From assembly GCA_001460835.1 (NCBI GenBank), contig CYKH01000493.1:31944-95943 (forward strand): DNA of 64,000 nt, given 5' to 3'. Below the pieces are notes generated by a model, which saw only the letters and a list, made by a program, of their open reading frames with translations, had not been told where the DNA came from and did no database searches. The translations under genes were made by a program, and so were the position numbers. This stretch comes from Bodo saltans (Eukaryota > Euglenozoa > Kinetoplastea > Eubodonida > Bodonidae). Positions 1 through 64,000 of this stretch are shown one piece after another; within the stretch, counting starts at the first letter, position 1; the number at the start of each line of letters is the position of its first letter.

Positions 1-3000
1 TAAGCGCCTCCTTCATCTGTGGATGGAGAAGGTGGCGCAACGCGGCATGACCCTCGAGAACTTCTCCCTGGTGGAGTCCATGGGCAACCCGATGGAAATC
101 CTCACATGGCAAATCAACGGCCTGCCCACCGACGAGAACTCCACGGAGAATGCCATCGTCGTCGCAATGTCCACCCCACCCCGCCGCTTCCCGCTGCTCA
201 TTGACCCCCAAGGTCAAGCAGTGAAGTGGCTGACGCAACAGTACAATCAGCCCCGTAATGGCCAGAAGCCCAACTTTAAGATCGTCAAGCTCACGGATTC
301 TACGTACATGCGCTCCTTGGAGGCGGCGATCCGCATGGGCGGCACGATCATCGTCGATGATGTGGGTGAGACGATTGACCCTGCACTTGAGCCCCTGCTG
401 ATGCGTCAAATTTTCACTGCGGAGGGTGGCGGTCCACAAATTCAAATGAGCGCACAGAGTGGCCCCATTGACTACAACCCCGCGTTCCGCTTCTTTATGT
501 GCACCAAGTTGCCCAACCCCCACTACCTCCCCGACATCAGTACCAAGGTGACCATGCTGAACTTCACCGTCACCATGGATGGTCTGGAAGATCAAATGTT
601 AGGCGAGGTGGTGTCGATTGAGAAGCGTGAGCTGGAGGAGGAGAAAAATAAGATCATTCACAGCATCTCCGAAGGTCAGAAGAAGCTGAAGGTCATCGAA
701 GAGACAGTCCTCGAGAAGTTGAAGAACACCAAGGGCAATATTCTTGACGATAAGGACCTTATCAACGAGCTCAAGTCCGCCCAGGTGAACGCCGGTGTCC
801 TTGGCAAGAAGCAAGAGGAGGCCCGTGAAAAGATGAAGATCATCAACGTGACACGAGAGCTGTACCGCTCTGTGGCCACACGATGTGCCGTGCTATTCTT
901 TGTGCTCGCAGACTTGTCGTTGATTGATCCTATGTATCAGTATTCACTTGAGTACTTCAAGACGCTTGTTTGCAAGGTGGTGGAGGCGACCAAGAAACCG
1001 GAGGGTTTCAACGAAGCGGACCCCACTCAAGACTCCCTCAACGATCACCTTGCTAACCTGATGGAGCGCATTACTGAGACAACCTACGTGCAGATTTGCC
1101 GAGGTCTTTTCAACAAGGATAAGACGATCCTTTCACTTCTTATTTGCACCTCTATTGCACGAAACTGCGACGAGATTATTGATCAGGAGTGGCAGTACTT
1201 TGTTCGTGCCTCTGCCCTCGTGGCAGGTGAGGTGCCTCCCAAGCCCGAGGGACTGGAGTGGATGAGCCAAGTGCAGTGGGAGCTGCTCGACACCATCAAC
1301 AGACTCGTCCCGTGCTACAAGGGTATTAGCGATGACGTGAAGAACCGCACTGAGCTGTGGAGAGAGTTTGTGCTCGGTGAAGCCCCACAAGATGCAACTC
1401 TCCCTGGTGGGGGTGCCACGGAGGCGGACGCAGCAGGCCGCGACTGGGAACACACTCTTGAGCCCTTCCAGCGCATCCTCCTGATCCGTTGTTTCCGCGA
1501 GGAGAAGCTGCTGTTCGCTCTCACAACATACGTGCGTGTGCGCATGGGCAACCACTACGTGGAGCCCCCGGCGTTCAGCTTGGAGCGTGCAATGGGTGAC
1601 AGCTCCTCCTCCACGCCCATTGTGTTTATCTTGTCCCCAGGTGCGGATCCTATGAACATGTTGCAGGCGTTCGCTGCCACGAACGGGAAGCAACTTCAGT
1701 ATGTATCGCTTGGTCAAGGTCAAGGAGAGAACGCTAAGCGCCTCATTGAAACATGCCGCAAGTCTGGGGACTGGGCGATGCTGCAGAATTGCCACTTGTC
1801 CAAGACCTTTATGCCCGAGTTAGAGATTCAAGTTGCCCAGCTGCAGCAGGTCTCTTCCAACGTGAACCCCAACTTCCGTCTTTGGCTGACGTCGATGCCC
1901 ACCGACTTCTTCCCTGTGTTTGTGCTCCAGAACAGCGTCAAGCTGACCAACGAGCCCCCCACTGGCCTCAAGGCTAACATGATTCGTTGCTTCAACGAGA
2001 TTACCGACGGTGACTTTGAAGTCTTCAACAAGGGAGAGAATTTCCCTGAGTGCTCCAAGGAGCACGCGTACAAAAAGCTCATGTACGGCTTGTGCTTCTT
2101 CCACTCAGTTGTGCTAGAGCGCAAGAAGTTCGGTCCTCTGGGTTGGAACGTGAAGTATGAGTGGAACGACACTGACTTCCACGTCAGCAAGCAGTGGCTC
2201 CGTCTGTTCCTGGAGGAACAGGCGAACATCCCGTGGGATTCATTGGAGTACATTATCGGTCAGATCAACTACGGTGGCCGCGTCACCGATCCACTGGATC
2301 GCAACACCCTCATGACCGTTCTGCGTATTTACCTCAACCGCAGCATCCTGCTCGATGGGTACTCCTTCAGTCAGTCAGGGAAGTACCGTGCACCACCCAT
2401 CGGCTCCATCACCTCCTTCCGCACTGTGTTGCAAGATATGTCGCTGATCGACGACCCAGAAGTGTTTGGTATGCACGAGAACGCCAACTTGCGCTACCAG
2501 CTGCAAGTCTCTGAGCTACTGATGAGCACCGTGTTGTCCATCCAGCCCCGCCTCATCGCAAAGAAGGGCGGTGGTCCGACCCCTGAGGAGCTGGTCATGC
2601 AGAAGTGCGTAGACTTCGAGGCAAGCCTGCCCTCCAACATCGACAAGGAGGAGGCCGGTCCTAATACATTCACGACGCTTGCCAACGGCCTGCCCAATTC
2701 GATCTCTACCGTCCTCTCCCACGAGCTTGTCAAGTACAACAAGCTCCTCACTCGCATGCGCTGGTCGCTGCTGGAGTTGCAGAAGGCGTTGAAGGGTCTT
2801 ACAGTGCTTTCCGAAGACTTGGACAAAATGTACCAGTCGTTCCTCAACGATCAAGTCCCAGCTCTTTGGAGCTCTGTTGGCTACGCATCCCTCAAGCCGC
2901 TTGGTGCATGGTACCGTGAGTTCCTCAACAAAATTAATTTTATCCGTACGTGGGTACAGAAGGGCGAACCCGTTAGCTTCTGGATCACTGGCTTCTTCAA

Positions 3001-3439
3001 CCCGAGTGCGTTTATGACCGGCGTACTGCAGGCGTTCGCCCGAGCCGAAGCAGTCTCCGTTGACAAGCTGGGGTTTAGCTTCCAGGTGACAGACGAAGAA
3101 GCGGACGAGGTCACCAAGCAACCTCATCGCGGTTGCTACGTGCATGGCATTTTCACCGATGCCTGGAGATGGGACAAGGAGAAGCGTGTGATGATGGACT
3201 CGTTGCCCGGCGAGCCCTACTCAACGCTGCCCGTTGTTCATTTCCTACCAGAGCCCAACCATAAAACGCCCAACAACTTCCACAGAGTCCCAATGTACCG
3301 CACCACCATTCGTGCAGGTATCATCTCTTCCTTAGGTGCTAGCTCCAATTATGTCCTACCCATCGAGGCACCGACGGACAAGGACCCCGACTATTGGGTT
3401 CTGAAGGGTGCTGCATGCGCCATCGCCCTGAACGCATAA
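1..3439 (+). CDS. Axonemal dynein heavy chain, C-terminal part (5' truncated by window)
   Basis: ATP-driven microtubule motor of the flagellar axoneme. The frame is open from the window edge, so the tail, linker and AAA1-4 lie upstream. The visible part covers AAA5, AAA6 and the C-terminal domain. Family motifs seen: PLLIDPQGQAVKW near residue 65, TKLPNPHYLPDI near 170, GLEDQMLGEVV near 195, SPGADP near 545, SLGQGQG near 570, LQNCHLSKTFMPELE near 595 and RLWLTSMPTDFFP near 625. APPIGSITSF and DDPEVFGMHENA near 795-825 are followed by a full C-terminal domain ending at residue 1145. The FGMHENA segment and the C-terminus resemble single-headed inner-arm heavy chains (DNAH1/3/7/12 type). That subtype call is from memory of the family; the dynein call is certain. 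A Gly/Ala-rich insert near residue 470 looks lineage specific. Confidence 0.97.
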   Translation, partial: KRLLHLWMEKVAQRGMTLENFSLVESMGNPMEILTWQINGLPTDENSTENAIVVAMSTPPRRFPLLIDPQGQAVKWLTQQYNQPRNGQKPNFKIVKLTDSTYMRSLEAAIRMGGTIIVDDVGETIDPALEPLLMRQIFTAEGGGPQIQMSAQSGPIDYNPAFRFFMCTKLPNPHYLPDISTKVTMLNFTVTMDGLEDQMLGEVVSIEKRELEEEKNKIIHSISEGQKKLKVIEETVLEKLKNTKGNILDDKDLINELKSAQVNAGVLGKKQEEAREKMKIINVTRELYRSVATRCAVLFFVLADLSLIDPMYQYSLEYFKTLVCKVVEATKKPEGFNEADPTQDSLNDHLANLMERITETTYVQICRGLFNKDKTILSLLICTSIARNCDEIIDQEWQYFVRASALVAGEVPPKPEGLEWMSQVQWELLDTINRLVPCYKGISDDVKNRTELWREFVLGEAPQDATLPGGGATEADAAGRDWEHTLEPFQRILLIRCFREEKLLFALTTYVRVRMGNHYVEPPAFSLERAMGDSSSSTPIVFILSPGADPMNMLQAFAATNGKQLQYVSLGQGQGENAKRLIETCRKSGDWAMLQNCHLSKTFMPELEIQVAQLQQVSSNVNPNFRLWLTSMPTDFFPVFVLQNSVKLTNEPPTGLKANMIRCFNEITDGDFEVFNKGENFPECSKEHAYKKLMYGLCFFHSVVLERKKFGPLGWNVKYEWNDTDFHVSKQWLRLFLEEQANIPWDSLEYIIGQINYGGRVTDPLDRNTLMTVLRIYLNRSILLDGYSFSQSGKYRAPPIGSITSFRTVLQDMSLIDDPEVFGMHENANLRYQLQVSELLMSTVLSIQPRLIAKKGGGPTPEELVMQKCVDFEASLPSNIDKEEAGPNTFTTLANGLPNSISTVLSHELVKYNKLLTRMRWSLLELQKALKGLTVLSEDLDKMYQSFLNDQVPALWSSVGYASLKPLGAWYREFLNKINFIRTWVQKGEPVSFWITGFFNPSAFMTGVLQAFARAEAVSVDKLGFSFQVTDEEADEVTKQPHRGCYVHGIFTDAWRWDKEKRVMMDSLPGEPYSTLPVVHFLPEPNHKTPNNFHRVPMYRTTIRAGIISSLGASSNYVLPIEAPTDKDPDYWVLKGAACAIALNA

Positions 3440-3870
3440 CCACACCCTATCGAACCCAGAGCAATTAGTAAAGAAAAAAAAAACTCAAACGAGAAGAAAG
3501 ACATCAGAAAAAATCAAACAAACAAAAAAAAACAATCAATGCACGACCAAGTGCAACAATAGAGAACAATGTCCACTCCCTTCAATTCTTCGTGTGCGTG
3601 TAAGAAACCACCCTCCCGCTCTTTCTTTGTTTGCTCGCACGCACTGAGCACGAACGTCACATCTGCATGACAGTGTGCGGTGTGACTGGTTGTAGACGAA
3701 AAGACCGCGTGCTAGATAATGTACACAGCATCAATACAGACACACACACACAGCCAAAAAGTCATGCAATATCATCGGGTGCTGTTCGAGGAATGGAAGT
3801 CTATTCCCTAGCTTACCTTCTCTTTTCTTTAATTGTTGTCGATAGCAACAGGTTCCAGTCGCACTACACA
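3440..3870 (+). other. Intergenic region: dynein 3' UTR and eL14 5' flank
   Basis: No coding signal. It holds several A-rich runs (3472-3482, 3523-3531) just after the dynein stop and a short CA repeat (3741-3752). A strong pyrimidine tract sits just before eL14. An open frame running into eL14 from 3631 is read-through of non-coding DNA, because eL14 homology begins only at 3871. Confidence 0.75.
3811..3851 (+). promoter_or_regulatory. Pyrimidine tract and trans-splice acceptor for eL14
   Basis: A 30-base pyrimidine-rich stretch (CTTACCTTCTCTTTTCTTT) is followed by AG at 3844-3845 and 3850-3851, with the eL14 ATG 20 bases further on. This is the expected geometry for spliced-leader addition in kinetoplastids. 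Which AG is used cannot be told from sequence. Confidence 0.7.
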
Positions 3871-4416
3871 ATGGTGAACACGAACTACGTCCGCGTCGGC
3901 CGCCTTGTCCGCATCATCCGTGGCCCCCGTGCCGATAAGGTCGGTGTCATCACTGACATCATCGATGCCACCCGCGTGCTCGTTGAGAACCCCGAGGACA
4001 ACAAGATGTGGCGCCACGTCCAGAACGTCAAGAACATTGAGCCCCTCAAGTTCAACATTGCTATCAGCCGCAACATCAAGACTGCCACCCTCAAGTCTGC
4101 CCTCGGCGAGAAGAAGACCCTGGAGAAGTACAGCGCCACCACCACCGCCAAGCGCATCGCCGCCAAGAAGGCCCTCGCCACCTCCAGCGACTTCGAGCGC
4201 TACCAGCTCCGCGTCGCCAAGCGTTCCCGCGCTCACTGGACTCGCAAGATCTTCGACGAGGCTGACAAGAAGAAGGCCGTCTCGTGGCACGCGATCCAGC
4301 TGAAGAAGCTGAAGAAGTCCGCCGGTAAGTTCGACAAGAAGAAGGGCGCCTCTGCTCGCATCCAGAAGGCCCAGGCTCGCTCCAAGGCCCGCCTCGCCAA
4401 GAAGACCAAGGCTTAA
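3871..4416 (+). CDS. RPL14: 60S ribosomal protein L14 (eL14)
   Basis: Large-subunit cytosolic ribosomal protein of 181 residues. The N-terminal KOW-like segment (VGRLVRIIRGPRADKVG, then DIIDATRVLVENPED) is diagnostic of eL14. A conserved middle follows (FERYQLRVAKRSRAHW), then a Lys/Ala-rich basic tail. The start at 3871 is chosen because the MVNTNYVRVG N-terminus matches the family, and it lies just after the trans-splice acceptor. Codon choice is strongly biased to C-ending codons and AAG lysine, as expected of a highly expressed gene and more extreme than its neighbours. Confidence 0.95.
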   Translation: MVNTNYVRVGRLVRIIRGPRADKVGVITDIIDATRVLVENPEDNKMWRHVQNVKNIEPLKFNIAISRNIKTATLKSALGEKKTLEKYSATTTAKRIAAKKALATSSDFERYQLRVAKRSRAHWTRKIFDEADKKKAVSWHAIQLKKLKKSAGKFDKKKGASARIQKAQARSKARLAKKTKA

Positions 4417-4573
4417 ACGGCTTGATACCTGACTGCATCACTGCTTTACGTTGTTATGGTAGCATCATTTATTCTTGTAAGATTGAGGTTGTCTTCCTTG
4501 CAGCTGAAACCGTCATGTTTTTGCCCTTTTAAACTTCAAGGCTTAGACAACATAAATTACTCCTTCGTTTCAT

Positions 4574-5278
4574 ATGCGTCCTGTTGTGGCAGCAAAGAAG
4601 CCACAGGTATCGTCTCGGTTGAAACGAGATGCCTCACACAACAAGTCATTGACATCCAGTTACGATGAGCTGGTGTTGCAGTGGGCGATGAGTGCCCCAT
4701 CCATCACTGCCGCCGAGCGGTCCGATATCATTGAAACCGCGTTGGATAACCGAAGGGCTGCTATGCCTCTGCTGCACACGTCACAACACGACCCCTCCAC
4801 AGATGAAGTCCTAGACGAGATGGAGGCATGCATTGCAAGTCTCCGCGCTCAGGACAGTTCTGACATCGTGGCTGCTACCGAACTGCGTCGGTTGACAACA
4901 GACGCAAGGAGCATTCTTGGCAAGGATGTCAAGCTAGAGCTATGCCTTCGTCAACAGTCTGAGAGCATCTTCCAATTGAGTGCTGTGTGGGAGGAGCTGC
5001 AATTGCAAGCCCTTCACAGAGGAGACCTTGAAGTCCTAGAGGAGGTGTCATGGAGGCCCGCTCCCTCACAGACTGGATCCGTGTGCAGCTACGTGGCGTA
5101 CGGTATGCACGGCATCGTGTTTCTTCGCATCCACGACTCACTCACATTTGATGCGTCAGGTCATGTGCAACTGATAGTTCGCACCATGTTGTACCACCCA
5201 GACGACGCAGCACGTGGCCGCAACGCACGATGGGCACCACACTTTGGCACACTATCAAAACTCGTTCCTCTAGCGTAG
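4574..5278 (+). CDS. Unknown protein, 234 aa
   Basis: I do not recognise this protein. The N-terminus is basic (MRPVVAAKKPQVSSRLKR). The middle is mostly helical with acidic and leucine residues (EVLDEMEACIASLRAQ, TTDARSILGKDVKLEL). The C-terminal 80 residues look like a small beta-rich domain (SVCSYVAYGMHGIVFLRIHD, then QLIVRTMLY). There is no clear signal peptide or membrane segment. The start at 4574 is the first ATG after a T/C-rich stretch (4514-4540). The reading frame is clean and codon use resembles neighbouring genes, so it is very probably real. Confidence 0.75.
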   Translation: MRPVVAAKKPQVSSRLKRDASHNKSLTSSYDELVLQWAMSAPSITAAERSDIIETALDNRRAAMPLLHTSQHDPSTDEVLDEMEACIASLRAQDSSDIVAATELRRLTTDARSILGKDVKLELCLRQQSESIFQLSAVWEELQLQALHRGDLEVLEEVSWRPAPSQTGSVCSYVAYGMHGIVFLRIHDSLTFDASGHVQLIVRTMLYHPDDAARGRNARWAPHFGTLSKLVPLA

Positions 5279-5414
5279 CGTGATGATTTTGTACACCAAT
5301 ACCAACCTTGAACGATTGTTGCGCATTGGCTCAAGTTGACCCAATCATGCCTCTCAATTGTGTTCTTTTGTTGATCCATGTGCCTCTATGGTTGCATAGC
5401 TTTCAGAACATTTT

Positions 5415-6407
5415 ATGTCGTTCCCCACCAAGGAGGTGCTGCGCGTTGCAGTGACCGGAGCTGCTGGCCAGATTGGATACTCGCTGCTCCCCTTGATTGC
5501 CCGTGGCAACATGCTCGGTGCCACACAGCGTGTGGAGCTGCGCCTGTTGGATATCGAGCCTGCCCAGAAGGTGCTTGAGGGCGTCCGCTTCGAACTACAA
5601 GACTGCGCATTCCCTTTGTTGGGCGACGTGGTCATTACTCATGAACCTCAGGTGGCTTTTGACGGAGCTGACGTTGCCATCTTGTGCGGCGCGTTCCCCC
5701 GCAAGCCGGGTATGGAGCGCAAGGATCTGTTGCTGACCAACGCAAAGATCTTCTCTGAGCAGGGGCGCATTATTGGAGATGTTGCGAGCCCCCACTGCCG
5801 TGTCCTGGTTGTTGGTAACCCTGCTAACACCAACGCCCTTATTCTTGCCACTGCCGCAAAGGGCAAGATTCCCGCAGACCAAATCACGGCCCTCACACGC
5901 CTCGACCACAACCGCGCAATTGCACAGGTTGCTCTGAAGGCCGGTGCTCCTGTGGCATCGGTTTCAAACGTGATCATCTGGGGAAACCACAGTGGTACTC
6001 AGGTGCCTGATGTGAACAGTGCTGTGGTGAACGGCCAGCCTGCCCGCCAAGCAGCCAATGACGACGCATTCTTCGACGGCGACTTCCTTGGCCTCGTCCA
6101 GCAGCGCGGCGCTGAAGTCATGAAGCTTCGCGGACTGTCCTCGGCTGCTTCCGCTGCCAAGGCTATTGTTGACCACGTGCACGACTGGATCCTCGGTACT
6201 GCCCCTGGCACGTTCGTGTCGATGGCAGTCATCTCCGACATCAACTCCTACAAAGTCCCTGCAGGTCTTATGTACTCATTCCCAGTACAGTGCTCAGCTG
6301 GCACTTGGACCATCGTCGACGGAGTGACGGTGTCGCCAAAGGTGCAAGAGCTTATGGAGGCCACCACGGCAGAGCTCCTTGAGGAGCGCAGCCAGGCAGG
6401 GATTTGA
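5415..6407 (+). CDS. Malate dehydrogenase, cytosolic type
   Basis: Interconverts malate and oxaloacetate using NAD(P)(H). The 330-residue protein has the Rossmann loop [10 protein letters not shown] near residue 15, the cofactor-strand acid in LRLLDIEPA, the substrate arginines in [13 protein letters not shown] (near 100), NPANTNA (near 138), LTRLDHNRA (near 162) and the catalytic histidine in IWGNHSGTQ (near 190). This pattern is the cytosolic/chloroplast MDH group rather than the mitochondrial one. No mitochondrial presequence is seen, and the C-terminus (SQAGI) is not a PTS1, so a cytosolic location is inferred. Confidence 0.95.
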
Positions 6408-6582
6408 ACATCTTGATGGAGCCTCGCTAGGTATCGATTGCTGGCACACAGTGCCATAACAGCACGCAACGTATTTCCTTTCCGTCAATATTGAGCATGT
6501 ACTGCATTTCGATGAAACTGTTCGTGTTGGATGTTGCCTTGTCTTGCGCTGAAGATATCATACACATACACAGCACCGCCAA

Positions 6583-7086
6583 ATGATACGTGTCCTTGCG
6601 CTTCGTCTCTCATCCAGCCCCAAATCTGCACGGGCGAGGCTGAACAAAAGCCTTGTGACGCTTGGACGGCGAGCTGAAGAACCTGCTCTCGAGACCACCG
6701 CTGCCAAAACACTTGCTGTGGATAGCTCGAACTCACCGAAGGATGAAGTCAAGCCACGGAGCTACTTTGATCGCATCCACGCGGCATCGGGCGGTTTTGA
6801 CGTGGCGAAAACGAATACAGAGGGGAATGCCAGGGCACTCGTCTCCCACGCAATGCGATCGCACTCAGAAGTGACAGGACATAACGACGCAAACACGATG
6901 AAAGATCAATTAAGGATGGTTGGTAATCGAATTTTCAACGATTTTGAGTTGACGGGTGCCCTAAAAACACGCGGTCGCATCAAAAAGCGCCGAAACCCTC
7001 CTTTAGTGCAGCGGCTTGTGGTCACTCCCTCAACAGAACAAGTCTCTTCTCTGGACGAAGCGTTTGACTCATTTGTTCAATTTTGA
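6583..7086 (+). CDS. Unknown protein, 167 aa, possible mitochondrial presequence
   Basis: Not recognised. The N-terminus (MIRVLALRLSSSPKSARARL) is rich in Arg, Ser, Leu and Ala and has no acidic residue in the first 30 positions, so it could be a mitochondrial targeting sequence. The rest is hydrophilic, with a basic patch (LKTRGRIKKRRNPP) near residue 130 and an acidic/aromatic end (DEAFDSFVQF). It stops at TGA 7084-7086, a few bases before the first copy of the 217-bp duplication. Confidence 0.65.
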   Translation: MIRVLALRLSSSPKSARARLNKSLVTLGRRAEEPALETTAAKTLAVDSSNSPKDEVKPRSYFDRIHAASGGFDVAKTNTEGNARALVSHAMRSHSEVTGHNDANTMKDQLRMVGNRIFNDFELTGALKTRGRIKKRRNPPLVQRLVVTPSTEQVSSLDEAFDSFVQF

Positions 7087-7089
7087 TTT

Positions 7090-7523
7090 CAGTCAGAGCG
7101 ACCAAATGGACAGATTCTGCTTGTTCACACAAATTCAAATAATATTGATGCGTTGGTTCATCTCCTTGTACGTAACACGCTAGGACAACTGCACGAATAC
7201 TCACACACTCAGATTCTTTCGAAAATGATGGTGACATCCGACAATTGTGAGACATCTGAGTCGGAGCTCAGAGAGGAACTTGTGCGAGCTTATGAGGCAG
7301 CATCCCCAGTCAGAGCGACCAAATGGACAGATTCTGCTTGTTCACACAAATTCAAATAATATTGATGCGTTGGTTCATCTCCTTGTACGTAACACGCTAG
7401 GACAACTGCACGAATACTCACACACTCAGATTCTTTCGAAAATGATGGTGACATCCGACAATTGTGAGACATCTGAGTCGGAGCTCAGAGAGGAACTTGT
7501 GCGAGCTTATGAGGCAGCATCCC
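7090..7523 (+). repeat. Perfect 217-bp tandem duplication (2 copies)
   Basis: 7090-7306 and 7307-7523 are identical by eye. The unit spans the intergenic region and the first codons of the IQ-protein gene. 217 is not a multiple of 3, so the first copy's start codons (7225) run into a different frame and stop at 7359. Only the second copy feeds the full gene. Confidence 0.95.
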
Positions 7524-8661
7524 TCAAGCTCCTGATGGTGACGCTTGGGAACTGGGCGGCGGTGGACATACAGAGGATATACCGTGGCTACGTTGGCCGC
7601 AAACGCGTTAGACTCCGCCGCAAGCGGCTGCTCTTTACAGCGATGCTTCTCCAGCGAGTGACGAGAGGCGGCTTTGCTCGGCGGAACATCAAGTTGCTGA
7701 GGATTGTGTTAGATCAGCCGCAGCGGAAGCGCCTGGTCATGAAGTATCGCTACCTACAGAAGGGCGAAATTGTGATTCCTCGTGTAGCTGCGGCGTTCAT
7801 CTTGCAGCGCTTCGCCAAAAGAATTCCGTCGATTGTCCGTGTGCAGCATTTGCGAGACTTGTACATGTACGTGGTCAGAAGTGCGGTGAAAATTCAAGCA
7901 TTGGCGAAGCGAGCACATTGCCGACGGCTTCACGGAACCACACTTGTTGAGCACAGACGGGCACGCCACGAAAAGCTTCTGGTTGACTACGTTGAGAGCC
8001 AAGTGGCTGTGTGGACTCTGCGTCGTGTGACACGACAACTTGAGCAGCAGAAATTCGAACGAGAAGTTTGCCGCGGCATGCTAACGGGAAGGTCGTTCGC
8101 AGAATCGAGAAAACACGCCGAACGCTCCCACAAGCCAACGAGTGTGCAAATTAACTCTTCTTCTCCCATACATCGCTCGGGCTTCATGTCGCGCCAAGCA
8201 GAGTATGGGGACTTCGTCAACAATCGGCTGATCAATGGTCTCGCAGACAACGACACAACCGACAGTGATGATGACAGCATTGACGAGGAGCTTTTGAGGC
8301 CGCAGAACAAAGCAGTGAAGCTGATATCCTCGAGACGCAGAAAGAAGGCCAACAGTGGCACACCAACGCCAGAAAGCGGTTGGCTGCTACGTGCGTACCC
8401 TGGTTTTTTTTTTGACGAGGAGCTTTTGAGGCCGCAGAACAAAGCAGTGAAGCTAGCGGTTGGCTGCTACGTGCGTACCCTGGCACTGAGCCCGCGCCAG
8501 TTGGACGGTTATCTCGAGCGGCAAGTGCTCTCCGCCTCGCCCGCACACCCTCAGAAGTTGCCAGAAGAATTCTAGTGAGAGATGACGACAGCGACGACAG
8601 CAGCGGTCCCCATAAACGCGCCAATGTCTTTAATCGCCTGGCGCATAACTGGATGCAGTAG
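7442..8661 (+). CDS. IQ-motif protein, frame disturbed by a duplication near the 3' end
   Basis: Likely calmodulin-binding, probably cytoskeletal. IQ-type motifs are visible at VDIQRIYRGYVGRKRVRLRR, LLQRVTRGGFARR, FILQRFAKR and VKIQALAKRAHCRR within the first half. An Asp/Ser-rich linker (DTTDSDDDSIDEE) follows. The start is taken as ATG 7442 in the second copy of the upstream duplication. As printed, the frame stops at 8575. A partial duplication inserts 80 bases (8404-8483, beginning with T10). If these are removed the frame continues to TAG at 8661, with a more convincing ending (DDDSDDSSG, then FNRLAHNWMQ) and a total of 379 residues. The frame arithmetic is observed; that the insertion is not real is inferred. 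Confidence 0.75.
8281..8483 (+). repeat. Partial direct duplication with T10 junction and internal 52-bp deletion
   Basis: Segment 8281-8403 recurs at 8413-8483, but the second copy lacks the 52 bases equivalent to 8323-8374. A run of ten T (8404-8413) joins the copies. The insertion shifts the reading frame of the IQ-protein gene. Confidence 0.9.
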
Positions 8662-8789
8662 AGCAGTGTCAAAAGGAGTTGTTTGTAAAGTTGTACAATA
8701 TGCACTATTCACGCACTTCCCTTCAATCGTAGTGTCATTCATAAAAAAACTGTGTTCTTTGTATTGTACTTTCATCCAACAAGAATACT

Positions 8790-10136
8790 ATGGCGACTGT
8801 GGCAACACCGTCGAACCCCGCCCTTCAAGCGAAGGGCGGCGCCGCGCGGAGGACTTCAGCGAGCCGTGCCGTGGCCGCTGTGCAGGAAACGTTTCCAATC
8901 ATGTTATCGCCCTCCCCGTTACTTCGTGTCGAGAGTCTGCCATCAGGGAAGCCGAGGCCAGTCACTAGGTACCGCTCACTAGATGCTCTCAGTGCGGCGT
9001 ACAAGAGGCCTGATCCCCTCGCTGCTGAGCAGGTTCGTCTTGCGGAGTTCCATACGATCGTGAAAGGGCGCACGACGCTCTTGAGCTTATCTGACGATGC
9101 GTTGAGCATTGTGTATCGCTTTCTTGGCGATACAAGCCGCGACTTCATGCCACTCTCGCGTGTCTGCAAGCGCACGTACCACCTTAGCTTCGGACTTGAG
9201 GCGTCCGTCACCCTCGTACCAACGCTGGTCACCCCTGAGGTCCTATCGAGGCCGGGATCCATGCACTCATTAGCACTCCACCTAGGCCGCTTTACTCGTG
9301 GCCCATATGTAGAAAGCTTCAGCATCATTGACAGCAAAGCAGTGGCGCAGCTCCCTCGCACCATCACTGGCCCTGTGATCTCTAAGATTGGTCTGCAATG
9401 TGTCCTTGCGAACACGCAGCACTTGTTGCGGTTGGACATTCGTGGAGTGGTGCTACGGGATCACTCCCCTGTGACGGATAGGTTTCTAGCGGACCTCAAT
9501 GTGGTGTGTCCCCAGCTAGAGCAACTGCGGGTTGGTGTTGCGCTGGCAAGATGCTGGGAGGTAGGTTGGTGGTCCAAGCTGCCGCAGCTGAAAGAGTTTG
9601 TTGTTGGGTCTCGACGTGAAGACGTGGACTGGATGGACCCTGCACCGCTAGCTCTTCACGATGACGTGCTGGTGATGCTTCGCAGTCCCATCCACCACTG
9701 GAGGGCAGTCAAATTTTGGTGCAACATGGCACCTGCTTCATTCCAGCAGCTGGTCAACCCAACCGTAGCCTTCCCAGAGCTGAAGCACTTAGCTGTCAAC
9801 GCCACAGGGAACACCTCATCTCGACCTCTGGACGATCTGTCCTCTGTTGCTCCGGGAGATGCTGGTGCAGGGGATAAAAAGAAGGCGGACGCGAAGGGCG
9901 CCAAGAAAGGAGCTGTGGACGACACACAAGTGTTGCGCTGCCCCTTTCCAGTTTTGGAATCCTTCACTATTGCAGACATCGCAGAGCGCCCTGACTTCGC
10001 GTCAGAACTGGCAGCGAAGTTGATGGTCACGGCCCCAAACTTGGCGATGTTCAACATCACCAACACACACCGCAATGCTCCGACGAAAATCCCCCCGGCA
10101 ACAGGAAAGCCCAAACGTGGGGTCGCTGCTGCTTAG
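8790..10136 (+). CDS. F-box-like protein with leucine-rich-repeat-type C-terminal region
   Basis: Probable substrate adaptor of an SCF-type ubiquitin ligase. The 448-residue protein has a segment at about 100-140 (LLSLSDDALSIVYRFLGDTS, then FMPLSRVCKRTYHL) that fits an F-box: Leu-rich start, VYRFLG turn, and L-SRVCK-TYHL end. After it, regularly spaced hydrophobic stretches (HLLRLDIRGVVL, CPQLEQLRVGV, LPQLKEFVVG, FPELKHLAVNA, FPVLESFTIADI) resemble irregular leucine-rich repeats. A Lys/Ala/Gly-rich insert (DAGAGDKKKADAKGAKKGA) breaks the repeat region near residue 365. The F-box call is from motif reading only. The cullin at 34939-37385 could be part of the same pathway, but nothing links them directly. 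Confidence 0.7.
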   Translation: MATVATPSNPALQAKGGAARRTSASRAVAAVQETFPIMLSPSPLLRVESLPSGKPRPVTRYRSLDALSAAYKRPDPLAAEQVRLAEFHTIVKGRTTLLSLSDDALSIVYRFLGDTSRDFMPLSRVCKRTYHLSFGLEASVTLVPTLVTPEVLSRPGSMHSLALHLGRFTRGPYVESFSIIDSKAVAQLPRTITGPVISKIGLQCVLANTQHLLRLDIRGVVLRDHSPVTDRFLADLNVVCPQLEQLRVGVALARCWEVGWWSKLPQLKEFVVGSRREDVDWMDPAPLALHDDVLVMLRSPIHHWRAVKFWCNMAPASFQQLVNPTVAFPELKHLAVNATGNTSSRPLDDLSSVAPGDAGAGDKKKADAKGAKKGAVDDTQVLRCPFPVLESFTIADIAERPDFASELAAKLMVTAPNLAMFNITNTHRNAPTKIPPATGKPKRGVAAA

Positions 10137-10224
10137 AGACCATGTACGCATGTATGCATGTAGATGTTCAACCAAGCCTGTTCACATCACGATCGTAATA
10201 CTGCGCTCTTTTCAGTGATCACAG

Positions 10225-10260
10225 TTCATTTTATTTTTTTCCCTGTTTGCGCTTCTGAAG
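10225..10260 (+). promoter_or_regulatory. Pyrimidine tract and trans-splice acceptor for the decarboxylase gene
   Basis: A T/C-rich run (TTTTATTTTTTTCCCTGTTT) is followed by AG at 10259-10260, 23 bases before the ATG at 10283. Confidence 0.65.
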
Positions 10261-10282
10261 TTGAAGCTAAGAAAGAGTCACA

Positions 10283-11554
10283 ATGTCCGACAGCATTTTC
10301 TGCGACACGATCAAGTACAGCGACACCGGTGCCCTTCACGTTGGTACCTTCGATGCGGCCGCTGATATCGTAGCGGCATACCAGACGCCACTTTACGTCT
10401 ACAGTCTGGACAATATTCTTGCAGCACACGCTCGTATCCGTGACGCGTACGCTGCTCATCATAGCAACGTCTCCATCCACTTCTCGCTGAAAGCGAATGC
10501 CAATTTCACGATCGTCAAAGCCCTTGTCCAGGCGGGGTGCGGGTTGGATTGCGTCTCTGCAGGTGAAGTGTTCAAAGCCCTCCTTTGCGGCTGCCCCGCA
10601 GATCACATTGTGTTTGCTGGCGTTGGAAAGTCGCAAGAGGAGCTGGAGTACGCCGTGAGCCGCGGTATTGGGTGGTTCAATGTCGAGAATGAGCTGGAGC
10701 TTTCGTACTTGAACGATTTGGCTGCTCAGCACACTGATACCAAAGTGAAAATTGCGCTGCGACTGAACCCCGACGTCCAAGCGAACACTCACCCCAGCAT
10801 TGCCACCGGCCACGGCGGAGCAAAATTCGGGCTGCCAATCGACGTCGTTCAACGCATTCTTGGTGCCACGGAGAAGTACCCTCACCTCCACTTTGAAGGC
10901 CTCCACGTGCACATTGGAAGCCAGCTAGGTGACACCTCTCCCACACAACGTGCAGTGGCGGTGGCTCTCGACATTGTGCGGCCGTTTCCCTTCGTGAAGT
11001 GCCTTAACATTGGTGGGGGAATGCCCGTGTCCTATGACAACACCGTCAAGCCGGATCCGAATTCCTTTGCAGCAGCCGTCTGCCCCCTGCTGCAGAACTA
11101 CCACGTGATGTTGGAGCCTGGTCGTTCCATTGTTGCCAGCTCAGGTATTCTTGTCTGCAAGGTGCTCTATCGGAAAGACCAAGCAGGCCAAAAGATTATT
11201 GTAGTGGACGCGTCTATGACAGACATCATGAGGCCGGCGTTATATTCCGCGTATCATGCTGTCGTCCCGCTGCAACGTGCACTCCCTGACGAGGCAACTG
11301 AGGTGTTCAGCGTTGTGGGACCTGTGTGCGAGACAACCGACGTATTGGCTAAAAACGTCACCCTGCCTGAGAGGTGCGGACACCCTGGTCAGCTCCTGGC
11401 GCTCATGACGACAGGTGCGTACGGTTTCGTGATGGCGAATAACTACAACGCTCGTCCCCTAGTGCCCCAGGTTGTTGTGCACAATGGTCAACTGCGCCTG
11501 TCGACGAAGAGGCAAACCTTCGAAGACCTCATTCGTGATGAGCTCGACCAGTAG
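10283..11554 (+). CDS. lysA: Diaminopimelate decarboxylase (LysA type)
   Basis: PLP enzyme that decarboxylates meso-diaminopimelate to L-lysine. The 423-residue fold-type III protein shows the PLP lysine in FSLKANANF (K70), GLDCVSAGE, RLNPDVQANTHPSIATG with GGAKFGL, GLHVHIGSQL, IGGGMPVSY, EPGRSIVASSG, VDASMTDIMRPALY, the active-site Cys in GPVCETTD (C349) and YGFVMANNYNARP. The THPSIATG...KFG, RPALY and NYNARP signatures distinguish LysA from ornithine decarboxylase. Eukaryotes outside plants and some protists usually lack LysA, so bacterial ancestry is likely (inference). A bacterivore could use it on diaminopimelate from prey peptidoglycan. No other lysine-pathway gene is present here, and there is no obvious targeting peptide. 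Confidence 0.93.
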   Translation: MSDSIFCDTIKYSDTGALHVGTFDAAADIVAAYQTPLYVYSLDNILAAHARIRDAYAAHHSNVSIHFSLKANANFTIVKALVQAGCGLDCVSAGEVFKALLCGCPADHIVFAGVGKSQEELEYAVSRGIGWFNVENELELSYLNDLAAQHTDTKVKIALRLNPDVQANTHPSIATGHGGAKFGLPIDVVQRILGATEKYPHLHFEGLHVHIGSQLGDTSPTQRAVAVALDIVRPFPFVKCLNIGGGMPVSYDNTVKPDPNSFAAAVCPLLQNYHVMLEPGRSIVASSGILVCKVLYRKDQAGQKIIVVDASMTDIMRPALYSAYHAVVPLQRALPDEATEVFSVVGPVCETTDVLAKNVTLPERCGHPGQLLALMTTGAYGFVMANNYNARPLVPQVVVHNGQLRLSTKRQTFEDLIRDELDQ

Positions 11555-11766
11555 TGGGCCTCACTATCTCGTTGCCGCTTCGCTCCTATCCCGTGTGTGA
11601 TCCTTGACATTCGTTTCAGATGCTATTGTACTTGTTGATGTTACATTCTGTTACTCGCGTTTTATTTGACACTTAGCACACAACACAGGGTTGAGGTGAG
11701 ACGCTTAGCGTCAGTGACCGTCATCGATGCACCCCCTTTCCACGTCTTGAACTTACGTCATCGTCA

Positions 11767-12771
11767 ATGAACTGTTTGCTGTGCGCTGAGTGCCACGGTG
11801 GCGGAACTTCAGAGCACCACCTCTGCGTGACGGTACCTTGCGGGCATTTCCTACACGAGCATTGCTTCGCTTACTTGAAGAAGCTATCTAAATTACTACA
11901 CAGCGAACAACAGATACGACCTCACGAACCCCTACATTCCAGCGCACCACACTGCCCAGAATGTAACAAAGTGGTGCTTTACAATGTGAAAATATTTGTG
12001 GACACTCCCGCGACTGCGGTTGATTTGCAAAGCCGAGTGGCGCACCTGCAACGCAAGCTGCTGATGCGGATGGCCGAGACGTCTCACAACAAGAGAGAAG
12101 TCATCAGTGCCCAAGCCAGCTGTGCGTCGAGGTACCAGGAGATCAACGGACTACGGGGGTCTCTTGAGACCCTACAGGCGACGTTAGCGAGCCTTGATCA
12201 GATGCAGCCACAGGGACCAAAACCAACTGCATTGCATGATGAGAATGCAGCCATTGCAAAGATGACGCAACGCGAGCTCGCGTGGTTGGTGAGAGACTTG
12301 CACATGAGAATGACCTCGGAGAAAACAAAGCTTGACGCTGCGCAAAAGCTCCTTACAACGAAGAAGAACCGATATGCCTCCTTAAAGTCGCAATACGATG
12401 CTCAACGTGTTACCACTGCAAAGGCACGAAGCGCTCGCCGAGCTGCAACGATCCATCTTGATCCGGTGGTGGAACGGCCTGTCGCCGCGCCAGCAGCTGC
12501 TGCTTCCCGTGAGGCAGTGGTCGCACCAATAGACGTCGTCGATGTCGACGCAGAGGACTCCGATGACGACAGTGATGTAGAAGTCGTAGCCGTAGTGCCA
12601 CGTGCGAGGGTGCTGCAGGCATCTAACGACGCATTCTGCCCCATGCGTCCAGTTCCGGGAAGAGTCCTGCCTAGCTACGACGTGGGCAGTGGGAGATCCC
12701 TCATGGACTTCCCTCGTGCTGCCGACGCTACGTTCCAGGGGCTGATCACTCAATACCAACGACGTACATGA
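11767..12771 (+). CDS. RING-finger protein with coiled coil and candidate SUMO-interaction motif
   Basis: Probable E3 ubiquitin ligase, 334 residues. The N-terminus holds a RING-type zinc site: CLLCAEC at 3-9, VPCGHFLHEHCF at 24-35 and CPECNK near 64. The long spacing before the last pair suggests a loop insertion. A predicted helical/coiled-coil region follows (about 85-225, e.g. RVAHLQRKLLMRMAE, then DLHMRMTSEKTKLDAAQKLL). Near 258-276 an acidic patch (DAEDSDDDSD) runs straight into VEVVAVV, a hydrophobic core typical of SUMO-interaction motifs. RING plus coiled coil recalls TRAIP; RING plus SIM recalls SUMO-targeted ligases. The RING is clear; the SIM and subtype are inference. Confidence 0.8.
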   Translation: MNCLLCAECHGGGTSEHHLCVTVPCGHFLHEHCFAYLKKLSKLLHSEQQIRPHEPLHSSAPHCPECNKVVLYNVKIFVDTPATAVDLQSRVAHLQRKLLMRMAETSHNKREVISAQASCASRYQEINGLRGSLETLQATLASLDQMQPQGPKPTALHDENAAIAKMTQRELAWLVRDLHMRMTSEKTKLDAAQKLLTTKKNRYASLKSQYDAQRVTTAKARSARRAATIHLDPVVERPVAAPAAAASREAVVAPIDVVDVDAEDSDDDSDVEVVAVVPRARVLQASNDAFCPMRPVPGRVLPSYDVGSGRSLMDFPRAADATFQGLITQYQRRT

Positions 12772-12930
12772 TCTCAGTGTGCGTGTGCTTTAGTAGTCCT
12801 GTGTTCACTATGCTTGATGATATTCTAGCTCTCCACCAGGAGTCGAATTCACAAATCATTTTGTTGCTCTCTTTGTCAACACATCAACCCTCTCTACACT
12901 GTAGCTCGATTATTAGAATTTAGTGGTGAT

Positions 12931-15900
12931 ATGAACTTTACGCTTCCCACTCTCATCGCTGAGAGGAGGGACCGCAGTCGATTCGTTGAGGCGGTCAAAG
13001 CTTCGCCATCTGCTCCTCAGCCTGCAGCACCACTAGGAAACTCAGAGGAAACGCAAGACGCTGCTGCAGATGAGCATACAAAGACAAGCGACAACACATA
13101 CTGCGAGTTGGCAGAGCAGCTAAGGAGGTTGGAGTGTGAAGAGGCTGTGTATTTCACTCAGAAGTTGTTGATTCGATGCGTAGCGGTAGAGGAAGACGCC
13201 AGAGAGGCCATTGTCAATGAATGGGACGCTGTGATCCAGCCGGAGCTGATGGACGCGTACGTTGCTCTGTGCGCCCGCAGCAGACGACATGTGACCCAAA
13301 TCGAAACGACTGTTCGCGAGAAGATTGGTGCGTCTGCCCATCATCTGCTGAGACTTCTGCACGACCAGCGGCATATAGAACACGAGGAACAAAAGGAGCG
13401 CAGTACCTTAGCATTCACGGCAATGGCTGCGATGGTAGCAGACCACATTGAATGCCCTTGGAGGTCTATCGCGCCTCGCCCACCGTCAGAAGGAGTGACG
13501 AAGTCAGATGAGGTTCATGCGCAAACTAACGTGGATGCCGATGGAACGTGGCCCATCGTGGAGCCGACAGATCCACTCCTAGCTGTGCGGCTTCTCTCAC
13601 CAGAAATGTTAGAGTTGATGCCCAAAGATGCGGTTCTCCAGCGTTCAAAATGTGCTCATGATGTCGCACGTGATGCGACCCGCAACATGATTCATGACAC
13701 GAATACGCGTGCGTACATTGTCGCGTCGCACTACACCAGAGAGCGTGCGGAGCTGTCCTACGACGACGAGGTGAAGGAGGAGAATTTTACGACGCCCTGC
13801 AGCCCCAGCTGCCTTCCAGGCATTGTGCTCCCGTGGTCGTTTGTAGAGGATGAGCGCAATCAGCGGTTATGGACGAGTCAGGAGTGGGAGAGAGAAACTG
13901 CTGTCCTAGATGGACTCCTTCAACTATTTCAGAAGGTCTGTCCTAGATGGACTCCTTCAACTATTTCAGAAGGTCCTGCACACGGAGCACACCGCCCGTT
14001 CAGCACTTCGGTCGTTGTACTTTTGGGCCGATGAACGGCGTTTGCGGGCCACGTTGCTGCTGCAGCGTGCGTGGAGGTACTTTGCTCTTCAATCCGCTGG
14101 TACAAGGCGGCGGGAAGCGATCCGGAAGTGCCTCCCATCGGCACTCAACCAACGCCTCAAGGATGAGACGGTGTCGGTATTGAAGGGCCACATGGAAGGC
14201 GTCGATGACGCGACCCTGCGTGATGTGTGGGCCGAGGACTATGCCACCGGGGAGATGGGTTTGTACTATCCGTACCGCCTGCAGGTGCTTGAGGTGACAG
14301 CGGAGCGACATCACCGTCGACTGTACCGACAGTTCGTGCAATCCCTTGCGCACGCTGTGCATGCCTTCGTTCGTCATTCACACACAGATGTCGCTGCAGA
14401 CTTACGTCGAATGTTCTTTTACGATGAAGTCGGAGGCCGCGACGAGATCTTACGGGAGCAGCATCGCAACTTCAAGGCAATCTGTGCCCTAGAAGAGAAC
14501 TTATCTCGAGTTCTCCGTGGAGTTCCAGAGGACGCCCCTCGATCACTTCCTCGCGTCCTGGACCAGATTGAAGCCCCACCAGTTGGATGGGAGGCGATTT
14601 ATGAAGATGATCGACGTGCAGAGTGGCGACGCGTAGCACTGTGCGCCAACGGGTGGCGCCATTTCCGTTTGGAGCAGCACAAGCTGGTGTTTGATATGGA
14701 GGAGAACGACGCCTACATTGCACTAGTGTCGCAACGAGGCGGGTCGGCTGGCACATCCGCACGCCCTCCTTCCGTTTGGAGCAGCACAAGCTGGTGTTTG
14801 ATATGGAGGAGAACGACGCCTACATTGCACTAGTGTCGCAACGAGGCGGGTCGGCTGGCACATCCGCACGCCCTCCCTCTAGCGAGAGAATTCCTAGTGC
14901 AGGATACCGCCGCGTGCCAAGCGCCGGGTACTCGCAGGGGCGAGTTGTGAGCAGCGGTGGCGCTGAGCGCATTGGAAGTGCTGCGTATCGCCGCTTAGGG
15001 AGCGCGTCAATCAACGGACCGCGACGCGGCAGTAGTGCCGACACCAGCAGAGTGCGAATTCCGCCACCAACGAACGCACAGCGCGGCGTGCCTCGATTCT
15101 GGGAGGGGTATCAAAAAGTGATTTACGCAAAACAGCGCATTGCTCTCCTCGAAGCCCTGCAACGTGAAAGCATCGAAGAGCGCTACGAGCGGCATGTACA
15201 CTACGCCTCGATTGCAATGACGTTGTTGGTCCACCACCCCAACCAATGGCGTGCAGACGTGCCTCGCACGTTTGCATCTGAAGTAAACGCCTTGGTGCAG
15301 AGGGAGGTATCCGATCGCGCGCTTCTGGTGGAGGATGTGGACACTGCTGCACACCATTTCTTGGAGACTGCCACATCACTTGCCACGAGTGCATACTTGA
15401 GCCGCATTGTACCGCCCAGAGAGGCCGTGGCAGATGAACAAGAGGCACGACGCTCCCTTGAGTCGCAAGAGGCGACTCATCGAAATGAAGTGACCGCAAT
15501 CATCAAATCATTCGAGCGCACTTTCGCCGCAGCAACAGAGCATCTTCGGAAGATTGGCATCATTCCGCGTCCTGCCTCGTCAAGGGCCCACGCGAGACTC
15601 ACGTCTGCTCTCCAACGGGACGACTTGGAGCACCACCGAGTCAACTTTGCCACCGCTGGGCGCGTTGCGACGGTCATTCAGCGGTGGTGGCGCCACGTCT
15701 CTAGCAAACGGTTGCACGTGATTGACGCAGCGTTGGTTGTGATAGACCNNNNNNNNNNNNNNNNNNNNNNNNNNNNNNNNNNNNNNNNNNNNNNNNNNNN
15801 NNNNNNNNNNNNNNNNNNNNNNNNNNNNNNNNNNNNNNNNNNNNNNNNNNNNNNNNNNNNNNNNNNNNNNNNNNNNNNNNNNNNNNNNNNNNNNNNNNNN

Positions 15901-17082
15901 NNNNNNNNNNNNNNNNNNNNNNNNNNNNNNNNNNNNNNNNNNNNNNNNNNNNNNNNNNNNNNNNNNNNNNNNNNNNNNNNNNNNNNNNNNNNNNNNNNNN
16001 NNNNNNNNNNNNNNNNNNNNNNNNNNNNNNNNNNNNNNNNNNNNNNNNAAGCGATCCAACGCAGTCATCTGGAGTCCGCCTTCGCCTCTATTCTCATGAC
16101 CGCATTGATTCAGCCGAAGTTAGCGCGGGTGGAGGAGCGCATGGAGCCTGCCAACCGTCTTCGCATTGAAAGAGAAGCACTTCACTCGTTTGTGTCCCTG
16201 TTCTTCTGCCCACCAGCAGAAAGCATCCGTGTCCAGGCGGTCTTAGACAAGGAAACACTCACTCGTGAAGCTCTGCTCCGTGAGGAGCGTGTTGCGTGGC
16301 ATGAAATTGCTGCTCGAACGTCGATGCTCGGCGACATCATCCGTGCGTGCCACCGATCTACTTCTTCCAAACCTCTCGCAACACCTGACATTGAGCCCAT
16401 GAGTGCTCGTGCATTTGTCCTCAAAGCCAAAAAGCAAAGTGATGCTCAGATCACCCGTCGATCCACCGTTGGCGCTCCCGTTGTACGTGAGACCACCACA
16501 CCAACGGCTCGCCTCCTATGGAAAGAAGACGTCAACCGCACGGCAGTGGAACAGGAGTACGTGGCACTCACTAGAAGCGCCTTTGCTGACTATTTCATTG
16601 ACTTACGGCGTTACGAAGAGCAGCAGACGTACGATACGTGGCGATCACTTCTGTTGACCTCGGCCACAGTCTTCGACGACTCTCGAACACATTGCGCTGA
16701 GTTCCGCATCTTCGATGCATATCGTATTGGCTTAGAACAACGAACTGCTCGTGCACTCATGGAACAAGCCGCAGTGGATAGTGTGGCTGCCGTGCTTGAC
16801 CAAGCCCATACGGACTTTGTGCGGGTCATGTGGAGGGAGGAGCAGCGTCGATGGCGCCACTATCACGCATCGATGGCTCTCTCCACGGTACACTTTGTGG
16901 CGGAATCTTTGGAGATTCGTCTAGCGCACAGTGCGTCCAAGCTCAATGAGCTACTTGCCTTGGAGGACCATGCCCGACAGATCATACAAACTGCAGAAGA
17001 ATTCCGCAGAGATTCAGACGAGTTGACGGGTGCATCGTACGCCGTGGTGAAGGCTGCCATTTGGCGTTCCTACTATCATTAG
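12931..17082 (+). CDS. Large helical IQ-motif protein, frame broken by two duplications and an N gap
   Basis: Unknown cytoskeletal-type protein, read in three frames: 12931-14034, 13910-14833 and 14776-17082. Tandem duplications of 37 bp and 107 bp explain both shifts. Removing one copy of each (144 bases) gives a single frame of about 1335 codons, including 100 hidden by 300 N. Visible features are long helical Glu/Arg-rich stretches, IQ-like motifs (LLLQRAWRYFALQSAGTRRR and VATVIQRWWRHVSSKR) and a Ser/Gly/Tyr/Arg repeat stretch near 14893-15020 with PSAGYRR-like units. No family is recognised. The IQ motifs suggest calmodulin or centrin binding. That the gene is intact in the organism is inferred from the frame arithmetic. 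Confidence 0.7.
13901..13974 (+). repeat. Perfect 37-bp tandem duplication
   Basis: 13901-13937 and 13938-13974 are identical. The unit encodes VLDGLLQLFQK and shifts the frame by +1. The protein on both sides reads continuously if one copy is dropped. Confidence 0.95.
14663..14876 (+). repeat. Perfect 107-bp tandem duplication
   Basis: 14663-14769 and 14770-14876 are identical. 107 is 2 modulo 3, so this shift exactly cancels the +1 shift of the 37-bp duplication upstream once both are counted. Confidence 0.95.
15749..16048. other. Assembly gap of exactly 300 N
   Basis: Run of N inside the large IQ-protein gene. The round length suggests a placeholder, so the true gap size is unknown, although flanking frames agree if its length is a multiple of three. 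Confidence 1.
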
Positions 17083-17299
17083 TGTAGTGTGTGTGCTGTT
17101 CTGTGCTCAGGTGTATATGTTCATTACCCCAATATGTGTTGACCGCTTCACTTTTTTGAATGAATGGCTTGATCTGATGCACACCGAATCACACGGGGCT
17201 TCACAGCGAAGCGATACAATGACTTGTTGTCCCATTTGACACAATTCACACGTGAAGATTTCTATAACACACAAATCCATATTACTTGAGTCGCCCTTC

Positions 17300-19045
17300 A
17301 TGTCAGCTGCCACAGTGCTTGACGTCCTTCAGTGCCTCCATGGCATCACTCAAAGTTCTAACCCCTACAAGACAGCTGTGACGGCTGGGCTTAGCGGTAG
17401 TATTAAGCCCAACATGCTGCGTAGCGTCTACTGGAAGGTGTACTTGGGGATCTTACCGACACCGAGGACAAAGCCTGCCAGCAGCCAAGCCCTTCTAGAA
17501 GAGTGGGAGGAGACGATGCATGAGAAAAGGAAGGCACTGTCCCAACAACAGGCCAGTAAGAATACTCCCAACACTGCCCCACAACAGGAGAAGAAGAAGA
17601 AAAGCAGATTCGGAGACAGCGATGAGGACGAGGATGAAGAGGCGAAGGTTGACAACCCATTATCGAACGACTTATCGAGTGCGTACAACAAAGACTTCCA
17701 GCGACAGAAGTTGGAGAAAACAATCGCCAAGGATATGGAGAGGCTGTGGTCTGATGATCCTTTCTTCGAGTCCGATGAAGTCAAGGCGAACATGACCAAG
17801 GTGCTGATGGACTTTTGTGACGAAGACACCGATGACGAATCTCACATCGCCGGGTACCGGCAAGGGATGCATGAGATCCTATCGCTTATCTTCTACGTCG
17901 TGCACAAAGATGCGGAGTTTGTCCATCAGCTAAAGCCCCGGATGACCGAGTTGGACGATGCCCAGGAGGACGACTTCTCTATCCTTCAAGCAGTGTGCTC
18001 CCCCTCAGCAGTGACCCAAGACGCGCAGCTTATCTTCTCCCGACTGATGTCAACGAGGAGGGGGTTGGGGCTCGTGCACTGGTACCATGGGTCGATCTCC
18101 TCCCCGAAGGTGTCCGCATCTCCGACCGGCACGATCCAAGTGTTCGCATCGGATACGAGCGACAACGCTGTGGTGGACGTCGCCAACGCCGTGCAAACGT
18201 CGATGATTAAGGCGATGGATGAACCATTGTGGAAGAAGCTCAATCAAGAGCTTGATGTTCAAGCAACCTCGTATTTGCTGAGATGGTTGCGGCTCCTATT
18301 TGTGCGTGAGTTTTCCTTTTCACAAGCATCTGTCCTGTGGGACGCCATCTTGGCGGAGTTTAGCTGGAGAGTCTGCGAGGAGGACGAGGAGAACACCTAC
18401 AACATTGCAGACAGCATTGTGCCACACATTGCCGTGAGTATGCTTCTGTTCATCTCAAATGATTTGCTGGAGGCGGACTATTCCTACGCACTTCGCAGAT
18501 TAATGAGGTACCCGCCTGTAGAAGATGTGCGACCGTTGTTGGCGAAGAGTGTGGAAAGGAGGCATCGTGGCTCAAGGATAGCGCTGATTGCTGGGATCAT
18601 GCCTCAGCTGCAACAACCAAGTGCTGCGACCATCACCACACCACTCCAGGCACCGATGCCAACAAGTTCGACTGTAGCACCAAGCCAGCAATCAGTAGGT
18701 TTCGGTACACTCCCACCACCAGGCACAGTTCCCCCACAACAACGATCCACAGTGGCAGCCTCACCCTCCACCGCAGCGCCACCGTCTCTTGCATCCACGT
18801 ACGGGACCACAGCCGCTGCACGAAAGGTTGAAGTTGAGTCCGTCACGTCGCTGCGAGATAAGCAGCTTCGCCAAGGAATGGTCCTGGCATCTATCATTCG
18901 TAGAATGGAGGGAAAGTGGTTTCCTGATACCTCACAAGGCCCGTTGACCGACGAGGAGATCGCCAAGAGCGACGAGGACTACATTGTAGCGATTGCTGAG
19001 CTCAAGAAGGTGCGTGATGTTCTGCTGAACAGCGTCTCGGAGTAA
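17300..19045 (+). CDS. TBC-domain Rab GTPase-activating protein (TBC1D5-like)
   Basis: Stimulates GTP hydrolysis on Rab GTPases in membrane traffic. The 581-residue protein has the TBC features in order: RSVYWKVYLGILP near 40, IAKDMERL with the candidate arginine finger R148, DDPFF, and YRQGMHEIL with the glutamine finger Q188. LLRWLRLLFVREF near 330, VLWDAIL and a helical end of the domain near 400 follow. Splitting of the domain by acidic and low-complexity inserts (DSDEDEDEEAK near 110) and the RWLRLLFVREF form resemble TBC1D5. A Pro/Ser/Thr-rich linker (440-520) and a helical C-terminus follow. ATG 17300 is used; an in-frame GTG upstream at 17252 has no support. Confidence 0.88.
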   Translation: MSAATVLDVLQCLHGITQSSNPYKTAVTAGLSGSIKPNMLRSVYWKVYLGILPTPRTKPASSQALLEEWEETMHEKRKALSQQQASKNTPNTAPQQEKKKKSRFGDSDEDEDEEAKVDNPLSNDLSSAYNKDFQRQKLEKTIAKDMERLWSDDPFFESDEVKANMTKVLMDFCDEDTDDESHIAGYRQGMHEILSLIFYVVHKDAEFVHQLKPRMTELDDAQEDDFSILQAVCSPSAVTQDAQLIFSRLMSTRRGLGLVHWYHGSISSPKVSASPTGTIQVFASDTSDNAVVDVANAVQTSMIKAMDEPLWKKLNQELDVQATSYLLRWLRLLFVREFSFSQASVLWDAILAEFSWRVCEEDEENTYNIADSIVPHIAVSMLLFISNDLLEADYSYALRRLMRYPPVEDVRPLLAKSVERRHRGSRIALIAGIMPQLQQPSAATITTPLQAPMPTSSTVAPSQQSVGFGTLPPPGTVPPQQRSTVAASPSTAAPPSLASTYGTTAAARKVEVESVTSLRDKQLRQGMVLASIIRRMEGKWFPDTSQGPLTDEEIAKSDEDYIVAIAELKKVRDVLLNSVSE

Positions 19046-19210
19046 CGACGTTGCGTTGAAACTTCCGAGACGTGAAAGTTGTCGTGTCGTGTGAGCGCGT
19101 GTGAATGGTCAGTGTGTGATACAGTTGACCGGTTGACTTCATTTCTGTGAAAGCGTTGCACTTTTTAAGGTAGCTACCCACATTGTTCGTCATCAACCCC
19201 GTTGTTAAAG

Positions 19211-19242
19211 TCACCACTTTGTTTTTCCATTTCCTTTTCAAG
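19211..19242 (+). promoter_or_regulatory. Pyrimidine tract and trans-splice acceptor
   Basis: CACTTTGTTTTTCCATTTCC is followed by TTTTCAAG with AG at 19241-19242, eight bases before the ATG at 19251. This implies a very short 5' UTR after spliced-leader addition. Confidence 0.65.
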
Positions 19243-19250
19243 AGGGGGGC

Positions 19251-21305
19251 ATGAACGATAACCTGCCTGCTAAGTACGCAAAGACGGTCCAACTTCTCCA
19301 AAAGAAGAAAGATGAGCTTGAGCAAGTGTTTGAAGAGGCCCGTGCGCTGGAAACAGAGAATACCAATCTGCTCTCCCAGAACAGAGAGCTTAAGAGCCGA
19401 AACATTGAATTGGAGAGTGCCACACGTTCCATGAGCTATGAATTCGCAACGTTGGAGGCCCAAGTAAAAAAGCAGCAAGCAAAGCTTCAGCACTACATTG
19501 ACCTTGACGCCACAGGGCACGGCAGCAACCGTCCAAGAGCACAAGACGCAGCTAAAATTTCAGCTTTGTCCAACGACGTTGCGGAGTTGCAAAAGAAGAA
19601 TTTTCACTATGAAGAGGTGCTGCGGAAGGCGGATGAGCTACAAGGTCGTCTCCAATCGCAAGTGGAAGCTGCAACGGACGAGCTGCGTGAGTTGAGGGGC
19701 AAAGCAGCAGATGCCACCGCTCTGAACAAATCGCTGGAGGACAAATTACACAAAGCCGAACAGCGCAGTCGTGAGGCTACGGTCAAACTCGACGAGGCCA
19801 CGCACCAACGAGCCGAGTACCTGCGCTCCACCAACGCGCTAGAGAGAGTGGAGATGGAAGCATTGGACGGCCTGCGGCAGGAAATTATGGTGCTAACTGA
19901 GGAAAACGGCCGACTCATGGATCAGCTTGAGGGTGAGCGTGGCCACCTTGCGGAGCTGCGCAGCGAAGCAGAACGGTTCGATGACCTCGTGAAGAAGCAG
20001 CGGTACCTTTCTGAAGGGCAACTAAAGATCGCACGTGATGAAGTCACTGCGCTGAATGTTCAAAATGAATCGTTGCTTGGAGAGGTAAAGAGGCTGATGG
20101 CGGACCGTGAACAAATGCGAAAGAAATTGCAACAGCCCCCTGCGACACCGCACGTGGATGTGAACGCCACACTTAACGCTAGCGCTATCGTTCCTGTTGC
20201 ATCGCCAACACCTAAGCGTGTGACGGTGGTGGAGCCACTTCGCGTTGAGACACGATCGATCGGCACGATGACAGTGGAAGTGTTCCATGCCCCAATGCCC
20301 TCCCTCGAAGCGACGACGCCTGTACGCGTGATCACCGGCAGCCCCACACCCCAGAAGCAACCTGGAACAGACGCATTGGTGGCGGAGCTACGCACTTCTC
20401 TAGAGTCCCAACGGAGTGCAACGCATCGACTTGAAGCTGCCGTGGAGCATCTGGAGGTGACCAACGATGGGCTTCAACTTGAGAACGACGGACTTCGTGG
20501 ACTGCTGCGTGAGAAGGAATCGTCTGTACACTTGCTTGAAGAAAAGAACCGACTTCTCTCCACGGAGCTCAACAAAGCCCATCAACAAGTGTCGCAAGGA
20601 TCCGCGACTCCACTAGAGCGCCTCCTTCATCGCTCCCCCTCACAAGGCCAGGCCTACCACTCCCTTCTCTCGGAATTGGAGGACGTAGATCGGGCAGTGG
20701 CAAAAACATTAGTTCTCGGCACTCGAGCCTTCCGCACCGCGGAGTCACTTGAGCACGCACTGCTGGACACCATGGACACTCCCACATCTTCTAGTGACAC
20801 AGACGACATCCTCCACACGTACCGCAATCGCAGCCAGAGGGGCAACGCGAAAGAAGAGTCGCTTGCCGTTCCTGTTGTCCCTTGTGACAAGTTCCGTGAG
20901 CCCATCGTGAATCATATTATGGAGCAAGTCGGAGGTCTTCGCCACATCGTCAAGCGGCTGTGGTCCGTTGTGAAGGCACAGTCCAACCGAGCACACACCG
21001 CAAAGCGAAGCGCCACTCCTCAGCACACAGTGCACACGACCTACACGCACGAAGTTACTGCGCAGCATTCGAGTGCCGCACCGCCGCACCGTGGTGATCA
21101 TGATGGGCGTCCCATATTCGACCTGGATGCGTGGCTGGTGGATCGCAGGAATGGCACAGGGGGGAAGCCTCCCGGCACACAGTCGCCTCCACGCAGCACA
21201 AGAGACCCGTCCTACGATAGTGACTACACCGCTGGGGAAACACTGACAGATGCTGTGGAGGGCCTTCGAAGAGCTGCTTCGTCAAGGCAGCGACGAAGGC
21301 TGTAG
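19251..21305 (+). CDS. Coiled-coil protein, 684 aa
   Basis: Structural/cytoskeletal type protein of unknown function. Residues 1-285 form near-continuous heptad-rich coiled coil (e.g. LLQKKKDELEQVFEEARALE, ELKSRNIELESATRSM). A Pro/Thr/Val-rich spacer (290-370) contains several TP motifs that could be phosphosites (ATPHV, PTPKR, TTPVR, PTPQK). A second coiled coil spans about 375-450. The C-terminal 180 residues are partly helical, then basic and disordered with a conserved-looking acidic patch (PIFDLDAWLVDRR). No globular domain is recognised. Confidence 0.8.
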   Translation: MNDNLPAKYAKTVQLLQKKKDELEQVFEEARALETENTNLLSQNRELKSRNIELESATRSMSYEFATLEAQVKKQQAKLQHYIDLDATGHGSNRPRAQDAAKISALSNDVAELQKKNFHYEEVLRKADELQGRLQSQVEAATDELRELRGKAADATALNKSLEDKLHKAEQRSREATVKLDEATHQRAEYLRSTNALERVEMEALDGLRQEIMVLTEENGRLMDQLEGERGHLAELRSEAERFDDLVKKQRYLSEGQLKIARDEVTALNVQNESLLGEVKRLMADREQMRKKLQQPPATPHVDVNATLNASAIVPVASPTPKRVTVVEPLRVETRSIGTMTVEVFHAPMPSLEATTPVRVITGSPTPQKQPGTDALVAELRTSLESQRSATHRLEAAVEHLEVTNDGLQLENDGLRGLLREKESSVHLLEEKNRLLSTELNKAHQQVSQGSATPLERLLHRSPSQGQAYHSLLSELEDVDRAVAKTLVLGTRAFRTAESLEHALLDTMDTPTSSSDTDDILHTYRNRSQRGNAKEESLAVPVVPCDKFREPIVNHIMEQVGGLRHIVKRLWSVVKAQSNRAHTAKRSATPQHTVHTTYTHEVTAQHSSAAPPHRGDHDGRPIFDLDAWLVDRRNGTGGKPPGTQSPPRSTRDPSYDSDYTAGETLTDAVEGLRRAASSRQRRRL

Positions 21306-21531
21306 TGTGATCACCAACCTCATCATCGTACGAAAGCGAACATCTTATGCAACATTATCGACTGCTGTACTACTTCTTTGTGGCGTCACTTTGTTTAAAC
21401 CGTTTCATGTTGAATCTCACACAATCCGAGGGCAACTGTTTTCCTTACTTTTCGTTTTTATTTATTACGCTTTGGAAAGAAGCGTCTGGTGTTGCGCTCT
21501 ACATCGAGAGGCAATAAACAAAAAAAAAAAC

Positions 21532-21837
21532 ATGGCCGACAACAACAACATTACGCTGAAGATCACTGCGAAGACGGGCATCAGCACCCAATTCCCCGAG
21601 ATGAGCAGAGGCGGGACCACCACGATGGGCCAACTTCAGGGACTTTTCCAAAAGAAGTTGAAACTTTCGATTGTGCATTTCTTCGTCATGCAGGGCGCAG
21701 AAGGCTTCATTCCCACGCCTGATCAAACACTAGAGACCCTGCATGCCTTGTACGGCTCTAGCGAGCCGGTTGGCAACACGGACCAGGTCAGGAGATTATT
21801 ATCGCTGGCAGTATCGACTCAAATCTTTCAAGGGTAG
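21532..21837 (+). CDS. ATG12: ATG12-like ubiquitin-fold protein, C-terminal glycine present
   Basis: Likely autophagy ubiquitin-like modifier that is conjugated to ATG5. The protein has 101 residues. The last 70 match the ATG12 beta-grasp layout: TMGQLQGLFQKKLKL (helix 1 with the basic KKLKL end), IVHFFVMQGAEGFIPTPDQT (compare the F-AP-PDQ turn of ATG12), LETLHALYGS, and a final strand ending IFQG with glycine as the last residue. ATG12 normally ends in Trp/Phe-Gly; here one residue separates Phe and Gly. The ATG at 21532 follows a run of ten A. The next gene is a diverged paralogue. The call rests on motif recognition; another Ubl of the ATG8/ATG12/URM group is possible. Confidence 0.72.
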   Translation: MADNNNITLKITAKTGISTQFPEMSRGGTTTMGQLQGLFQKKLKLSIVHFFVMQGAEGFIPTPDQTLETLHALYGSSEPVGNTDQVRRLLSLAVSTQIFQG

Positions 21838-22111
21838 CGAATGCACACATGGTTGAGAGGTTTCGTGTGTTGGAGACTTGCTACGGTGTTACAATGTCCC
21901 TCCATCAGCCTGCGTTGCGTCCGTTGTTGCATTCTCCATCATCTTCCACAGTTTTTGCGATTGGGGTTAATCACACACCCAAAGTTTGCTGCACTCATGT
22001 TTGTTGACATATTGATCATGGGCTTGTACTCTCTCCTGATGATTCTTCTTCTATGCCTTGTTTGGTTGATACAACAAGAGTAAGGGGTGGTGCTGTTGAT
22101 TGCACTTACTT
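21838..22111 (+). other. Intergenic region between the two ATG12-like genes
   Basis: No convincing gene. An 80-codon frame (21841-22083) encodes a Cys/Leu-rich hydrophobic string, as expected of T-rich UTR sequence. Pyrimidine-rich patches near 21930-21955 and 22035-22060 could serve trans-splicing of the downstream gene. Confidence 0.6.
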
Positions 22112-22435
22112 ATGGATGAATCCGCCAACGTCCCGGTGACCCCCAGGGAGGATGCCGTAAACCTCACGTTTATTGCACTCAGAGGCATGCCCGATGTGCA
22201 GAAGCATTCTAGGCCTGGTAACAGCACTATTGGACAACTTCAAGCACGGCTACAGAAGCGCCTTAAGATTCCTCTGGTGTTCCTTTGCTTGCAGCTTCCA
22301 AACAACGAAACGTTTATGCCGTTACCAGACTTGACGCTGGATCAATTATCTGAGATCTTCGGCTCAAAAGATGCGGAGACGGGTAAGTGGGCCCTTACAT
22401 TTGCAGCCTCCACCACAACCGAAGCGTTCCCTTGA
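22112..22435 (+). CDS. Second ATG12-like protein, C-terminal glycine replaced by proline
   Basis: A 107-residue paralogue of the preceding gene. It aligns without gaps through the core: TIGQLQARLQKRLKIPLVFL against TMGQLQGLFQKKLKLSIVHF. FMPLPDLTLDQLSEIFGS then aligns with FIPTPDQTLETLHALYGS. The end (KWALTFAASTTTEAFP) fits the last ATG12 strand, but the terminal residue is Pro, not Gly, so normal E1/E2-dependent conjugation should be impossible. It might act non-covalently, as reported for ATG12 of some protists, or have another role. The N-terminal 25 residues are unique. ATG 22112 is preferred to the leucine-rich upstream in-frame codons. Confidence 0.65.
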   Translation: MDESANVPVTPREDAVNLTFIALRGMPDVQKHSRPGNSTIGQLQARLQKRLKIPLVFLCLQLPNNETFMPLPDLTLDQLSEIFGSKDAETGKWALTFAASTTTEAFP

Positions 22436-22585
22436 GGCCTACAGTAGCAGTGATGTTGTTGCGTCGTTTTGTAGTGTTGCATCTTTGGAAACCAATAAGA
22501 AATTTTGTCGACTGCTGCTGCAATCATATTCTGTTGTCGCTTGTTCTTTGTTTTATGGTAACCCGCTTAAGGAAACCAGAACGCT

Positions 22586-24608
22586 ATGATGCGCCGAGGA
22601 ACATGGTCGTACTGCGCAGCCACATCGGCTGAGAGAATATTATCCAGCAAACAAAAAGAAACCTCTGATGCCAAGAATCATGCAGCCCCAGTGCCAACTG
22701 CAGTGCTGCACACTCTCTACAGAGCGTTGTTCAAGGAAGCACAACGAATGGATGCGGATCCCCTCTTGAAGGTGTTGTTCCCCATTCCGATTCCTATGCA
22801 ACCTTTGATTCACATGGACCACGCCCTGCTTGTCCCTGGGCACGAAACCTTTACCGCTGCACTGCGTCGCTGCTTTCGCGATCCGTCGTTGAAGGGTACG
22901 CCAATCACGGCGGCCTTCGAGATCCTGAATCGAGCACGCTACCACAACAATGAGGTGCCTCCAAGATTAGCTGAGAGTGCAAAGGAACGCGAGGCATTCA
23001 TCGCGTCGCTGCGAGCTGCAGCTCCTCCAGCCGGCACATTTTATGCAAACCTCTCGACTCGTTCCGATCGCGGCAAAAGTAACTCCTCGAGTGGAGCAAC
23101 CAGCAAGAAGGCAATGCCCTCGTACCGTGCAGAGAACCTTCATCAAGTCCCGATCAAGTTGATCCCTATTCGCAACGAAGTCACGCGACGCAACCTTATG
23201 CCACTAGCCCCAGGCACCGGTCTCATTGCGCATCCTCTCTCTAGCTCACACGGGGACAGAAGGGTCATGATGGTAACAGAGCAAACGCCAATGACCACCA
23301 CAGCTTTGGTGTTGGACATGGTGTACGCCTACCCCATGTCCGGAGGCAACCCGATGTTTCCTGAAGTATTCTGGGGGCACGAGGTGCACAATGGTGGCTT
23401 CCTGCACGTGGACTCGTTCCGATCGCGGCAAAAGTAACTCCTCGAGTGGAGCAACCAGCAAGAAGGCAATGCCCTCGTACCGTGCAGAGAACCTTCATCA
23501 AGTCCCGATCAAGTTGATCCCTATTCGCAACGAAGTCACGCGACGCAACCTTATGCCACTAGCCCCAGGCACCGGTCTCATTGCGCATCCTCTCTCTAGC
23601 TCACACGGGGACAGAAGGGTCATGATGGTAACAGAGCAAACGCCAATGACCACCACAGCTTTGGTGTTGGACATGGTGTACGCCTACCCCATGTCCGGAG
23701 GCAACCCGATGTTTCCTGAAGTATTCTGGGGGCACGAGGTGCACAATGGTGGCTTCCTGCACGTGGACTTCACGATGCCGCCCACAGCACACGTTGCCGT
23801 GTTGCACAACTTAGCCCCTCCCTCTCCTCCTTTGCTGGAGAAGATTCAGCGGGATCATGGCAGCACGTACCACCACGCTTGGACCAAGTGGATGCGTCTG
23901 CAGGGGTCGAAGATGGCAGGCGGCACTGTCCCCGCACCGAATGTGGTGGAGCACCACGAACTGCTCTGCAAGCCGTTGATTCGCGGTGCGACGAGGGCAG
24001 ACGGCACATGTGAGCCGACTCTGTACTACTCCAAGGTGGAAGCACTTCCGTACTTGGCACACTTAGCAGCAGGCCAACCGCGTTCCTCGTTGAGGATCTA
24101 TTGGGGGTGCATGCAGTGGCCCACCTCTCAAATCAACAACGAGATCGCTAACGGGCATTGGATGCCAGTCGACCTCAGCCCCAACTTCTTCAGCGGCTAC
24201 CCGCTGATGCCCTCGAAGGTGCGAAGCCCTCCCTCCTCAACGTCACAGGTCGATGGTGAGGCAGAGGACGCTGCCCACGGAGTACCACCGGAAGAGAGGT
24301 TTCCCACATTTGAAGAGCTCACAGCTGCCAAGTCTCTGCGGATGAAGCACTTTGACATCGACGTGGTTGCCCCTCAGGTATTTCCGCCCGACCAACCAAT
24401 TTGCAAGCGTGAGCCTTTGTGGGACCAGATCTTGTTAAGCCTTGGTGGAGAGTTCACGCACCTCATCGGAGCGGCGAATCCATTTTCGAAGACCAGAGGT
24501 CCACCCAGGTACCCCCCTAGTGAGATTATTTCATCTGAAGACTTGCCAGATCCAGCACATCTACCTTTGCTACTCGAATCCGACGACGACGATGACGATG
24601 ACGACTGA
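22586..24608 (+). CDS. LYR-motif plus YqgE/AlgH (DUF179, UPF0301) protein, frame broken by a duplication
   Basis: Two parts are visible. The N-terminal 120 residues contain VLHTLYRALFKEAQRM, a LYR-type motif as in mitochondrial Fe-S and respiratory-complex assembly factors, preceded by an Arg/Ser start that could be a presequence. From about 190 a YqgE-like domain follows: LIAHPL, ALVLDMVYAYPMSGGNPMFP with WGHEVHNGGFLH, then RIYWGCMQWPTSQINNEIAN and GHWMPVDLSPNFF (compare the GWGPGQL-EI--G-W motif of YqgE). The C-terminus ends in poly-Asp. A 355-bp tandem duplication shifts the frame at 23410. Removing one copy gives 555 residues (22586-24608). YqgE biochemical function is unknown; a mitochondrial role is inferred. 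Confidence 0.78.
23056..23765 (+). repeat. 355-bp tandem duplication inside the LYR-YqgE gene
   Basis: 23056-23410 and 23411-23765 appear identical, with a 4-base microhomology (GACT) at the joints. 355 is 1 modulo 3. The first frame stops at 23437, just inside the second copy. A gene for a single-copy conserved domain would not be expected to carry this. Confidence 0.95.
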
Positions 24609-24962
24609 GTGACACAGGTTGTGCGCCATACTTGGGATTGGCATTTCTTCACACACTCCAGGCATTATTGTGGAGGACGTTCTTTTTTTGCGGAAGACTT
24701 TAGTTTCCCTTATTCACACGAGCACTCTCCTTTTCTCTTTGGTGCAGAGTGCTCATCATTGGTGTAGATTGATGCTGAACACAAGCTCACTTTGAGTTGC
24801 GGCTATGACTTATAAAATTCATTCTCATAAAACATCCTCCTGTACGTTTTGGTCACAGACTTTTGACAGTCGTCAAGGACTTCCGGTGGAGACACAGCGT
24901 GCCCCACCAAACTACACAATAGACAGAAACTACACACACAGACACAGAGCACAGAAAGCAAG
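24609..24962 (+). other. Intergenic region before topoisomerase II
   Basis: No gene. It contains a pyrimidine tract with AG (24724-24747, ACTCTCCTTTTCTCTTTGG then TGCAG) suited to trans-splicing, and an AC-rich leader (24910-24960) directly before the ATG. Confidence 0.65.
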
Positions 24963-27900
24963 ATGGGTAAGAAGACGGTGGAGGAAATTTACCAAAAGAA
25001 GACGCAGCATGAGCACATTCTTGCTCGCCCCGATATGTACATCGGCACCATTGAACCCGTGACCGAGGAGGCATGGGTGTTCGATGAGGCCGACAACATC
25101 ATGAAGCAACGGAAGTGCACGTGGATTCCTGGGCTGTACAAGATCTTCGATGAGATCCTGGTGAATGCGTCGGACAACAAGGTGCGTGACTTTGAGGGCC
25201 AAACACAGATCAAGGTGTGGATCGACGGGGAGAAGGGCATGGTGCGCGTGTGGAACAATGGGGAGGGCATCCCGGTCGCCAAGCACAAGGAGCATGACTT
25301 GTGGGTGAGCGAGATGATCTTTGGTCACTTGATGACGGGCTCCAACTACGACGACACGGAGGCGAAGGTGACGGGAGGGCGCAACGGATTTGGTGCGAAG
25401 CTGACCAACGTGTTCTCCACGCGCTTCGAGGTGGAGAGTGCCCACAGCCGATCGCGCAAGAAGTTTCACATGAAGTGGACCAACAACATGCTCAACTCTG
25501 AGCCCCCCTCCATTACGCCGTTCGACGGCACCGACTACACGATGATCACGTTTTACCCTGACTTCGCGAAGTTCAACACGACTGGGTTTGGTGAGGACAT
25601 GCTTCTGATCATGAAGCGGCGCGTGTACGACATTGCGGGCTGCACCGACAAGAGCCTTAAGTGTTACCTTAACGGCAACAAGTTACCGCTCTCGACGTTC
25701 CAGGAGTACGTCGAGCTGTTCCCAACGATGGGCGAGGAGAAGAAGGCTGCGAGCTACTCGCGAGTCAACGATCGCTGGGAGGTGTGCGTGCGTGTGAGCA
25801 ACATGGGGTTCCAGCAAGTCAGCTTCGTGAATTCGATTGCGACGACTCGGGGCGGGAACCATGTGCGCTACATCACTGACCAGATCATCACGAAGGTCAC
25901 GGATGCGGCCAAGAAGAAGAGCAAGGTGGAGGCAAAGCCGCACATGATCAAGCCGCATCTGTTTGTCTTCATCAACTGCCTAATCGAGAACCCTGGCTTT
26001 GACTCCCAGACGAAGGAGACGCTCAACACGACGAAGCCCAAGTTTGGCTCGAACTGCGACCTGCCCAACAGCATGATCGACTACATCCTCAAATCCGGGA
26101 TCGTGGAGCGCACGGTGGAGATGGCGAACAGCAAGCTGCAGAAGGAGATGGCGTCGAAGCTGAAGAACTCCGACCGGCGCCAGGTGCTTGGCATTCCGAA
26201 GCTGGACGACGCGAACGAGGCGGGCGGAAAGCACAGCGCACGCTGCACACTCATTCTAACCGAGGGCGACTCCGCGAAGGCCCTGTGCACGGCTGGGCTG
26301 GCGGTGAAGGACCGGGATTTCTTTGGCGTATTCCCCCTGCGTGGCAAGCCGCTCAATGTGCGCGACGCGAGCCTTAAGAAGGTGATGGCGTGCGAGGAGA
26401 TTCAGTGCGTGATGAAGATCATGGGCCTCGACATGCGCCAGTCGTACACGTCGCCGGACAACCTGCGCTACGGGCACCTCATGATCATGTCTGACCAGGA
26501 CCACGACGGCAGTCACATCAAAGGTCTCCTCATCAACTTCATACACCACTACTGGCCGGATCTGATCAAGTCCCCCGGGTTCCTGCAGCAATTCATCACG
26601 CCGATTGTGAAGGCCCGTGAGAAGGGCAGCTCGCGCTCCGTCAGTTTCTTCTCGATGCCTACTTATCTTGAGTGGAGGCAGCGCCTTGGTGCTGCGGCCA
26701 CGACTAAGTACGATATCCGGTACTACAAGGGTCTGGGTACGTCCGGCTCGAAGGAGGGCCGCGAGTACTTCGAAAATATCGAGGTCCATCGCTTAGACTT
26801 CGTCCACCGAGAAAATGACGACGAGCGCATCAAGATGGCGTTTGCGAAGGACAAGGTGGAGGACCGCAAGCAGTGGATCACTGCGTTCCGCAACAACGAG
26901 AACGTGGCGGAGCACATGGACTACAGCGTCAAGAGTGTCTCGTACAGCGACTTCATAGACAAGGAGCTCATTCTGTTCTCCGTCGCTGACTGCGAGCGGT
27001 CCATCCCGAGCGTTGTGGACGGCCTCAAGCCTGGGCAGCGCAAGGTGCTCTTCTCGTGCTTCAAGCGGAACCTGGTGAAGTCCATCAAGGTTGCGCAGCT
27101 GGCTGGTTACGTCTCCGAGCACTCTGCGTACCACCACGGCGAGGCGTCGCTGGTGGCGACGATCGTGGCCCTTGCGCAGGACTTTGTGGGCTCGAACAAC
27201 CTCCCCATCCTGCAGCAGGATGGCCAGTTCGGTACCCGGCTGCAGGGCGGTAAGGACCACGCGGCGGGCCGTTACATCTTCACGCGCCTGACCACCGCCG
27301 CCCGCCTGCTGTACCACCGCGACGACGACTTCACGGTGGACTACAAGGACGACGACGGCCTGAGCGTGGAGCCCTTCTACTACGTCCCTGTGATTCCGAT
27401 GGTGCTGGTGAACGGGACGGCTGGCATCGGCACTGGGTTCGCGACGAACATCCCGAACTACTCTCCGTACGACGTCATCCACAACATTCGGCGGCTGCTG
27501 ATCGGGGACGAGCTGCTGCCGATGGCTCCGTGGTACTTTGGCTTCAAGGGGACGATCGAGGAGAAGGAGAAGGGCAAGTTTGTGTCGCGCGGGAAGATGA
27601 GCGTCCGTGCGGACAACGTGGTCAGCATCTCGGAGCTTCCGATCGGGACGTGGACGCAGCAGTACAAGAAGTTCCTGGAGGAGCTGCGGGAGAAGGAGAT
27701 CGTGGTGCAGTACCGCGAGCACAACACCGACGTGACGGTTGACTTCGAGGTGCTGCTGCACCCCACTGTGTTCGAGCTGTGGAATGGCCAGGGCGTGCTG
27801 GAGGACAAGCTGCAGCTGAAGGAGTACATCCACGCGACGAACATCATTGCGTTCAACAAGGACGGCCAGCTGACGAAGTACGCGGACGCGGAGGCGGTGA

Positions 27901-29423
27901 TCAAGGAGTTCTACCTGATTCGCCTCGACTACTACAATCGCCGCAAGGAGTACATGCTGGGCGAGCTTCGCCGCGCTGTCTCGAAGCTGGAGAACATGGT
28001 CCGGTTTGTGCGCGAGGTGGTTGCCGGCACGCTCGTGGTGACACGGCGGAAGAAGAAGGAGCTGCTGGACGAGCTGCTGCAGAAGAGGTACGCGGCGTTC
28101 CCTCCCGCCCAGAAGAAGAAGCTCTCATCGACGACGATCGGCGAGGGTGAGAATGACGCGCCTCAGCCGAACCCCGAGGACCTGGAGGATCAGTACCTCG
28201 CGGCTGCAGTCGGGGACGATGGCGGCCGCGACGCGGATGAGTCTGTGAACAAGGCCACGCGCGACTACGACTACCTGCTCGGCATGAAGCTGTGGAGCCT
28301 GACGCTCGAGATGATCAACCGCCTCGAGGCTCAGATGCAGCGCGCGAGGGCGGACCTCAACGCGCTGGAGAGGAAGTCGCCGAGGGAGATGTGGGCGGAC
28401 GACCTGGACGCGCTGGAGCGGCACATGAAGAAGCACTTTGCGGACCGCGAGACTGAAATCGCCGGCATTCTGAAGAAGAAGCTGGAGCTGAAGAGGAACT
28501 TCGAGGCGCACCGTGTCCGCGTCCCTGTGCTGTCGGACAAGGCGCGCGCTGCCCTCAACAAAGAGTCGGAGAAGTTCACGAAGGCGGGGAAGCGTGGAGG
28601 GGCGAAGGACGGGGGTGAGGGGGATGGCGGTGGTGAGGCTCAGCCGAAGCCGAAGAAGGCCCCGAAGCGAAAGAAGAAGAAGGGCTCCGACTCCGAGGAC
28701 AACTTTGACGACTCATCTGACGACGACGACGACGATGACGGCCCCGACCCGTTTGCCGACGAAGAGAAGCCAGCGAAGGCGGCGCGTGCGCCTCGAGCGA
28801 AGGCATCGGGAGGAGGTGCGGCTGCACCGAAGGCGAAAAAGGCACCGGCACCGAAGAAGTCGAAGAAGAAGTCGTCGTCGGACTCTGACGAATCCAGCAG
28901 CGACGCCTCTGATGATTCGGATGACTCTGATGAGTCTTCTGCTGGTGGCAGTGAAAGCGATGATGAGCCGATCGTGAAGAAGAAGCCTTCGACGAAGCCC
29001 CCGCCGAAGTCGAAGGGTCCGCGCACGGAAGCGGCAGCGAAGGCACCCTCCGCCAAGAAATCAGTGGTCAACGTGGACGATGACGACGATTTCCTGAACG
29101 ACTTTGGGCTGAACGCGATCGCCAGCTCCCAGCCTCTGAAGAAAGCGCCGCCACCCAAAGCGACGCCAGCTGCGCCGAAGCCAGTTGCGACGCGTGCGGC
29201 AGCGCCGTCATTCTTGGACGACGACGATGACGATCTCTTTGCGCTTGGTGAGCGCAAGCCGCCTGTTGCTGCGACTGCTGGTAGAGGTGCAGCCGCAGCA
29301 AAGCCGAAGAAGGCCCCAGCAAAGAAATGCAGACGTGAATCGGACTCCGATTCTGAAGATTCAGATTCTTCGTCTAAAAGCTCGGATGAGTCTGACTTCG
29401 ACTTTTATCACACTAGAGAATAG
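24963..29423 (+). CDS. TOP2: DNA topoisomerase II (type IIA)
   Basis: ATP-dependent double-strand DNA passage enzyme, 1486 residues, nuclear. It has a GHKL ATPase domain (NASDN near 67, GGRNGFGAK near 140, QTKE near 348) and a Toprim site (EGDSAK near 435; DQDHDGSHIKG near 511). The breakage-reunion domain holds the catalytic tyrosine Y771 in GGKDHAAGRYIFTRL. The C-terminal 270 residues are a long Lys/Pro- and Asp/Ser-rich tail, expected to carry nuclear localisation and phosphorylation sites, ending ESDFDFYHTRE. High G/C at third positions distinguishes it from its downstream neighbours. A diverged scrap of its tail recurs at 32153-32290. Length agrees with eukaryotic TOP2 (about 1200-1600 residues). 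Confidence 0.98.
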   Translation: MGKKTVEEIYQKKTQHEHILARPDMYIGTIEPVTEEAWVFDEADNIMKQRKCTWIPGLYKIFDEILVNASDNKVRDFEGQTQIKVWIDGEKGMVRVWNNGEGIPVAKHKEHDLWVSEMIFGHLMTGSNYDDTEAKVTGGRNGFGAKLTNVFSTRFEVESAHSRSRKKFHMKWTNNMLNSEPPSITPFDGTDYTMITFYPDFAKFNTTGFGEDMLLIMKRRVYDIAGCTDKSLKCYLNGNKLPLSTFQEYVELFPTMGEEKKAASYSRVNDRWEVCVRVSNMGFQQVSFVNSIATTRGGNHVRYITDQIITKVTDAAKKKSKVEAKPHMIKPHLFVFINCLIENPGFDSQTKETLNTTKPKFGSNCDLPNSMIDYILKSGIVERTVEMANSKLQKEMASKLKNSDRRQVLGIPKLDDANEAGGKHSARCTLILTEGDSAKALCTAGLAVKDRDFFGVFPLRGKPLNVRDASLKKVMACEEIQCVMKIMGLDMRQSYTSPDNLRYGHLMIMSDQDHDGSHIKGLLINFIHHYWPDLIKSPGFLQQFITPIVKAREKGSSRSVSFFSMPTYLEWRQRLGAAATTKYDIRYYKGLGTSGSKEGREYFENIEVHRLDFVHRENDDERIKMAFAKDKVEDRKQWITAFRNNENVAEHMDYSVKSVSYSDFIDKELILFSVADCERSIPSVVDGLKPGQRKVLFSCFKRNLVKSIKVAQLAGYVSEHSAYHHGEASLVATIVALAQDFVGSNNLPILQQDGQFGTRLQGGKDHAAGRYIFTRLTTAARLLYHRDDDFTVDYKDDDGLSVEPFYYVPVIPMVLVNGTAGIGTGFATNIPNYSPYDVIHNIRRLLIGDELLPMAPWYFGFKGTIEEKEKGKFVSRGKMSVRADNVVSISELPIGTWTQQYKKFLEELREKEIVVQYREHNTDVTVDFEVLLHPTVFELWNGQGVLEDKLQLKEYIHATNIIAFNKDGQLTKYADAEAVIKEFYLIRLDYYNRRKEYMLGELRRAVSKLENMVRFVREVVAGTLVVTRRKKKELLDELLQKRYAAFPPAQKKKLSSTTIGEGENDAPQPNPEDLEDQYLAAAVGDDGGRDADESVNKATRDYDYLLGMKLWSLTLEMINRLEAQMQRARADLNALERKSPREMWADDLDALERHMKKHFADRETEIAGILKKKLELKRNFEAHRVRVPVLSDKARAALNKESEKFTKAGKRGGAKDGGEGDGGGEAQPKPKKAPKRKKKKGSDSEDNFDDSSDDDDDDDGPDPFADEEKPAKAARAPRAKASGGGAAAPKAKKAPAPKKSKKKSSSDSDESSSDASDDSDDSDESSAGGSESDDEPIVKKKPSTKPPPKSKGPRTEAAAKAPSAKKSVVNVDDDDDFLNDFGLNAIASSQPLKKAPPPKATPAAPKPVATRAAAPSFLDDDDDDLFALGERKPPVAATAGRGAAAAKPKKAPAKKCRRESDSDSEDSDSSSKSSDESDFDFYHTRE

Positions 29424-29516
29424 TTAGAGCAAATCACGATGATTGTTTTCGCAAATATTCATATGCGAGAACTTATGCTGAAGAGACAGTGTGGAATAAA
29501 ATGATGTTAATGGAAA

Positions 29517-29680
29517 AGTGACTCGCACCGACCTCAGCAGCATCTCCGCACTTCCGCAATTGCGGCAGCTGACCTTGCACTACTGTAGGGTGAGCGGTTG
29601 CACCGTGATCACCGGCTCGTGCTTTGCGGACCTTCGATTTGCACGATTGTAATGTGACGGACGAAGGCCTGGGCTCATGA
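29517..29680 (+). pseudogene. Leucine-rich-repeat gene remnant
   Basis: The + strand from 29517 reads VTRTDLSSISALPQLRQLTL then HYCRVSG, typical LRR spacing. After one frame change near 29635 it reads DLHDCNVTDEGLGS, which matches the C-N-V-T-D-x-G-L signature of cysteine-containing LRRs. Only two to three repeat units remain, the frame is broken and there is no start. The fragment implies a former LRR gene here; kinetoplastid genomes carry families of such genes. Confidence 0.6.
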
Positions 29681-29829
29681 CGGTCCCACAGCTGCAGGGG
29701 CAGATAATAACCAAAAATAAGCATCAATATTTTCCCTATCTACTACGTTGGTACTGAGGGCTTTTACGTCACTTCTTTTTTGTATGGAATTGTGATGTCG
29801 TATTGCATCTCAATCGTTGTTGTGTGTTG

Positions 29830-30056
29830 GCGCGTGGAGGCGGTGCGGGCTTCTTTATTTTGTTGGTTGTTTCGCTGAGGCTTTGTTGTTATGATAAGTG
29901 TCCGTGACTCCTTGGAAGTTCAACACATCTGATGCACTTTTTTTTTTTTGCGCGTGGAGGCGGTGCGGGCTTCTTTATTTTGTTGGTTGCTCGCTGAGGC
30001 TTTGTTGTTATGATAAGTGACCGTGACTCCTTGGAAGTTCAACACATCTGATGCAC
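29830..30056 (+). repeat. Imperfect 108/107-bp direct duplication joined by T12
   Basis: 29830-29937 and 29950-30056 match except for TTGTTTCGC versus TTGCTCGC (one substitution and one indel) and TGTCC versus TGACC. Twelve T (29938-29949) separate the copies. The small differences look like allelic variation. Confidence 0.9.
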
Positions 30057-30231
30057 TAAGTCTCGCGCAGCACGGTTGCTTTGCTGGAGGCAAACTATTG
30101 CCAATCTAAAAAAAACCACCAAGCCGTATTTCCGAAGAATCGCCTTTCTCTTTTTGTTTGCCTGTTTTCTTTTTGAGTGCTCTAAGAAAGGAGGAACTCC
30201 CAATCAGTGACACGTCCGTCATCTTTGTTGC

Positions 30232-32130
30232 ATGCCACCGAAGCCTCACAAGGCAAAACAGCGGCGCGCGACAGCTGCGAGCAAAAAGAATTCAAAGAAG
30301 GGGTCTACCGCACTGCACAAAAGCGCTCTCTCCATCCCGGAACGCGTTGTGTTGAAGAACATGGATCGCCGCTACCGATCAGGGAGCAGCAGCAGCAGCA
30401 GCAGCAGCTCATCATCCGAGTTCGAGGCACCTCAGCCGCCACGACGAGTGAGGCAGCCACCTGTGAAATTGCCGCCAACCCCACCGCCAGCTGTGGCAAA
30501 GCCACCGGTCCCACGAGCACGGACAGTGGCTGCGAAGAAAGCGCACGCGCCAACAGTCAAGAAGCTGCCTGAGAAAAGAAACGGACGGAGAGGCGGGTCG
30601 GGTGATGAGCGGACGCTACGAATGGGGCACCGTGACCAGTGGATCATGCCGCCGCAGCAGGCGACGCTGCCCGCACGCCGCGTGCTGCTAAAACGAGATA
30701 GGCGCCGCGAATCTCCAGACGATTGCAACCTGATGTCCCCTCCCGCACCGAGGCCAAACGGGCACGATCAGCGGCCGGTGGATGTGTTGAAGACGCTGTG
30801 TTCAAAGACATGCACCAAGGAGGGGTTTCTCCGCATGGCGATCGCGACCGTCACGCCCAGCCATTGCATTTCGCCGTCAAACTTCTGGAAGGCATTCAGG
30901 AGCATCGCATACCTGGGCAAGGGCAGGTTTGGATTGGTTTGGCGATGCACGACGCTCGATGGGGCCGTGGTTGCGGTCAAGTCGTGTCCCGTCAGCTTCC
31001 ACAGCTCCAAGGCGATCGAAGACGGCTTCTCCGTTCTTCGCGAGGTGGCTGTGATGAGGTTTCTTAACGAGCAGAACGTTCCGTACGTTCTCCCCTACAC
31101 AGCGCTTTTTTCGTCGAGAACACCGAAGCTCTGCCGCCCTGTGTGTCGGAGGCCATTATGCATCCCAAGCTGACGGAGGAAATGGGTCGACGTAGAGAGT
31201 TGACCCAGTCTGCGCTCAAGAGAAGACAAACGAACCCAACGTGACGCCGGAAGAGATTGAAAGGGCCACCAGTATTGACTACGATGTCGTTGCAGATTTT
31301 CTTTGCAAGAATGGCTGCCTCTCTCAGAACTAGTGTCAGAATACCCAAGTTCGTCGCCATCTCGGAGCGGGACGCATTGGAGTGTGACGCGACGATGTTC
31401 TTGGTGGTGGAACTCTGCGACGGGGATGTGGAGGGAACTCACCACAGCGATGCCGTGTCCAGGGGTGTGGCGTACTGTATGAGCTCAGCGCTTGCTGCAA
31501 TGCACGAGCTTGGGCTCGTTCACTTAGACTTGAAGCCCTCCAACATTTTGTACGTGTGCGGGGATGATTGCAGTGGCGCGACGACGGCGATGAAGTTCTA
31601 CCTGAGTGACTTCGGAATGTGTCACATGGTGGGTTTCGCTTACAAGGATGAAATCGGCGGTGTGGTGGGGACGCACGAGTACATGGACACGCTGGCACTG
31701 GAGCACAAACGGTGCAGCCGGGCAACGGATTGCTTTTCGTTGTCTACCCCAGAAACACGCGTCATTTGATTCTCTTCCGCATACAGTTGCTGACACAACT
31801 TTGCTAGATACAGTGAACCGCTTGCTGCTTCCCGACCGGAGGCGGCGCTTGACTGCGGCAGAGGTGAGGGACCTCATTTCCCAATCGTCTCAGCCAAACT
31901 TAGAATTGGAAGTGGCACCAGGCGAAGGGTCGCTGTGTGCAGACGCAGAATCGTCATGGACCCACGGGATCGACATCCGCTGGGGGAGCTCCCAGCCAAT
32001 GAGTGAGTCCACCGCAGCGCGTTCACTTCTCGTCTACCCCAACAAACTTTCTCTGGTCACACTATCTCAAATGCATCACGGCAAGCCAAATGGAACGAGA
32101 GTGAATGTAACGTTTGCTTGCAGGAGGTAG
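30232..32130 (+). pseudogene. Protein kinase gene with several frame breaks
   Basis: A Ser/Thr-type kinase catalytic domain is recognisable across three frames: glycine loop LGKGRFGLVWRC and VAVK near residue 230, helix C LREVAVMRFL, hinge ATMFLVVELCDGD, catalytic loop LVHLDLKPSNILY, and DFG in FYLSDFGMCHMV. GTHEYMDTLALE (activation segment end) and LLLPDRRRRLTAAE (C-lobe end) follow. The catalytic loop has Leu in place of the usual Arg of HRD. The N-terminal 210 residues are basic/Pro-rich with a poly-Ser run. Frame shifts lie near 31107 (a T6 run), 31205, 31335 and 31738, and the C-lobe seems short after the activation segment. The HLDLKPSN loop loosely recalls Wee1-type kinases. It is either a decaying gene or poor sequence. 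Confidence 0.7.
30389..30418 (+). repeat. AGC/TCA microsatellite coding poly-Ser
   Basis: A run of AGC repeats followed by TCATCATCC gives about a dozen serines in the kinase N-terminal extension. Confidence 0.85.
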
Positions 32131-32573
32131 AAGCCAATGACCACCCGAAGAGCGCTGTTGGTGGAGGTGCAACCGCAGCAAAGCCGAACGAGGCCCCATG
32201 CAAAGAAACGCACACGCGATTCCGATTCCTCGTCTGAGAGCTCGGATGAGTCTGACTTCGACTTCAAAGGAGGGTATCATGACCATAGAGCCTGGAATGA
32301 AAAGACATTCATGAACAACATAGCGTTGGGTACCGGTGTTATTTTTTTTCTAGAAAAGCGACCAGGCAGAATGATCGCGTTTTTTTTTGTTTAGAACGCT
32401 TGTATGAAGCAGACGATGAGCAGAACTTTTGCAAATTCCCGTTGGACGAAGTCGCAACTACACCAAACAAACATTGGCTCTTCTTAAACGTTGTATTAGA
32501 ACTACGCGCATGGCTTTTTTTGTTTTGCTTTGCTTGATTTAGTAGTGTCAGCAATTGAGTGTGCACTTTTTAA
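32131..32573 (+). other. Intergenic region holding a topoisomerase II tail scrap and T-rich UTR
   Basis: Apart from the TOP2-derived piece (32153-32290), this stretch is T-rich with long T runs (32341-32349, 32380-32389, 32516-32525). It ends with pyrimidine-rich sequence before the ATG at 32574. A short frame (32137-32394) overlaps the scrap and is not supported as a gene. Confidence 0.65.
32153..32290 (+). pseudogene. Diverged fragment of the topoisomerase II 3' end
   Basis: This segment matches 29279-29423 of TOP2 over most of its length, with scattered substitutions and indels. Shared blocks include CCGCAGCAAAGCCGAA, GAGGCCCCA/AAGGCCCCA, and GAGTCTGACTTCGACTT (SSDESDFDF in protein). Frame is lost relative to TOP2 and the YHTRE end is scrambled (GGYHDHRA). 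It is too diverged to be an assembly repeat, so it looks like an old local duplication remnant. Confidence 0.75.
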
Positions 32574-33452
32574 ATGTCCGACGTCTATGTGAACCTCCGT
32601 GGCATTGAAGCCTCGGACGACTTTGCGTGCACCGTTCGACTCACGTATCAACCTGGAGAGTTGGCAAAGCATGTACTGGATCGCTGTGCCAACTCCACAA
32701 CATGTGATCCCCCACTCACCGCCGAGCAGATCACGATGCTTCAGAGCGGGGGCTATCAATTATCCCTCGATGACGATACTCCATTGCCACACGAAGCACG
32801 CATGGGAGAAGAGAACCCAGGGGATTTATTCGGCCTCGTTGCGGCACCGGTGGATGTGTATGTACACGGTACACCATCGCTCAAGGCCATTGACGCCACA
32901 TTTGAAGAGCGTAGTGTCCGTGTCGCGGTGCACAATGGTCAGACAACTGCAAAGGAACTGTTGGTTGCGTTTGCGACCAATAAAGTGGCAAGTGTTGAGC
33001 TATCCACAGATGACGAGGGAACTCATCGTGTGGCACCGGTGGATGTGTATGTACACGGGACACCATCGCTCAAGGCCATTGACGCCACATTTGAAGAGCG
33101 CAGTGTCCGTGTCGCGGTGCACAACGGCCAGACGACAGCGAAGGAACTGCTGGTTGCGTTTGCGACCAATAAAGTGGCAAGTGTTGAGCTATCCACAGAT
33201 GACGAGGGAACTCATCGTGTTGAGGGCTCACAACTGTTGAAACCGCTGCAATGGATCGAGGACGGCGCCGACTTTTTTGTGGTCCGCGCCAACGTGCATG
33301 CTGATGCCGTAAAGGTTGTTCGTTCCACTCCAACCCTCGGAGCTACCTGCTATGTTTGTAACGGCGTGCTGCGTCGCCTATCACACTGTGACCTCCTCAA
33401 CTCGTGCAATCGTAGGGTCAGTGCGTGCTCCGTTACAGTCGCATTTCGTTAA
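32574..33452 (+). CDS. Unknown protein with two identical 63-residue repeats
   Basis: Not recognised; 292 residues. The N-terminal 90 residues (VYVNLRGIEASDDF and YQPGELAKHVLDRC) and the repeat (VDVYVHGTPSLKAID, then SVRVAVHNGQTTAKELLVAF) have alternating hydrophobic patterns of small beta domains. TTAKELLVAFATNK resembles the helix after the second strand of ubiquitin-like or PB1/DIX-type folds, so the protein may be built of ubiquitin-fold modules (weak inference). The two repeat copies are in frame and identical in protein but differ at about nine third positions. The C-terminus from 33340 is Cys/Arg/Ser-rich and may be out of frame or a true tail. Confidence 0.6.
   Translation: MSDVYVNLRGIEASDDFACTVRLTYQPGELAKHVLDRCANSTTCDPPLTAEQITMLQSGGYQLSLDDDTPLPHEARMGEENPGDLFGLVAAPVDVYVHGTPSLKAIDATFEERSVRVAVHNGQTTAKELLVAFATNKVASVELSTDDEGTHRVAPVDVYVHGTPSLKAIDATFEERSVRVAVHNGQTTAKELLVAFATNKVASVELSTDDEGTHRVEGSQLLKPLQWIEDGADFFVVRANVHADAVKVVRSTPTLGATCYVCNGVLRRLSHCDLLNSCNRRVSACSVTVAFR
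32843..33220 (+). repeat. 189-bp in-frame duplication with synonymous-only differences
   Basis: 32843-33031 and 33032-33220 encode the same 63 residues. Differences (GGT/GGG, CGT/CGC, AAT/AAC, GGT/GGC, ACA/ACG, ACT/ACA, GCA/GCG, TTG/CTG and one at the end) are all silent and mostly clustered in 32935-32970. Confidence 0.92.
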
Positions 33453-33548
33453 CTCGAGACGCAACGACGGTAGGGAGCCGACGTTCGCCGCGAACCACGA
33501 AGCCGACATTCGGGTCAGATGTACGACGAACCACTGAACATGCAACTA

Positions 33549-33572
33549 CGTTTCTTTTTCCGGGAGCGATAG
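33549..33572 (+). promoter_or_regulatory. Pyrimidine tract and possible trans-splice acceptor for the TPR gene
   Basis: TTTCTTTTTCC followed within 12 bases by an AG (33571-33572), about 80 bases before ATG 33654. Confidence 0.45.
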
Positions 33573-33653
33573 CTGCGTGAAGCTTTCCAGAACAGCGAAA
33601 GTAGTAGGAGCGAGACTGTCGCAGCCCGCGTCAAGCTCAACAAGAAAATTGCT

Positions 33654-34408
33654 ATGCTTCTGTTCGACGAGAAGAGGTACGAGGAAGCCGCCGAAGTATT
33701 TTCCTCGTGTACGGAGGAAAAGAACGTCTCTACAGAGGAGATGGTGGATCTCCGCATTCGCCTTGGTGGGTGCCTCTTTATGCTTGGGGAGGATGAAAAA
33801 GGCATCGCACTTGTGCAGGGTACGTTAGCCGGGGACTTGAAGAACAATCAAGGCGTCTACTGGATGGCGATGTTCTACGTCAAGCGAGGGCTTCTGAAGG
33901 ATGCCGTCACGTGGGCAGTGCAACTCGTCGTGCGTGCTCACAGTGACGCATCCTTTGGCCCACAAGCAAAGCATCTGCTGGTACACGTCTTCCGAACCTT
34001 CGGGAGTGCTCCGTGCCTCAAGGAAATCAACGAAATGATACTGGTGCCGAAAGAGCCTAACGCAGATCTTGCATCTGTTGTTGGGTACCTTGCTCTTGTT
34101 GCTCGAGATCACAGCATTATGGACCTCGCGATCTCTTTGTACAAGAGGGCGTTGGAGATCTGCTCCACGCCATTGATGGCACTTAACTACATTCACACGT
34201 TAGAGAATGATGGCCGCATTTACGAAGCATTGGTGGAAACCAAGAAATATTTAGAGAGCCTTGGCGCACTTTCTGTGGGTAACGTCAGCGCTCGACAAGT
34301 AGCACGTTTGCTTGGCCCTCTGGACGATGAAGAGACGTCGTTCCCGATTTCTATTGGCGCTGCGCTGGAGCGGCTGAGGCGGCCTCGTAGTTTTGTTCGA
34401 GTGCACGC
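33654..34408 (+). CDS. TPR-type helical repeat protein (3' end lost in gap)
   Basis: Tetratricopeptide-like helix pairs are visible: LLFDEKRYEEAAEVFSSC, DLRIRLGGCLFMLGEDEKG, VYWMAMFYVKRGLLKDAVTW and DLAISLYKRALEICSTPLMA (the last with the classic A-S-Y-R-A pattern). YIHTLENDGRIYEALVE is a further unit. TPR arrays usually act as protein-binding scaffolds. The frame is open for about 27 codons upstream of ATG 33654 with TPR-like content (ARVKLNKKIAMLL), so the true start may lie further 5' and be lost to sequence error. The gene enters the 300-N gap at 34409, and no continuation is identifiable after it. Confidence 0.65.
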
Positions 34409-34708
34409 NNNNNNNNNNNNNNNNNNNNNNNNNNNNNNNNNNNNNNNNNNNNNNNNNNNNNNNNNNNNNNNNNNNNNNNNNNNNNNNNNNNNNNNNNNNN
34501 NNNNNNNNNNNNNNNNNNNNNNNNNNNNNNNNNNNNNNNNNNNNNNNNNNNNNNNNNNNNNNNNNNNNNNNNNNNNNNNNNNNNNNNNNNNNNNNNNNNN
34601 NNNNNNNNNNNNNNNNNNNNNNNNNNNNNNNNNNNNNNNNNNNNNNNNNNNNNNNNNNNNNNNNNNNNNNNNNNNNNNNNNNNNNNNNNNNNNNNNNNNN
34701 NNNNNNNN
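34409..34708. other. Assembly gap of exactly 300 N
   Basis: Hides the 3' end of the TPR gene. The sequence immediately after the gap is a stray copy of a cullin-gene segment ending in A10, suggesting misjoining around this gap. Confidence 1.
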
Positions 34709-34722
34709 GCAATCAACACGTT

Positions 34723-34772
34723 CCTAGCAGGAAGCATCGTTGCCGCGGCGTTCAAGCCACTTAAAAAAAAAA
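34723..34772 (+). repeat. Stray 40-bp copy of a cullin segment ending in A10
   Basis: 34723-34762 is identical to 35336-35375 (SLAGSIVAAAFKPL of the cullin). It then breaks into ten A at 34763-34772 and unrelated sequence. It sits directly after an N gap, outside any gene, so it looks like a truncated contig end. Confidence 0.85.
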
Positions 34773-34888
34773 TAGTTCTACTAGTGCTACTTCACGTGCG
34801 GCTTTGATTGCAATCACTTTGGTGGTGACCTCTACTGTTCCACACGCTTTGTTGAATAGAGAGCCAGCCAAGAAAGGTTGACACATAC

Positions 34889-34904
34889 TTTTTTTTCCCG
34901 CTAG
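34889..34904 (+). promoter_or_regulatory. T-rich tract and trans-splice acceptor for the cullin gene
   Basis: CTTTTTTTTCCCGCTAG ends in AG at 34903-34904, 35 bases before ATG 34939. Confidence 0.65.
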
Positions 34905-34938
34905 TATTCTCGATTTGAGTGCCCCCACGCTTGACGAC

Positions 34939-37385
34939 ATGGCTTCTGTCACCGACACAGTTGTGTTTGTAGAAGACCTACTCTACAGCAGAGCGCCGCT
35001 CACGACGGCCACCATCAACAGTCTTCTGCGGCATCAAATGCTGGTACGGAATCGACTGCTAAGCAGCTCCTTTGAGCAGTGGGAGAAAGACGTGCAGCAA
35101 ATGGAGCTAAGCCGGCAAGTGCTCGCGCCTCTTGATGGCGTCCCTCAGGATCCACAAGGGGTTTCCCTACGCTACGTCGTTCTTTTTGATAATCTGTTGG
35201 CGAGTATCGTCAGGAGATTTCTTGCGGTGGTTGCGGCGCCACCCATTGCCGCTGCGGCATCATCGACTGAAGTTCTCCTTAAGACGATCAACGTTTTTCT
35301 TGGGAAAGTGAAGTTCTTGTGCAGCACGATAAAAGCCTAGCAGGAAGCATCGTTGCCGCGGCGTTCAAGCCACTTTCTATTATCAGCGAGGGCTTGAAAC
35401 AAACTATCTTAACAACGTTCCGTGTTGGTATCCAGTCCTGGTGGAACGAAGAGATTGAGTCAGCAAGATGGGCGCATGCACTTCATGAACTACGTGTGAC
35501 TGTGTTGGAAGTGAGTGGCCCCTCTACACAAGCAATGGAATGGATTCTTATGAATCTGAAAATGCTCCTTGGTCGCAGTCTCGCCCATCAATCCCCGGCT
35601 GCCCTTCGGGAGTACGTGTCGTCGATGCATCGTCGTTTGTCCACGCTGTCATTGGGAACAACAAATGTGCCTCGTCAGAATTTCTTGACGAACGCACCAA
35701 TAGAGATGCAGACGGCAGTTCGTTCATTGATCACCGAGAGCGTCGTGGTGCCGCTGCGCTCTGTTCTTGCACCAACGATTAAGAGCGCGTTGGTAGGCGG
35801 GGATGTGAGATTTCTTGAATCGGTTTCGTACCTTGAACGACTTACCACATTCACATCTACTTCCGCGCATCATTACGACCCTTTAGCCCCCCAATTACGT
35901 ATGACTCGCTGGTTTGAAGAGCAACTCCGGGTGGCACTGATTGGGTCGTTACGTGAAGTCGTCAGCACTGCTCTTGGAATGGATCAGTCAAAATTTCAGA
36001 TGCCTGACTGGAGTCACGCAGTCTCCGACACCCGAGGGCAAAAAATGGCGGAGGTAAGCGAGCAGTATATTCGAACTGTTGGCAGCATTGCTGAGTGGCT
36101 CGAGCAGAAGTCGACTATGTTACGTTACGTGTACTCCCCCGACGCTGCCCGAGCATCTGAGTCCGATGTTCGTCAGTTTGTCAAGTCAACGCTCCATGAT
36201 TCCGGGAGGAAGCTATTTCAGAATGCTGGGGCTCTCCTCGCAACGATGTTGCACGCCGCACTAGCGTCCAAGAAGGATCAGGAATTGGCTTTTATCGTGA
36301 CGGAGGCTGCCTTCGCGTGGGCAGCAGACAAAGATGCGTTCCTTCAGCAAATGAGCCACTGCTTAGAATTGCGGCTGTTGGAGTCCATGCCTATTTCACC
36401 TGATGTTGCCGAGCGAGAGCGGTCCGTCATCGCCACTCTTAAGGCGCAAGATGTGTCCAACTGCGGCATCCAGCTACGGAAATTAGAAAGCATGCTACAC
36501 GACGCAGAAACGCAGAAGGACATTGAAGAGGCCATCAAACTGCAGAGCTCGATGGATGCCACACTCGGCGGGATTGTGCCTCCTAATTTTGATGTGCACC
36601 TGTGCATTCTGAAGGGAAACACGATGTGGCATACCATCGGCTGCAACCCAATCGTGCGCACCCTGCCCATGGAAGTGAGACTCGCCATGCGTGTGGTGGA
36701 GCACGCCCACCGTGTACGCTGGCCCGACAAGAAGTTATCATGGGCGCATGCCTCATCTCGCTGTACGCTGGTCTTGGCGTACACGAAGCAAGGAGGAAAG
36801 AGGCCGCCGGTCGAGCTCACCGTCACCCTGGTAGGCGCATCCATTCTATGCATGTTTGATAATTTAGGCTCCGATCAAGTGCTGCGAACAGAGTTACAGG
36901 AGTTTGTGATGGTACCACCGTTGGATGCCGCGGCTACCGGCGAGGGATTGAATGGCGCAGCGAGCGGCGACGTCGTGCGACTGTTTGATGCAGCCTTGCA
37001 GCGGCTTGTTGGCCTGAAGGTTCTGACGCAAGTGAGCGACACCATCATCATTAACCGTGGATTCGCTCCCCCTGCACGAAAGTTGACTGCTGTTCCTCGA
37101 TCCCAACTATCAGCTCTTGGGGATGCACAGACCGGTACCCGCCAAACTGCGGATGACTCGTTAGCCAAGACGAGATTTCTTGCGCTGAAGGCGGCCATCG
37201 TCCGCATTATGAAAACTCGAAGGGAGTGTGCACATGGGTCGTTGTTTGATGCCGCAGTGCGGCAGTTGGACAAGACGTTCCTTCCCACAACTCAACGATT
37301 CAAGCAGGTCATTGCAGAGCTGATTGAGACAGAGTACATAGCACGGAAGGAGGGCGAGGTTGGCGTTTACATATACTTGGCTTGA
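34939..37385 (+). CDS. Cullin (ubiquitin-ligase scaffold), one frame shift near the 5' third
   Basis: Scaffold of cullin-RING ubiquitin ligases. The C-terminal winged-helix/neddylation region is unmistakable: FLALKAAIVRIMKTRRE with the NEDD8-acceptor lysine in VRIMK, a basic linker, and ELIETEYIARKEGEVGVYIY ending YLA. Upstream come the cullin-homology beta strands and helices (DVVRLFDAALQRLVGLKVL; SCRTLVLAY-like ASSRCTLVLAY). The N-terminal repeats are helical and diverged. The 5' part is read in another frame (34939-35340) from the main frame (open from about 35310), so a one-base error or real frame shift lies between 35295 and 35340. Total span is 2447 bases, two more than a multiple of three. 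The cullin subtype cannot be assigned. Confidence 0.85.
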
Positions 37386-37540
37386 GTTGTTGCTATTTTT
37401 GATTTATCGCGTCGTTTTTGATCGTAGCATCAACATGTCATCATTTTCATCAACATCGTCACGTTTTCACGCAATGCGGGTTCGCCTCGCGCGTGTATTT
37501 GTTCACTACAGGAAAGTATTCAACAAACAAAGGCAAGCGA

Positions 37541-39775
37541 ATGTCGGCGAGCCGAAAGTCTGTGTCCGGATCTGGAAGTAAGCTAATAGGTCTCGTGATC
37601 GCCGATGTCTTTGATGCTCGAGGTGCATCCTGCAGACCCTTGTTCCCACTGGTCAACGAGAGCGAGCCGATGGCGCTTTTGAAAGTCTGCGATACCAGTT
37701 TGATCGATTATGTGTTGGAGCAGCTCCTTCTCAATGGTGTGGAGACTACGTATGTGCTGTTGAATAAGACATCGGCACAAGCCGTGCTGACGCATTTGCA
37801 AACTGTGAGATCTGCTAGGGGGAAGTCTTGGACGGACTGCCGTGAGATGAAGGTTGTGCCAGTGGAGAGCACACGCCTGTTGACGTCTATGCACGAGTGC
37901 GTTTCCGAAGTGATTCACCGAAATTTGATTCCTGAGGACAAGTCGTTTATTTGGGCTCCACTTGACTGCTTGCACAATATTACGAACTTGAAGGAGATGT
38001 TCGCATCGCACGAAGAGAATGTTGAGAATATTCCTAAGTACGCGGCGACAATGATCGCTTCTCGGGAAGAGGGGCCTCTGCGTGCAGCCCTGGCTTCGGT
38101 GATTGCGGAATCCATGAAGGAGGCCGCGCAACAACAACAAATAGACTCCAGCGACCTTAAGACGCCGCTCACAACCCGCGCCCACCCAGGCGAGTTCCAG
38201 TTTCCTCAACTGCACCCCGCCAGCAGCCTTCGGTCCAGTGACGATGTCCATCGTACGTTGGTTGCATACGGTACCAAGTCCGGCATCGTCAAGCAACTGC
38301 ATCGATGCGAGCGGTTGAACGCATCAGGTGACGCATCACCTGGGGAGGGGCTGCCCTCCATCACTGTCGAGTTCTCGAAATCTGAGCGACTCTCTGTGCG
38401 TTCTGATTTGATGTTTCATAACTTAGTGATTGTTGGCCCTGGCGGTTTATCTCTGTTTGAGTTCCACCAACACGATCAGCACGAGTGGCTGGCAGAGATC
38501 CTCGAGCAGCACGAGATTAAAGGGAATAGCTTCGGTATCGCCTTGTGCAGCCCTAATACCGTCTGCTTGTCCATCCGCACCATCGCTGGGTACTTGCACG
38601 CCAACTGGGCAGTGATGACTCGTCTGCTGCACCCCCTCACTCGCGAGTCCAACTTCGCAGACCAGCGAGCGCACTTCTCCTTGTCCCATACCAGCCCAAG
38701 CCTGTTCATTGCTAACGACAGCCGAATTCACGGAGACTCAAAGCGGCTGCACAACGTTCAGCTCGGGTCGTGCACTGCGGTTCCCTCGACGACGAATGTG
38801 TCAAGATCTGTCATTGGCCGAGATGTGGTGCTAGGCAGCAACTGCACCATTGTGCGTTGCGTGGTACTCGATGGGGCTCAAATTGGAGACGGCTGCAAGC
38901 TCGCCGATAGCGTGGTGTGTGCGGATGCCATTATCAGCAACAACGTTGAGGTGACGAATCATTCCGTCATCGGCAGTGGCGTCGTGCTCTCCTCGTCTGG
39001 CAAGGCGCTGTATGTGGACGGAGTGCAGCTGGAACGATGCAAAGCAAATGAGAGTGACGCGTTGCTTGTTGGCGATCGCGGAAAAGGCAAGGATTGCAGC
39101 AGCTCCGCATCAACTACCGTAGCACCCGTGGAGACGCTGTTCACCAACGATGCTCTTCCTCAAACAGAAGAAGACGATGAGGCGACGCTGACTGCTGAAG
39201 AGCAGTTCTCCCATGCAGTTGGCGACATCGTGGAGATTGCGATCCGCAGCCCTAGCCGCATTGAGAACTCAGAATTTGAATTGAAGCACCTCCGCTTATC
39301 ATACGGAAGGACAAACGGCGACTTAGCAAAGACCGTCATCCAGCTGCTCCTTCAACACGCGATCAAGAAAGGAAAAGAGTCAAAAGATTCAACGACTGAG
39401 GCCCTTAATGTGGCCCGCACACTCATGTCCCAGTGGTGCCGCCCGTTCTTTTGTAAGTTCGTAGCGACTGATCAGGACATGCAGCAGGTGTTGGTGGGCG
39501 TGTGCCTGAGCATCGCCGACCCCGCCTGCCCCCTCCACATCAAGGCCCCTCAACTGTTTGAGTGGATCTACAACGGGTGCAGCGAGGACGTGTACGACGA
39601 GAGAGAATACTGCATCGTGAAGGGCGAAGCACTCTTGGCGTTTGATGACGGCGTGATGGACTTGGAAGAGGAGAAGGATCAGTCCACCTTCGACGATGAG
39701 GACAGAGCAGTGCTTGCCGTGGGGACTCTTTGCGCCAAGTACATCGCGACTGTTGCAGACTTCCTTGCCAGCTAG
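37541..39775 (+). CDS. EIF2B5: Translation initiation factor eIF2B subunit epsilon
   Basis: Catalytic subunit of the guanine-nucleotide exchange factor for eIF2. The 744-residue protein has three expected parts. An N-terminal nucleotidyltransferase-like domain comes first (LIGLVIADVF, PLVNESEPMALLKVCDTSLI, LEQLLLNGVE). Left-handed beta-helix hexapeptide repeats lie near 415-490 (SRSVIGRDVVLGSNCTIV, GAQIGDGCKLADSVV, NHSVIGSGVVLSS). A C-terminal W2/HEAT domain spans about 590-743 (MSQWCRPFFCKFV, LFEWIYNGCSEDVYDE, then acidic/aromatic motifs). ATG 37541 is used; upstream in-frame codons encode His/Phe-rich UTR-like sequence. Confidence 0.93.
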   Translation: MSASRKSVSGSGSKLIGLVIADVFDARGASCRPLFPLVNESEPMALLKVCDTSLIDYVLEQLLLNGVETTYVLLNKTSAQAVLTHLQTVRSARGKSWTDCREMKVVPVESTRLLTSMHECVSEVIHRNLIPEDKSFIWAPLDCLHNITNLKEMFASHEENVENIPKYAATMIASREEGPLRAALASVIAESMKEAAQQQQIDSSDLKTPLTTRAHPGEFQFPQLHPASSLRSSDDVHRTLVAYGTKSGIVKQLHRCERLNASGDASPGEGLPSITVEFSKSERLSVRSDLMFHNLVIVGPGGLSLFEFHQHDQHEWLAEILEQHEIKGNSFGIALCSPNTVCLSIRTIAGYLHANWAVMTRLLHPLTRESNFADQRAHFSLSHTSPSLFIANDSRIHGDSKRLHNVQLGSCTAVPSTTNVSRSVIGRDVVLGSNCTIVRCVVLDGAQIGDGCKLADSVVCADAIISNNVEVTNHSVIGSGVVLSSSGKALYVDGVQLERCKANESDALLVGDRGKGKDCSSSASTTVAPVETLFTNDALPQTEEDDEATLTAEEQFSHAVGDIVEIAIRSPSRIENSEFELKHLRLSYGRTNGDLAKTVIQLLLQHAIKKGKESKDSTTEALNVARTLMSQWCRPFFCKFVATDQDMQQVLVGVCLSIADPACPLHIKAPQLFEWIYNGCSEDVYDEREYCIVKGEALLAFDDGVMDLEEEKDQSTFDDEDRAVLAVGTLCAKYIATVADFLAS

Positions 39776-39976
39776 TGTGGTAACGAGCAAGAAAAAAAAA
39801 GTGAAAGTGAAGGTGTGTGCAAGTACTTTTAATGATTCCGAACACTGTTGTCCCCAAAAGCAAATTGTTTTCATTGTTTTCAATGTTTTGATGGCGCATA
39901 ATCCGTTGAGCTCCACCGCCTTCATTCTCTTCTTGCTCTCAACCAGTGAGTGAAGTGCCATATTCTCTTTATCTTT
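39776..39976 (+). other. Intergenic region after eIF2B epsilon with two strong acceptor tracts
   Basis: Contains an A-rich run after the stop and two pyrimidine tracts with AG (39920-39946 and, continuing, 39961-39986), implying that a transcript begins just downstream. No gene is seen within it. Confidence 0.6.
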
Positions 39977-39986
39977 ATGACGTTAG
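39920..39986 (+). promoter_or_regulatory. Two pyrimidine tracts with AG: trans-splice acceptors for the following gene
   Basis: TTCATTCTCTTCTTGCTCTC then AACCAG (AG 39945-39946), and TATTCTCTTTATCTTTATG then ACGTTAG (AG 39985-39986). Confidence 0.6.
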
Positions 39987-40633
39987 TGCTCAACCCGTCA
40001 CCTTTTGACGGATCGCTTCGTAGTTATGTGGTGGGAGCGGCAACATCCATTGTGTCCAGGCTGACACTGCTCCATGCGTGCAGTCACAGGTTCAACCGCA
40101 GTTGACTCTGCTGGCAGTTGCAAGTTGATAGGTCCAGACGAACCATGCGGTCGAACAACACCTCAATGCCAGCTGCATCGTCACCACCACCACCGCACCC
40201 CGTGATCGTGCCGATGATTGAACAAACAGTACTCATGTAACTTCAGATCCTTCAAGAACTCATCGCAGTGTTCCCAGAGCCCTCCACCGACCTTCAAGGG
40301 ACGAAGTCTGCACTCGCATCATCGTCCATGCAGCAGCAAGAGCCGCTGGAGGACGCTGTGGCCAACAACGGCGGGAATTCAAAGGTGCTCGCCACACCAG
40401 CTGTGCTGAATCTGCTTGCGTTGAGTAATCTACGGTACGTCGTTCGGAGACTGCACCCTTGTAACTTCGCGACGTAACGCAATTACTTTAATCTCAATCA
40501 CCTTCGTTTGCAGCGACAGGTCGTGGTAGCTCTCCTCACACTGCGGGAATAACGCTCGCACAAACGAAGATGCGAAGGCTTCGAAGTTGTCAAGCAGGAG
40601 CTGTCAAAAGAAATCTTGAGCCTCAGGAGAACA
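39977..40633 (+). pseudogene. Coding-like stretch in one frame with four in-frame stops
   Basis: From 39977 the same frame reads coding-like segments separated by stops at about 40104, 40238, 40475 and 40550. Segments include SYVVGAATSIVSRLTLLHAC, MRSNNTSMPAASSPPPPHPV, LQELIAVFPEPSTDLQ with ATPAVLNLLALSNLR, and FEVVKQELSKEILSLRR, which leads directly into the coiled-coil ORF downstream. It may be the 5' part of that gene broken by errors, a decaying gene, or several exons; see findings. No family is recognised. Confidence 0.4.
40484..40513 (+). promoter_or_regulatory. Acceptor-like tract
   Basis: CTTTAATCTCAATCACCTTC then GTTTGCAG, AG at 40512-40513. It could be a trans-splice acceptor for the coiled-coil ORF at 40634 or the 3' end of an internal intron. 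Confidence 0.5.
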
Positions 40634-41185
40634 ATGCTTCGCCAAGAACCTGCGATTATGGAGGGGAACTTTCTGACACTGGACGTCATGATGCTCCTAT
40701 GTGGCGGCTCGGCCACAACGGCCGCACTGACCGACGCTGCATTGAAGGAACGGATGGAGGAAACTCTGGAAATATTCGTGACGGATGTAGATGCACAGAA
40801 GTCAGTCTCAGAAGACCGCTTTCAACGTTCCCTTGATCGCATAGGTGATCTTAAAGCTCGTCTTGCCGAAGCAGAGCAGCGAGTTGTGCGGGTGGGTAAG
40901 CGCATGCAGGAGCAAGACGATCGATATCGGAGAGAGGCGACAACAATGGAAAGAAAGCAGAGAGACTTGAGGCAGCGCATCGCTGAGCTCGAACAGAAAC
41001 TGCAAACAGACAAAGCGGCGTGGGTCGCGTTGGAGCGGGAGTTGGAGAACGTGAAGGGTGATAAGGAGGCGCTGATCCAAGCGATTGAGCTCGCCGAAGC
41101 CAAAACAAAACAACAGCGCCAAGAGTTGTACGTTCACATTGCCACTATCTCTCTCGTCAACGACCGCCTTGTCTTCTTCATGTGA
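40634..41185 (+). CDS. Coiled-coil protein fragment, about 183 aa
   Basis: After a hydrophobic N-terminal segment (LTLDVMMLLCGGSATTAALT), residues 45-160 are strong heptad coiled coil (RIGDLKARLAEAEQRVVRVG, RQRIAELEQKLQTDKAAWVA, LENVKGDKEALIQAIELAEA). The last 20 residues (LYVHIATISLVNDRLVFFM) change character abruptly before TGA at 41183. The next large ORF is in the same frame only about 50 bases further on, so this may be the 5' portion of one longer coiled-coil gene. ATG 40634 is the first in-frame ATG; coding-like sequence continues upstream. Confidence 0.5.
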   Translation: MLRQEPAIMEGNFLTLDVMMLLCGGSATTAALTDAALKERMEETLEIFVTDVDAQKSVSEDRFQRSLDRIGDLKARLAEAEQRVVRVGKRMQEQDDRYRREATTMERKQRDLRQRIAELEQKLQTDKAAWVALERELENVKGDKEALIQAIELAEAKTKQQRQELYVHIATISLVNDRLVFFM

Positions 41186-41287
41186 CGGTCGAAGGTTTGA
41201 CTGGGGCTGGGAAATCTGCAGCTAGAACACTACGTTTAGCGGTTGTCGCCACAGTGGTGGCTGGACTCGCAAGAGACGCTCGATCGA

Positions 41288-44200
41288 ATGTTGCTTGTGA
41301 CGCAGCGCCCTGATGATCCCAGCAAGCTGACTGCGCAAGAGAACTTAGCGGACCATTGCGATAACCTTCGCAAAGATGTCCGGGCGTGGAAGGCAGTGGC
41401 ACTGGATTCCGGCCTGCAGCTTCAACTGAAATCCGCTGAGAAAAGTCTGTTGGAAGAAGATTTGCTGCGCGTGATTGGCTTCTCCAAAGACAACAACCTC
41501 CCAGTTCCCCTCGATTTAGTCAAGTCGAGAGTTGAGGCTGAGCACATCAACGCCTTCGATGACAACACAAACTTCAAAGAGATTTGCCGCACGTTGCGCA
41601 CAGATGCCAAAGTCGCCTCAAAAAGATTGTATGAAGTCCGTCTTCGAATGCAAACCATCGTGCCCCTCGCAGAGCGCACTGCTAAGGGTGAAACGGTCGA
41701 TGAACGGGAAGACGAAAAACGTAGACAACTCAAGAACTCCGCTGCCTACGCACGCGGTGCTGTTGGTGGTGAGGGCAACGACAAAGTTGAGCGTGATGAG
41801 CTTGGGACGATGCTGGAGGAAGTCAACCGCACTGAGAAGGTAGAGGCCAGCATGCGCACGCTCCTACTGGACAATGCAAAAACAATCAGGCAGCTTACCG
41901 TAGACAAACAGACGGCGGAAAAGAGCAAGGTGCAGGAACGCATCCAGTGGGTTGATCAATGGGTAAAGCTTCTCGGTCAACTTCCTGCGCAAGTGACGGA
42001 GCAACTCAACCTTGATGGGCTGCAAGCACTTGAGGAGAGTGACATTGTGTTGGACGAGTTCAAGCGGATTAAAGTGGAGTACAAAGATGCGGTCGATGAG
42101 GAGAAGCGTGCCTTCCAACAGCACTGCGACGACGAACGCAAGAAGCTTCAAACGATAGCCAAGGAAATAGAACTCGCCAAGGTGGAACTCGCCCATGAGA
42201 GGAAGGCGTTGGCCACGGCAGCGGCCAATGCTCCATCGGCGGGTGGAGGCTTCGGCTCGTTCCGACGCAAGAGTTCCTTTGGTGGCGGTGGGAAGAGTGA
42301 GGATGAGCTTCATCGCTCCCCTGGGCACATTTCTCTTTCGGAAGATTACAGCAACTGGAAGGCCCCAGTCGTCACCTCTGACATGGAGGTGCAGACAGAC
42401 ACGAAAACCTTTACTGAGGGAGAGACCACCACCGATGATCCCCTGCTGTACCACCGGTTGTACACAAGCAAGGATGTAGAGACGGTGCGGGTGCGGTACG
42501 AGGAGCGCGGCTTCCAGGCACACGTAGTTGGTACCGACGCGGAAACCATGTGTGAACTTGCACCAAAGTTCGACCGTGAGGTTGCCGATGAGCTCTTTGC
42601 CTCCATAGGGCAACTGTTTCAGAAACCTGAACACGACCGTTCATTAGAGTACCGGCAGTCGCCACCGAGGTGCGGCAGTCCAGCCTTTCCTCGCCGATTT
42701 TTATGCCCATCATGCGGGGAAAGCATCGCACAAGTGCGGCCTGCAGGAAAGATGCCATCCCGAGAATCTCAAACAGATCCGATGCGAAGAAAGAGTTCCG
42801 TTGCCGCACCTCTACCACCACCACGACGTCCTTCCGTTGCTGTTGTGGTACCACCGCCACCACCAAGTTACTTCCACGTCTTCGAAGCGCTCTATCCAAG
42901 CACTCTCTCTGAAGAGGAGCGTTTGTTCGTTGGTCGCCAAGTAAAAAACGCGGTGGAGCGGCATCATGGAGTGGTCCAGGCGTCTATTAGCGATGAAGTC
43001 GAAGGCTGCTTCCATCTGGCCACCTTTGCCTCTGCTGTGGATGCCATCAACTGTGCGACCTCGCTTCACGAGTACCAGCGAGAAACACCGTCAAGCAGCA
43101 CGCTGGCTGCTTCTTCTCCCAGGGCTGATTGCATGTCGCTCTCCACGTCCCTCACACAGACACCTCGCCCAGCAGACGCACCACTGCCTCCTCATGAAGC
43201 TGCATCGGTGCGTCGTGGTGGACAGATTCATATGTGGCCTCGCACGAGAAACGGCATCTCATCGATGTCTGCTGAGGTGGCCGCTAAGATATGCGCTGGG
43301 GCTCACGCCGGAGAGACACTGTGCTCTACGGAAGCAGCGCTGTCCACAGCTGTGACTGCGGCCCCCATTGCCAGCAATTACTCTTGCGTTAAGCGATGCC
43401 TCGATGCCGCTGGTGATGATGTGTGGAGCATCGTGGCCAGCATTCATGCGGATCGACGTGATGACTTCAAGGCGCTACCGCACGTCGATGGCCCTGTGGA
43501 GAAGGGTAGGGCACGACTCTTGTCACTCAGTGTTCACAACGCACCCAGCAAAGCGGTGAGGCGGCGCAGCACGTCCGCTGCGGGCTCTACGTTTGTTGAT
43601 GTCTTTGGCGGAACAGGTACCCCTGAGCCTGCAGCTGACATTGACTTCCCTGCACAAGAGGAAGACGAGGAGGAAGAAGATGATGACTGGTGTTTGACGG
43701 CCAGAGGAGCTACCCACACAGCAAACTCTGAAGCACAGACGAACCCAGTTGTGATTGTTGCGGATGAAGACTTTCATGCAATGAGGGCCGGTGGCTCTCG
43801 TGCCAGCACACCCAATAATGGTGTGGGGATGGGGAGGCCAAGTCTCTCGGCGACGTCGCTTCGTGCCAAGCCATCGAGCGCAACTCTGCGCAACCGCCCT
43901 TCCACTGCTGGTATCAAAAAACTAGGGGATGCCCTCTGCACACCAATCCGTAACGATCACTACACCGACACGCTGCTGGACCTGTGGTGCGCTATTGACC
44001 CTTTTGTTCCCACAGAGGCGAAGGTAGCACCGCAGCGTGCCTTCTCTGCAGATGAGGTTACGCTTGTGCCGCTCCTTTCTGCACTGCTATCGACCCTTTT
44101 GTTCCCACAGAGGCGAAGGTAGCACCCCAACGTGCCTTCTCTGCAGATGAGGTGACGCTTGTGCCGCTCCTTTCTGCGCTCTCTGCACTGGTCAACCTGC

Positions 44201-45402
44201 GAGCACTTATAGGCCTGAAGGAAAGCGACACAGAACAGTTGCTCAAGGTGAATTGTATCACCGGACTGCAAGCTATTTTCCAAGACTTGCAGCTCACCGA
44301 TTTTACATTACCAGTGAAGATCCCGTTCACTGTGGCGGTGCGCACGCCGGGAACGAGTCAGTTCGCGTCCCACGTCACCGCACCACTGCTGAGCAGCACT
44401 GCCATTTCTGATGCGTTCCGACCGATTCTTCATATTCTCAGCAGAGCGTTGTCGACTCCCGGTGCACCCGGAGGCCGAGGACTAACGTCGCTTACCGTTG
44501 GGTCACGGCCCCCAACGCCCACGGAGGCTGTGGTGGAGGCCACCAAGGCAAGTCAACAAATTCACGCCAAAGTGGTGGAGCTTGAGGTGTTGTTGAAGGA
44601 TGCCTTTTCCGATCTGTGTAACGGAAGGACAAGCCCCACGGCCCCCATGGTCCCACCCCTCAGTCCGCCGCCCCTTCTTTCCGCGTACTTGGGATGGGAG
44701 ACGGTGCCTCCACCAAAGGCACACAGCCCGATCAAGGATTTCGATGGCGATGGGCGAGGAGGTAGGCCGTGGCGGCCGGTGGACTCTGAGTTCACTGTGT
44801 ATGACAGTGGTGACGGTACCTCACCGTTGATAGCCCACGGGCTGTCTGGAAATCGTGTCGGTCGAGTGGTCGTGAGAGCGGCGCACCCAACCGTCTCCAT
44901 CCGGAAGGGCGGCGTGATAGAAGGTCTGCAGCCGGACGTCACCGCTGCAGGGGGACGAAGTGTGCGGCAGCTTCACCCAGCGAGGGAGGGGACACCAAAT
45001 GCAGCCAGCGCTATGGGACGCCATTTTTTGAAGCCGCTGGTCCACCGCCACCACAATCACCCACCCCTCGTCGCCACGGCCATTCCTCCACCCCCTCCGG
45101 TAGTCGACGCGCCAGTGGCTTCGGGTGCTGCAGGCCGACGGGGCGACGAGGACGACGGGGCCACTCGGAGGACTCCCACCCCCGCCCATCAAGCTGTGTC
45201 GCGCCAGCCGCAGACCCGCACCACTGCGTCGTCGATGGTACACCAGCGACCTGAGGTGCGACACGCAGACTCTCCGATGCGTCGAACATTGAGTGATCTT
45301 CCAAGTCAGCTACCACCTGTGTCCGCAGTAGCGGAAATGTTTGCACGCTCTTTCGTTGGATCTGCTCATAATCGTAGCGGCACACAGCACCCCTTGGATT
45401 GA
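41288..45402 (+). CDS. Long coiled-coil protein with possible degenerate nucleotide-cyclase-like domain
   Basis: A protein of about 1339 residues once the 95-bp duplication is collapsed (printed frames 41243-44122 and 44152-45402). Residues 1-310 are mostly coiled coil. A single zinc-knuckle-like CPSCGES lies near 475. From about 530 to 730, FEALYPSTLSEEERLFVGRQ, ISDEVEGCFHLATFASAVDA, GISSMSAEVAAKICAGAHAG and ETLCSTEAALSTAVTAAP follow the order of elements in class III nucleotide cyclases (GD-F-F, SAVDA, N-AAR, G-VL-S). The catalytic residues are not preserved, so it would be a pseudo-enzyme. The C-terminus is Pro/Ser/Arg-rich. The coiled coil is clear; the cyclase link is tentative. Confidence 0.65.
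43991..44180 (+). repeat. 95-bp tandem duplication with synonymous differences
   Basis: 43991-44085 and 44086-44180 match apart from ATT/ATC, CCG CAG/CCC CAA and GTT/GTG, all silent. 95 is 2 modulo 3, which accounts for the frame change between the two printed ORFs. The two copies end differently (CTTTCTGCACTG versus CTTTCTGCGCTCTCTGCACTG). Confidence 0.9.
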
Positions 45403-45532
45403 GCGGAATATAGCAGCATGAGCAACGTGATACCACACAGTGAGATAGCAATATGAATACACAAGTGATTTGTACAATACCACAAAAGCAAGGGCCGTGT
45501 CGTTCATCTAGCGACAAAAAACGATGCGATGT

Positions 45533-45570
45533 TTCACTTTTGTCACTTTTCTTTTCCTCTGCAACATCAG
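45533..45570 (+). promoter_or_regulatory. Pyrimidine tract and trans-splice acceptor for the CEP57-like gene
   Basis: CACTTTTGTCACTTTTCTTT then TCCTCTGCAACATCAG, AG at 45569-45570, 56 bases before ATG 45627. Confidence 0.65.
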
Positions 45571-45626
45571 ATTTACACGCACACAACCCTTCCCTATCAC
45601 TTAACAAACGTTATCGTCACGTCTCG

Positions 45627-46691
45627 ATGGATTTTGAGGTGTCTCCGCAATCAGTTCGGTCGGCTCTTAGCGACCTTCAGTTGAAGGTGAAGCTCCTTGA
45701 GGATGAGAGAGATCACTTTCACCACTTGTACCTTACCACCGGCCGTGCCTTCGAGGACCACCGGAGGGAGCTCAACTTGCTTCTTCACAAAGAACGTAAC
45801 GTTGCCGCAGCGTCCGAGGAGAGGCTGAGATTAGACCTGCAACGTGTTCTATCGGAGAACACCGTGCTCCACACTCGAGTCGTTGAGAGCAAGAGTGAAG
45901 TTGCTGTGCGTATTCGGACCTCGGTGGAGGAGTTCCGAGCAGAGCAGCGAGTGCGGGAGGAGCGAATTCGAGAGGAAATCTCCATGATCCACGATCAACT
46001 CCTTGACCAACGGCGTCGTTGCGCAGCACTACGAGATGTGAAGAAGACCACGGAGATTGAGATGACTGCCCTCCTGCAGCAGCAGAGCAGCCTGCAGTCT
46101 GAAGTGGACGTGCTGCACCACACGAGGTTTCAGCTGGAGGAGCAAATTCAAATTGAGGCACTTACTGCGGATAGGGCTCGACGATCTCCTGTACGCCCAT
46201 GTCAATCCCTGTCGAGCCCCTCTCGTCACGGCAAGGTGCCGAAGATTTTTATTCCAAGCGGGAGAGTGGAGAATATTGGCTCTCGCATTCGCCCCTCGAC
46301 GCACAACATCCAGGCCGTCGTCCAAACGTTAGAGAAGACGTCACAACTTCAGCCTAGGCCATACGATGGCACCCGCAGCGGGAAGCAGTTGGACCGTGTC
46401 TGCCGAACGATCATTAACGAACTGCTAGACATGAAGCGGGAATACGCCAACCTCACCGACACCCTCGGGTCTCCGATGGTCGATGCACTCGAGGTGAGCA
46501 GGCGGCTCCGACAACTCATGTACGATATTGATCGCAAGACCGAGCAACTACGACAACTCCGCCGTCAGCAGCTACGCATTGACGACGACACGAGGATTCA
46601 CGAGATGATGAAGGAGATCCTCGATGAGCAGGGCATCTATGAAGACATGCACGAAGAGCTCCTTCGAATTCTTCGCAGCACGTCTTCCTAG
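45627..46691 (+). CDS. CEP57-like centrosomal/basal-body coiled-coil protein
   Basis: A 354-residue protein with N-terminal coiled coil (about 10-200, e.g. SALSDLQLKVKLLEDERDHF), a basic Pro/Ser linker (RRSPVRPCQSLSSPSR), then a C-terminal helical region. That region's pattern resembles the CEP57 microtubule-binding domain: LDRVCRTIINELLDMKREYA, NLTDTLGSP, EVSRRLRQLMYDIDRKTEQL, RQLRRQQL (compare L--LL-LQDEFG-M--DH---- and the LE-LV-RME-K--QI--LR pattern of CEP57). CEP57 family proteins act at centrioles and basal bodies, which fits a flagellate. Starting at 45627 avoids UTR-like upstream codons. The match is by pattern only, so another coiled-coil family is possible. Confidence 0.6.
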   Translation: MDFEVSPQSVRSALSDLQLKVKLLEDERDHFHHLYLTTGRAFEDHRRELNLLLHKERNVAAASEERLRLDLQRVLSENTVLHTRVVESKSEVAVRIRTSVEEFRAEQRVREERIREEISMIHDQLLDQRRRCAALRDVKKTTEIEMTALLQQQSSLQSEVDVLHHTRFQLEEQIQIEALTADRARRSPVRPCQSLSSPSRHGKVPKIFIPSGRVENIGSRIRPSTHNIQAVVQTLEKTSQLQPRPYDGTRSGKQLDRVCRTIINELLDMKREYANLTDTLGSPMVDALEVSRRLRQLMYDIDRKTEQLRQLRRQQLRIDDDTRIHEMMKEILDEQGIYEDMHEELLRILRSTSS

Positions 46692-46894
46692 CCTCCCAAT
46701 AATGAGAAAGCGTGTGAACCATGCTTTTCTTTGTAACTTGTACGCACCTTCTCACCTTTTCTCGTTTTGTCAATTTCCAGGACGAATTGTGACCCCAGAG
46801 CACTTGTGCTGGAGTCTCCTGTCCTTGTACCAGTACAACATACTTTGCTTTGATGTTGCTGATGCATTGCGACTCCCTCGTTTTCTTTGCGATC

Positions 46895-46932
46895 GTTTTG
46901 CTTCCAACTGTTTCCCTTCTCCTTCTCCACAG
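46895..46932 (+). promoter_or_regulatory. Long pyrimidine tract and trans-splice acceptor for eIF3e
   Basis: TTTTGCTTCCAACTGTTTCC then CTTCTCCTTCTCCACAG, AG at 46931-46932, 10 bases before ATG 46943. Confidence 0.75.
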
Positions 46933-46942
46933 TGACGGAAAA

Positions 46943-48846
46943 ATGAGCTCTCTTTCGGAGATGGCAAGCTTTTTGGGGCGCATTGCTCCTCAGCTCGACA
47001 ATCACCTTCTGCTCCAAGTAGTCGACTTCTACGGGAGCAAGGGCGTTGACGTCGTGGCTGCCAAGAAGACGCTGATTGAGCGCACAAAGCGCTTCGACCT
47101 CGCTGAGAACGATTCTTCTGAAAAGGCGATTGCTGATCTCGAGCAAAACTTCACTCGGCTCAAGAACGCCGCACTCCCCCTTATTAAGAAGTACTTTGAT
47201 GATAAGCAGGAGGAGGGCCTCGTGATGAAGATCTCCGAGTCCGAGATCCGCGACATTAAGTCGAAGGGTGACCAGTTGTCGATCCGCACGATCGGCGTCC
47301 CTGAGAAGATTGAGCGCATTCGCGACGCTGACAAGATGGACGTCAAGCAGTTCCGCGAGGCCCTTGTCGCAGAGTTTGGCGTTAGCGACGACAAGAAAAA
47401 GGTTGAGATTAAGACCCCTTATTAAGAAGTACTTTGATGATAAGCAGGAGGAGGGCCTCGTGATGAAGATCTCCGAGTCCGAGATCCGCGACATTAAGTC
47501 GAAGGGTGACCAGTTGTCGATCCGCACGATCGGCGTCCCTGAGAAGATTGAGCGCATTCGCGACGCTGACAAGATGGACGTCAAGCAGTTCCGCGAGGCC
47601 CTTGTCGCAGAGTTTGGCGTTAGCGACGACAAGAAAAAGGTTGAGATTAAGAATGTGACGGAGATGCGCAAAGCCGACGAGACCTCCCTTAGGACAACCC
47701 AGACTGAGGTATGGTACATTTACACCCAGGAATTCCGTGGTGAGGTCCTGGAGAACAACTTCAACGCGTTCCTCGAGATGGGCCAGCTCCTGTTTGAGAC
47801 CGGCAGCTACAAAGATGCGTATGAAGTGTTGAACTTCTGCCGCCACGTGATGGACGAGGTACATTTACACCCAGGAATTCCGTGGTGAGGTCCTGGAGAA
47901 CAACTTCAACGCGTTCCTCGAGATGGGCCAGCTCCTGTTTGAGACCGGCAGCTACAAAGATGCGTATGAAGTGTTGAACTTCTGCCGCCACGTGATGGAC
48001 GAGAACCATCCTAAATACACGTCGACGTTGTGGGGTCTCCTGGCCTCCACCGTCTTAGTCCCTGCATGGGGAGCAGCGGAGGAAGCGCTGGACCAAATCC
48101 GCACCAATGTGACGTTCGATATCGCTGACGAGGACTCCACCGCCTCCCCCCAGGACGTCACCGTCCGTACCCGCAACTGGATGCTGCACTGGAGCTTGTT
48201 TGTGTACTTCAAGGGTGGCGAGTCCAATTCTGGAAAGTTCCTTGATGTTGTGTTTGATACCGCCCTCCGGTTCCACTCCCGAGAATACAACAACCTGCAC
48301 ACCGTTGAGACCGTATCCCCCCACCTCCTCAGGTACGTCGTGGCTGCGTGTTTGATGAACCGCAGCAAGAGGTCGTCCCTGTTCCATGCGCTGAAGATTG
48401 TCCGCGTCTGTGCCCTGGACTACTCTGATGCGTTGACTCAGTTCCTCGAGGTGCTGATTGGCCAGGCCAACTTCGATGAGGCCTTTGCGCAGCTGTCCAA
48501 GGTGGAGGAGGTGATTAAGAATGACTACTTCCTTAGCGGCATCAAACAGCAGATCATGGACGGTGCCCTTAAATTGGCCTACGAGTTCTATATTCGCACC
48601 CACAAGGAGGTGTCCATCGAGCAGGTGGCTAGCCGTCTCTACCCTGACGAGGCCAGCAACCCCGCCACGAAGGCAGATGCCAACGCAAAATCGGAGATGT
48701 GGATCGCCAATCTTATCCGTGACGCCAAGGTGGTTGCTAAAATCGACTCAGTTGGCGGTAAGGTGGATGTGTACAGCAATGCCGTAAGTGTTCACCAACG
48801 TATTGTGGATAGGATGAATCAAATTCCCCGCCCAATGATGCACTAG
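46943..48846 (+). CDS. EIF3E: Translation initiation factor eIF3 subunit e (INT6), frame broken by two duplications
   Basis: Subunit of the eIF3 complex with a C-terminal PCI domain. The N-terminus (MASFLGRIAPQLDNHLLLQV, then VVAAKKTLIERTKRFDL) matches the eIF3e N-terminal helical domain. Middle helices follow (YIYTQEFRGEVLENNFNAFL, GQLLFETGSYKDAYEVLNFC), then RTRNWMLHWSLFVYFKGG, SPHLLRYVVAACLMN, and a PCI winged helix (EVSIEQVASRLYP, then DAKVVAKIDSVGGKVDVYS). Printed frames are 46850-47425, 47268-47888 and 47923-48846. Duplications of 238 and 145 bp cause both shifts; removing them gives 1521 bases, an exact 506-residue frame. The essential nature of this factor argues that the chromosomal gene is intact. 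Confidence 0.9.
47177..47652 (+). repeat. Perfect 238-bp tandem duplication in eIF3e
   Basis: 47177-47414 and 47415-47652 are identical by eye. 238 is 1 modulo 3. The first frame ends in KTPY-stop at 47425. Confidence 0.95.
47713..48002 (+). repeat. Perfect 145-bp tandem duplication in eIF3e
   Basis: 47713-47857 and 47858-48002 are identical by eye. 145 is 1 modulo 3. Only 60 bases separate it from the preceding duplication. Confidence 0.95.
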
Positions 48847-49146
48847 GCACTCATATGGGGGAGGACAGTCGAGAGTGAAAGCGTTTCACATGATGAAGAG
48901 GGGAGTAGTGGTTGAGTGGCTTTCAATAACGAAGTCAAGAATGGAGGCAAACAACAAGAAAACAAACAACAAACATAAAAACGAGAGACTCCTTGTGTGA
49001 TAATGATAAGAAAAGTGATGATTTGTGGGTAGTCCCCCGTTCCCGTCCCCGTTGCATCTTCCTGCTCATTGATCACGTTGTGGTTTGTTCTTACCCCCTC
49101 TCTTCAAAGGAAAGAAATAGTGTAGCTGAATAGAGTGTAGTGTAGC
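48847..49146 (+). other. Intergenic region between eIF3e and the next gene
   Basis: Purine- and A-rich first half (CAAACAACAAGAAAACAAAC), then a pyrimidine-rich patch (49091-49110, TTCTTACCCCCTCTCTTC) with AG at 49113 suited to trans-splicing. No gene is seen. Confidence 0.65.
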
Positions 49147-49956
49147 ATGTCCCGGCGTACCGCGTTCCCACTAGGCTCCGAGATGTGGAAGAAGGAGCTG
49201 TCTGATCATCACAAGCGACTCAACACAGTGAAGCCAACCCTACCCGGACCCAGCGCTCCCTCATCAGGTAGGCCTACTACGAACTCTGGGCGGCGTCAGG
49301 TGGGTGCAGCGACGACCAAGACACTGAGGCTAGGCTCACCAGATAGCAAGCCACAGGGACGACAGCAACTTGCGGTTTCTGATACACCGCGCCAACAAGC
49401 GGCGGCGAAGGGTATGCGTATTGAGGAATTATCCACGGAAGATCAACGCACATGTGAGTCGATGATGGCAGTGTTACAGAAGCTCAACACAACGGACGCG
49501 AAGTCAATCCTCGAAGAGTTGTTCGTAGGTTGCGAAATGAAGCGACTTTTGTCGCAGTACACAGGAGTCTACCCTCAGCCTGCTGGTGCAGACAACGAAG
49601 AGCCATCAACGCCGACGAGAGGAGCCAGGGCGAGCGATGATGCGGCAACCACAGAAACAGATGCCGCTAGCCCAACCAACGATCGCCATAATGAGGAAGC
49701 ATCGAGCCCATTAGCCTCTGATACGTCGCCAAAAAAAGAGGGCAGTAGGAAGCACCACTCCCCACCGCCGTCGGCCTCTGTGAAGAGCAACAACAGCACC
49801 TTCAACTCATCGTATGCTGCCAGTGAGGCGTCATCTCCTCCAGCTCCCGCCGCCGCGAGCCCCCGGAAGGAGAGCGGCACATCCGTAGTGTCAAGCAGTC
49901 GTGGGGGTGTTTCTCCACGTGGCGAGGAGGAGTACGGGAATGAATCGTTCGAGTAG
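49147..49956 (+). CDS. Unknown low-complexity protein, 269 aa
   Basis: Not recognised. A basic, disordered N-terminus (residues 1-90; Pro/Ser/Arg/Gln-rich) precedes one compact helical stretch (ELSTEDQRTCESMMAVLQKL, then AKSILEELFVGCEMKRLLSQ) at about 95-140. A Ser/Pro/Ala/Glu-rich tail with many SP sites follows. Only the 95-140 segment looks like a foldable or binding element. Codon use and the intact frame support a real gene. Confidence 0.65.
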   Translation: MSRRTAFPLGSEMWKKELSDHHKRLNTVKPTLPGPSAPSSGRPTTNSGRRQVGAATTKTLRLGSPDSKPQGRQQLAVSDTPRQQAAAKGMRIEELSTEDQRTCESMMAVLQKLNTTDAKSILEELFVGCEMKRLLSQYTGVYPQPAGADNEEPSTPTRGARASDDAATTETDAASPTNDRHNEEASSPLASDTSPKKEGSRKHHSPPPSASVKSNNSTFNSSYAASEASSPPAPAAASPRKESGTSVVSSSRGGVSPRGEEEYGNESFE

Positions 49957-50172
49957 TATTCGAATCGCACCAAACAAACAAAATCGAGTGCAATGTATGT
50001 TGTGTAATGTGTATCGCCTGTAAATATCTTAGTGCAGGATGAGAAATGTACACATGTTCCTTTTTTGTCACAAGAACACGCGGATGCTGTTGTAATGTTT
50101 GCATCGCATTTCGTGCCTTCAATCCATTTCCCCCTCGTTGATGTCTACTGACGAGAAAATAATAGCGAATTG

Positions 50173-51590
50173 ATGTCGTTGAGGCGTGTTGTGTTTGCCG
50201 TGATCCTCATCGCAGTGGTGTGCGCGGTGCTTTTTTCTGCTAGAGGAGGTCCGTCAGAATCCTCTGTGCTTAAAATTGCTGAGAGTCCTGATGTTGTGAA
50301 GATTCGTGCACTTCGCCAGAGTGCCACTGCGGCGTACGTGAAACGTCAAGTAGAGGCCGCTGCCGTTGAGGCGTGTGGTGTTTGCCGTGATCCTCATCGC
50401 AGTAGTGTGCGCGGTGCTTTTTTCTGCTAGAGGCGGTCCGTCAGAATCCTCTGTGCTTAAGATTTCTGAGAGTCCTGATGTTGTGAAGATTCGTGCACTT
50501 CGCCAGGGTGCCACTGCGGCTTACGTGAAACGTCAAGAAGAGGCCGCTGCAAAGCCACTACCGCCTTCTGAGGATGCAGCGTCCCCACAGGCCCCTTCCA
50601 TCATCCCAGAAGCACCGGAAGAAGCCACCACGCCAGCACCAGGACATGAAGTCAAAGCGTTGACCTATGCACCAATCAACGGGGATGTACTTGCCCAAAT
50701 GATCCCACGACAATACCCCGTCTCAGAATGCAACGACACCTATTCCGAGAACGGCTTTCCTAAATTCCGCAGCACGCGTCGCAGCGTCTGCACCTCTGGG
50801 GACGCTGGCATCATTATACGACAATCACCGTGGAATCCGGGCCACGGCCACAACGCAGCGCCACCAAGCACGATAGAGCTGCACAACCTTGTCAAGCAGC
50901 CAGACGGCAGCTCCACCATCCCATGTGCCGTGGACGCTCATTTCCTTCAGCACACAATGCACGAGAATAGTGGGTGGTACGACTCAGGCATGTCGCACAT
51001 GGTTCCAAAGCTCCGCCTTCATTCTCAAGGGGCGAATGATCTCCCCTGCACGAACCCAATTGAAGAGACGGCTATCTTTATCAAACGCGAGAAAGGCGGC
51101 GCGAACAACCAGTACCATGAACTCGCTCAAGTGTTCACTGCGTACTTCTCCAAGCACGTCCATGGTATCTCAGATCACGGCCCCGATGCTCACAACATGC
51201 GAGTGATTGTGTTCGACAATCACGATCGTCTCGAAAACTCTCCGTTTGATAAATTTTTCTACAAAGCCTTCTCGAAGCGTGGCCCTGAGTCGTACGACAG
51301 CCTGCCTCCCGGCACGTGCTTTCGCCGCGCGATTCTCGTGTACCCCTCTACTCGGTCGATCTTTTGGATTCCCTTCGGCCATAAACCGTCGTGCCAGCGC
51401 TACCCCCTGCTGGAAGGATTCCAGCGGTTTATTCTCCGTGGCACCACAGGCAGCGCTGCTGTGGCGACCCCACATCAACGCACAATTTGTTTCATCACTC
51501 GTGGCCCTCGTGACTCGCGACAAGTGCGAGGTGAGGGTGACTTCATCAACAAACTACGCAATGCCAACCCTAACGCTAGGATCGTGACAG
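50173..51590 (+). CDS. GT61-like type II membrane glycosyltransferase (duplicated 5' end, 3' end in gap)
   Basis: Predicted Golgi/ER glycosyltransferase. A short cytosolic MSLRR is followed by a signal anchor (VVFAVILIAVVCAVLFSA), a Pro/Ala/Glu stem (about 60-95), then a lumenal domain with several Cys. ETAIFIKREKGGANNQYHEL, AQVFTAYFSKHVHG and MRVIVFDNHD recall the GT61/EOGT family (G-N-YH---D-----). RTICFITRGPRDSRQVRGEG matches its later R-I-F--R---RR-NE stretch. A 187-bp duplication at the start shifts the frame; the intact continuation uses the second copy (frame open from 50366). The gene enters the 300-N gap at 51591. Family membership is moderately sure, the acceptor substrate unknown. 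Confidence 0.65.
50177..50550 (+). repeat. 187-bp tandem duplication with several differences
   Basis: 50177-50363 and 50364-50550 match except at about eight positions. Most are silent, but three change residues (Ala/Ser, Ser/Gly and Val/Glu). 187 is 1 modulo 3, so the ATG of copy 1 leads to a stop at 50430. Copy 2 has no in-frame ATG before the signal anchor. Confidence 0.9.
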
Positions 51591-51890
51591 NNNNNNNNNN
51601 NNNNNNNNNNNNNNNNNNNNNNNNNNNNNNNNNNNNNNNNNNNNNNNNNNNNNNNNNNNNNNNNNNNNNNNNNNNNNNNNNNNNNNNNNNNNNNNNNNNN
51701 NNNNNNNNNNNNNNNNNNNNNNNNNNNNNNNNNNNNNNNNNNNNNNNNNNNNNNNNNNNNNNNNNNNNNNNNNNNNNNNNNNNNNNNNNNNNNNNNNNNN
51801 NNNNNNNNNNNNNNNNNNNNNNNNNNNNNNNNNNNNNNNNNNNNNNNNNNNNNNNNNNNNNNNNNNNNNNNNNNNNNNNNNNNNNNNNNN
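51591..51890. other. Assembly gap of exactly 300 N
   Basis: Hides the 3' end of the glycosyltransferase gene. Sequence after the gap (CGTTTCTGTACTTTATTGC then TAAG) looks like the trans-splice region of the next gene. Confidence 1.
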
Positions 51891-51947
51891 CGTTTCTGTA
51901 CTTTATTGCTAAGGGCAGAGTTTGTCACAATATCTACGTCCATAAAC

Positions 51948-53408
51948 ATGTCGTCGAAGCGCATCAGAGATTCTTCGTATCGTGAGGCCTATGGGGAGTA
52001 CGGGAGCCTCCTTCGGCAGCACTGCAACCGAGTGATCATACGGTTCGATCGATCTAAAAGAGCAGAAGGCATCGATCAACTTATCCTCATGTACGCAGTT
52101 CACTACTTGAACCCAGCTGCCCTTCATCGGACATCGATCGTGGCGCAATCGCAGCAGCCGCTCCTGACAACGCTTGGACGCGTCACCCATCCACATGTGT
52201 TTGCTTGGGCTCCGCTAGCATCCGTATTGGATCAAGTTGCGGACGAGCTGAGTGACGACGCCACGAGGAGCGCCATTAGAGACCTGCAGGAGCTGGCCGA
52301 TCTTCGGAATGAGTTAGGCGAACACATGGCCAATTCAGAGGCCACCCAGGACGACCCCACGTCCACTGGCAGCAGCGGGGCTGAAGTCGATGAAGTCGTG
52401 GGGACTGGCGGCGTGTGGTCGCTATGCGCTGCCTATCTTGAAGCGCGCCTTGTGCTTGACGCGCAGCGCACGTCACTAGAATCATTCCATCAAGCAGAAG
52501 TGGATTCCCTCGTTGCGTCCTTGACGGACGAACAACTCTCAGAAATCGCTGGAGATGTGAGTGCATTGCTTGCGTGCCCCGATGACCGCATCGCCTACAA
52601 TGGAACCAATGGGCAGTGCGGAGGTAGCACGAATCACGGTATCGACGGGGGGCTTTTTTCTAGTGTCCGTGCAACAGCACGCCATCGATACACCCTAAGT
52701 CAAGTCCGTGCCTTCGACACGCAGTACCACCGATCAGCACCGGGCTTCAACGAGGAGCAACAAGCGTTGGTTCAGAGGATGGAAGACGCAGCGGTGCAGG
52801 CTGTCAACAGTGCGGCACTCGGTGGTGGCAACGCTGGCGACGTGGGCGTCGACCTTGATTTTGTTCCAGATGAGCAATACCTTGTTGACACCGCCGCCAA
52901 GGACAACGAGGCCCCTTTGCAAGAAGACGAGAACTTCTTTAAGGATGAAGTCCACGATTACTACCTGCGTCGTAATGCTGGGGTACGCAGCGGCGGACAA
53001 ACCAACGATCCGACCAAACGAGCTCCTCAGCAGCTCGTGAAGCCGAACCGCTACTGCAAGGTAAAGACAGGGTTCAACTGGACTCAGTACAACAAGACAC
53101 ACTACACTCGCAGCAACCCACCGCCTAAGACGGTGATGTGGTATGAGTTCACGCTGTTCTACCCGCTGCTGCTGCAGAATAAAAAGATCAACTGGGGGCG
53201 TATTTACCGCATTGAAGACGTGGAACAGGGCTTTAATGATGAATACTGCTTGCTGGTATTTTGCCCAGGACCACCGTACGCAGACGTTGCGTATCGTGTC
53301 GTGCGGCGGCAGTGGGACACTCGCCCAGGTGCGGTGCGATGCAGCTACGATGCGAAGGGCAAGTTCCGCCTGTTCTTCAAGTTCTCCAACAGCAACTACA
53401 AGAGGTAA
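51948..53408 (+). CDS. CACTIN: Cactin homologue
   Basis: Nuclear, splicing-associated protein in animals and yeasts, 486 residues here. The C-terminal domain (about 365-486) is diagnostic: KPNRYCKVKTGFNWTQYNKT, HYTRSNPPPKTVMWYEFTLF, YPLLLQNKK, LLVFCPGPPYADVAYRVVRR and a final KFRLFFKFSNSNYKR. The central region (LDQVADELSDDATRSAIRDL and ARLVLDAQRTSLESFHQAEV) corresponds to the helical mid domain. The long Arg/Ser-rich N-terminus of animal Cactin is missing. ATG 51948 lies just after a pyrimidine-rich stretch. Presence is notable because cis-splicing is rare in kinetoplastids; a role in trans-splicing is an inference. Confidence 0.92.
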   Translation: MSSKRIRDSSYREAYGEYGSLLRQHCNRVIIRFDRSKRAEGIDQLILMYAVHYLNPAALHRTSIVAQSQQPLLTTLGRVTHPHVFAWAPLASVLDQVADELSDDATRSAIRDLQELADLRNELGEHMANSEATQDDPTSTGSSGAEVDEVVGTGGVWSLCAAYLEARLVLDAQRTSLESFHQAEVDSLVASLTDEQLSEIAGDVSALLACPDDRIAYNGTNGQCGGSTNHGIDGGLFSSVRATARHRYTLSQVRAFDTQYHRSAPGFNEEQQALVQRMEDAAVQAVNSAALGGGNAGDVGVDLDFVPDEQYLVDTAAKDNEAPLQEDENFFKDEVHDYYLRRNAGVRSGGQTNDPTKRAPQQLVKPNRYCKVKTGFNWTQYNKTHYTRSNPPPKTVMWYEFTLFYPLLLQNKKINWGRIYRIEDVEQGFNDEYCLLVFCPGPPYADVAYRVVRRQWDTRPGAVRCSYDAKGKFRLFFKFSNSNYKR

Positions 53409-53516
53409 CACGGAATCTGTTTCTGCGCTCTATCTTTTGTTGATACTTTTTCGTTTAAAGCAGTCGCTTCTTTTTTTTCTATGTACGTGACAGTGCTTTG
53501 TATTTCGCAATGATTA

Positions 53517-53556
53517 ATTTCACCTTCTTTCCATCTTTTCCTCGCACATGTCTCAG
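53517..53556 (+). promoter_or_regulatory. Pyrimidine tract and trans-splice acceptor for the NDUFS4-like gene
   Basis: TTTCACCTTCTTTCCATC then TTTTCCTCGCACATGTCTCAG, AG at 53555-53556, 16 bases before ATG 53573. This makes the upstream in-frame ATGs unlikely starts. Confidence 0.7.
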
Positions 53557-53572
53557 CAAATTCACTCCTGCA

Positions 53573-54319
53573 ATGACGTGGTTTGTGAATCCAGCGATGC
53601 CGCGTGTGCTGACACGCATCACGCCGGCAAAATTAGACTTAGCGATGGTAGCCCTGCGTGAGCGCCGGAAGCGTGTGCGCTACCTTGGTTCCATGTGGCA
53701 CCACTTTGGAGACCGCCACTGGATGTACAGCATCATGGGTGGTTACAACGGATCCAAGATTATTCTCCAAAAAACACACACCCGGCATCAGTACTACCAC
53801 CCAGGCATGTACAGCAGGCTGGGGGACAACCAGTGGCAGGTGCGCACCGTGAAGATGAAGGGGACCCAGTACGACCAATTCGGCGGCTTCACACGTAATC
53901 GATGGGATCAGACGATCAACGGTACAAACCCAGTGAACGACTCTGGTCTCAAGTACCACTTCCGAGGCCTTGGAAAGAACGAGGCGATTGAGTTCCTCGA
54001 GCAGTGGGGTCTGAAGTACGTGATTATTGACGAGATGCGCAAGCCTAATGTGGTGGATACAAAGTACTGGCAGCACAAGCTCTACGCACACAACTTCCCT
54101 TGGATTAAGAACCCCGTGACGAACGCCGAGAAGGGCGATGCGGACTACTGGTGGAAGGGCACTGAGACCATTGACTACAGCAATTACGGCGCTACGTCTA
54201 AGATTGGAAATTCCTTCACAAGCTTGTGGAAGAATGCTGTAGCTGAGTTGGAGGAGCCAGTGGCTGTGCTGGCCGCGAAGGGTGCCAAGAAGAGCAGCAA
54301 GAAGGCTGAATCTTCTTAA
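53573..54319 (+). CDS. Probable mitochondrial complex I NDUFS4-like protein
   Basis: A 248-residue protein with an Arg/Thr/Pro-rich, acid-poor N-terminus (MTWFVNPAMPRVLTRITPAK) that fits a mitochondrial presequence. The core contains FRGLGKNEAIEFLEQWGLKY followed by KLYAHNFPWIKNP, which resembles the NDUFS4/ETC-complex-I motif (F-TKEDAI-FAE--GW-Y ... YG-NF-W). Surrounding aromatic-rich segments (FGDRHWMYSIMGGYNGSK, HTRHQYYHPGMYSRLGDNQW) are unusual and may be lineage-specific. A Lys/Ala-rich tail closes it. The ATG is set by the acceptor at 53555. The NDUFS4 link is plausible, not proven; a mitoribosomal protein is the main alternative. Confidence 0.55.
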   Translation: MTWFVNPAMPRVLTRITPAKLDLAMVALRERRKRVRYLGSMWHHFGDRHWMYSIMGGYNGSKIILQKTHTRHQYYHPGMYSRLGDNQWQVRTVKMKGTQYDQFGGFTRNRWDQTINGTNPVNDSGLKYHFRGLGKNEAIEFLEQWGLKYVIIDEMRKPNVVDTKYWQHKLYAHNFPWIKNPVTNAEKGDADYWWKGTETIDYSNYGATSKIGNSFTSLWKNAVAELEEPVAVLAAKGAKKSSKKAESS

Positions 54320-54633
54320 ACTGGGCATTTGGTTTGTTTGGGATTTTCTTCGTTGTGCACTTTTTTTTTGGTTACTGCAGAGATTTCGTTGTACTGTGCT
54401 CTGCTCCGTCGCTCCCCCTCCTCTCCTTTTGTGTCTTTCGTTGATGGATCGTGTGCTCCCCCCAAAATTTCTTTTCACTCTCTCAGTGCAGTATGTCTGA
54501 GCTGTTGTTGCCAACTACCTCCAAAACATGCCGAACAATACTTGCCTGCCTTGGTAGTCGAGTGCACTGCTGTCTCACTCATATTTTCTTATTAATGTTT
54601 GCGCATTTGTCAAAGTGATCATTTAGGACACAC
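54320..54633 (+). other. Intergenic region with T/C-rich tracts
   Basis: No gene. T runs (54360-54369) and a clear pyrimidine stretch (54404-54439, CGTCGCTCCCCCTCCTCTCC and following). A short Cys/Phe/Leu-rich frame here is composition only. Confidence 0.65.
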
Positions 54634-55362
54634 ATGCTGCGCTGTAGTAGGAAGGCGCTTGCCTCTTCTCCGGGCATTGGTATCGCCCCGGAGACAACCC
54701 CTGTGAAGTACACCCCGTCGATGCTGAAGTTGAGCCATTCGAAATGGTACGATGGTAAGAGTATTCCGTACCGCGCCACCTTCCGTGAGAAGAGCTGGCT
54801 AGATGTGTCGAGAAGAGGGGCGTTCAATAAGGGACATCGAGTTCTGCTCACCAACACGTACAGCCCCGCTGCGTTGCAAGAGGCGACCAAAATGATTCCC
54901 TCAGGTTTTGAGGTGCGGGATGTCCCTCGGCCACCGCAGCGTATTCGAGCGCAATCGGAAGGCATCGTAGGCCGATGGTTTACAAACTACTGGACGCTGC
55001 ATTCGATCAAGTACCAGTGCCAATTAGCAAGGGTGCCATGGGAGTTTGGGGAGCGCCAAAAGCCCACGACCAATTATGACGAGCCTTTTGTGTACACGGA
55101 CTACGAAGAATCGAAAGCTCTCCGAGACTTCCGCTCTCGCTGGATCAACGTCAACCGCAGCCTCGTTGGGATGTCCAAGAGGATGAAGGAGTCTGAAGAG
55201 GAGGCCAGGTTTTCGAAGTACCGGCGTGTGCAGGAAACATTCTGGTCGAATCGCAAAGTACTCATCAATCGAGTGAAGTCGATGCACAACCAGGGAACTC
55301 TTGATACGGCGCGTGATTTGCCCATCAAGACATTCAACATCAAGGCATTTTTGGCGGAATGA
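54634..55362 (+). CDS. Unknown basic protein, probable mitochondrial, 242 aa
   Basis: Not recognised. The start (MLRCSRKALASSPGIGIAPE) fits a mitochondrial presequence. The body is rich in Arg, Lys, Trp and Tyr (SKWYDGKSIPYRATFREKSW, GRWFTNYWTLHSIKYQCQLA). The C-terminal half is helical and basic (RDFRSRWINVNRSLVGMSKR, EEARFSKYRRVQETFWSNRK). Composition and the mitochondrial neighbours on both sides suggest a mitoribosomal or other mitochondrial RNA-binding protein (inference). Confidence 0.7.
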   Translation: MLRCSRKALASSPGIGIAPETTPVKYTPSMLKLSHSKWYDGKSIPYRATFREKSWLDVSRRGAFNKGHRVLLTNTYSPAALQEATKMIPSGFEVRDVPRPPQRIRAQSEGIVGRWFTNYWTLHSIKYQCQLARVPWEFGERQKPTTNYDEPFVYTDYEESKALRDFRSRWINVNRSLVGMSKRMKESEEEARFSKYRRVQETFWSNRKVLINRVKSMHNQGTLDTARDLPIKTFNIKAFLAE

Positions 55363-55449
55363 CGCAGCCGGCCTCTTTTTCCGCACAACAACAGTACCGT
55401 TTCCTTTTTTGATGATTTGACTCCATCTTTTTGCAGTATTGTCCTGTTT

Positions 55450-55477
55450 CCCCCCTTACGTTTCTTCATCATCGTAG
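55450..55477 (+). promoter_or_regulatory. Pyrimidine tract and trans-splice acceptor for SHMT
   Basis: CCCCCCTTACGTTTCTTCAT then CATCGTAG, AG at 55476-55477, 22 bases before ATG 55499. Confidence 0.65.
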
Positions 55478-55498
55478 TGTAACAATATATTGACAAGC

Positions 55499-56914
55499 AT
55501 GCTTCGTCGTAGCCTCGCTCGTTTCATCCCTGCGGTGCTTCCCGGCAACAAGGCACTCGTGGACCATGATCCCGAGATGCACGCACTGCTCCAGAAGGAG
55601 ATGCGCCGTCAGATTTCAGGTCTTGAGTTGATTGCATCTGAAAACTTCACGAGCCGCTCTGTCATCGAGTGCCTCGGCTCCGTCGCAACGAACAAGTACG
55701 CAGAGGGCCTCCCTGGTGCCCGCTACTACGGCGGCACCGAAGTGGTGGATGTGATTGAGAATTTATGCCGCTCTCGTGCACTCTCCGCCTTTCGTCTCGA
55801 CGAGTCTCAGTGGGGCGTCAACGTGCAGCCGTACTCCGGCTCTCCCGCGAACTTCGAGGCATACAGCGCAGTGCTCCAGCCTCATGACCGCCTTATGGGT
55901 CTTGACCTCCCTGCTGGAGGCCATCTGACGCACGGTTTCTACACCGCTCAGCGCCGCGTAAGTGGCAGCTCCATTTATTTCGAGTCTATGCCCTACGGTC
56001 TCACCCCTGAGGGCATTATTGACTTAGACTCCCTGGAGAAGGCTGCCCTCGTCTTCAAGCCAAAGCTCATCATTGCTGGCGGGTCTGCGTATCCACGTGA
56101 CTGGGACTACAAGCGCTACCGCGACATCTGCGACAAAGTCGGCGCTTTCTTCTTGGTGGATATGTCCCACTTCAGCGGCCTCGTCGCTGCGGAAGAACAC
56201 AACAACCCTTTTGAGTTCGCTGACATTGTCACCACGACTACACACAAGTCCCTTCGTGGCCCCCGAAGCGGCATGATCTTCTACAAGAAGCAAGTCACCC
56301 GCGGGAAGGAGGTCTTCAACCTCGAGGAGCGTGTCAACAACGCCGTGTTCCCCATGTTGCAAGGCGGCCCACACATGCACCAAATAGCGGCTGTTGCAAC
56401 GCAGCTTAAGGAGGTGCAAACACCAGAGTACAAGCAGTACATTCAGCAAGTGAAAGCGAATGCCAAGGCCTTCGCCGCTGCCCTCACCAAGCGTGGCCAC
56501 GCTCTTGCAAGCGGAGGTACGGACAATCACCTTCTCCTGTGGGACCTGCGTCCCCACGGCATCACCGGCTCAAAGGTAGAGAAGCTGCTTGGTGTTTGCC
56601 ACATCACCGCCAATAAGAACAGCATCGTCGGTGACAAGAGCGCCGTGACCCCCGGCGGTGTTCGCCTGGGCACGCCGGCCCTCACCACCAGAGGATTCAA
56701 TGAGAAGAACTTCGAAGAGGTAGCTGATTTCTTGGCCCGCGCCGTGGATATCGGGAAGGGTGTGCAGAAGGCTGTGCCCTCCACGAAATTGGTTGACTTC
56801 GTGAAGGCATGCGAATCCAACGCTGACTTGCTGGCGCTGCACAAGGAGGTTGAAGATTACGCGCTTCGTTTCCCATTCCCCGGCTTCGAGGATGCATTCC
56901 CGTTGAGGAAGTAA
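55499..56914 (+). CDS. SHMT: Serine hydroxymethyltransferase, probably mitochondrial
   Basis: PLP enzyme that converts serine and tetrahydrofolate to glycine and 5,10-methylene-tetrahydrofolate. The 471-residue protein has the family motifs in order: [58 protein letters not shown], the PLP lysine in [16 protein letters not shown] (K250), [28 protein letters not shown] and [14 protein letters not shown]. The start [18 protein letters not shown] is a good mitochondrial presequence. ATG 55499 follows a pyrimidine tract and AG. Confidence 0.97.
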
Positions 56915-57294
56915 ACCTTCGATGATGGCAAGCTGCATGTCTCCCTCTCCTCAAAATTGAAGCACCACATCCTCACCTCCAGACGAACAATCACTTGTCT
57001 CTGGAGTCTGGTCAAGCCTCAAAACATTATCTTCAAAAAATACAAACAGCATTGCAGCGCAACGTCGAAGAACAGAAGAGTATTTTAGGTCGAGGATGCT
57101 CGACAGCAATGACGCGATGCCCAAATAAGCACGAAGGCGATATTTCAGTGAAATGACTCTTGTAATTTTCTTTATGAACTGTGCCTTGCACGCATCCGGA
57201 CCGCACCTGCCATGGTCCCCAACTCAATGACTAGTTTGCTCTTTCGTAACTCAAATCCAACAAAATAATCAACAACTAAAGTATTGCGAACACA
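56915..57294 (+). other. Intergenic region after SHMT
   Basis: No gene. A/C-rich UTR sequence with an A run near 57035; weak T-rich patches near 57162-57176 and 57237-57249. A minus-strand frame across it lacks any coding character. Confidence 0.65.
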
Positions 57295-57705
57295 ATGTTT
57301 AGAAACGGTCTTTATCACATCCTGATTGTCGTCGTCGTAGCCGCCACTACAATAGTCGCGCAACATGATCCCCTGCAGTCGGGCTCCCATGAAGCGCATC
57401 GTAGAGGCGACGAGTCGATGCTAGAGCAAATGCTTACGCAACATCGAAGTGCTGCCGAGGAAGAAGCCACAGCGCTACGGGTATCCATACGACGCGCGAT
57501 TCATGAGCAGCACATCCAAGCTCACCTAGCAGTCGACCCCGACCTGCCGACGGAGGCAACCGATGAGGTCCGTCAACGATTTCTAACATCACGGAAGAAG
57601 TTACTTGAGAGTGCCGCAAAGCCGACGACTGGCATGAGACTCGTGTTCCTTGTAGGCATTGCAGTGTTGCCTATGGTCGGATTCGGCGTGTGGATGAAGT
57701 TGTAG
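57295..57705 (+). CDS. Small type I membrane protein, 136 aa, unknown
   Basis: Not recognised. A signal peptide (MFRNGLYHILIVVVVAATTIVAQ, cleavage likely after VAQ) is followed by an 85-residue hydrophilic helical region (EQMLTQHRSAAEEEATALRV, SIRRAIHEQHIQAHLAV, EVRQRFLTSRKKLLES). A C-terminal transmembrane helix (LVFLVGIAVLPMVGFGVWMK) ends two residues before the stop. This suggests a single-pass secretory-pathway protein with a lumenal or extracellular helix and almost no cytosolic tail. It could partner the large membrane protein encoded next, but this is only proximity. Confidence 0.7.
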   Translation: MFRNGLYHILIVVVVAATTIVAQHDPLQSGSHEAHRRGDESMLEQMLTQHRSAAEEEATALRVSIRRAIHEQHIQAHLAVDPDLPTEATDEVRQRFLTSRKKLLESAAKPTTGMRLVFLVGIAVLPMVGFGVWMKL

Positions 57706-58042
57706 GGGTACAGTAGGAGGCCCTAAGAATACGATCGAAACAATTGCTTTTGTTGTTGTGATGTGTGTGTGGTCGTGATGATCACAACTCAATTTACAAT
57801 GCTACAATGCCGCTCATCATAATATTTGACAAATCGTTCTCATTTGTGTTTTTTTCCCCCTGCCGCTTTGCCAAGCAGAGCAGATTGCTCTTTTAGATAG
57901 GAGAGTCAAAAAACCTGTTTTTGTGTGAGCATTTTAGCACTTCAGAGCAAAACAACGACAGTAACAGAAGATCAGCACTTGAAATTATAGTGTTGAATCG
58001 TCGCGCTCATAACGAATATTGTTGAGGTGACTAGATTGTCTA
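57706..58042 (+). other. Intergenic region before the RND-family gene
   Basis: No gene. It contains a T/C tract (57848-57876, GTTTTTTTCCCCCTGCCGCT) followed by AG at 57884, a likely trans-splice acceptor with a 5' UTR of about 150 bases. Confidence 0.65.
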
Positions 58043-61000
58043 ATGGAGCATAATCCCTTCGGTCGTAAGCAAGTGCGCGCAACGGAAGAGACAGTGGGAG
58101 TCGTTGGCAAGCAGTTCCCCGCCACGCAGCAGTCGGACTTCTACGCTCGGTGCCCGACGCTTGTCCTCGTGCTCAGCGTCGTCATGCCAGTCGTCTTCAT
58201 GTTCATTGGCATCGGCTCTGACATCGCCATCGACGTGTCGTTGGATGGGTTCGTGGCGGATCCCCACGAGTCGACAACGAGTGCGAATATTATCAACGGC
58301 CTTACGTCCGCATGGCCAGTCGTCTTCATGTTCATTGGCATCGGCTCTGACATCGCCATCGACGTGTCGTTGGATGGGTTCGTTGCGGATCCCCACGAGT
58401 CGACAACGAGTGCGAATATTATCAACGGCCTTACGTCCGCATGGACCGGTCTGATCTCCGGCACCACAACGCTTGAGTCATCGGTGGATGGCTCAAAAAC
58501 AAAATCCAAAGTTGAATTCCGACAGGAGATTCGATTTGATATCAGTTTGCCGGAGTTCAGCAACTGGTACTACGGGCAGTACCTCCCTGGCACGTCCAAT
58601 CCCGAAAGTTTTACAGCTGTCAGTAATTTATTGCGAAAGGAGAACATGCAGTATATCCGTGCCATTGAGAAAATCATCTTGACCCAGGACCCGTACACTA
58701 GCATGTGTTTTACGAACAATTTGAAATACGGGGGAGGTCGCGTCACGTCGTATCCAACCTGCGCCCCACTAACGTCGCTCACTCAAAATTTCTTCCCCGG
58801 CACCTACTCAATCATTCCCAGCGGCGTTGACTTCCCAATGGACGGGCAGGGCCTGACATATCAAGTTCCGTACCAGAACGTTGTGGCACGTGTGCTATCC
58901 AATCCAAACTACCGCTGGTTTGTGGATAAGACAATGACGAACCTGAACCCGTACACGCGTTCACTGCGCACGCAGTTGACATTTGCCACGCCTTTCACGG
59001 TTGGAACTTCCACCACAACACTGCGCACCGTCCGAAGTTTCATCAGTAACATCAATCAAGCGCTTTCCTACCTCATCGGATCCCACGCGTTTATTTACTT
59101 CTCCTACGGCGGTGACCAGGTGCAGGACGCTCTGGTTGATAGCGCTCTCCAGCAGGAATATTACAAGCTTGGCGTCATGGTTCTTATTGTCGCAGTGGTT
59201 GCATGGTTCCATACAAGGACGTTTATTTTGACCGTATGCATGGTATGCCAACTGCTGCTGACGTACCTTGCCAGCTGGGGCTTGTACATCACTGTGTATG
59301 ACTCACGAACCAACAACGTTGCGTCAGCAAGTCAAGACGACACCAGCCAAAAAGCACTTCCGCTGCTCAGTAGTGTCTCACTTTTCTTGATCATCTCTTT
59401 CTGCCTACACGGGACGCTCACGTTCTACGATACGTTTGTTCACAGCGGAATCATGGCCACCACTGGGCGGCGAAACAATCTTTCTGTGTCTCAGCGTATT
59501 GCGTTCGCAATGCGTCGTGCAAGTTTCGGCATTACGATCGCAAACTTGATCGCGATTGTCGTGTTTGGCATCAATGCGGCCTCGGCGTTCAAAGCAGTGA
59601 GGGACTTCTCGGTGATGATGATATTCAGCCTGCTCTTTAATTTGTACTTTGCATGGACGACAACGCCTGCCTACGTGTTGTGGCACCATTACTACTTCTC
59701 CAGAAAGCGACGTATTGCGCAGAAGCAGCGAGAGGTCGTCACCGAGCATGCTGACGATGTTCGTCGTCACTCTGCGTTGAATGAAGTCCTGCAACAAATG
59801 CAAATGTACCTACGTCCCGATGAAGAATCATTTATGTCCATGGCAACAAAGGAGCAAATCTTAAACGAGGCGGAGGAGGCGAAATGGAAGATCTTCGTGA
59901 GGGAGGGTGCCGGCGCCATCATGACCGACACGAAACGTGAGTTGGACGAAGTGATTGCGTCCATCCGAAAGAATCGCGACAATGCTGCCCGTCGTCATGC
60001 AGGCGATGGAGGCGAAAGTAATTTTATGGCCTTAGCCGACGGTGCCGAAGAATTTAAATTTGAGATGTTCGTTGATGTCAATGCGCTCCAGGACACAACA
60101 TTCGATCAATTCTTTAGCGAGCGCCTTGTCCCAGCAAGCCGCGTACTGCACATTCCTCTCGACCACACCTTGCGCACCGCTGAGAACGTCGTGATGACTG
60201 CTGAGGCCGCGGCGATTGCGCAGCCCAACAAAGCTCCTGTCCAACAGCATCAACCACAAACAACCGCGAATAACAACCGCCCCCGCAACATGTCAAGCTC
60301 GGATATTGATGTTGGAAACACCACAACAACGTCTGAGCCGATCATCGACGCGATCCCAACGGAGATGGGGCCTGATGCCATGTCTGCGTGGTGGTCTCGC
60401 TGGGAGGCGGCCAGCAAAAAGCTCGCACTCTCAGGCATTTCAGACGGGAGCACGCATCCCCTCCAGCCTCTGCTTGCCTACAATGTTTGTGTTGCCCACG
60501 ACCCGTATTGGGTAGCCAGCGAATCCAGCGAACTGATGGCTCGGCGAGGTCATTATTTAGGGTTCCGCAGCGCTCGTGAGGGCAACGAGGCAGGCGGTGA
60601 CACCCTCAACTTGCACGCAGTGCAACAGCTGGGCGCGGAGCATGCGGCTCTCGGTCGTATTGGCGACGAAGGCGGTGAGGGATTCTCGAACGTCAATCAG
60701 CTTGCCGCGAAAGAAGAACAGAGGCCACCCTCTCAGCACAGCCCCACAGGAAACGCACGGCCTCCCACCGCACAAAGCAGACGATCGCAACGAGCTGGTC
60801 AACAAGCAAAGAAGACTGAGGAGTACAAAAACTTTTTCGGGAAAATGAAACACCGATGGAAGGTACGAAACTCTGAAGAACGACAATACTGCTGCGGTAT
60901 GCTAGGATCGCGCATCAATGAAACCCGCGAAGAGCGCGATGCTCGCATCCTTGCGCGTGCCACGAAAAAAGAGGGCTATGGTCGAGTCGAGCGTATTCTC

Positions 61001-64000
61001 ACGCAGTTTGTCGCCCCATGGATTGATGCCTGGAAGTACCCACTGCTGCTGATGTTTGCCGCCCTGTTTATCGTGTCGATTGTGCTGTCCACCTACGTCA
61101 AGCCTGCTGGTGTCCCAAAGACATTACTCGTCGACGTGAGCGCAGCAACGACCTACGCCAACATGGGGAATCTCTACGCACAGTCAGGCACCTGCGACTT
61201 CTGTGGCCTCTACTACCGCCCCTACAACACGCCTGCGATGGCCACGGAGAGAGAGCTGGTGATCTGCCCAAGCCAAGCGCCTAACTTCTACACGCAACAA
61301 ATGAATGTCATTATGGACAAGTGCGATGTATGCGGTGGCTCGAATGCGTGTTTCTTGTGCAACGGCGATGTGCCCAGAGGAAGTAATTTCTACATCACCA
61401 CTACGTGTGGCACTTGTGCGCTCACCAACGCCCAATGTACGACGTGTCTCTCCACCGACTCCTGCACCTACTGCACGCTGAGGAATGGCACCGCTACGGC
61501 TGGGTACGGTGGTAGCGGCTGCGCCACACAATGCACGAGCTGCGGCGGACATGGTAGTTGCAATGCATTCACTGGCTTGTGTGACTGCGATCGAAGCAGT
61601 AGCGCAGCGTACGATGGCGCAACATGCAGTGGCTGCGCGGACGGCTTTACTGGCGCAGGGTGTGAGCAGGAGTGCGATGCCTCAGGTCTTAGCAGCCCCT
61701 GCAATTGCAATATCACATCTGGCCGCTGTACAACATGCCCGGCAGGGAAACGAGGCTACAACTGCGTGACAGACTCTGTGTACTGTCTGCACGGCACAAT
61801 GAACGCCGCGGCAACGGGCTGCTGCACCTACTGCACGCTGAGGAATGGCACCGCTACGGCTGGGTACGGTGGTAGCGGCTGCGCCACACAATGCACGAGC
61901 TGCGGCGGACATGGTAGTTGCAATGCATTCACTGGCTTGTGTGACTGCGATCGAAGCAGTAGCGCAGCGTACGATGGCGCAACATGCAGTGGCTGCGCGG
62001 ACGGCTTTACTGGCGCAGGGTGTGAGCAGGAGTGCGATGCCTCAGGTCTTAGCAGCCCCTGCAATTGCAATATCACATCTGGCCGCTGTACAACATGCCC
62101 GGCAGGGAAACGAGGCTACAACTGCGTGACAGACTCTGTGTACTGTCTGCACGGCACAATGAACGCCGCGGCAACGGGCTGTGATTGTGACCCGGGGTGG
62201 CAGGATGGAGGCTCCTGCACGCTGCACGAATCCTGCACGTTCCGTGGCGTGCTCTACACCACCGCTGAGGCACCAATGAATGGGTGCGGCTGCATTGGGA
62301 ATTGGGTAGGCAAGAGCTGCACCTCGTGTGCTTGCCTAAACGGGGGCTCATGCAATGCCAACGGGACATGCTCGTGTGTAGGCTCGTTCTACGGAGATCA
62401 GTGTCAGTTATGCCCAACGACGTGCAGCAGGTACGGCACCTGCCCAACTCCTTTGGACCCCTCTTACATGAACCTTCGTCAGTGCCTTGGGCAGTGCACC
62501 TTTGCACAACAAGACAGCGGAACAATCTGCGCGCCTTGCAGTTCAATTTCGTGGCCCAGCACACCGACCTGTAGTGCGTACACAACGGTGTTATCGTGCA
62601 ATACAGATCTTTCGTGCTTGTGGTATGTGGGGAACTGCGTGAGCGTGGTCAACCCCCTTTCCATCAATGTCACCGCGCTGACAACGTGCAACTGCAAAGG
62701 AGCGTGGAGCGGTAGTGCGTGCAGCGTGTGCAACGGGCCCAACGGCTCAACGTGCTTGGCCGATGGCACGATCAAGGCATGTGATGGGTTCACCTACAGC
62801 AGCAGCGCCGGGGCTCCGGCCGTCGATAAGTGCGGCGTGTGTGGAGGCTCAGGGAACTGCATCGGTTGTGATGGGATCCCTAACAGCGGCAAGGTGTACG
62901 ATAGCTGTGGTGTGTGCGGTGGTAACAACGGCTGCCTTGGCACCACCTCTGCATCCCCCGTGTCTGTGACCTTCTTAGTGGATGTGCATTCCTACAGCTC
63001 CTTGCAGACCAATCAATACCAGTCGCTTGCCGCGTATTGCAAGAAGTTGCAGGATATGGCGGCACTGGGAATCATCGTAGACACAGTCTCGTGCGTGATA
63101 TCAGACTACATCACGTGGCAAACGCAAGGAGCGGGCTACACTTCCACCAACACAACGCAGCTGGACATTCACCGACTGTACACGTACGCCTATGGCGCTG
63201 GCAGAATAGGAGATTTGATATTCAGCGATACGAATGGTAATAGCTCCACACTTCAATTGTTGTACGTCGTCAACACGGTGAACTTGCCCACCCTGACCGT
63301 AGCGCCGAATGCTCGCATATTCGACTTGTATGAATCGATGCTGGCCATTGCGGGCCAGCTTGAAGGCCAGCTAAGAGACTCGGGGTTGAGTGCCGCTTCT
63401 GTCCGTCAAACTTCGACGAGCTGGGCAAATGCCGTTGCCGCAGAGGTCTCACTCGCGACGTTGAAGTTCACCGCTGGCATCGGTATCGCCATGGCATTCT
63501 GCATCATGGGTAGCTTCTTCGCCAACTTCAGGCTTTCCCTGTTCGCCACGATGAGCGTCGTGTTCGTCTTCTGCGGTACGTTAGCGGTTGCTTACACGCA
63601 AGGCTGGGACATTGACGCCGTCACGCAAATCTGCGTGGCCGGTGTCATTGCGGTTGCCGTGGAGCACCTTGTGCATATTGTCGACGGATACCAAGATTTC
63701 CTCCAGAGCACACAGACGCATATGTTTGCCCTCTCCACCACATGCATGCACGCCTTTCGTGGATCCCTTACTCGCACAGGCGTGTCGATTATTAGTTCCA
63801 CCATTGCCACCGTGGCAGTGGCGCTGTTGTTTGTGGTCAGTGCCATTCAGCCCTTCCGTCGCGCCGCCCAGGTGATGATCACTGTGCATATCTTCACTCT
63901 TATCACCGCTGTGCTATTTGGAGCTGCACTTTGTGCCTTTGGGCCAACGGTGCTCATCCGCCATTGGGCAGCGACTACAGTGTTGTGTTGCAGCACGCGC
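58043..64000 (+). CDS. Patched/Dispatched-type (RND, sterol-sensing) membrane protein with EGF-like second loop; 3' end beyond window
   Basis: At least 1986 residues, open to the window edge. The order fits a 12-TM RND protein. TM1 (LVLVLSVVMPVVFMFIGIG) is near 40, and a first lumenal loop runs to about 370. TM2-6 include YKLGVMVLIVAVVAWFHTRT and SLFLIISFCLHGTLTFYDTF with an SSD-like layout. A 370-residue hydrophilic, presumably cytosolic, linker precedes TM7 (YPLLLMFAALFIVSIVLSTY, near 1000). The second lumenal loop (about 1050-1640) is Cys-rich with EGF/laminin-type units (CTSCGGHGSCNAFTGLCDC, CACLNGGSCNANGTCSC). TM8-12 follow, with GVIAVAVEHLVHIVDGYQDF. Two in-frame duplications (129 and 360 bp) lie inside. 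Function could be lipid transport or release of a lipid-linked ligand; substrate unknown. Confidence 0.85.
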   Translation, partial: MEHNPFGRKQVRATEETVGVVGKQFPATQQSDFYARCPTLVLVLSVVMPVVFMFIGIGSDIAIDVSLDGFVADPHESTTSANIINGLTSAWPVVFMFIGIGSDIAIDVSLDGFVADPHESTTSANIINGLTSAWTGLISGTTTLESSVDGSKTKSKVEFRQEIRFDISLPEFSNWYYGQYLPGTSNPESFTAVSNLLRKENMQYIRAIEKIILTQDPYTSMCFTNNLKYGGGRVTSYPTCAPLTSLTQNFFPGTYSIIPSGVDFPMDGQGLTYQVPYQNVVARVLSNPNYRWFVDKTMTNLNPYTRSLRTQLTFATPFTVGTSTTTLRTVRSFISNINQALSYLIGSHAFIYFSYGGDQVQDALVDSALQQEYYKLGVMVLIVAVVAWFHTRTFILTVCMVCQLLLTYLASWGLYITVYDSRTNNVASASQDDTSQKALPLLSSVSLFLIISFCLHGTLTFYDTFVHSGIMATTGRRNNLSVSQRIAFAMRRASFGITIANLIAIVVFGINAASAFKAVRDFSVMMIFSLLFNLYFAWTTTPAYVLWHHYYFSRKRRIAQKQREVVTEHADDVRRHSALNEVLQQMQMYLRPDEESFMSMATKEQILNEAEEAKWKIFVREGAGAIMTDTKRELDEVIASIRKNRDNAARRHAGDGGESNFMALADGAEEFKFEMFVDVNALQDTTFDQFFSERLVPASRVLHIPLDHTLRTAENVVMTAEAAAIAQPNKAPVQQHQPQTTANNNRPRNMSSSDIDVGNTTTTSEPIIDAIPTEMGPDAMSAWWSRWEAASKKLALSGISDGSTHPLQPLLAYNVCVAHDPYWVASESSELMARRGHYLGFRSAREGNEAGGDTLNLHAVQQLGAEHAALGRIGDEGGEGFSNVNQLAAKEEQRPPSQHSPTGNARPPTAQSRRSQRAGQQAKKTEEYKNFFGKMKHRWKVRNSEERQYCCGMLGSRINETREERDARILARATKKEGYGRVERILTQFVAPWIDAWKYPLLLMFAALFIVSIVLSTYVKPAGVPKTLLVDVSAATTYANMGNLYAQSGTCDFCGLYYRPYNTPAMATERELVICPSQAPNFYTQQMNVIMDKCDVCGGSNACFLCNGDVPRGSNFYITTTCGTCALTNAQCTTCLSTDSCTYCTLRNGTATAGYGGSGCATQCTSCGGHGSCNAFTGLCDCDRSSSAAYDGATCSGCADGFTGAGCEQECDASGLSSPCNCNITSGRCTTCPAGKRGYNCVTDSVYCLHGTMNAAATGCCTYCTLRNGTATAGYGGSGCATQCTSCGGHGSCNAFTGLCDCDRSSSAAYDGATCSGCADGFTGAGCEQECDASGLSSPCNCNITSGRCTTCPAGKRGYNCVTDSVYCLHGTMNAAATGCDCDPGWQDGGSCTLHESCTFRGVLYTTAEAPMNGCGCIGNWVGKSCTSCACLNGGSCNANGTCSCVGSFYGDQCQLCPTTCSRYGTCPTPLDPSYMNLRQCLGQCTFAQQDSGTICAPCSSISWPSTPTCSAYTTVLSCNTDLSCLWYVGNCVSVVNPLSINVTALTTCNCKGAWSGSACSVCNGPNGSTCLADGTIKACDGFTYSSSAGAPAVDKCGVCGGSGNCIGCDGIPNSGKVYDSCGVCGGNNGCLGTTSASPVSVTFLVDVHSYSSLQTNQYQSLAAYCKKLQDMAALGIIVDTVSCVISDYITWQTQGAGYTSTNTTQLDIHRLYTYAYGAGRIGDLIFSDTNGNSSTLQLLYVVNTVNLPTLTVAPNARIFDLYESMLAIAGQLEGQLRDSGLSAASVRQTSTSWANAVAAEVSLATLKFTAGIGIAMAFCIMGSFFANFRLSLFATMSVVFVFCGTLAVAYTQGWDIDAVTQICVAGVIAVAVEHLVHIVDGYQDFLQSTQTHMFALSTTCMHAFRGSLTRTGVSIISSTIATVAVALLFVVSAIQPFRRAAQVMITVHIFTLITAVLFGAALCAFGPTVLIRHWAATTVLCCSTR
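58187..58444 (+). repeat. 129-bp in-frame tandem duplication covering part of TM1
   Basis: 58187-58315 and 58316-58444 differ at one silent base (GTG/GTT). Each encodes 43 residues beginning PVVFMFIGIGSDIAIDV, so the hydrophobic segment and the start of loop 1 occur twice. Confidence 0.95.
61462..62181 (+). repeat. Perfect 360-bp in-frame tandem duplication of EGF-like units
   Basis: 61462-61821 and 61822-62181 appear identical. Each encodes 120 Cys-rich residues (CTYCTLRNGTATAGYGGSGC through NAAATGC). Being in frame and within a modular region, this could be a real domain expansion. Confidence 0.95.

Follow-up and report, generated by a model that had tools for sequence, protein, structure and literature searches.

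Does a genome in which reading frames are repeatedly interrupted by short direct duplications truly generate them, or do they record how the sequence was put together? We examined this question in a 64,000-nucleotide stretch of DNA, hereafter the window, for which 14 such duplications had been listed in the original prediction. All 14 were found at the periods claimed for them (Table 1), and the tandem copies were 95 to 100% identical. In 5 rounds of order-2 Markov surrogates, generated for both the window and sampled loci, direct repeats within 2 kb were never longer than 15 bases, and a 50-kb stretch of E. coli K-12 contained zero direct repeats of 24 bases or more; the duplications therefore exceed chance. 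Of the 18 sampled loci that were readable, 12 contained such repeats.

Table 1. Duplications, gaps, and associated features of the window.
Positions	Strand	Period (bases)	Description
7090–7523	+	217	Exact tandem duplication that includes the start codon and 5' end; gene reads open from copy 2 onward
8280–8483	+	132/80	Composite duplication; 52 bases of piece 1 missing from piece 2; tip of 8 bases at 8404–8411; frame kept
13901–13975	+	37	Exact tandem duplication, frame-breaking
14663–14876	+	107	Exact tandem duplication, frame-breaking
15749–16048	.		300-N gap
23056–23769	+	355	Exact tandem duplication, frame-breaking; in gene with weak YqgE/AlgH match
29830–30057	+	119/120	Non-coding duplication; first exact run 40 bases; T-rich tip separates the copies
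32843–33220	+	189	Tandem duplication, in frame; 8 differences, 8/8 synonymous
34409–34708	.		300-N gap
34723–35375	+	613	40-base exact stray copy at this offset; copy 1 begins 14 bases past a 300-N gap
43991–44180	+	95	Tandem duplication, frame-breaking; scored differences 4/4 synonymous
47177–47652	+	238	Exact tandem duplication within eIF3e, frame-breaking
47713–48003	+	145	Exact tandem duplication within eIF3e, frame-breaking
50174–50550	+	187	Tandem duplication, frame-breaking; of 9 differences, 5 synonymous and 4 nonsynonymous; only copy 1 preceded by a start codon
51591–51890	.		300-N gap; spliced-leader tail directly downstream
51893–51908	+		3' tail of euglenozoan spliced leader, then 39 bases, then ATG (51948) of cactin-like ORF
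58186–58444	+	129	Tandem duplication, in frame; a single difference; final exact run of 60 bases
61462–62181	+	360	Exact tandem duplication, in frame, inside long ORF 58031–63997
62518–64000	+		Contig end (C246); overlaps, in the same direction, the beginning of contig C237; 8-base tip

Eight of the duplications had been predicted to break reading frames that are repaired when one copy is dropped. By frame arithmetic, done without joining the sequence, this held for seven (periods of 37, 107, 355, 95, 238, 145, and 187 bases) but not for the 217-base duplication. There, a stop at 7084 to 7086, just upstream of the unit, ends the frame, and in-frame ATGs lie within the unit, so the gene is left unbroken; copy 2 alone gives an open frame to 8572. 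The 132/80 duplication keeps the frame because 132 is a multiple of 3, and the 360-base duplication may be a true protein repeat. The gene names proposed earlier fared unevenly. That of eIF3e was confirmed by a PCI domain and by a best structure match to 7ase_E (E = 6 × 10−51), with no match at E 0.001 for the first and middle pieces of the gene against solved structures; only one eIF3e locus was found, and it is broken twice. The LYR-YqgE name drew a weak YqgE match (22.8 bits; cut-off, 27), and a Pfam search at E 0.01 returned nothing of the kind for the names of the IQ proteins and the glycosyltransferase.

An excess of differences at third codon positions is expected of alleles and not of frame-broken duplicates. 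We counted differences in every row with a difference that the detector returned for the window and 21 sampled loci, dropping none (19 diverged rows), and it is this count on which we rely: codon position 3 held 51 of 79 differences, compared to a third-position fraction of 0.334 under a null with the same choice of frame, and 46 differences were synonymous. When 15 diverged rows were chosen by hand and their ends extended further, position 3 held 66 of 90 differences (63 synonymous). The pattern was missing from 8 of the 19 rows (both in L015; L018 at 1631; L019 at 760 and 833; L024; L025; and the window at 29872). Had the copies arisen by true tandem duplication, those that break the frame would be free of coding constraint; instead, frame-breaking rows alone placed 23 of 39 differences at position 3. 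The differences between copies thus look allelic. Seven duplications have identical copies and so no differences to compare (217, 37, 107, 355, 238, 145, and 360 bases), and for these the artefact reading is inferred from frame-breaking periods and from the company that they keep.

The lengths of exact runs and the end of the contig point the same way. Among 63 exact repeat pairs, 9 were exactly 40 bases long, compared to a mean of 0.9 for each other length from 30 to 50 (Poisson P = 5 × 10−7), and 3 were exactly 60 bases long (P = 0.001). In 20 further small loci, which yielded 20 pairs, none was exactly 40 bases and one was exactly 60. Runs of 40 and 60 bases suggest assembler k values near 40 to 41 and 60 to 61. 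At the contig end, the overlap between C246 and C237 had been left unmerged. It contains 67 differences in 1,475 aligned bases, distributed 10/10/47 over the three codon positions (49/67 synonymous), and its last exact run is 40 bases.

Given the allele-like coding pattern, the pile-up of runs at 40 and 60 bases, the unmerged contig ends, and the commonness of such repeats in the assembly, we consider it very probable that the short duplications are assembly seams that the organism itself does not carry; the gene breaks seen here should therefore not be accepted as real. The first three of these observations also uphold the earlier suggestion of an artefact in which two haplotypes were concatenated. 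Neighboring pieces, in part derived from two alleles or strains with a few per cent divergence, would have overlapped at their ends and been abutted with the overlap kept, leaving it present twice. Where the copies are identical, the same abutting may have occurred, or gap closure may have overrun the next piece. Gene models drawn from this assembly would carry false splits or lengthening at seams every few kilobases, the sole eIF3e locus found included.

The diverged copies could instead be chimeras of close paralogues from gene arrays, still an assembly artefact but one that we regard as improbable. Paralogues under selection also differ mostly at synonymous sites, and related stretches do occur elsewhere (window positions 3869 to 4421 have a related copy in C487 at 96 to 98%). 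However, searches of the assembly with window positions 1 to 20000, 44500 to 64000, and 47000 to 48200 found no second, seam-free copy; what they returned was the overlap at the contig end and some short pieces of related sequence. For the first two of these intervals, no second copy of the seam genes was detected. The contig-end overlap is, moreover, collinear and in the same direction. A genome that truly and frequently makes short tandem duplications, with many genes broken in at least one allele, is far less plausible still. Recent tandem duplications would leave adjacent and often identical copies like these, and the repeats are present on many contigs, but codon positions in the frame-breaking copies and the exact run lengths both disfavor it, the only eIF3e locus found would be broken twice, and the same overlap occurs between two contigs. 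Finally, although removing one period repairs the frame for seven of the duplications, the birth of new introns by tandem duplication of AGGT sites, with splicing restoring the frame, is extremely unlikely, since AGGT is not enriched (10 of 26 units, compared to 8.3 expected) and introns would already be spent if the contigs are RNA.

False duplications of related kinds have been described. Kelley and Salzberg 2010 (PMC2864568) used mate pairs to test duplicated overlapping contigs in DNA assemblies of vertebrates. In our data, highly identical overlaps at the ends of pieces were found both as tandem copies and between C246 and C237, but they are mostly tens to hundreds of bases long, no gap separates the copies, and the material is probably RNA-derived. 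Ko et al. 2022 (PMC9516828) distinguish heterotype from homotype false duplications, which do and do not show haplotype differences, by read depth and read k-mers; we likewise see two classes, diverged and identical copies. Difference-free lengths of more than 200 bases beside others at approximately 5% divergence point to seams of two kinds or to heterozygosity that is patchy.

What, then, was assembled? The set comprises 934 contigs (29.3 Mb), one of them at least 151,790 bases long, and appears to be sense-only. Every one of the 134 kinase matches counted (a lower bound) lay on the + strand, + ORFs dominated every readable locus (27 contigs), and no strand switch was seen in the loci read. 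Contigs without any gap were also sense-oriented (e.g., C237 and L018). Spliced-leader tails numbered 54 forward and 1 reverse (0 and 0 in the control); 18 lay no more than 4 bases from a contig start, and contexts were inspected for 14. One tail lies in the window, at 51893, and marks a mature mRNA 5' end. A search for the complete spliced leader, holding its 5' half fixed, returned no match. tRNAs numbered at least 5 in the 29.3 Mb (63 of 461 candidates scored), all on contig C291 in a mixed-strand cluster that resembles ordinary genomic sequence; within the window, ARAGORN detected zero tRNAs and Rfam gave no match at gathering thresholds. A 1,001-base piece searched against plasmids and a 1,434-base piece searched against E. 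coli genomes were both without a match.

These data resemble stranded RNA from a protist that uses polycistronic transcription and trans-splicing, not an ordinary DNA assembly. We strongly infer that a euglenozoan with these two traits, probably a kinetoplastid, supplied the strand-specific RNA behind the pieces; because of this origin, the contigs would be chains of sense-strand RNA, both precursor and mature. It is likely that the entire set is RNA, representing a large part of a euglenozoan nuclear sense strand rebuilt from stranded sequencing of polycistronic precursors, with contigs as stretches of transcription units up to 150 kb or more. An ordinary DNA assembly, either scaffolded and oriented with the help of stranded transcripts or combined with contigs of transcript origin, is a rather unlikely source, and the duplications would still be seams under it. 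The 300-N joins and the mixed-strand cluster on C291 speak for such an assembly, whereas the sense orientation of gap-free contigs, the uniform strand of the kinase matches, and the absence of strand switches argue against it.

If an RNA origin is true, the record belongs under transcript assembly and offers a useful map of polycistronic transcription units; its restriction to one strand, scarcity of tRNAs, and lack of strand switches would otherwise be mistaken for biology. If the whole set is RNA, it would give a direct view of precursor length and continuity. A comparable case is given by Tikhonenkov et al. 2021 (PMC7859406), where an assembled polycistronic transcript of the kinetoplastid Apiculatamorpha spiralis (29,462 bases) spans a whole one-directional contig. 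That transcript, however, is a single example within a DNA project, compared to 934 sense-only-looking contigs in the present set.

All fourteen direct duplications of the original prediction, named here by their periods, were present at their predicted positions. They are not chance products, since no direct repeat longer than 15 bases arose within 2 kb in order-2 Markov surrogates made from these loci, and no repeat in 50 kb of E. coli comparison sequence reached 24 bases. Eight had been said to break reading frames that are repaired when one copy is dropped. By frame arithmetic alone, without joining the sequence, seven of these repairs held (37, 107, 355, 95, 238, 145, and 187). The exception was the 217 duplication, whose gene is not broken: the frame is closed by a stop just upstream of the unit, which itself contains in-frame ATGs (see the table of coordinates), so that copy 2 alone carries an open frame to 8572. 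The 40-base stray copy with period 613, whose first copy begins 14 bases after a gap, does not explain the frame change between the neighboring ORFs. The 129 and 360 duplications lie in frame within a long ORF in which cysteine-rich repeats were seen by eye.

We scored differences between copies in all 19 repeat rows (one row per detected repeat) with at least one difference, from the window and 21 loci taken by place (contig C1 and 20 others; 18 readable), reading codon positions in the open frame running through both copies. The 79 differences fell 14, 14, and 51 at codon positions 1, 2, and 3 (46 synonymous), against null fractions of 0.324, 0.342, and 0.334 for random substitutions with the same frame choice. 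Frame-breaking periods alone gave 10, 6, and 23 (21 of 39 synonymous). This third-position bias, even in frame-breaking rows, suggests allele-like copies, since a frame-destroying duplicate could change anywhere and the alleles of a working gene could not. An earlier tally of 15 selected rows, their ends extended, placed 66 of 90 differences at position 3 (63 synonymous), and 35 of 54 in its frame-breaking rows. The pattern was missing in 8 of the 19 rows (two in L015, L018 1631, L019 760 and 833, L024, L025, and window 29872), some of which fall outside convincing ORFs.

The window runs to the end of its contig, C246, whose last 1483 bases overlap the start of contig C237 in the same direction, with 67 differences in 1475 aligned bases (10, 10, and 47 by codon position; 49 of 67 synonymous), a final exact run of 40 bases, and an 8-base tip. 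In several duplications, too, the copies are set apart by a short tip (6 to 12 bases long in sampled loci L020, L022, and L030; 8 bases in the 132/80 composite). The tandem duplications resemble this overlap after end-to-end placement of its two pieces, as at an assembly seam. Assemblers built on de Bruijn graphs yield pieces that stop at a set distance beyond a variant. Exact repeat pairs of 24 bases or longer numbered 63 (23 in the window, 40 in sampled loci), of which nine were exactly 40 bases long and three exactly 60, compared to means per other length of 0.9 (30 to 50) and 0.2 (50 to 70); several of these runs form one margin of a diverged duplication and adjoin its first or last difference. 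Counting against this signature, 20 further small loci gave no pair of 20 at 40 bases and one at 60.

Seven duplications (217, 37, 107, 355, 238, 145, and 360) offered no differences to read. These identical copies are likely artefacts too, because only one of the seven periods is divisible by three, the single eIF3e locus found is broken by two of these duplications, and they sit among better-supported seams. Gap closure overrunning the next piece may be their source. The 360 duplication, in frame within a long ORF, could be a true protein repeat. False duplications both with and without haplotype differences have been described (Ko et al. 2022, PMC9516828), as has an overlapping-contig type (Kelley and Salzberg 2010, PMC2864568). 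The last eIF3e piece had its best structure match in 7ase_E, which we take to be a Trypanosoma cruzi complex. Elsewhere in the window, a decarboxylase ORF best matched structures of diaminopimelate decarboxylases, presumably mostly bacterial, and is perhaps a lysine-synthesis gene.

Exact pairs of at least 24 bases occurred in 12 of the 18 readable loci (40 pairs in 153,158 bases). Searches with window positions 1-20000, 44500-64000, and 47000-48200 found short related pieces and the contig-end overlap with C237, and no seam-free second copy of those stretches. One segment has a related copy in L002, with 61 extra bases, 56 of them repeated exactly, a seam-like duplication on another contig.

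Coordinates of individual features
Feature	Sequence	Position	Strand	Remarks
Segment related to L002	window	3869-4421		96-98 per cent
Related copy	L002 (C487)	1501-2114
Stop upstream of 217 unit	window	7084-7086
Decarboxylase ORF	window	10271-11551
Gap	window	51591-51890		two bases before tail
Spliced-leader tail	window	51893-51908	+	39 bases before ATG
ATG, cactin-like ORF	window	51948
Long ORF	window	58031-63997		1989 codons, to contig end
Spliced-leader tail	G000:C652	4378-4393	-	single minus-strand case
A-rich junction	L038 (C18)	1456-1500
tRNA cluster	G000:C291	16366-17117	mixed	three minus, two plus

The contigs seem sense-only. Plus-strand ORFs outweighed minus-strand ORFs in every readable locus listed (27 contigs), and at least 134 protein kinase matches were found, 134 of 134 on the plus strand; the same search tool does give minus matches for tRNAs. 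The 16-base tail of the euglenozoan spliced leader occurred 54 times forward and once reverse (reversed control, 0), the reverse case reflecting a chimeric contig or chance. Leaders with the same ending appear in a tabulation for Euglenozoa in PMC3795323. Eighteen of the 54 tails began at contig positions 1 to 4, and 14 contexts read comprised six contig starts, four positions after N runs (two of 300 N and two of greater length, the latter perhaps withheld sequence), and four direct joins to other sequence. At the start of contig C232 the tail is followed, after 8 bases, by the ATG of an ORF, presumably ribosomal protein eL43. In L038, nine A and six other bases directly precede the tail, as if a tailed mRNA end were joined to the next mRNA. 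With tails where contigs start and behind gaps, the contigs look built from stranded RNA. They are most simply read as strand-specific RNA from a protist with polycistronic transcription and trans-splicing; PMC7859406 reports a 29-kb assembled kinetoplastid transcript spanning a contig. At least five tRNAs were found in the 29.3-Mb assembly (63 of 461 candidates scored), all five on C291 in one mixed-strand cluster that looks like ordinary genomic sequence.
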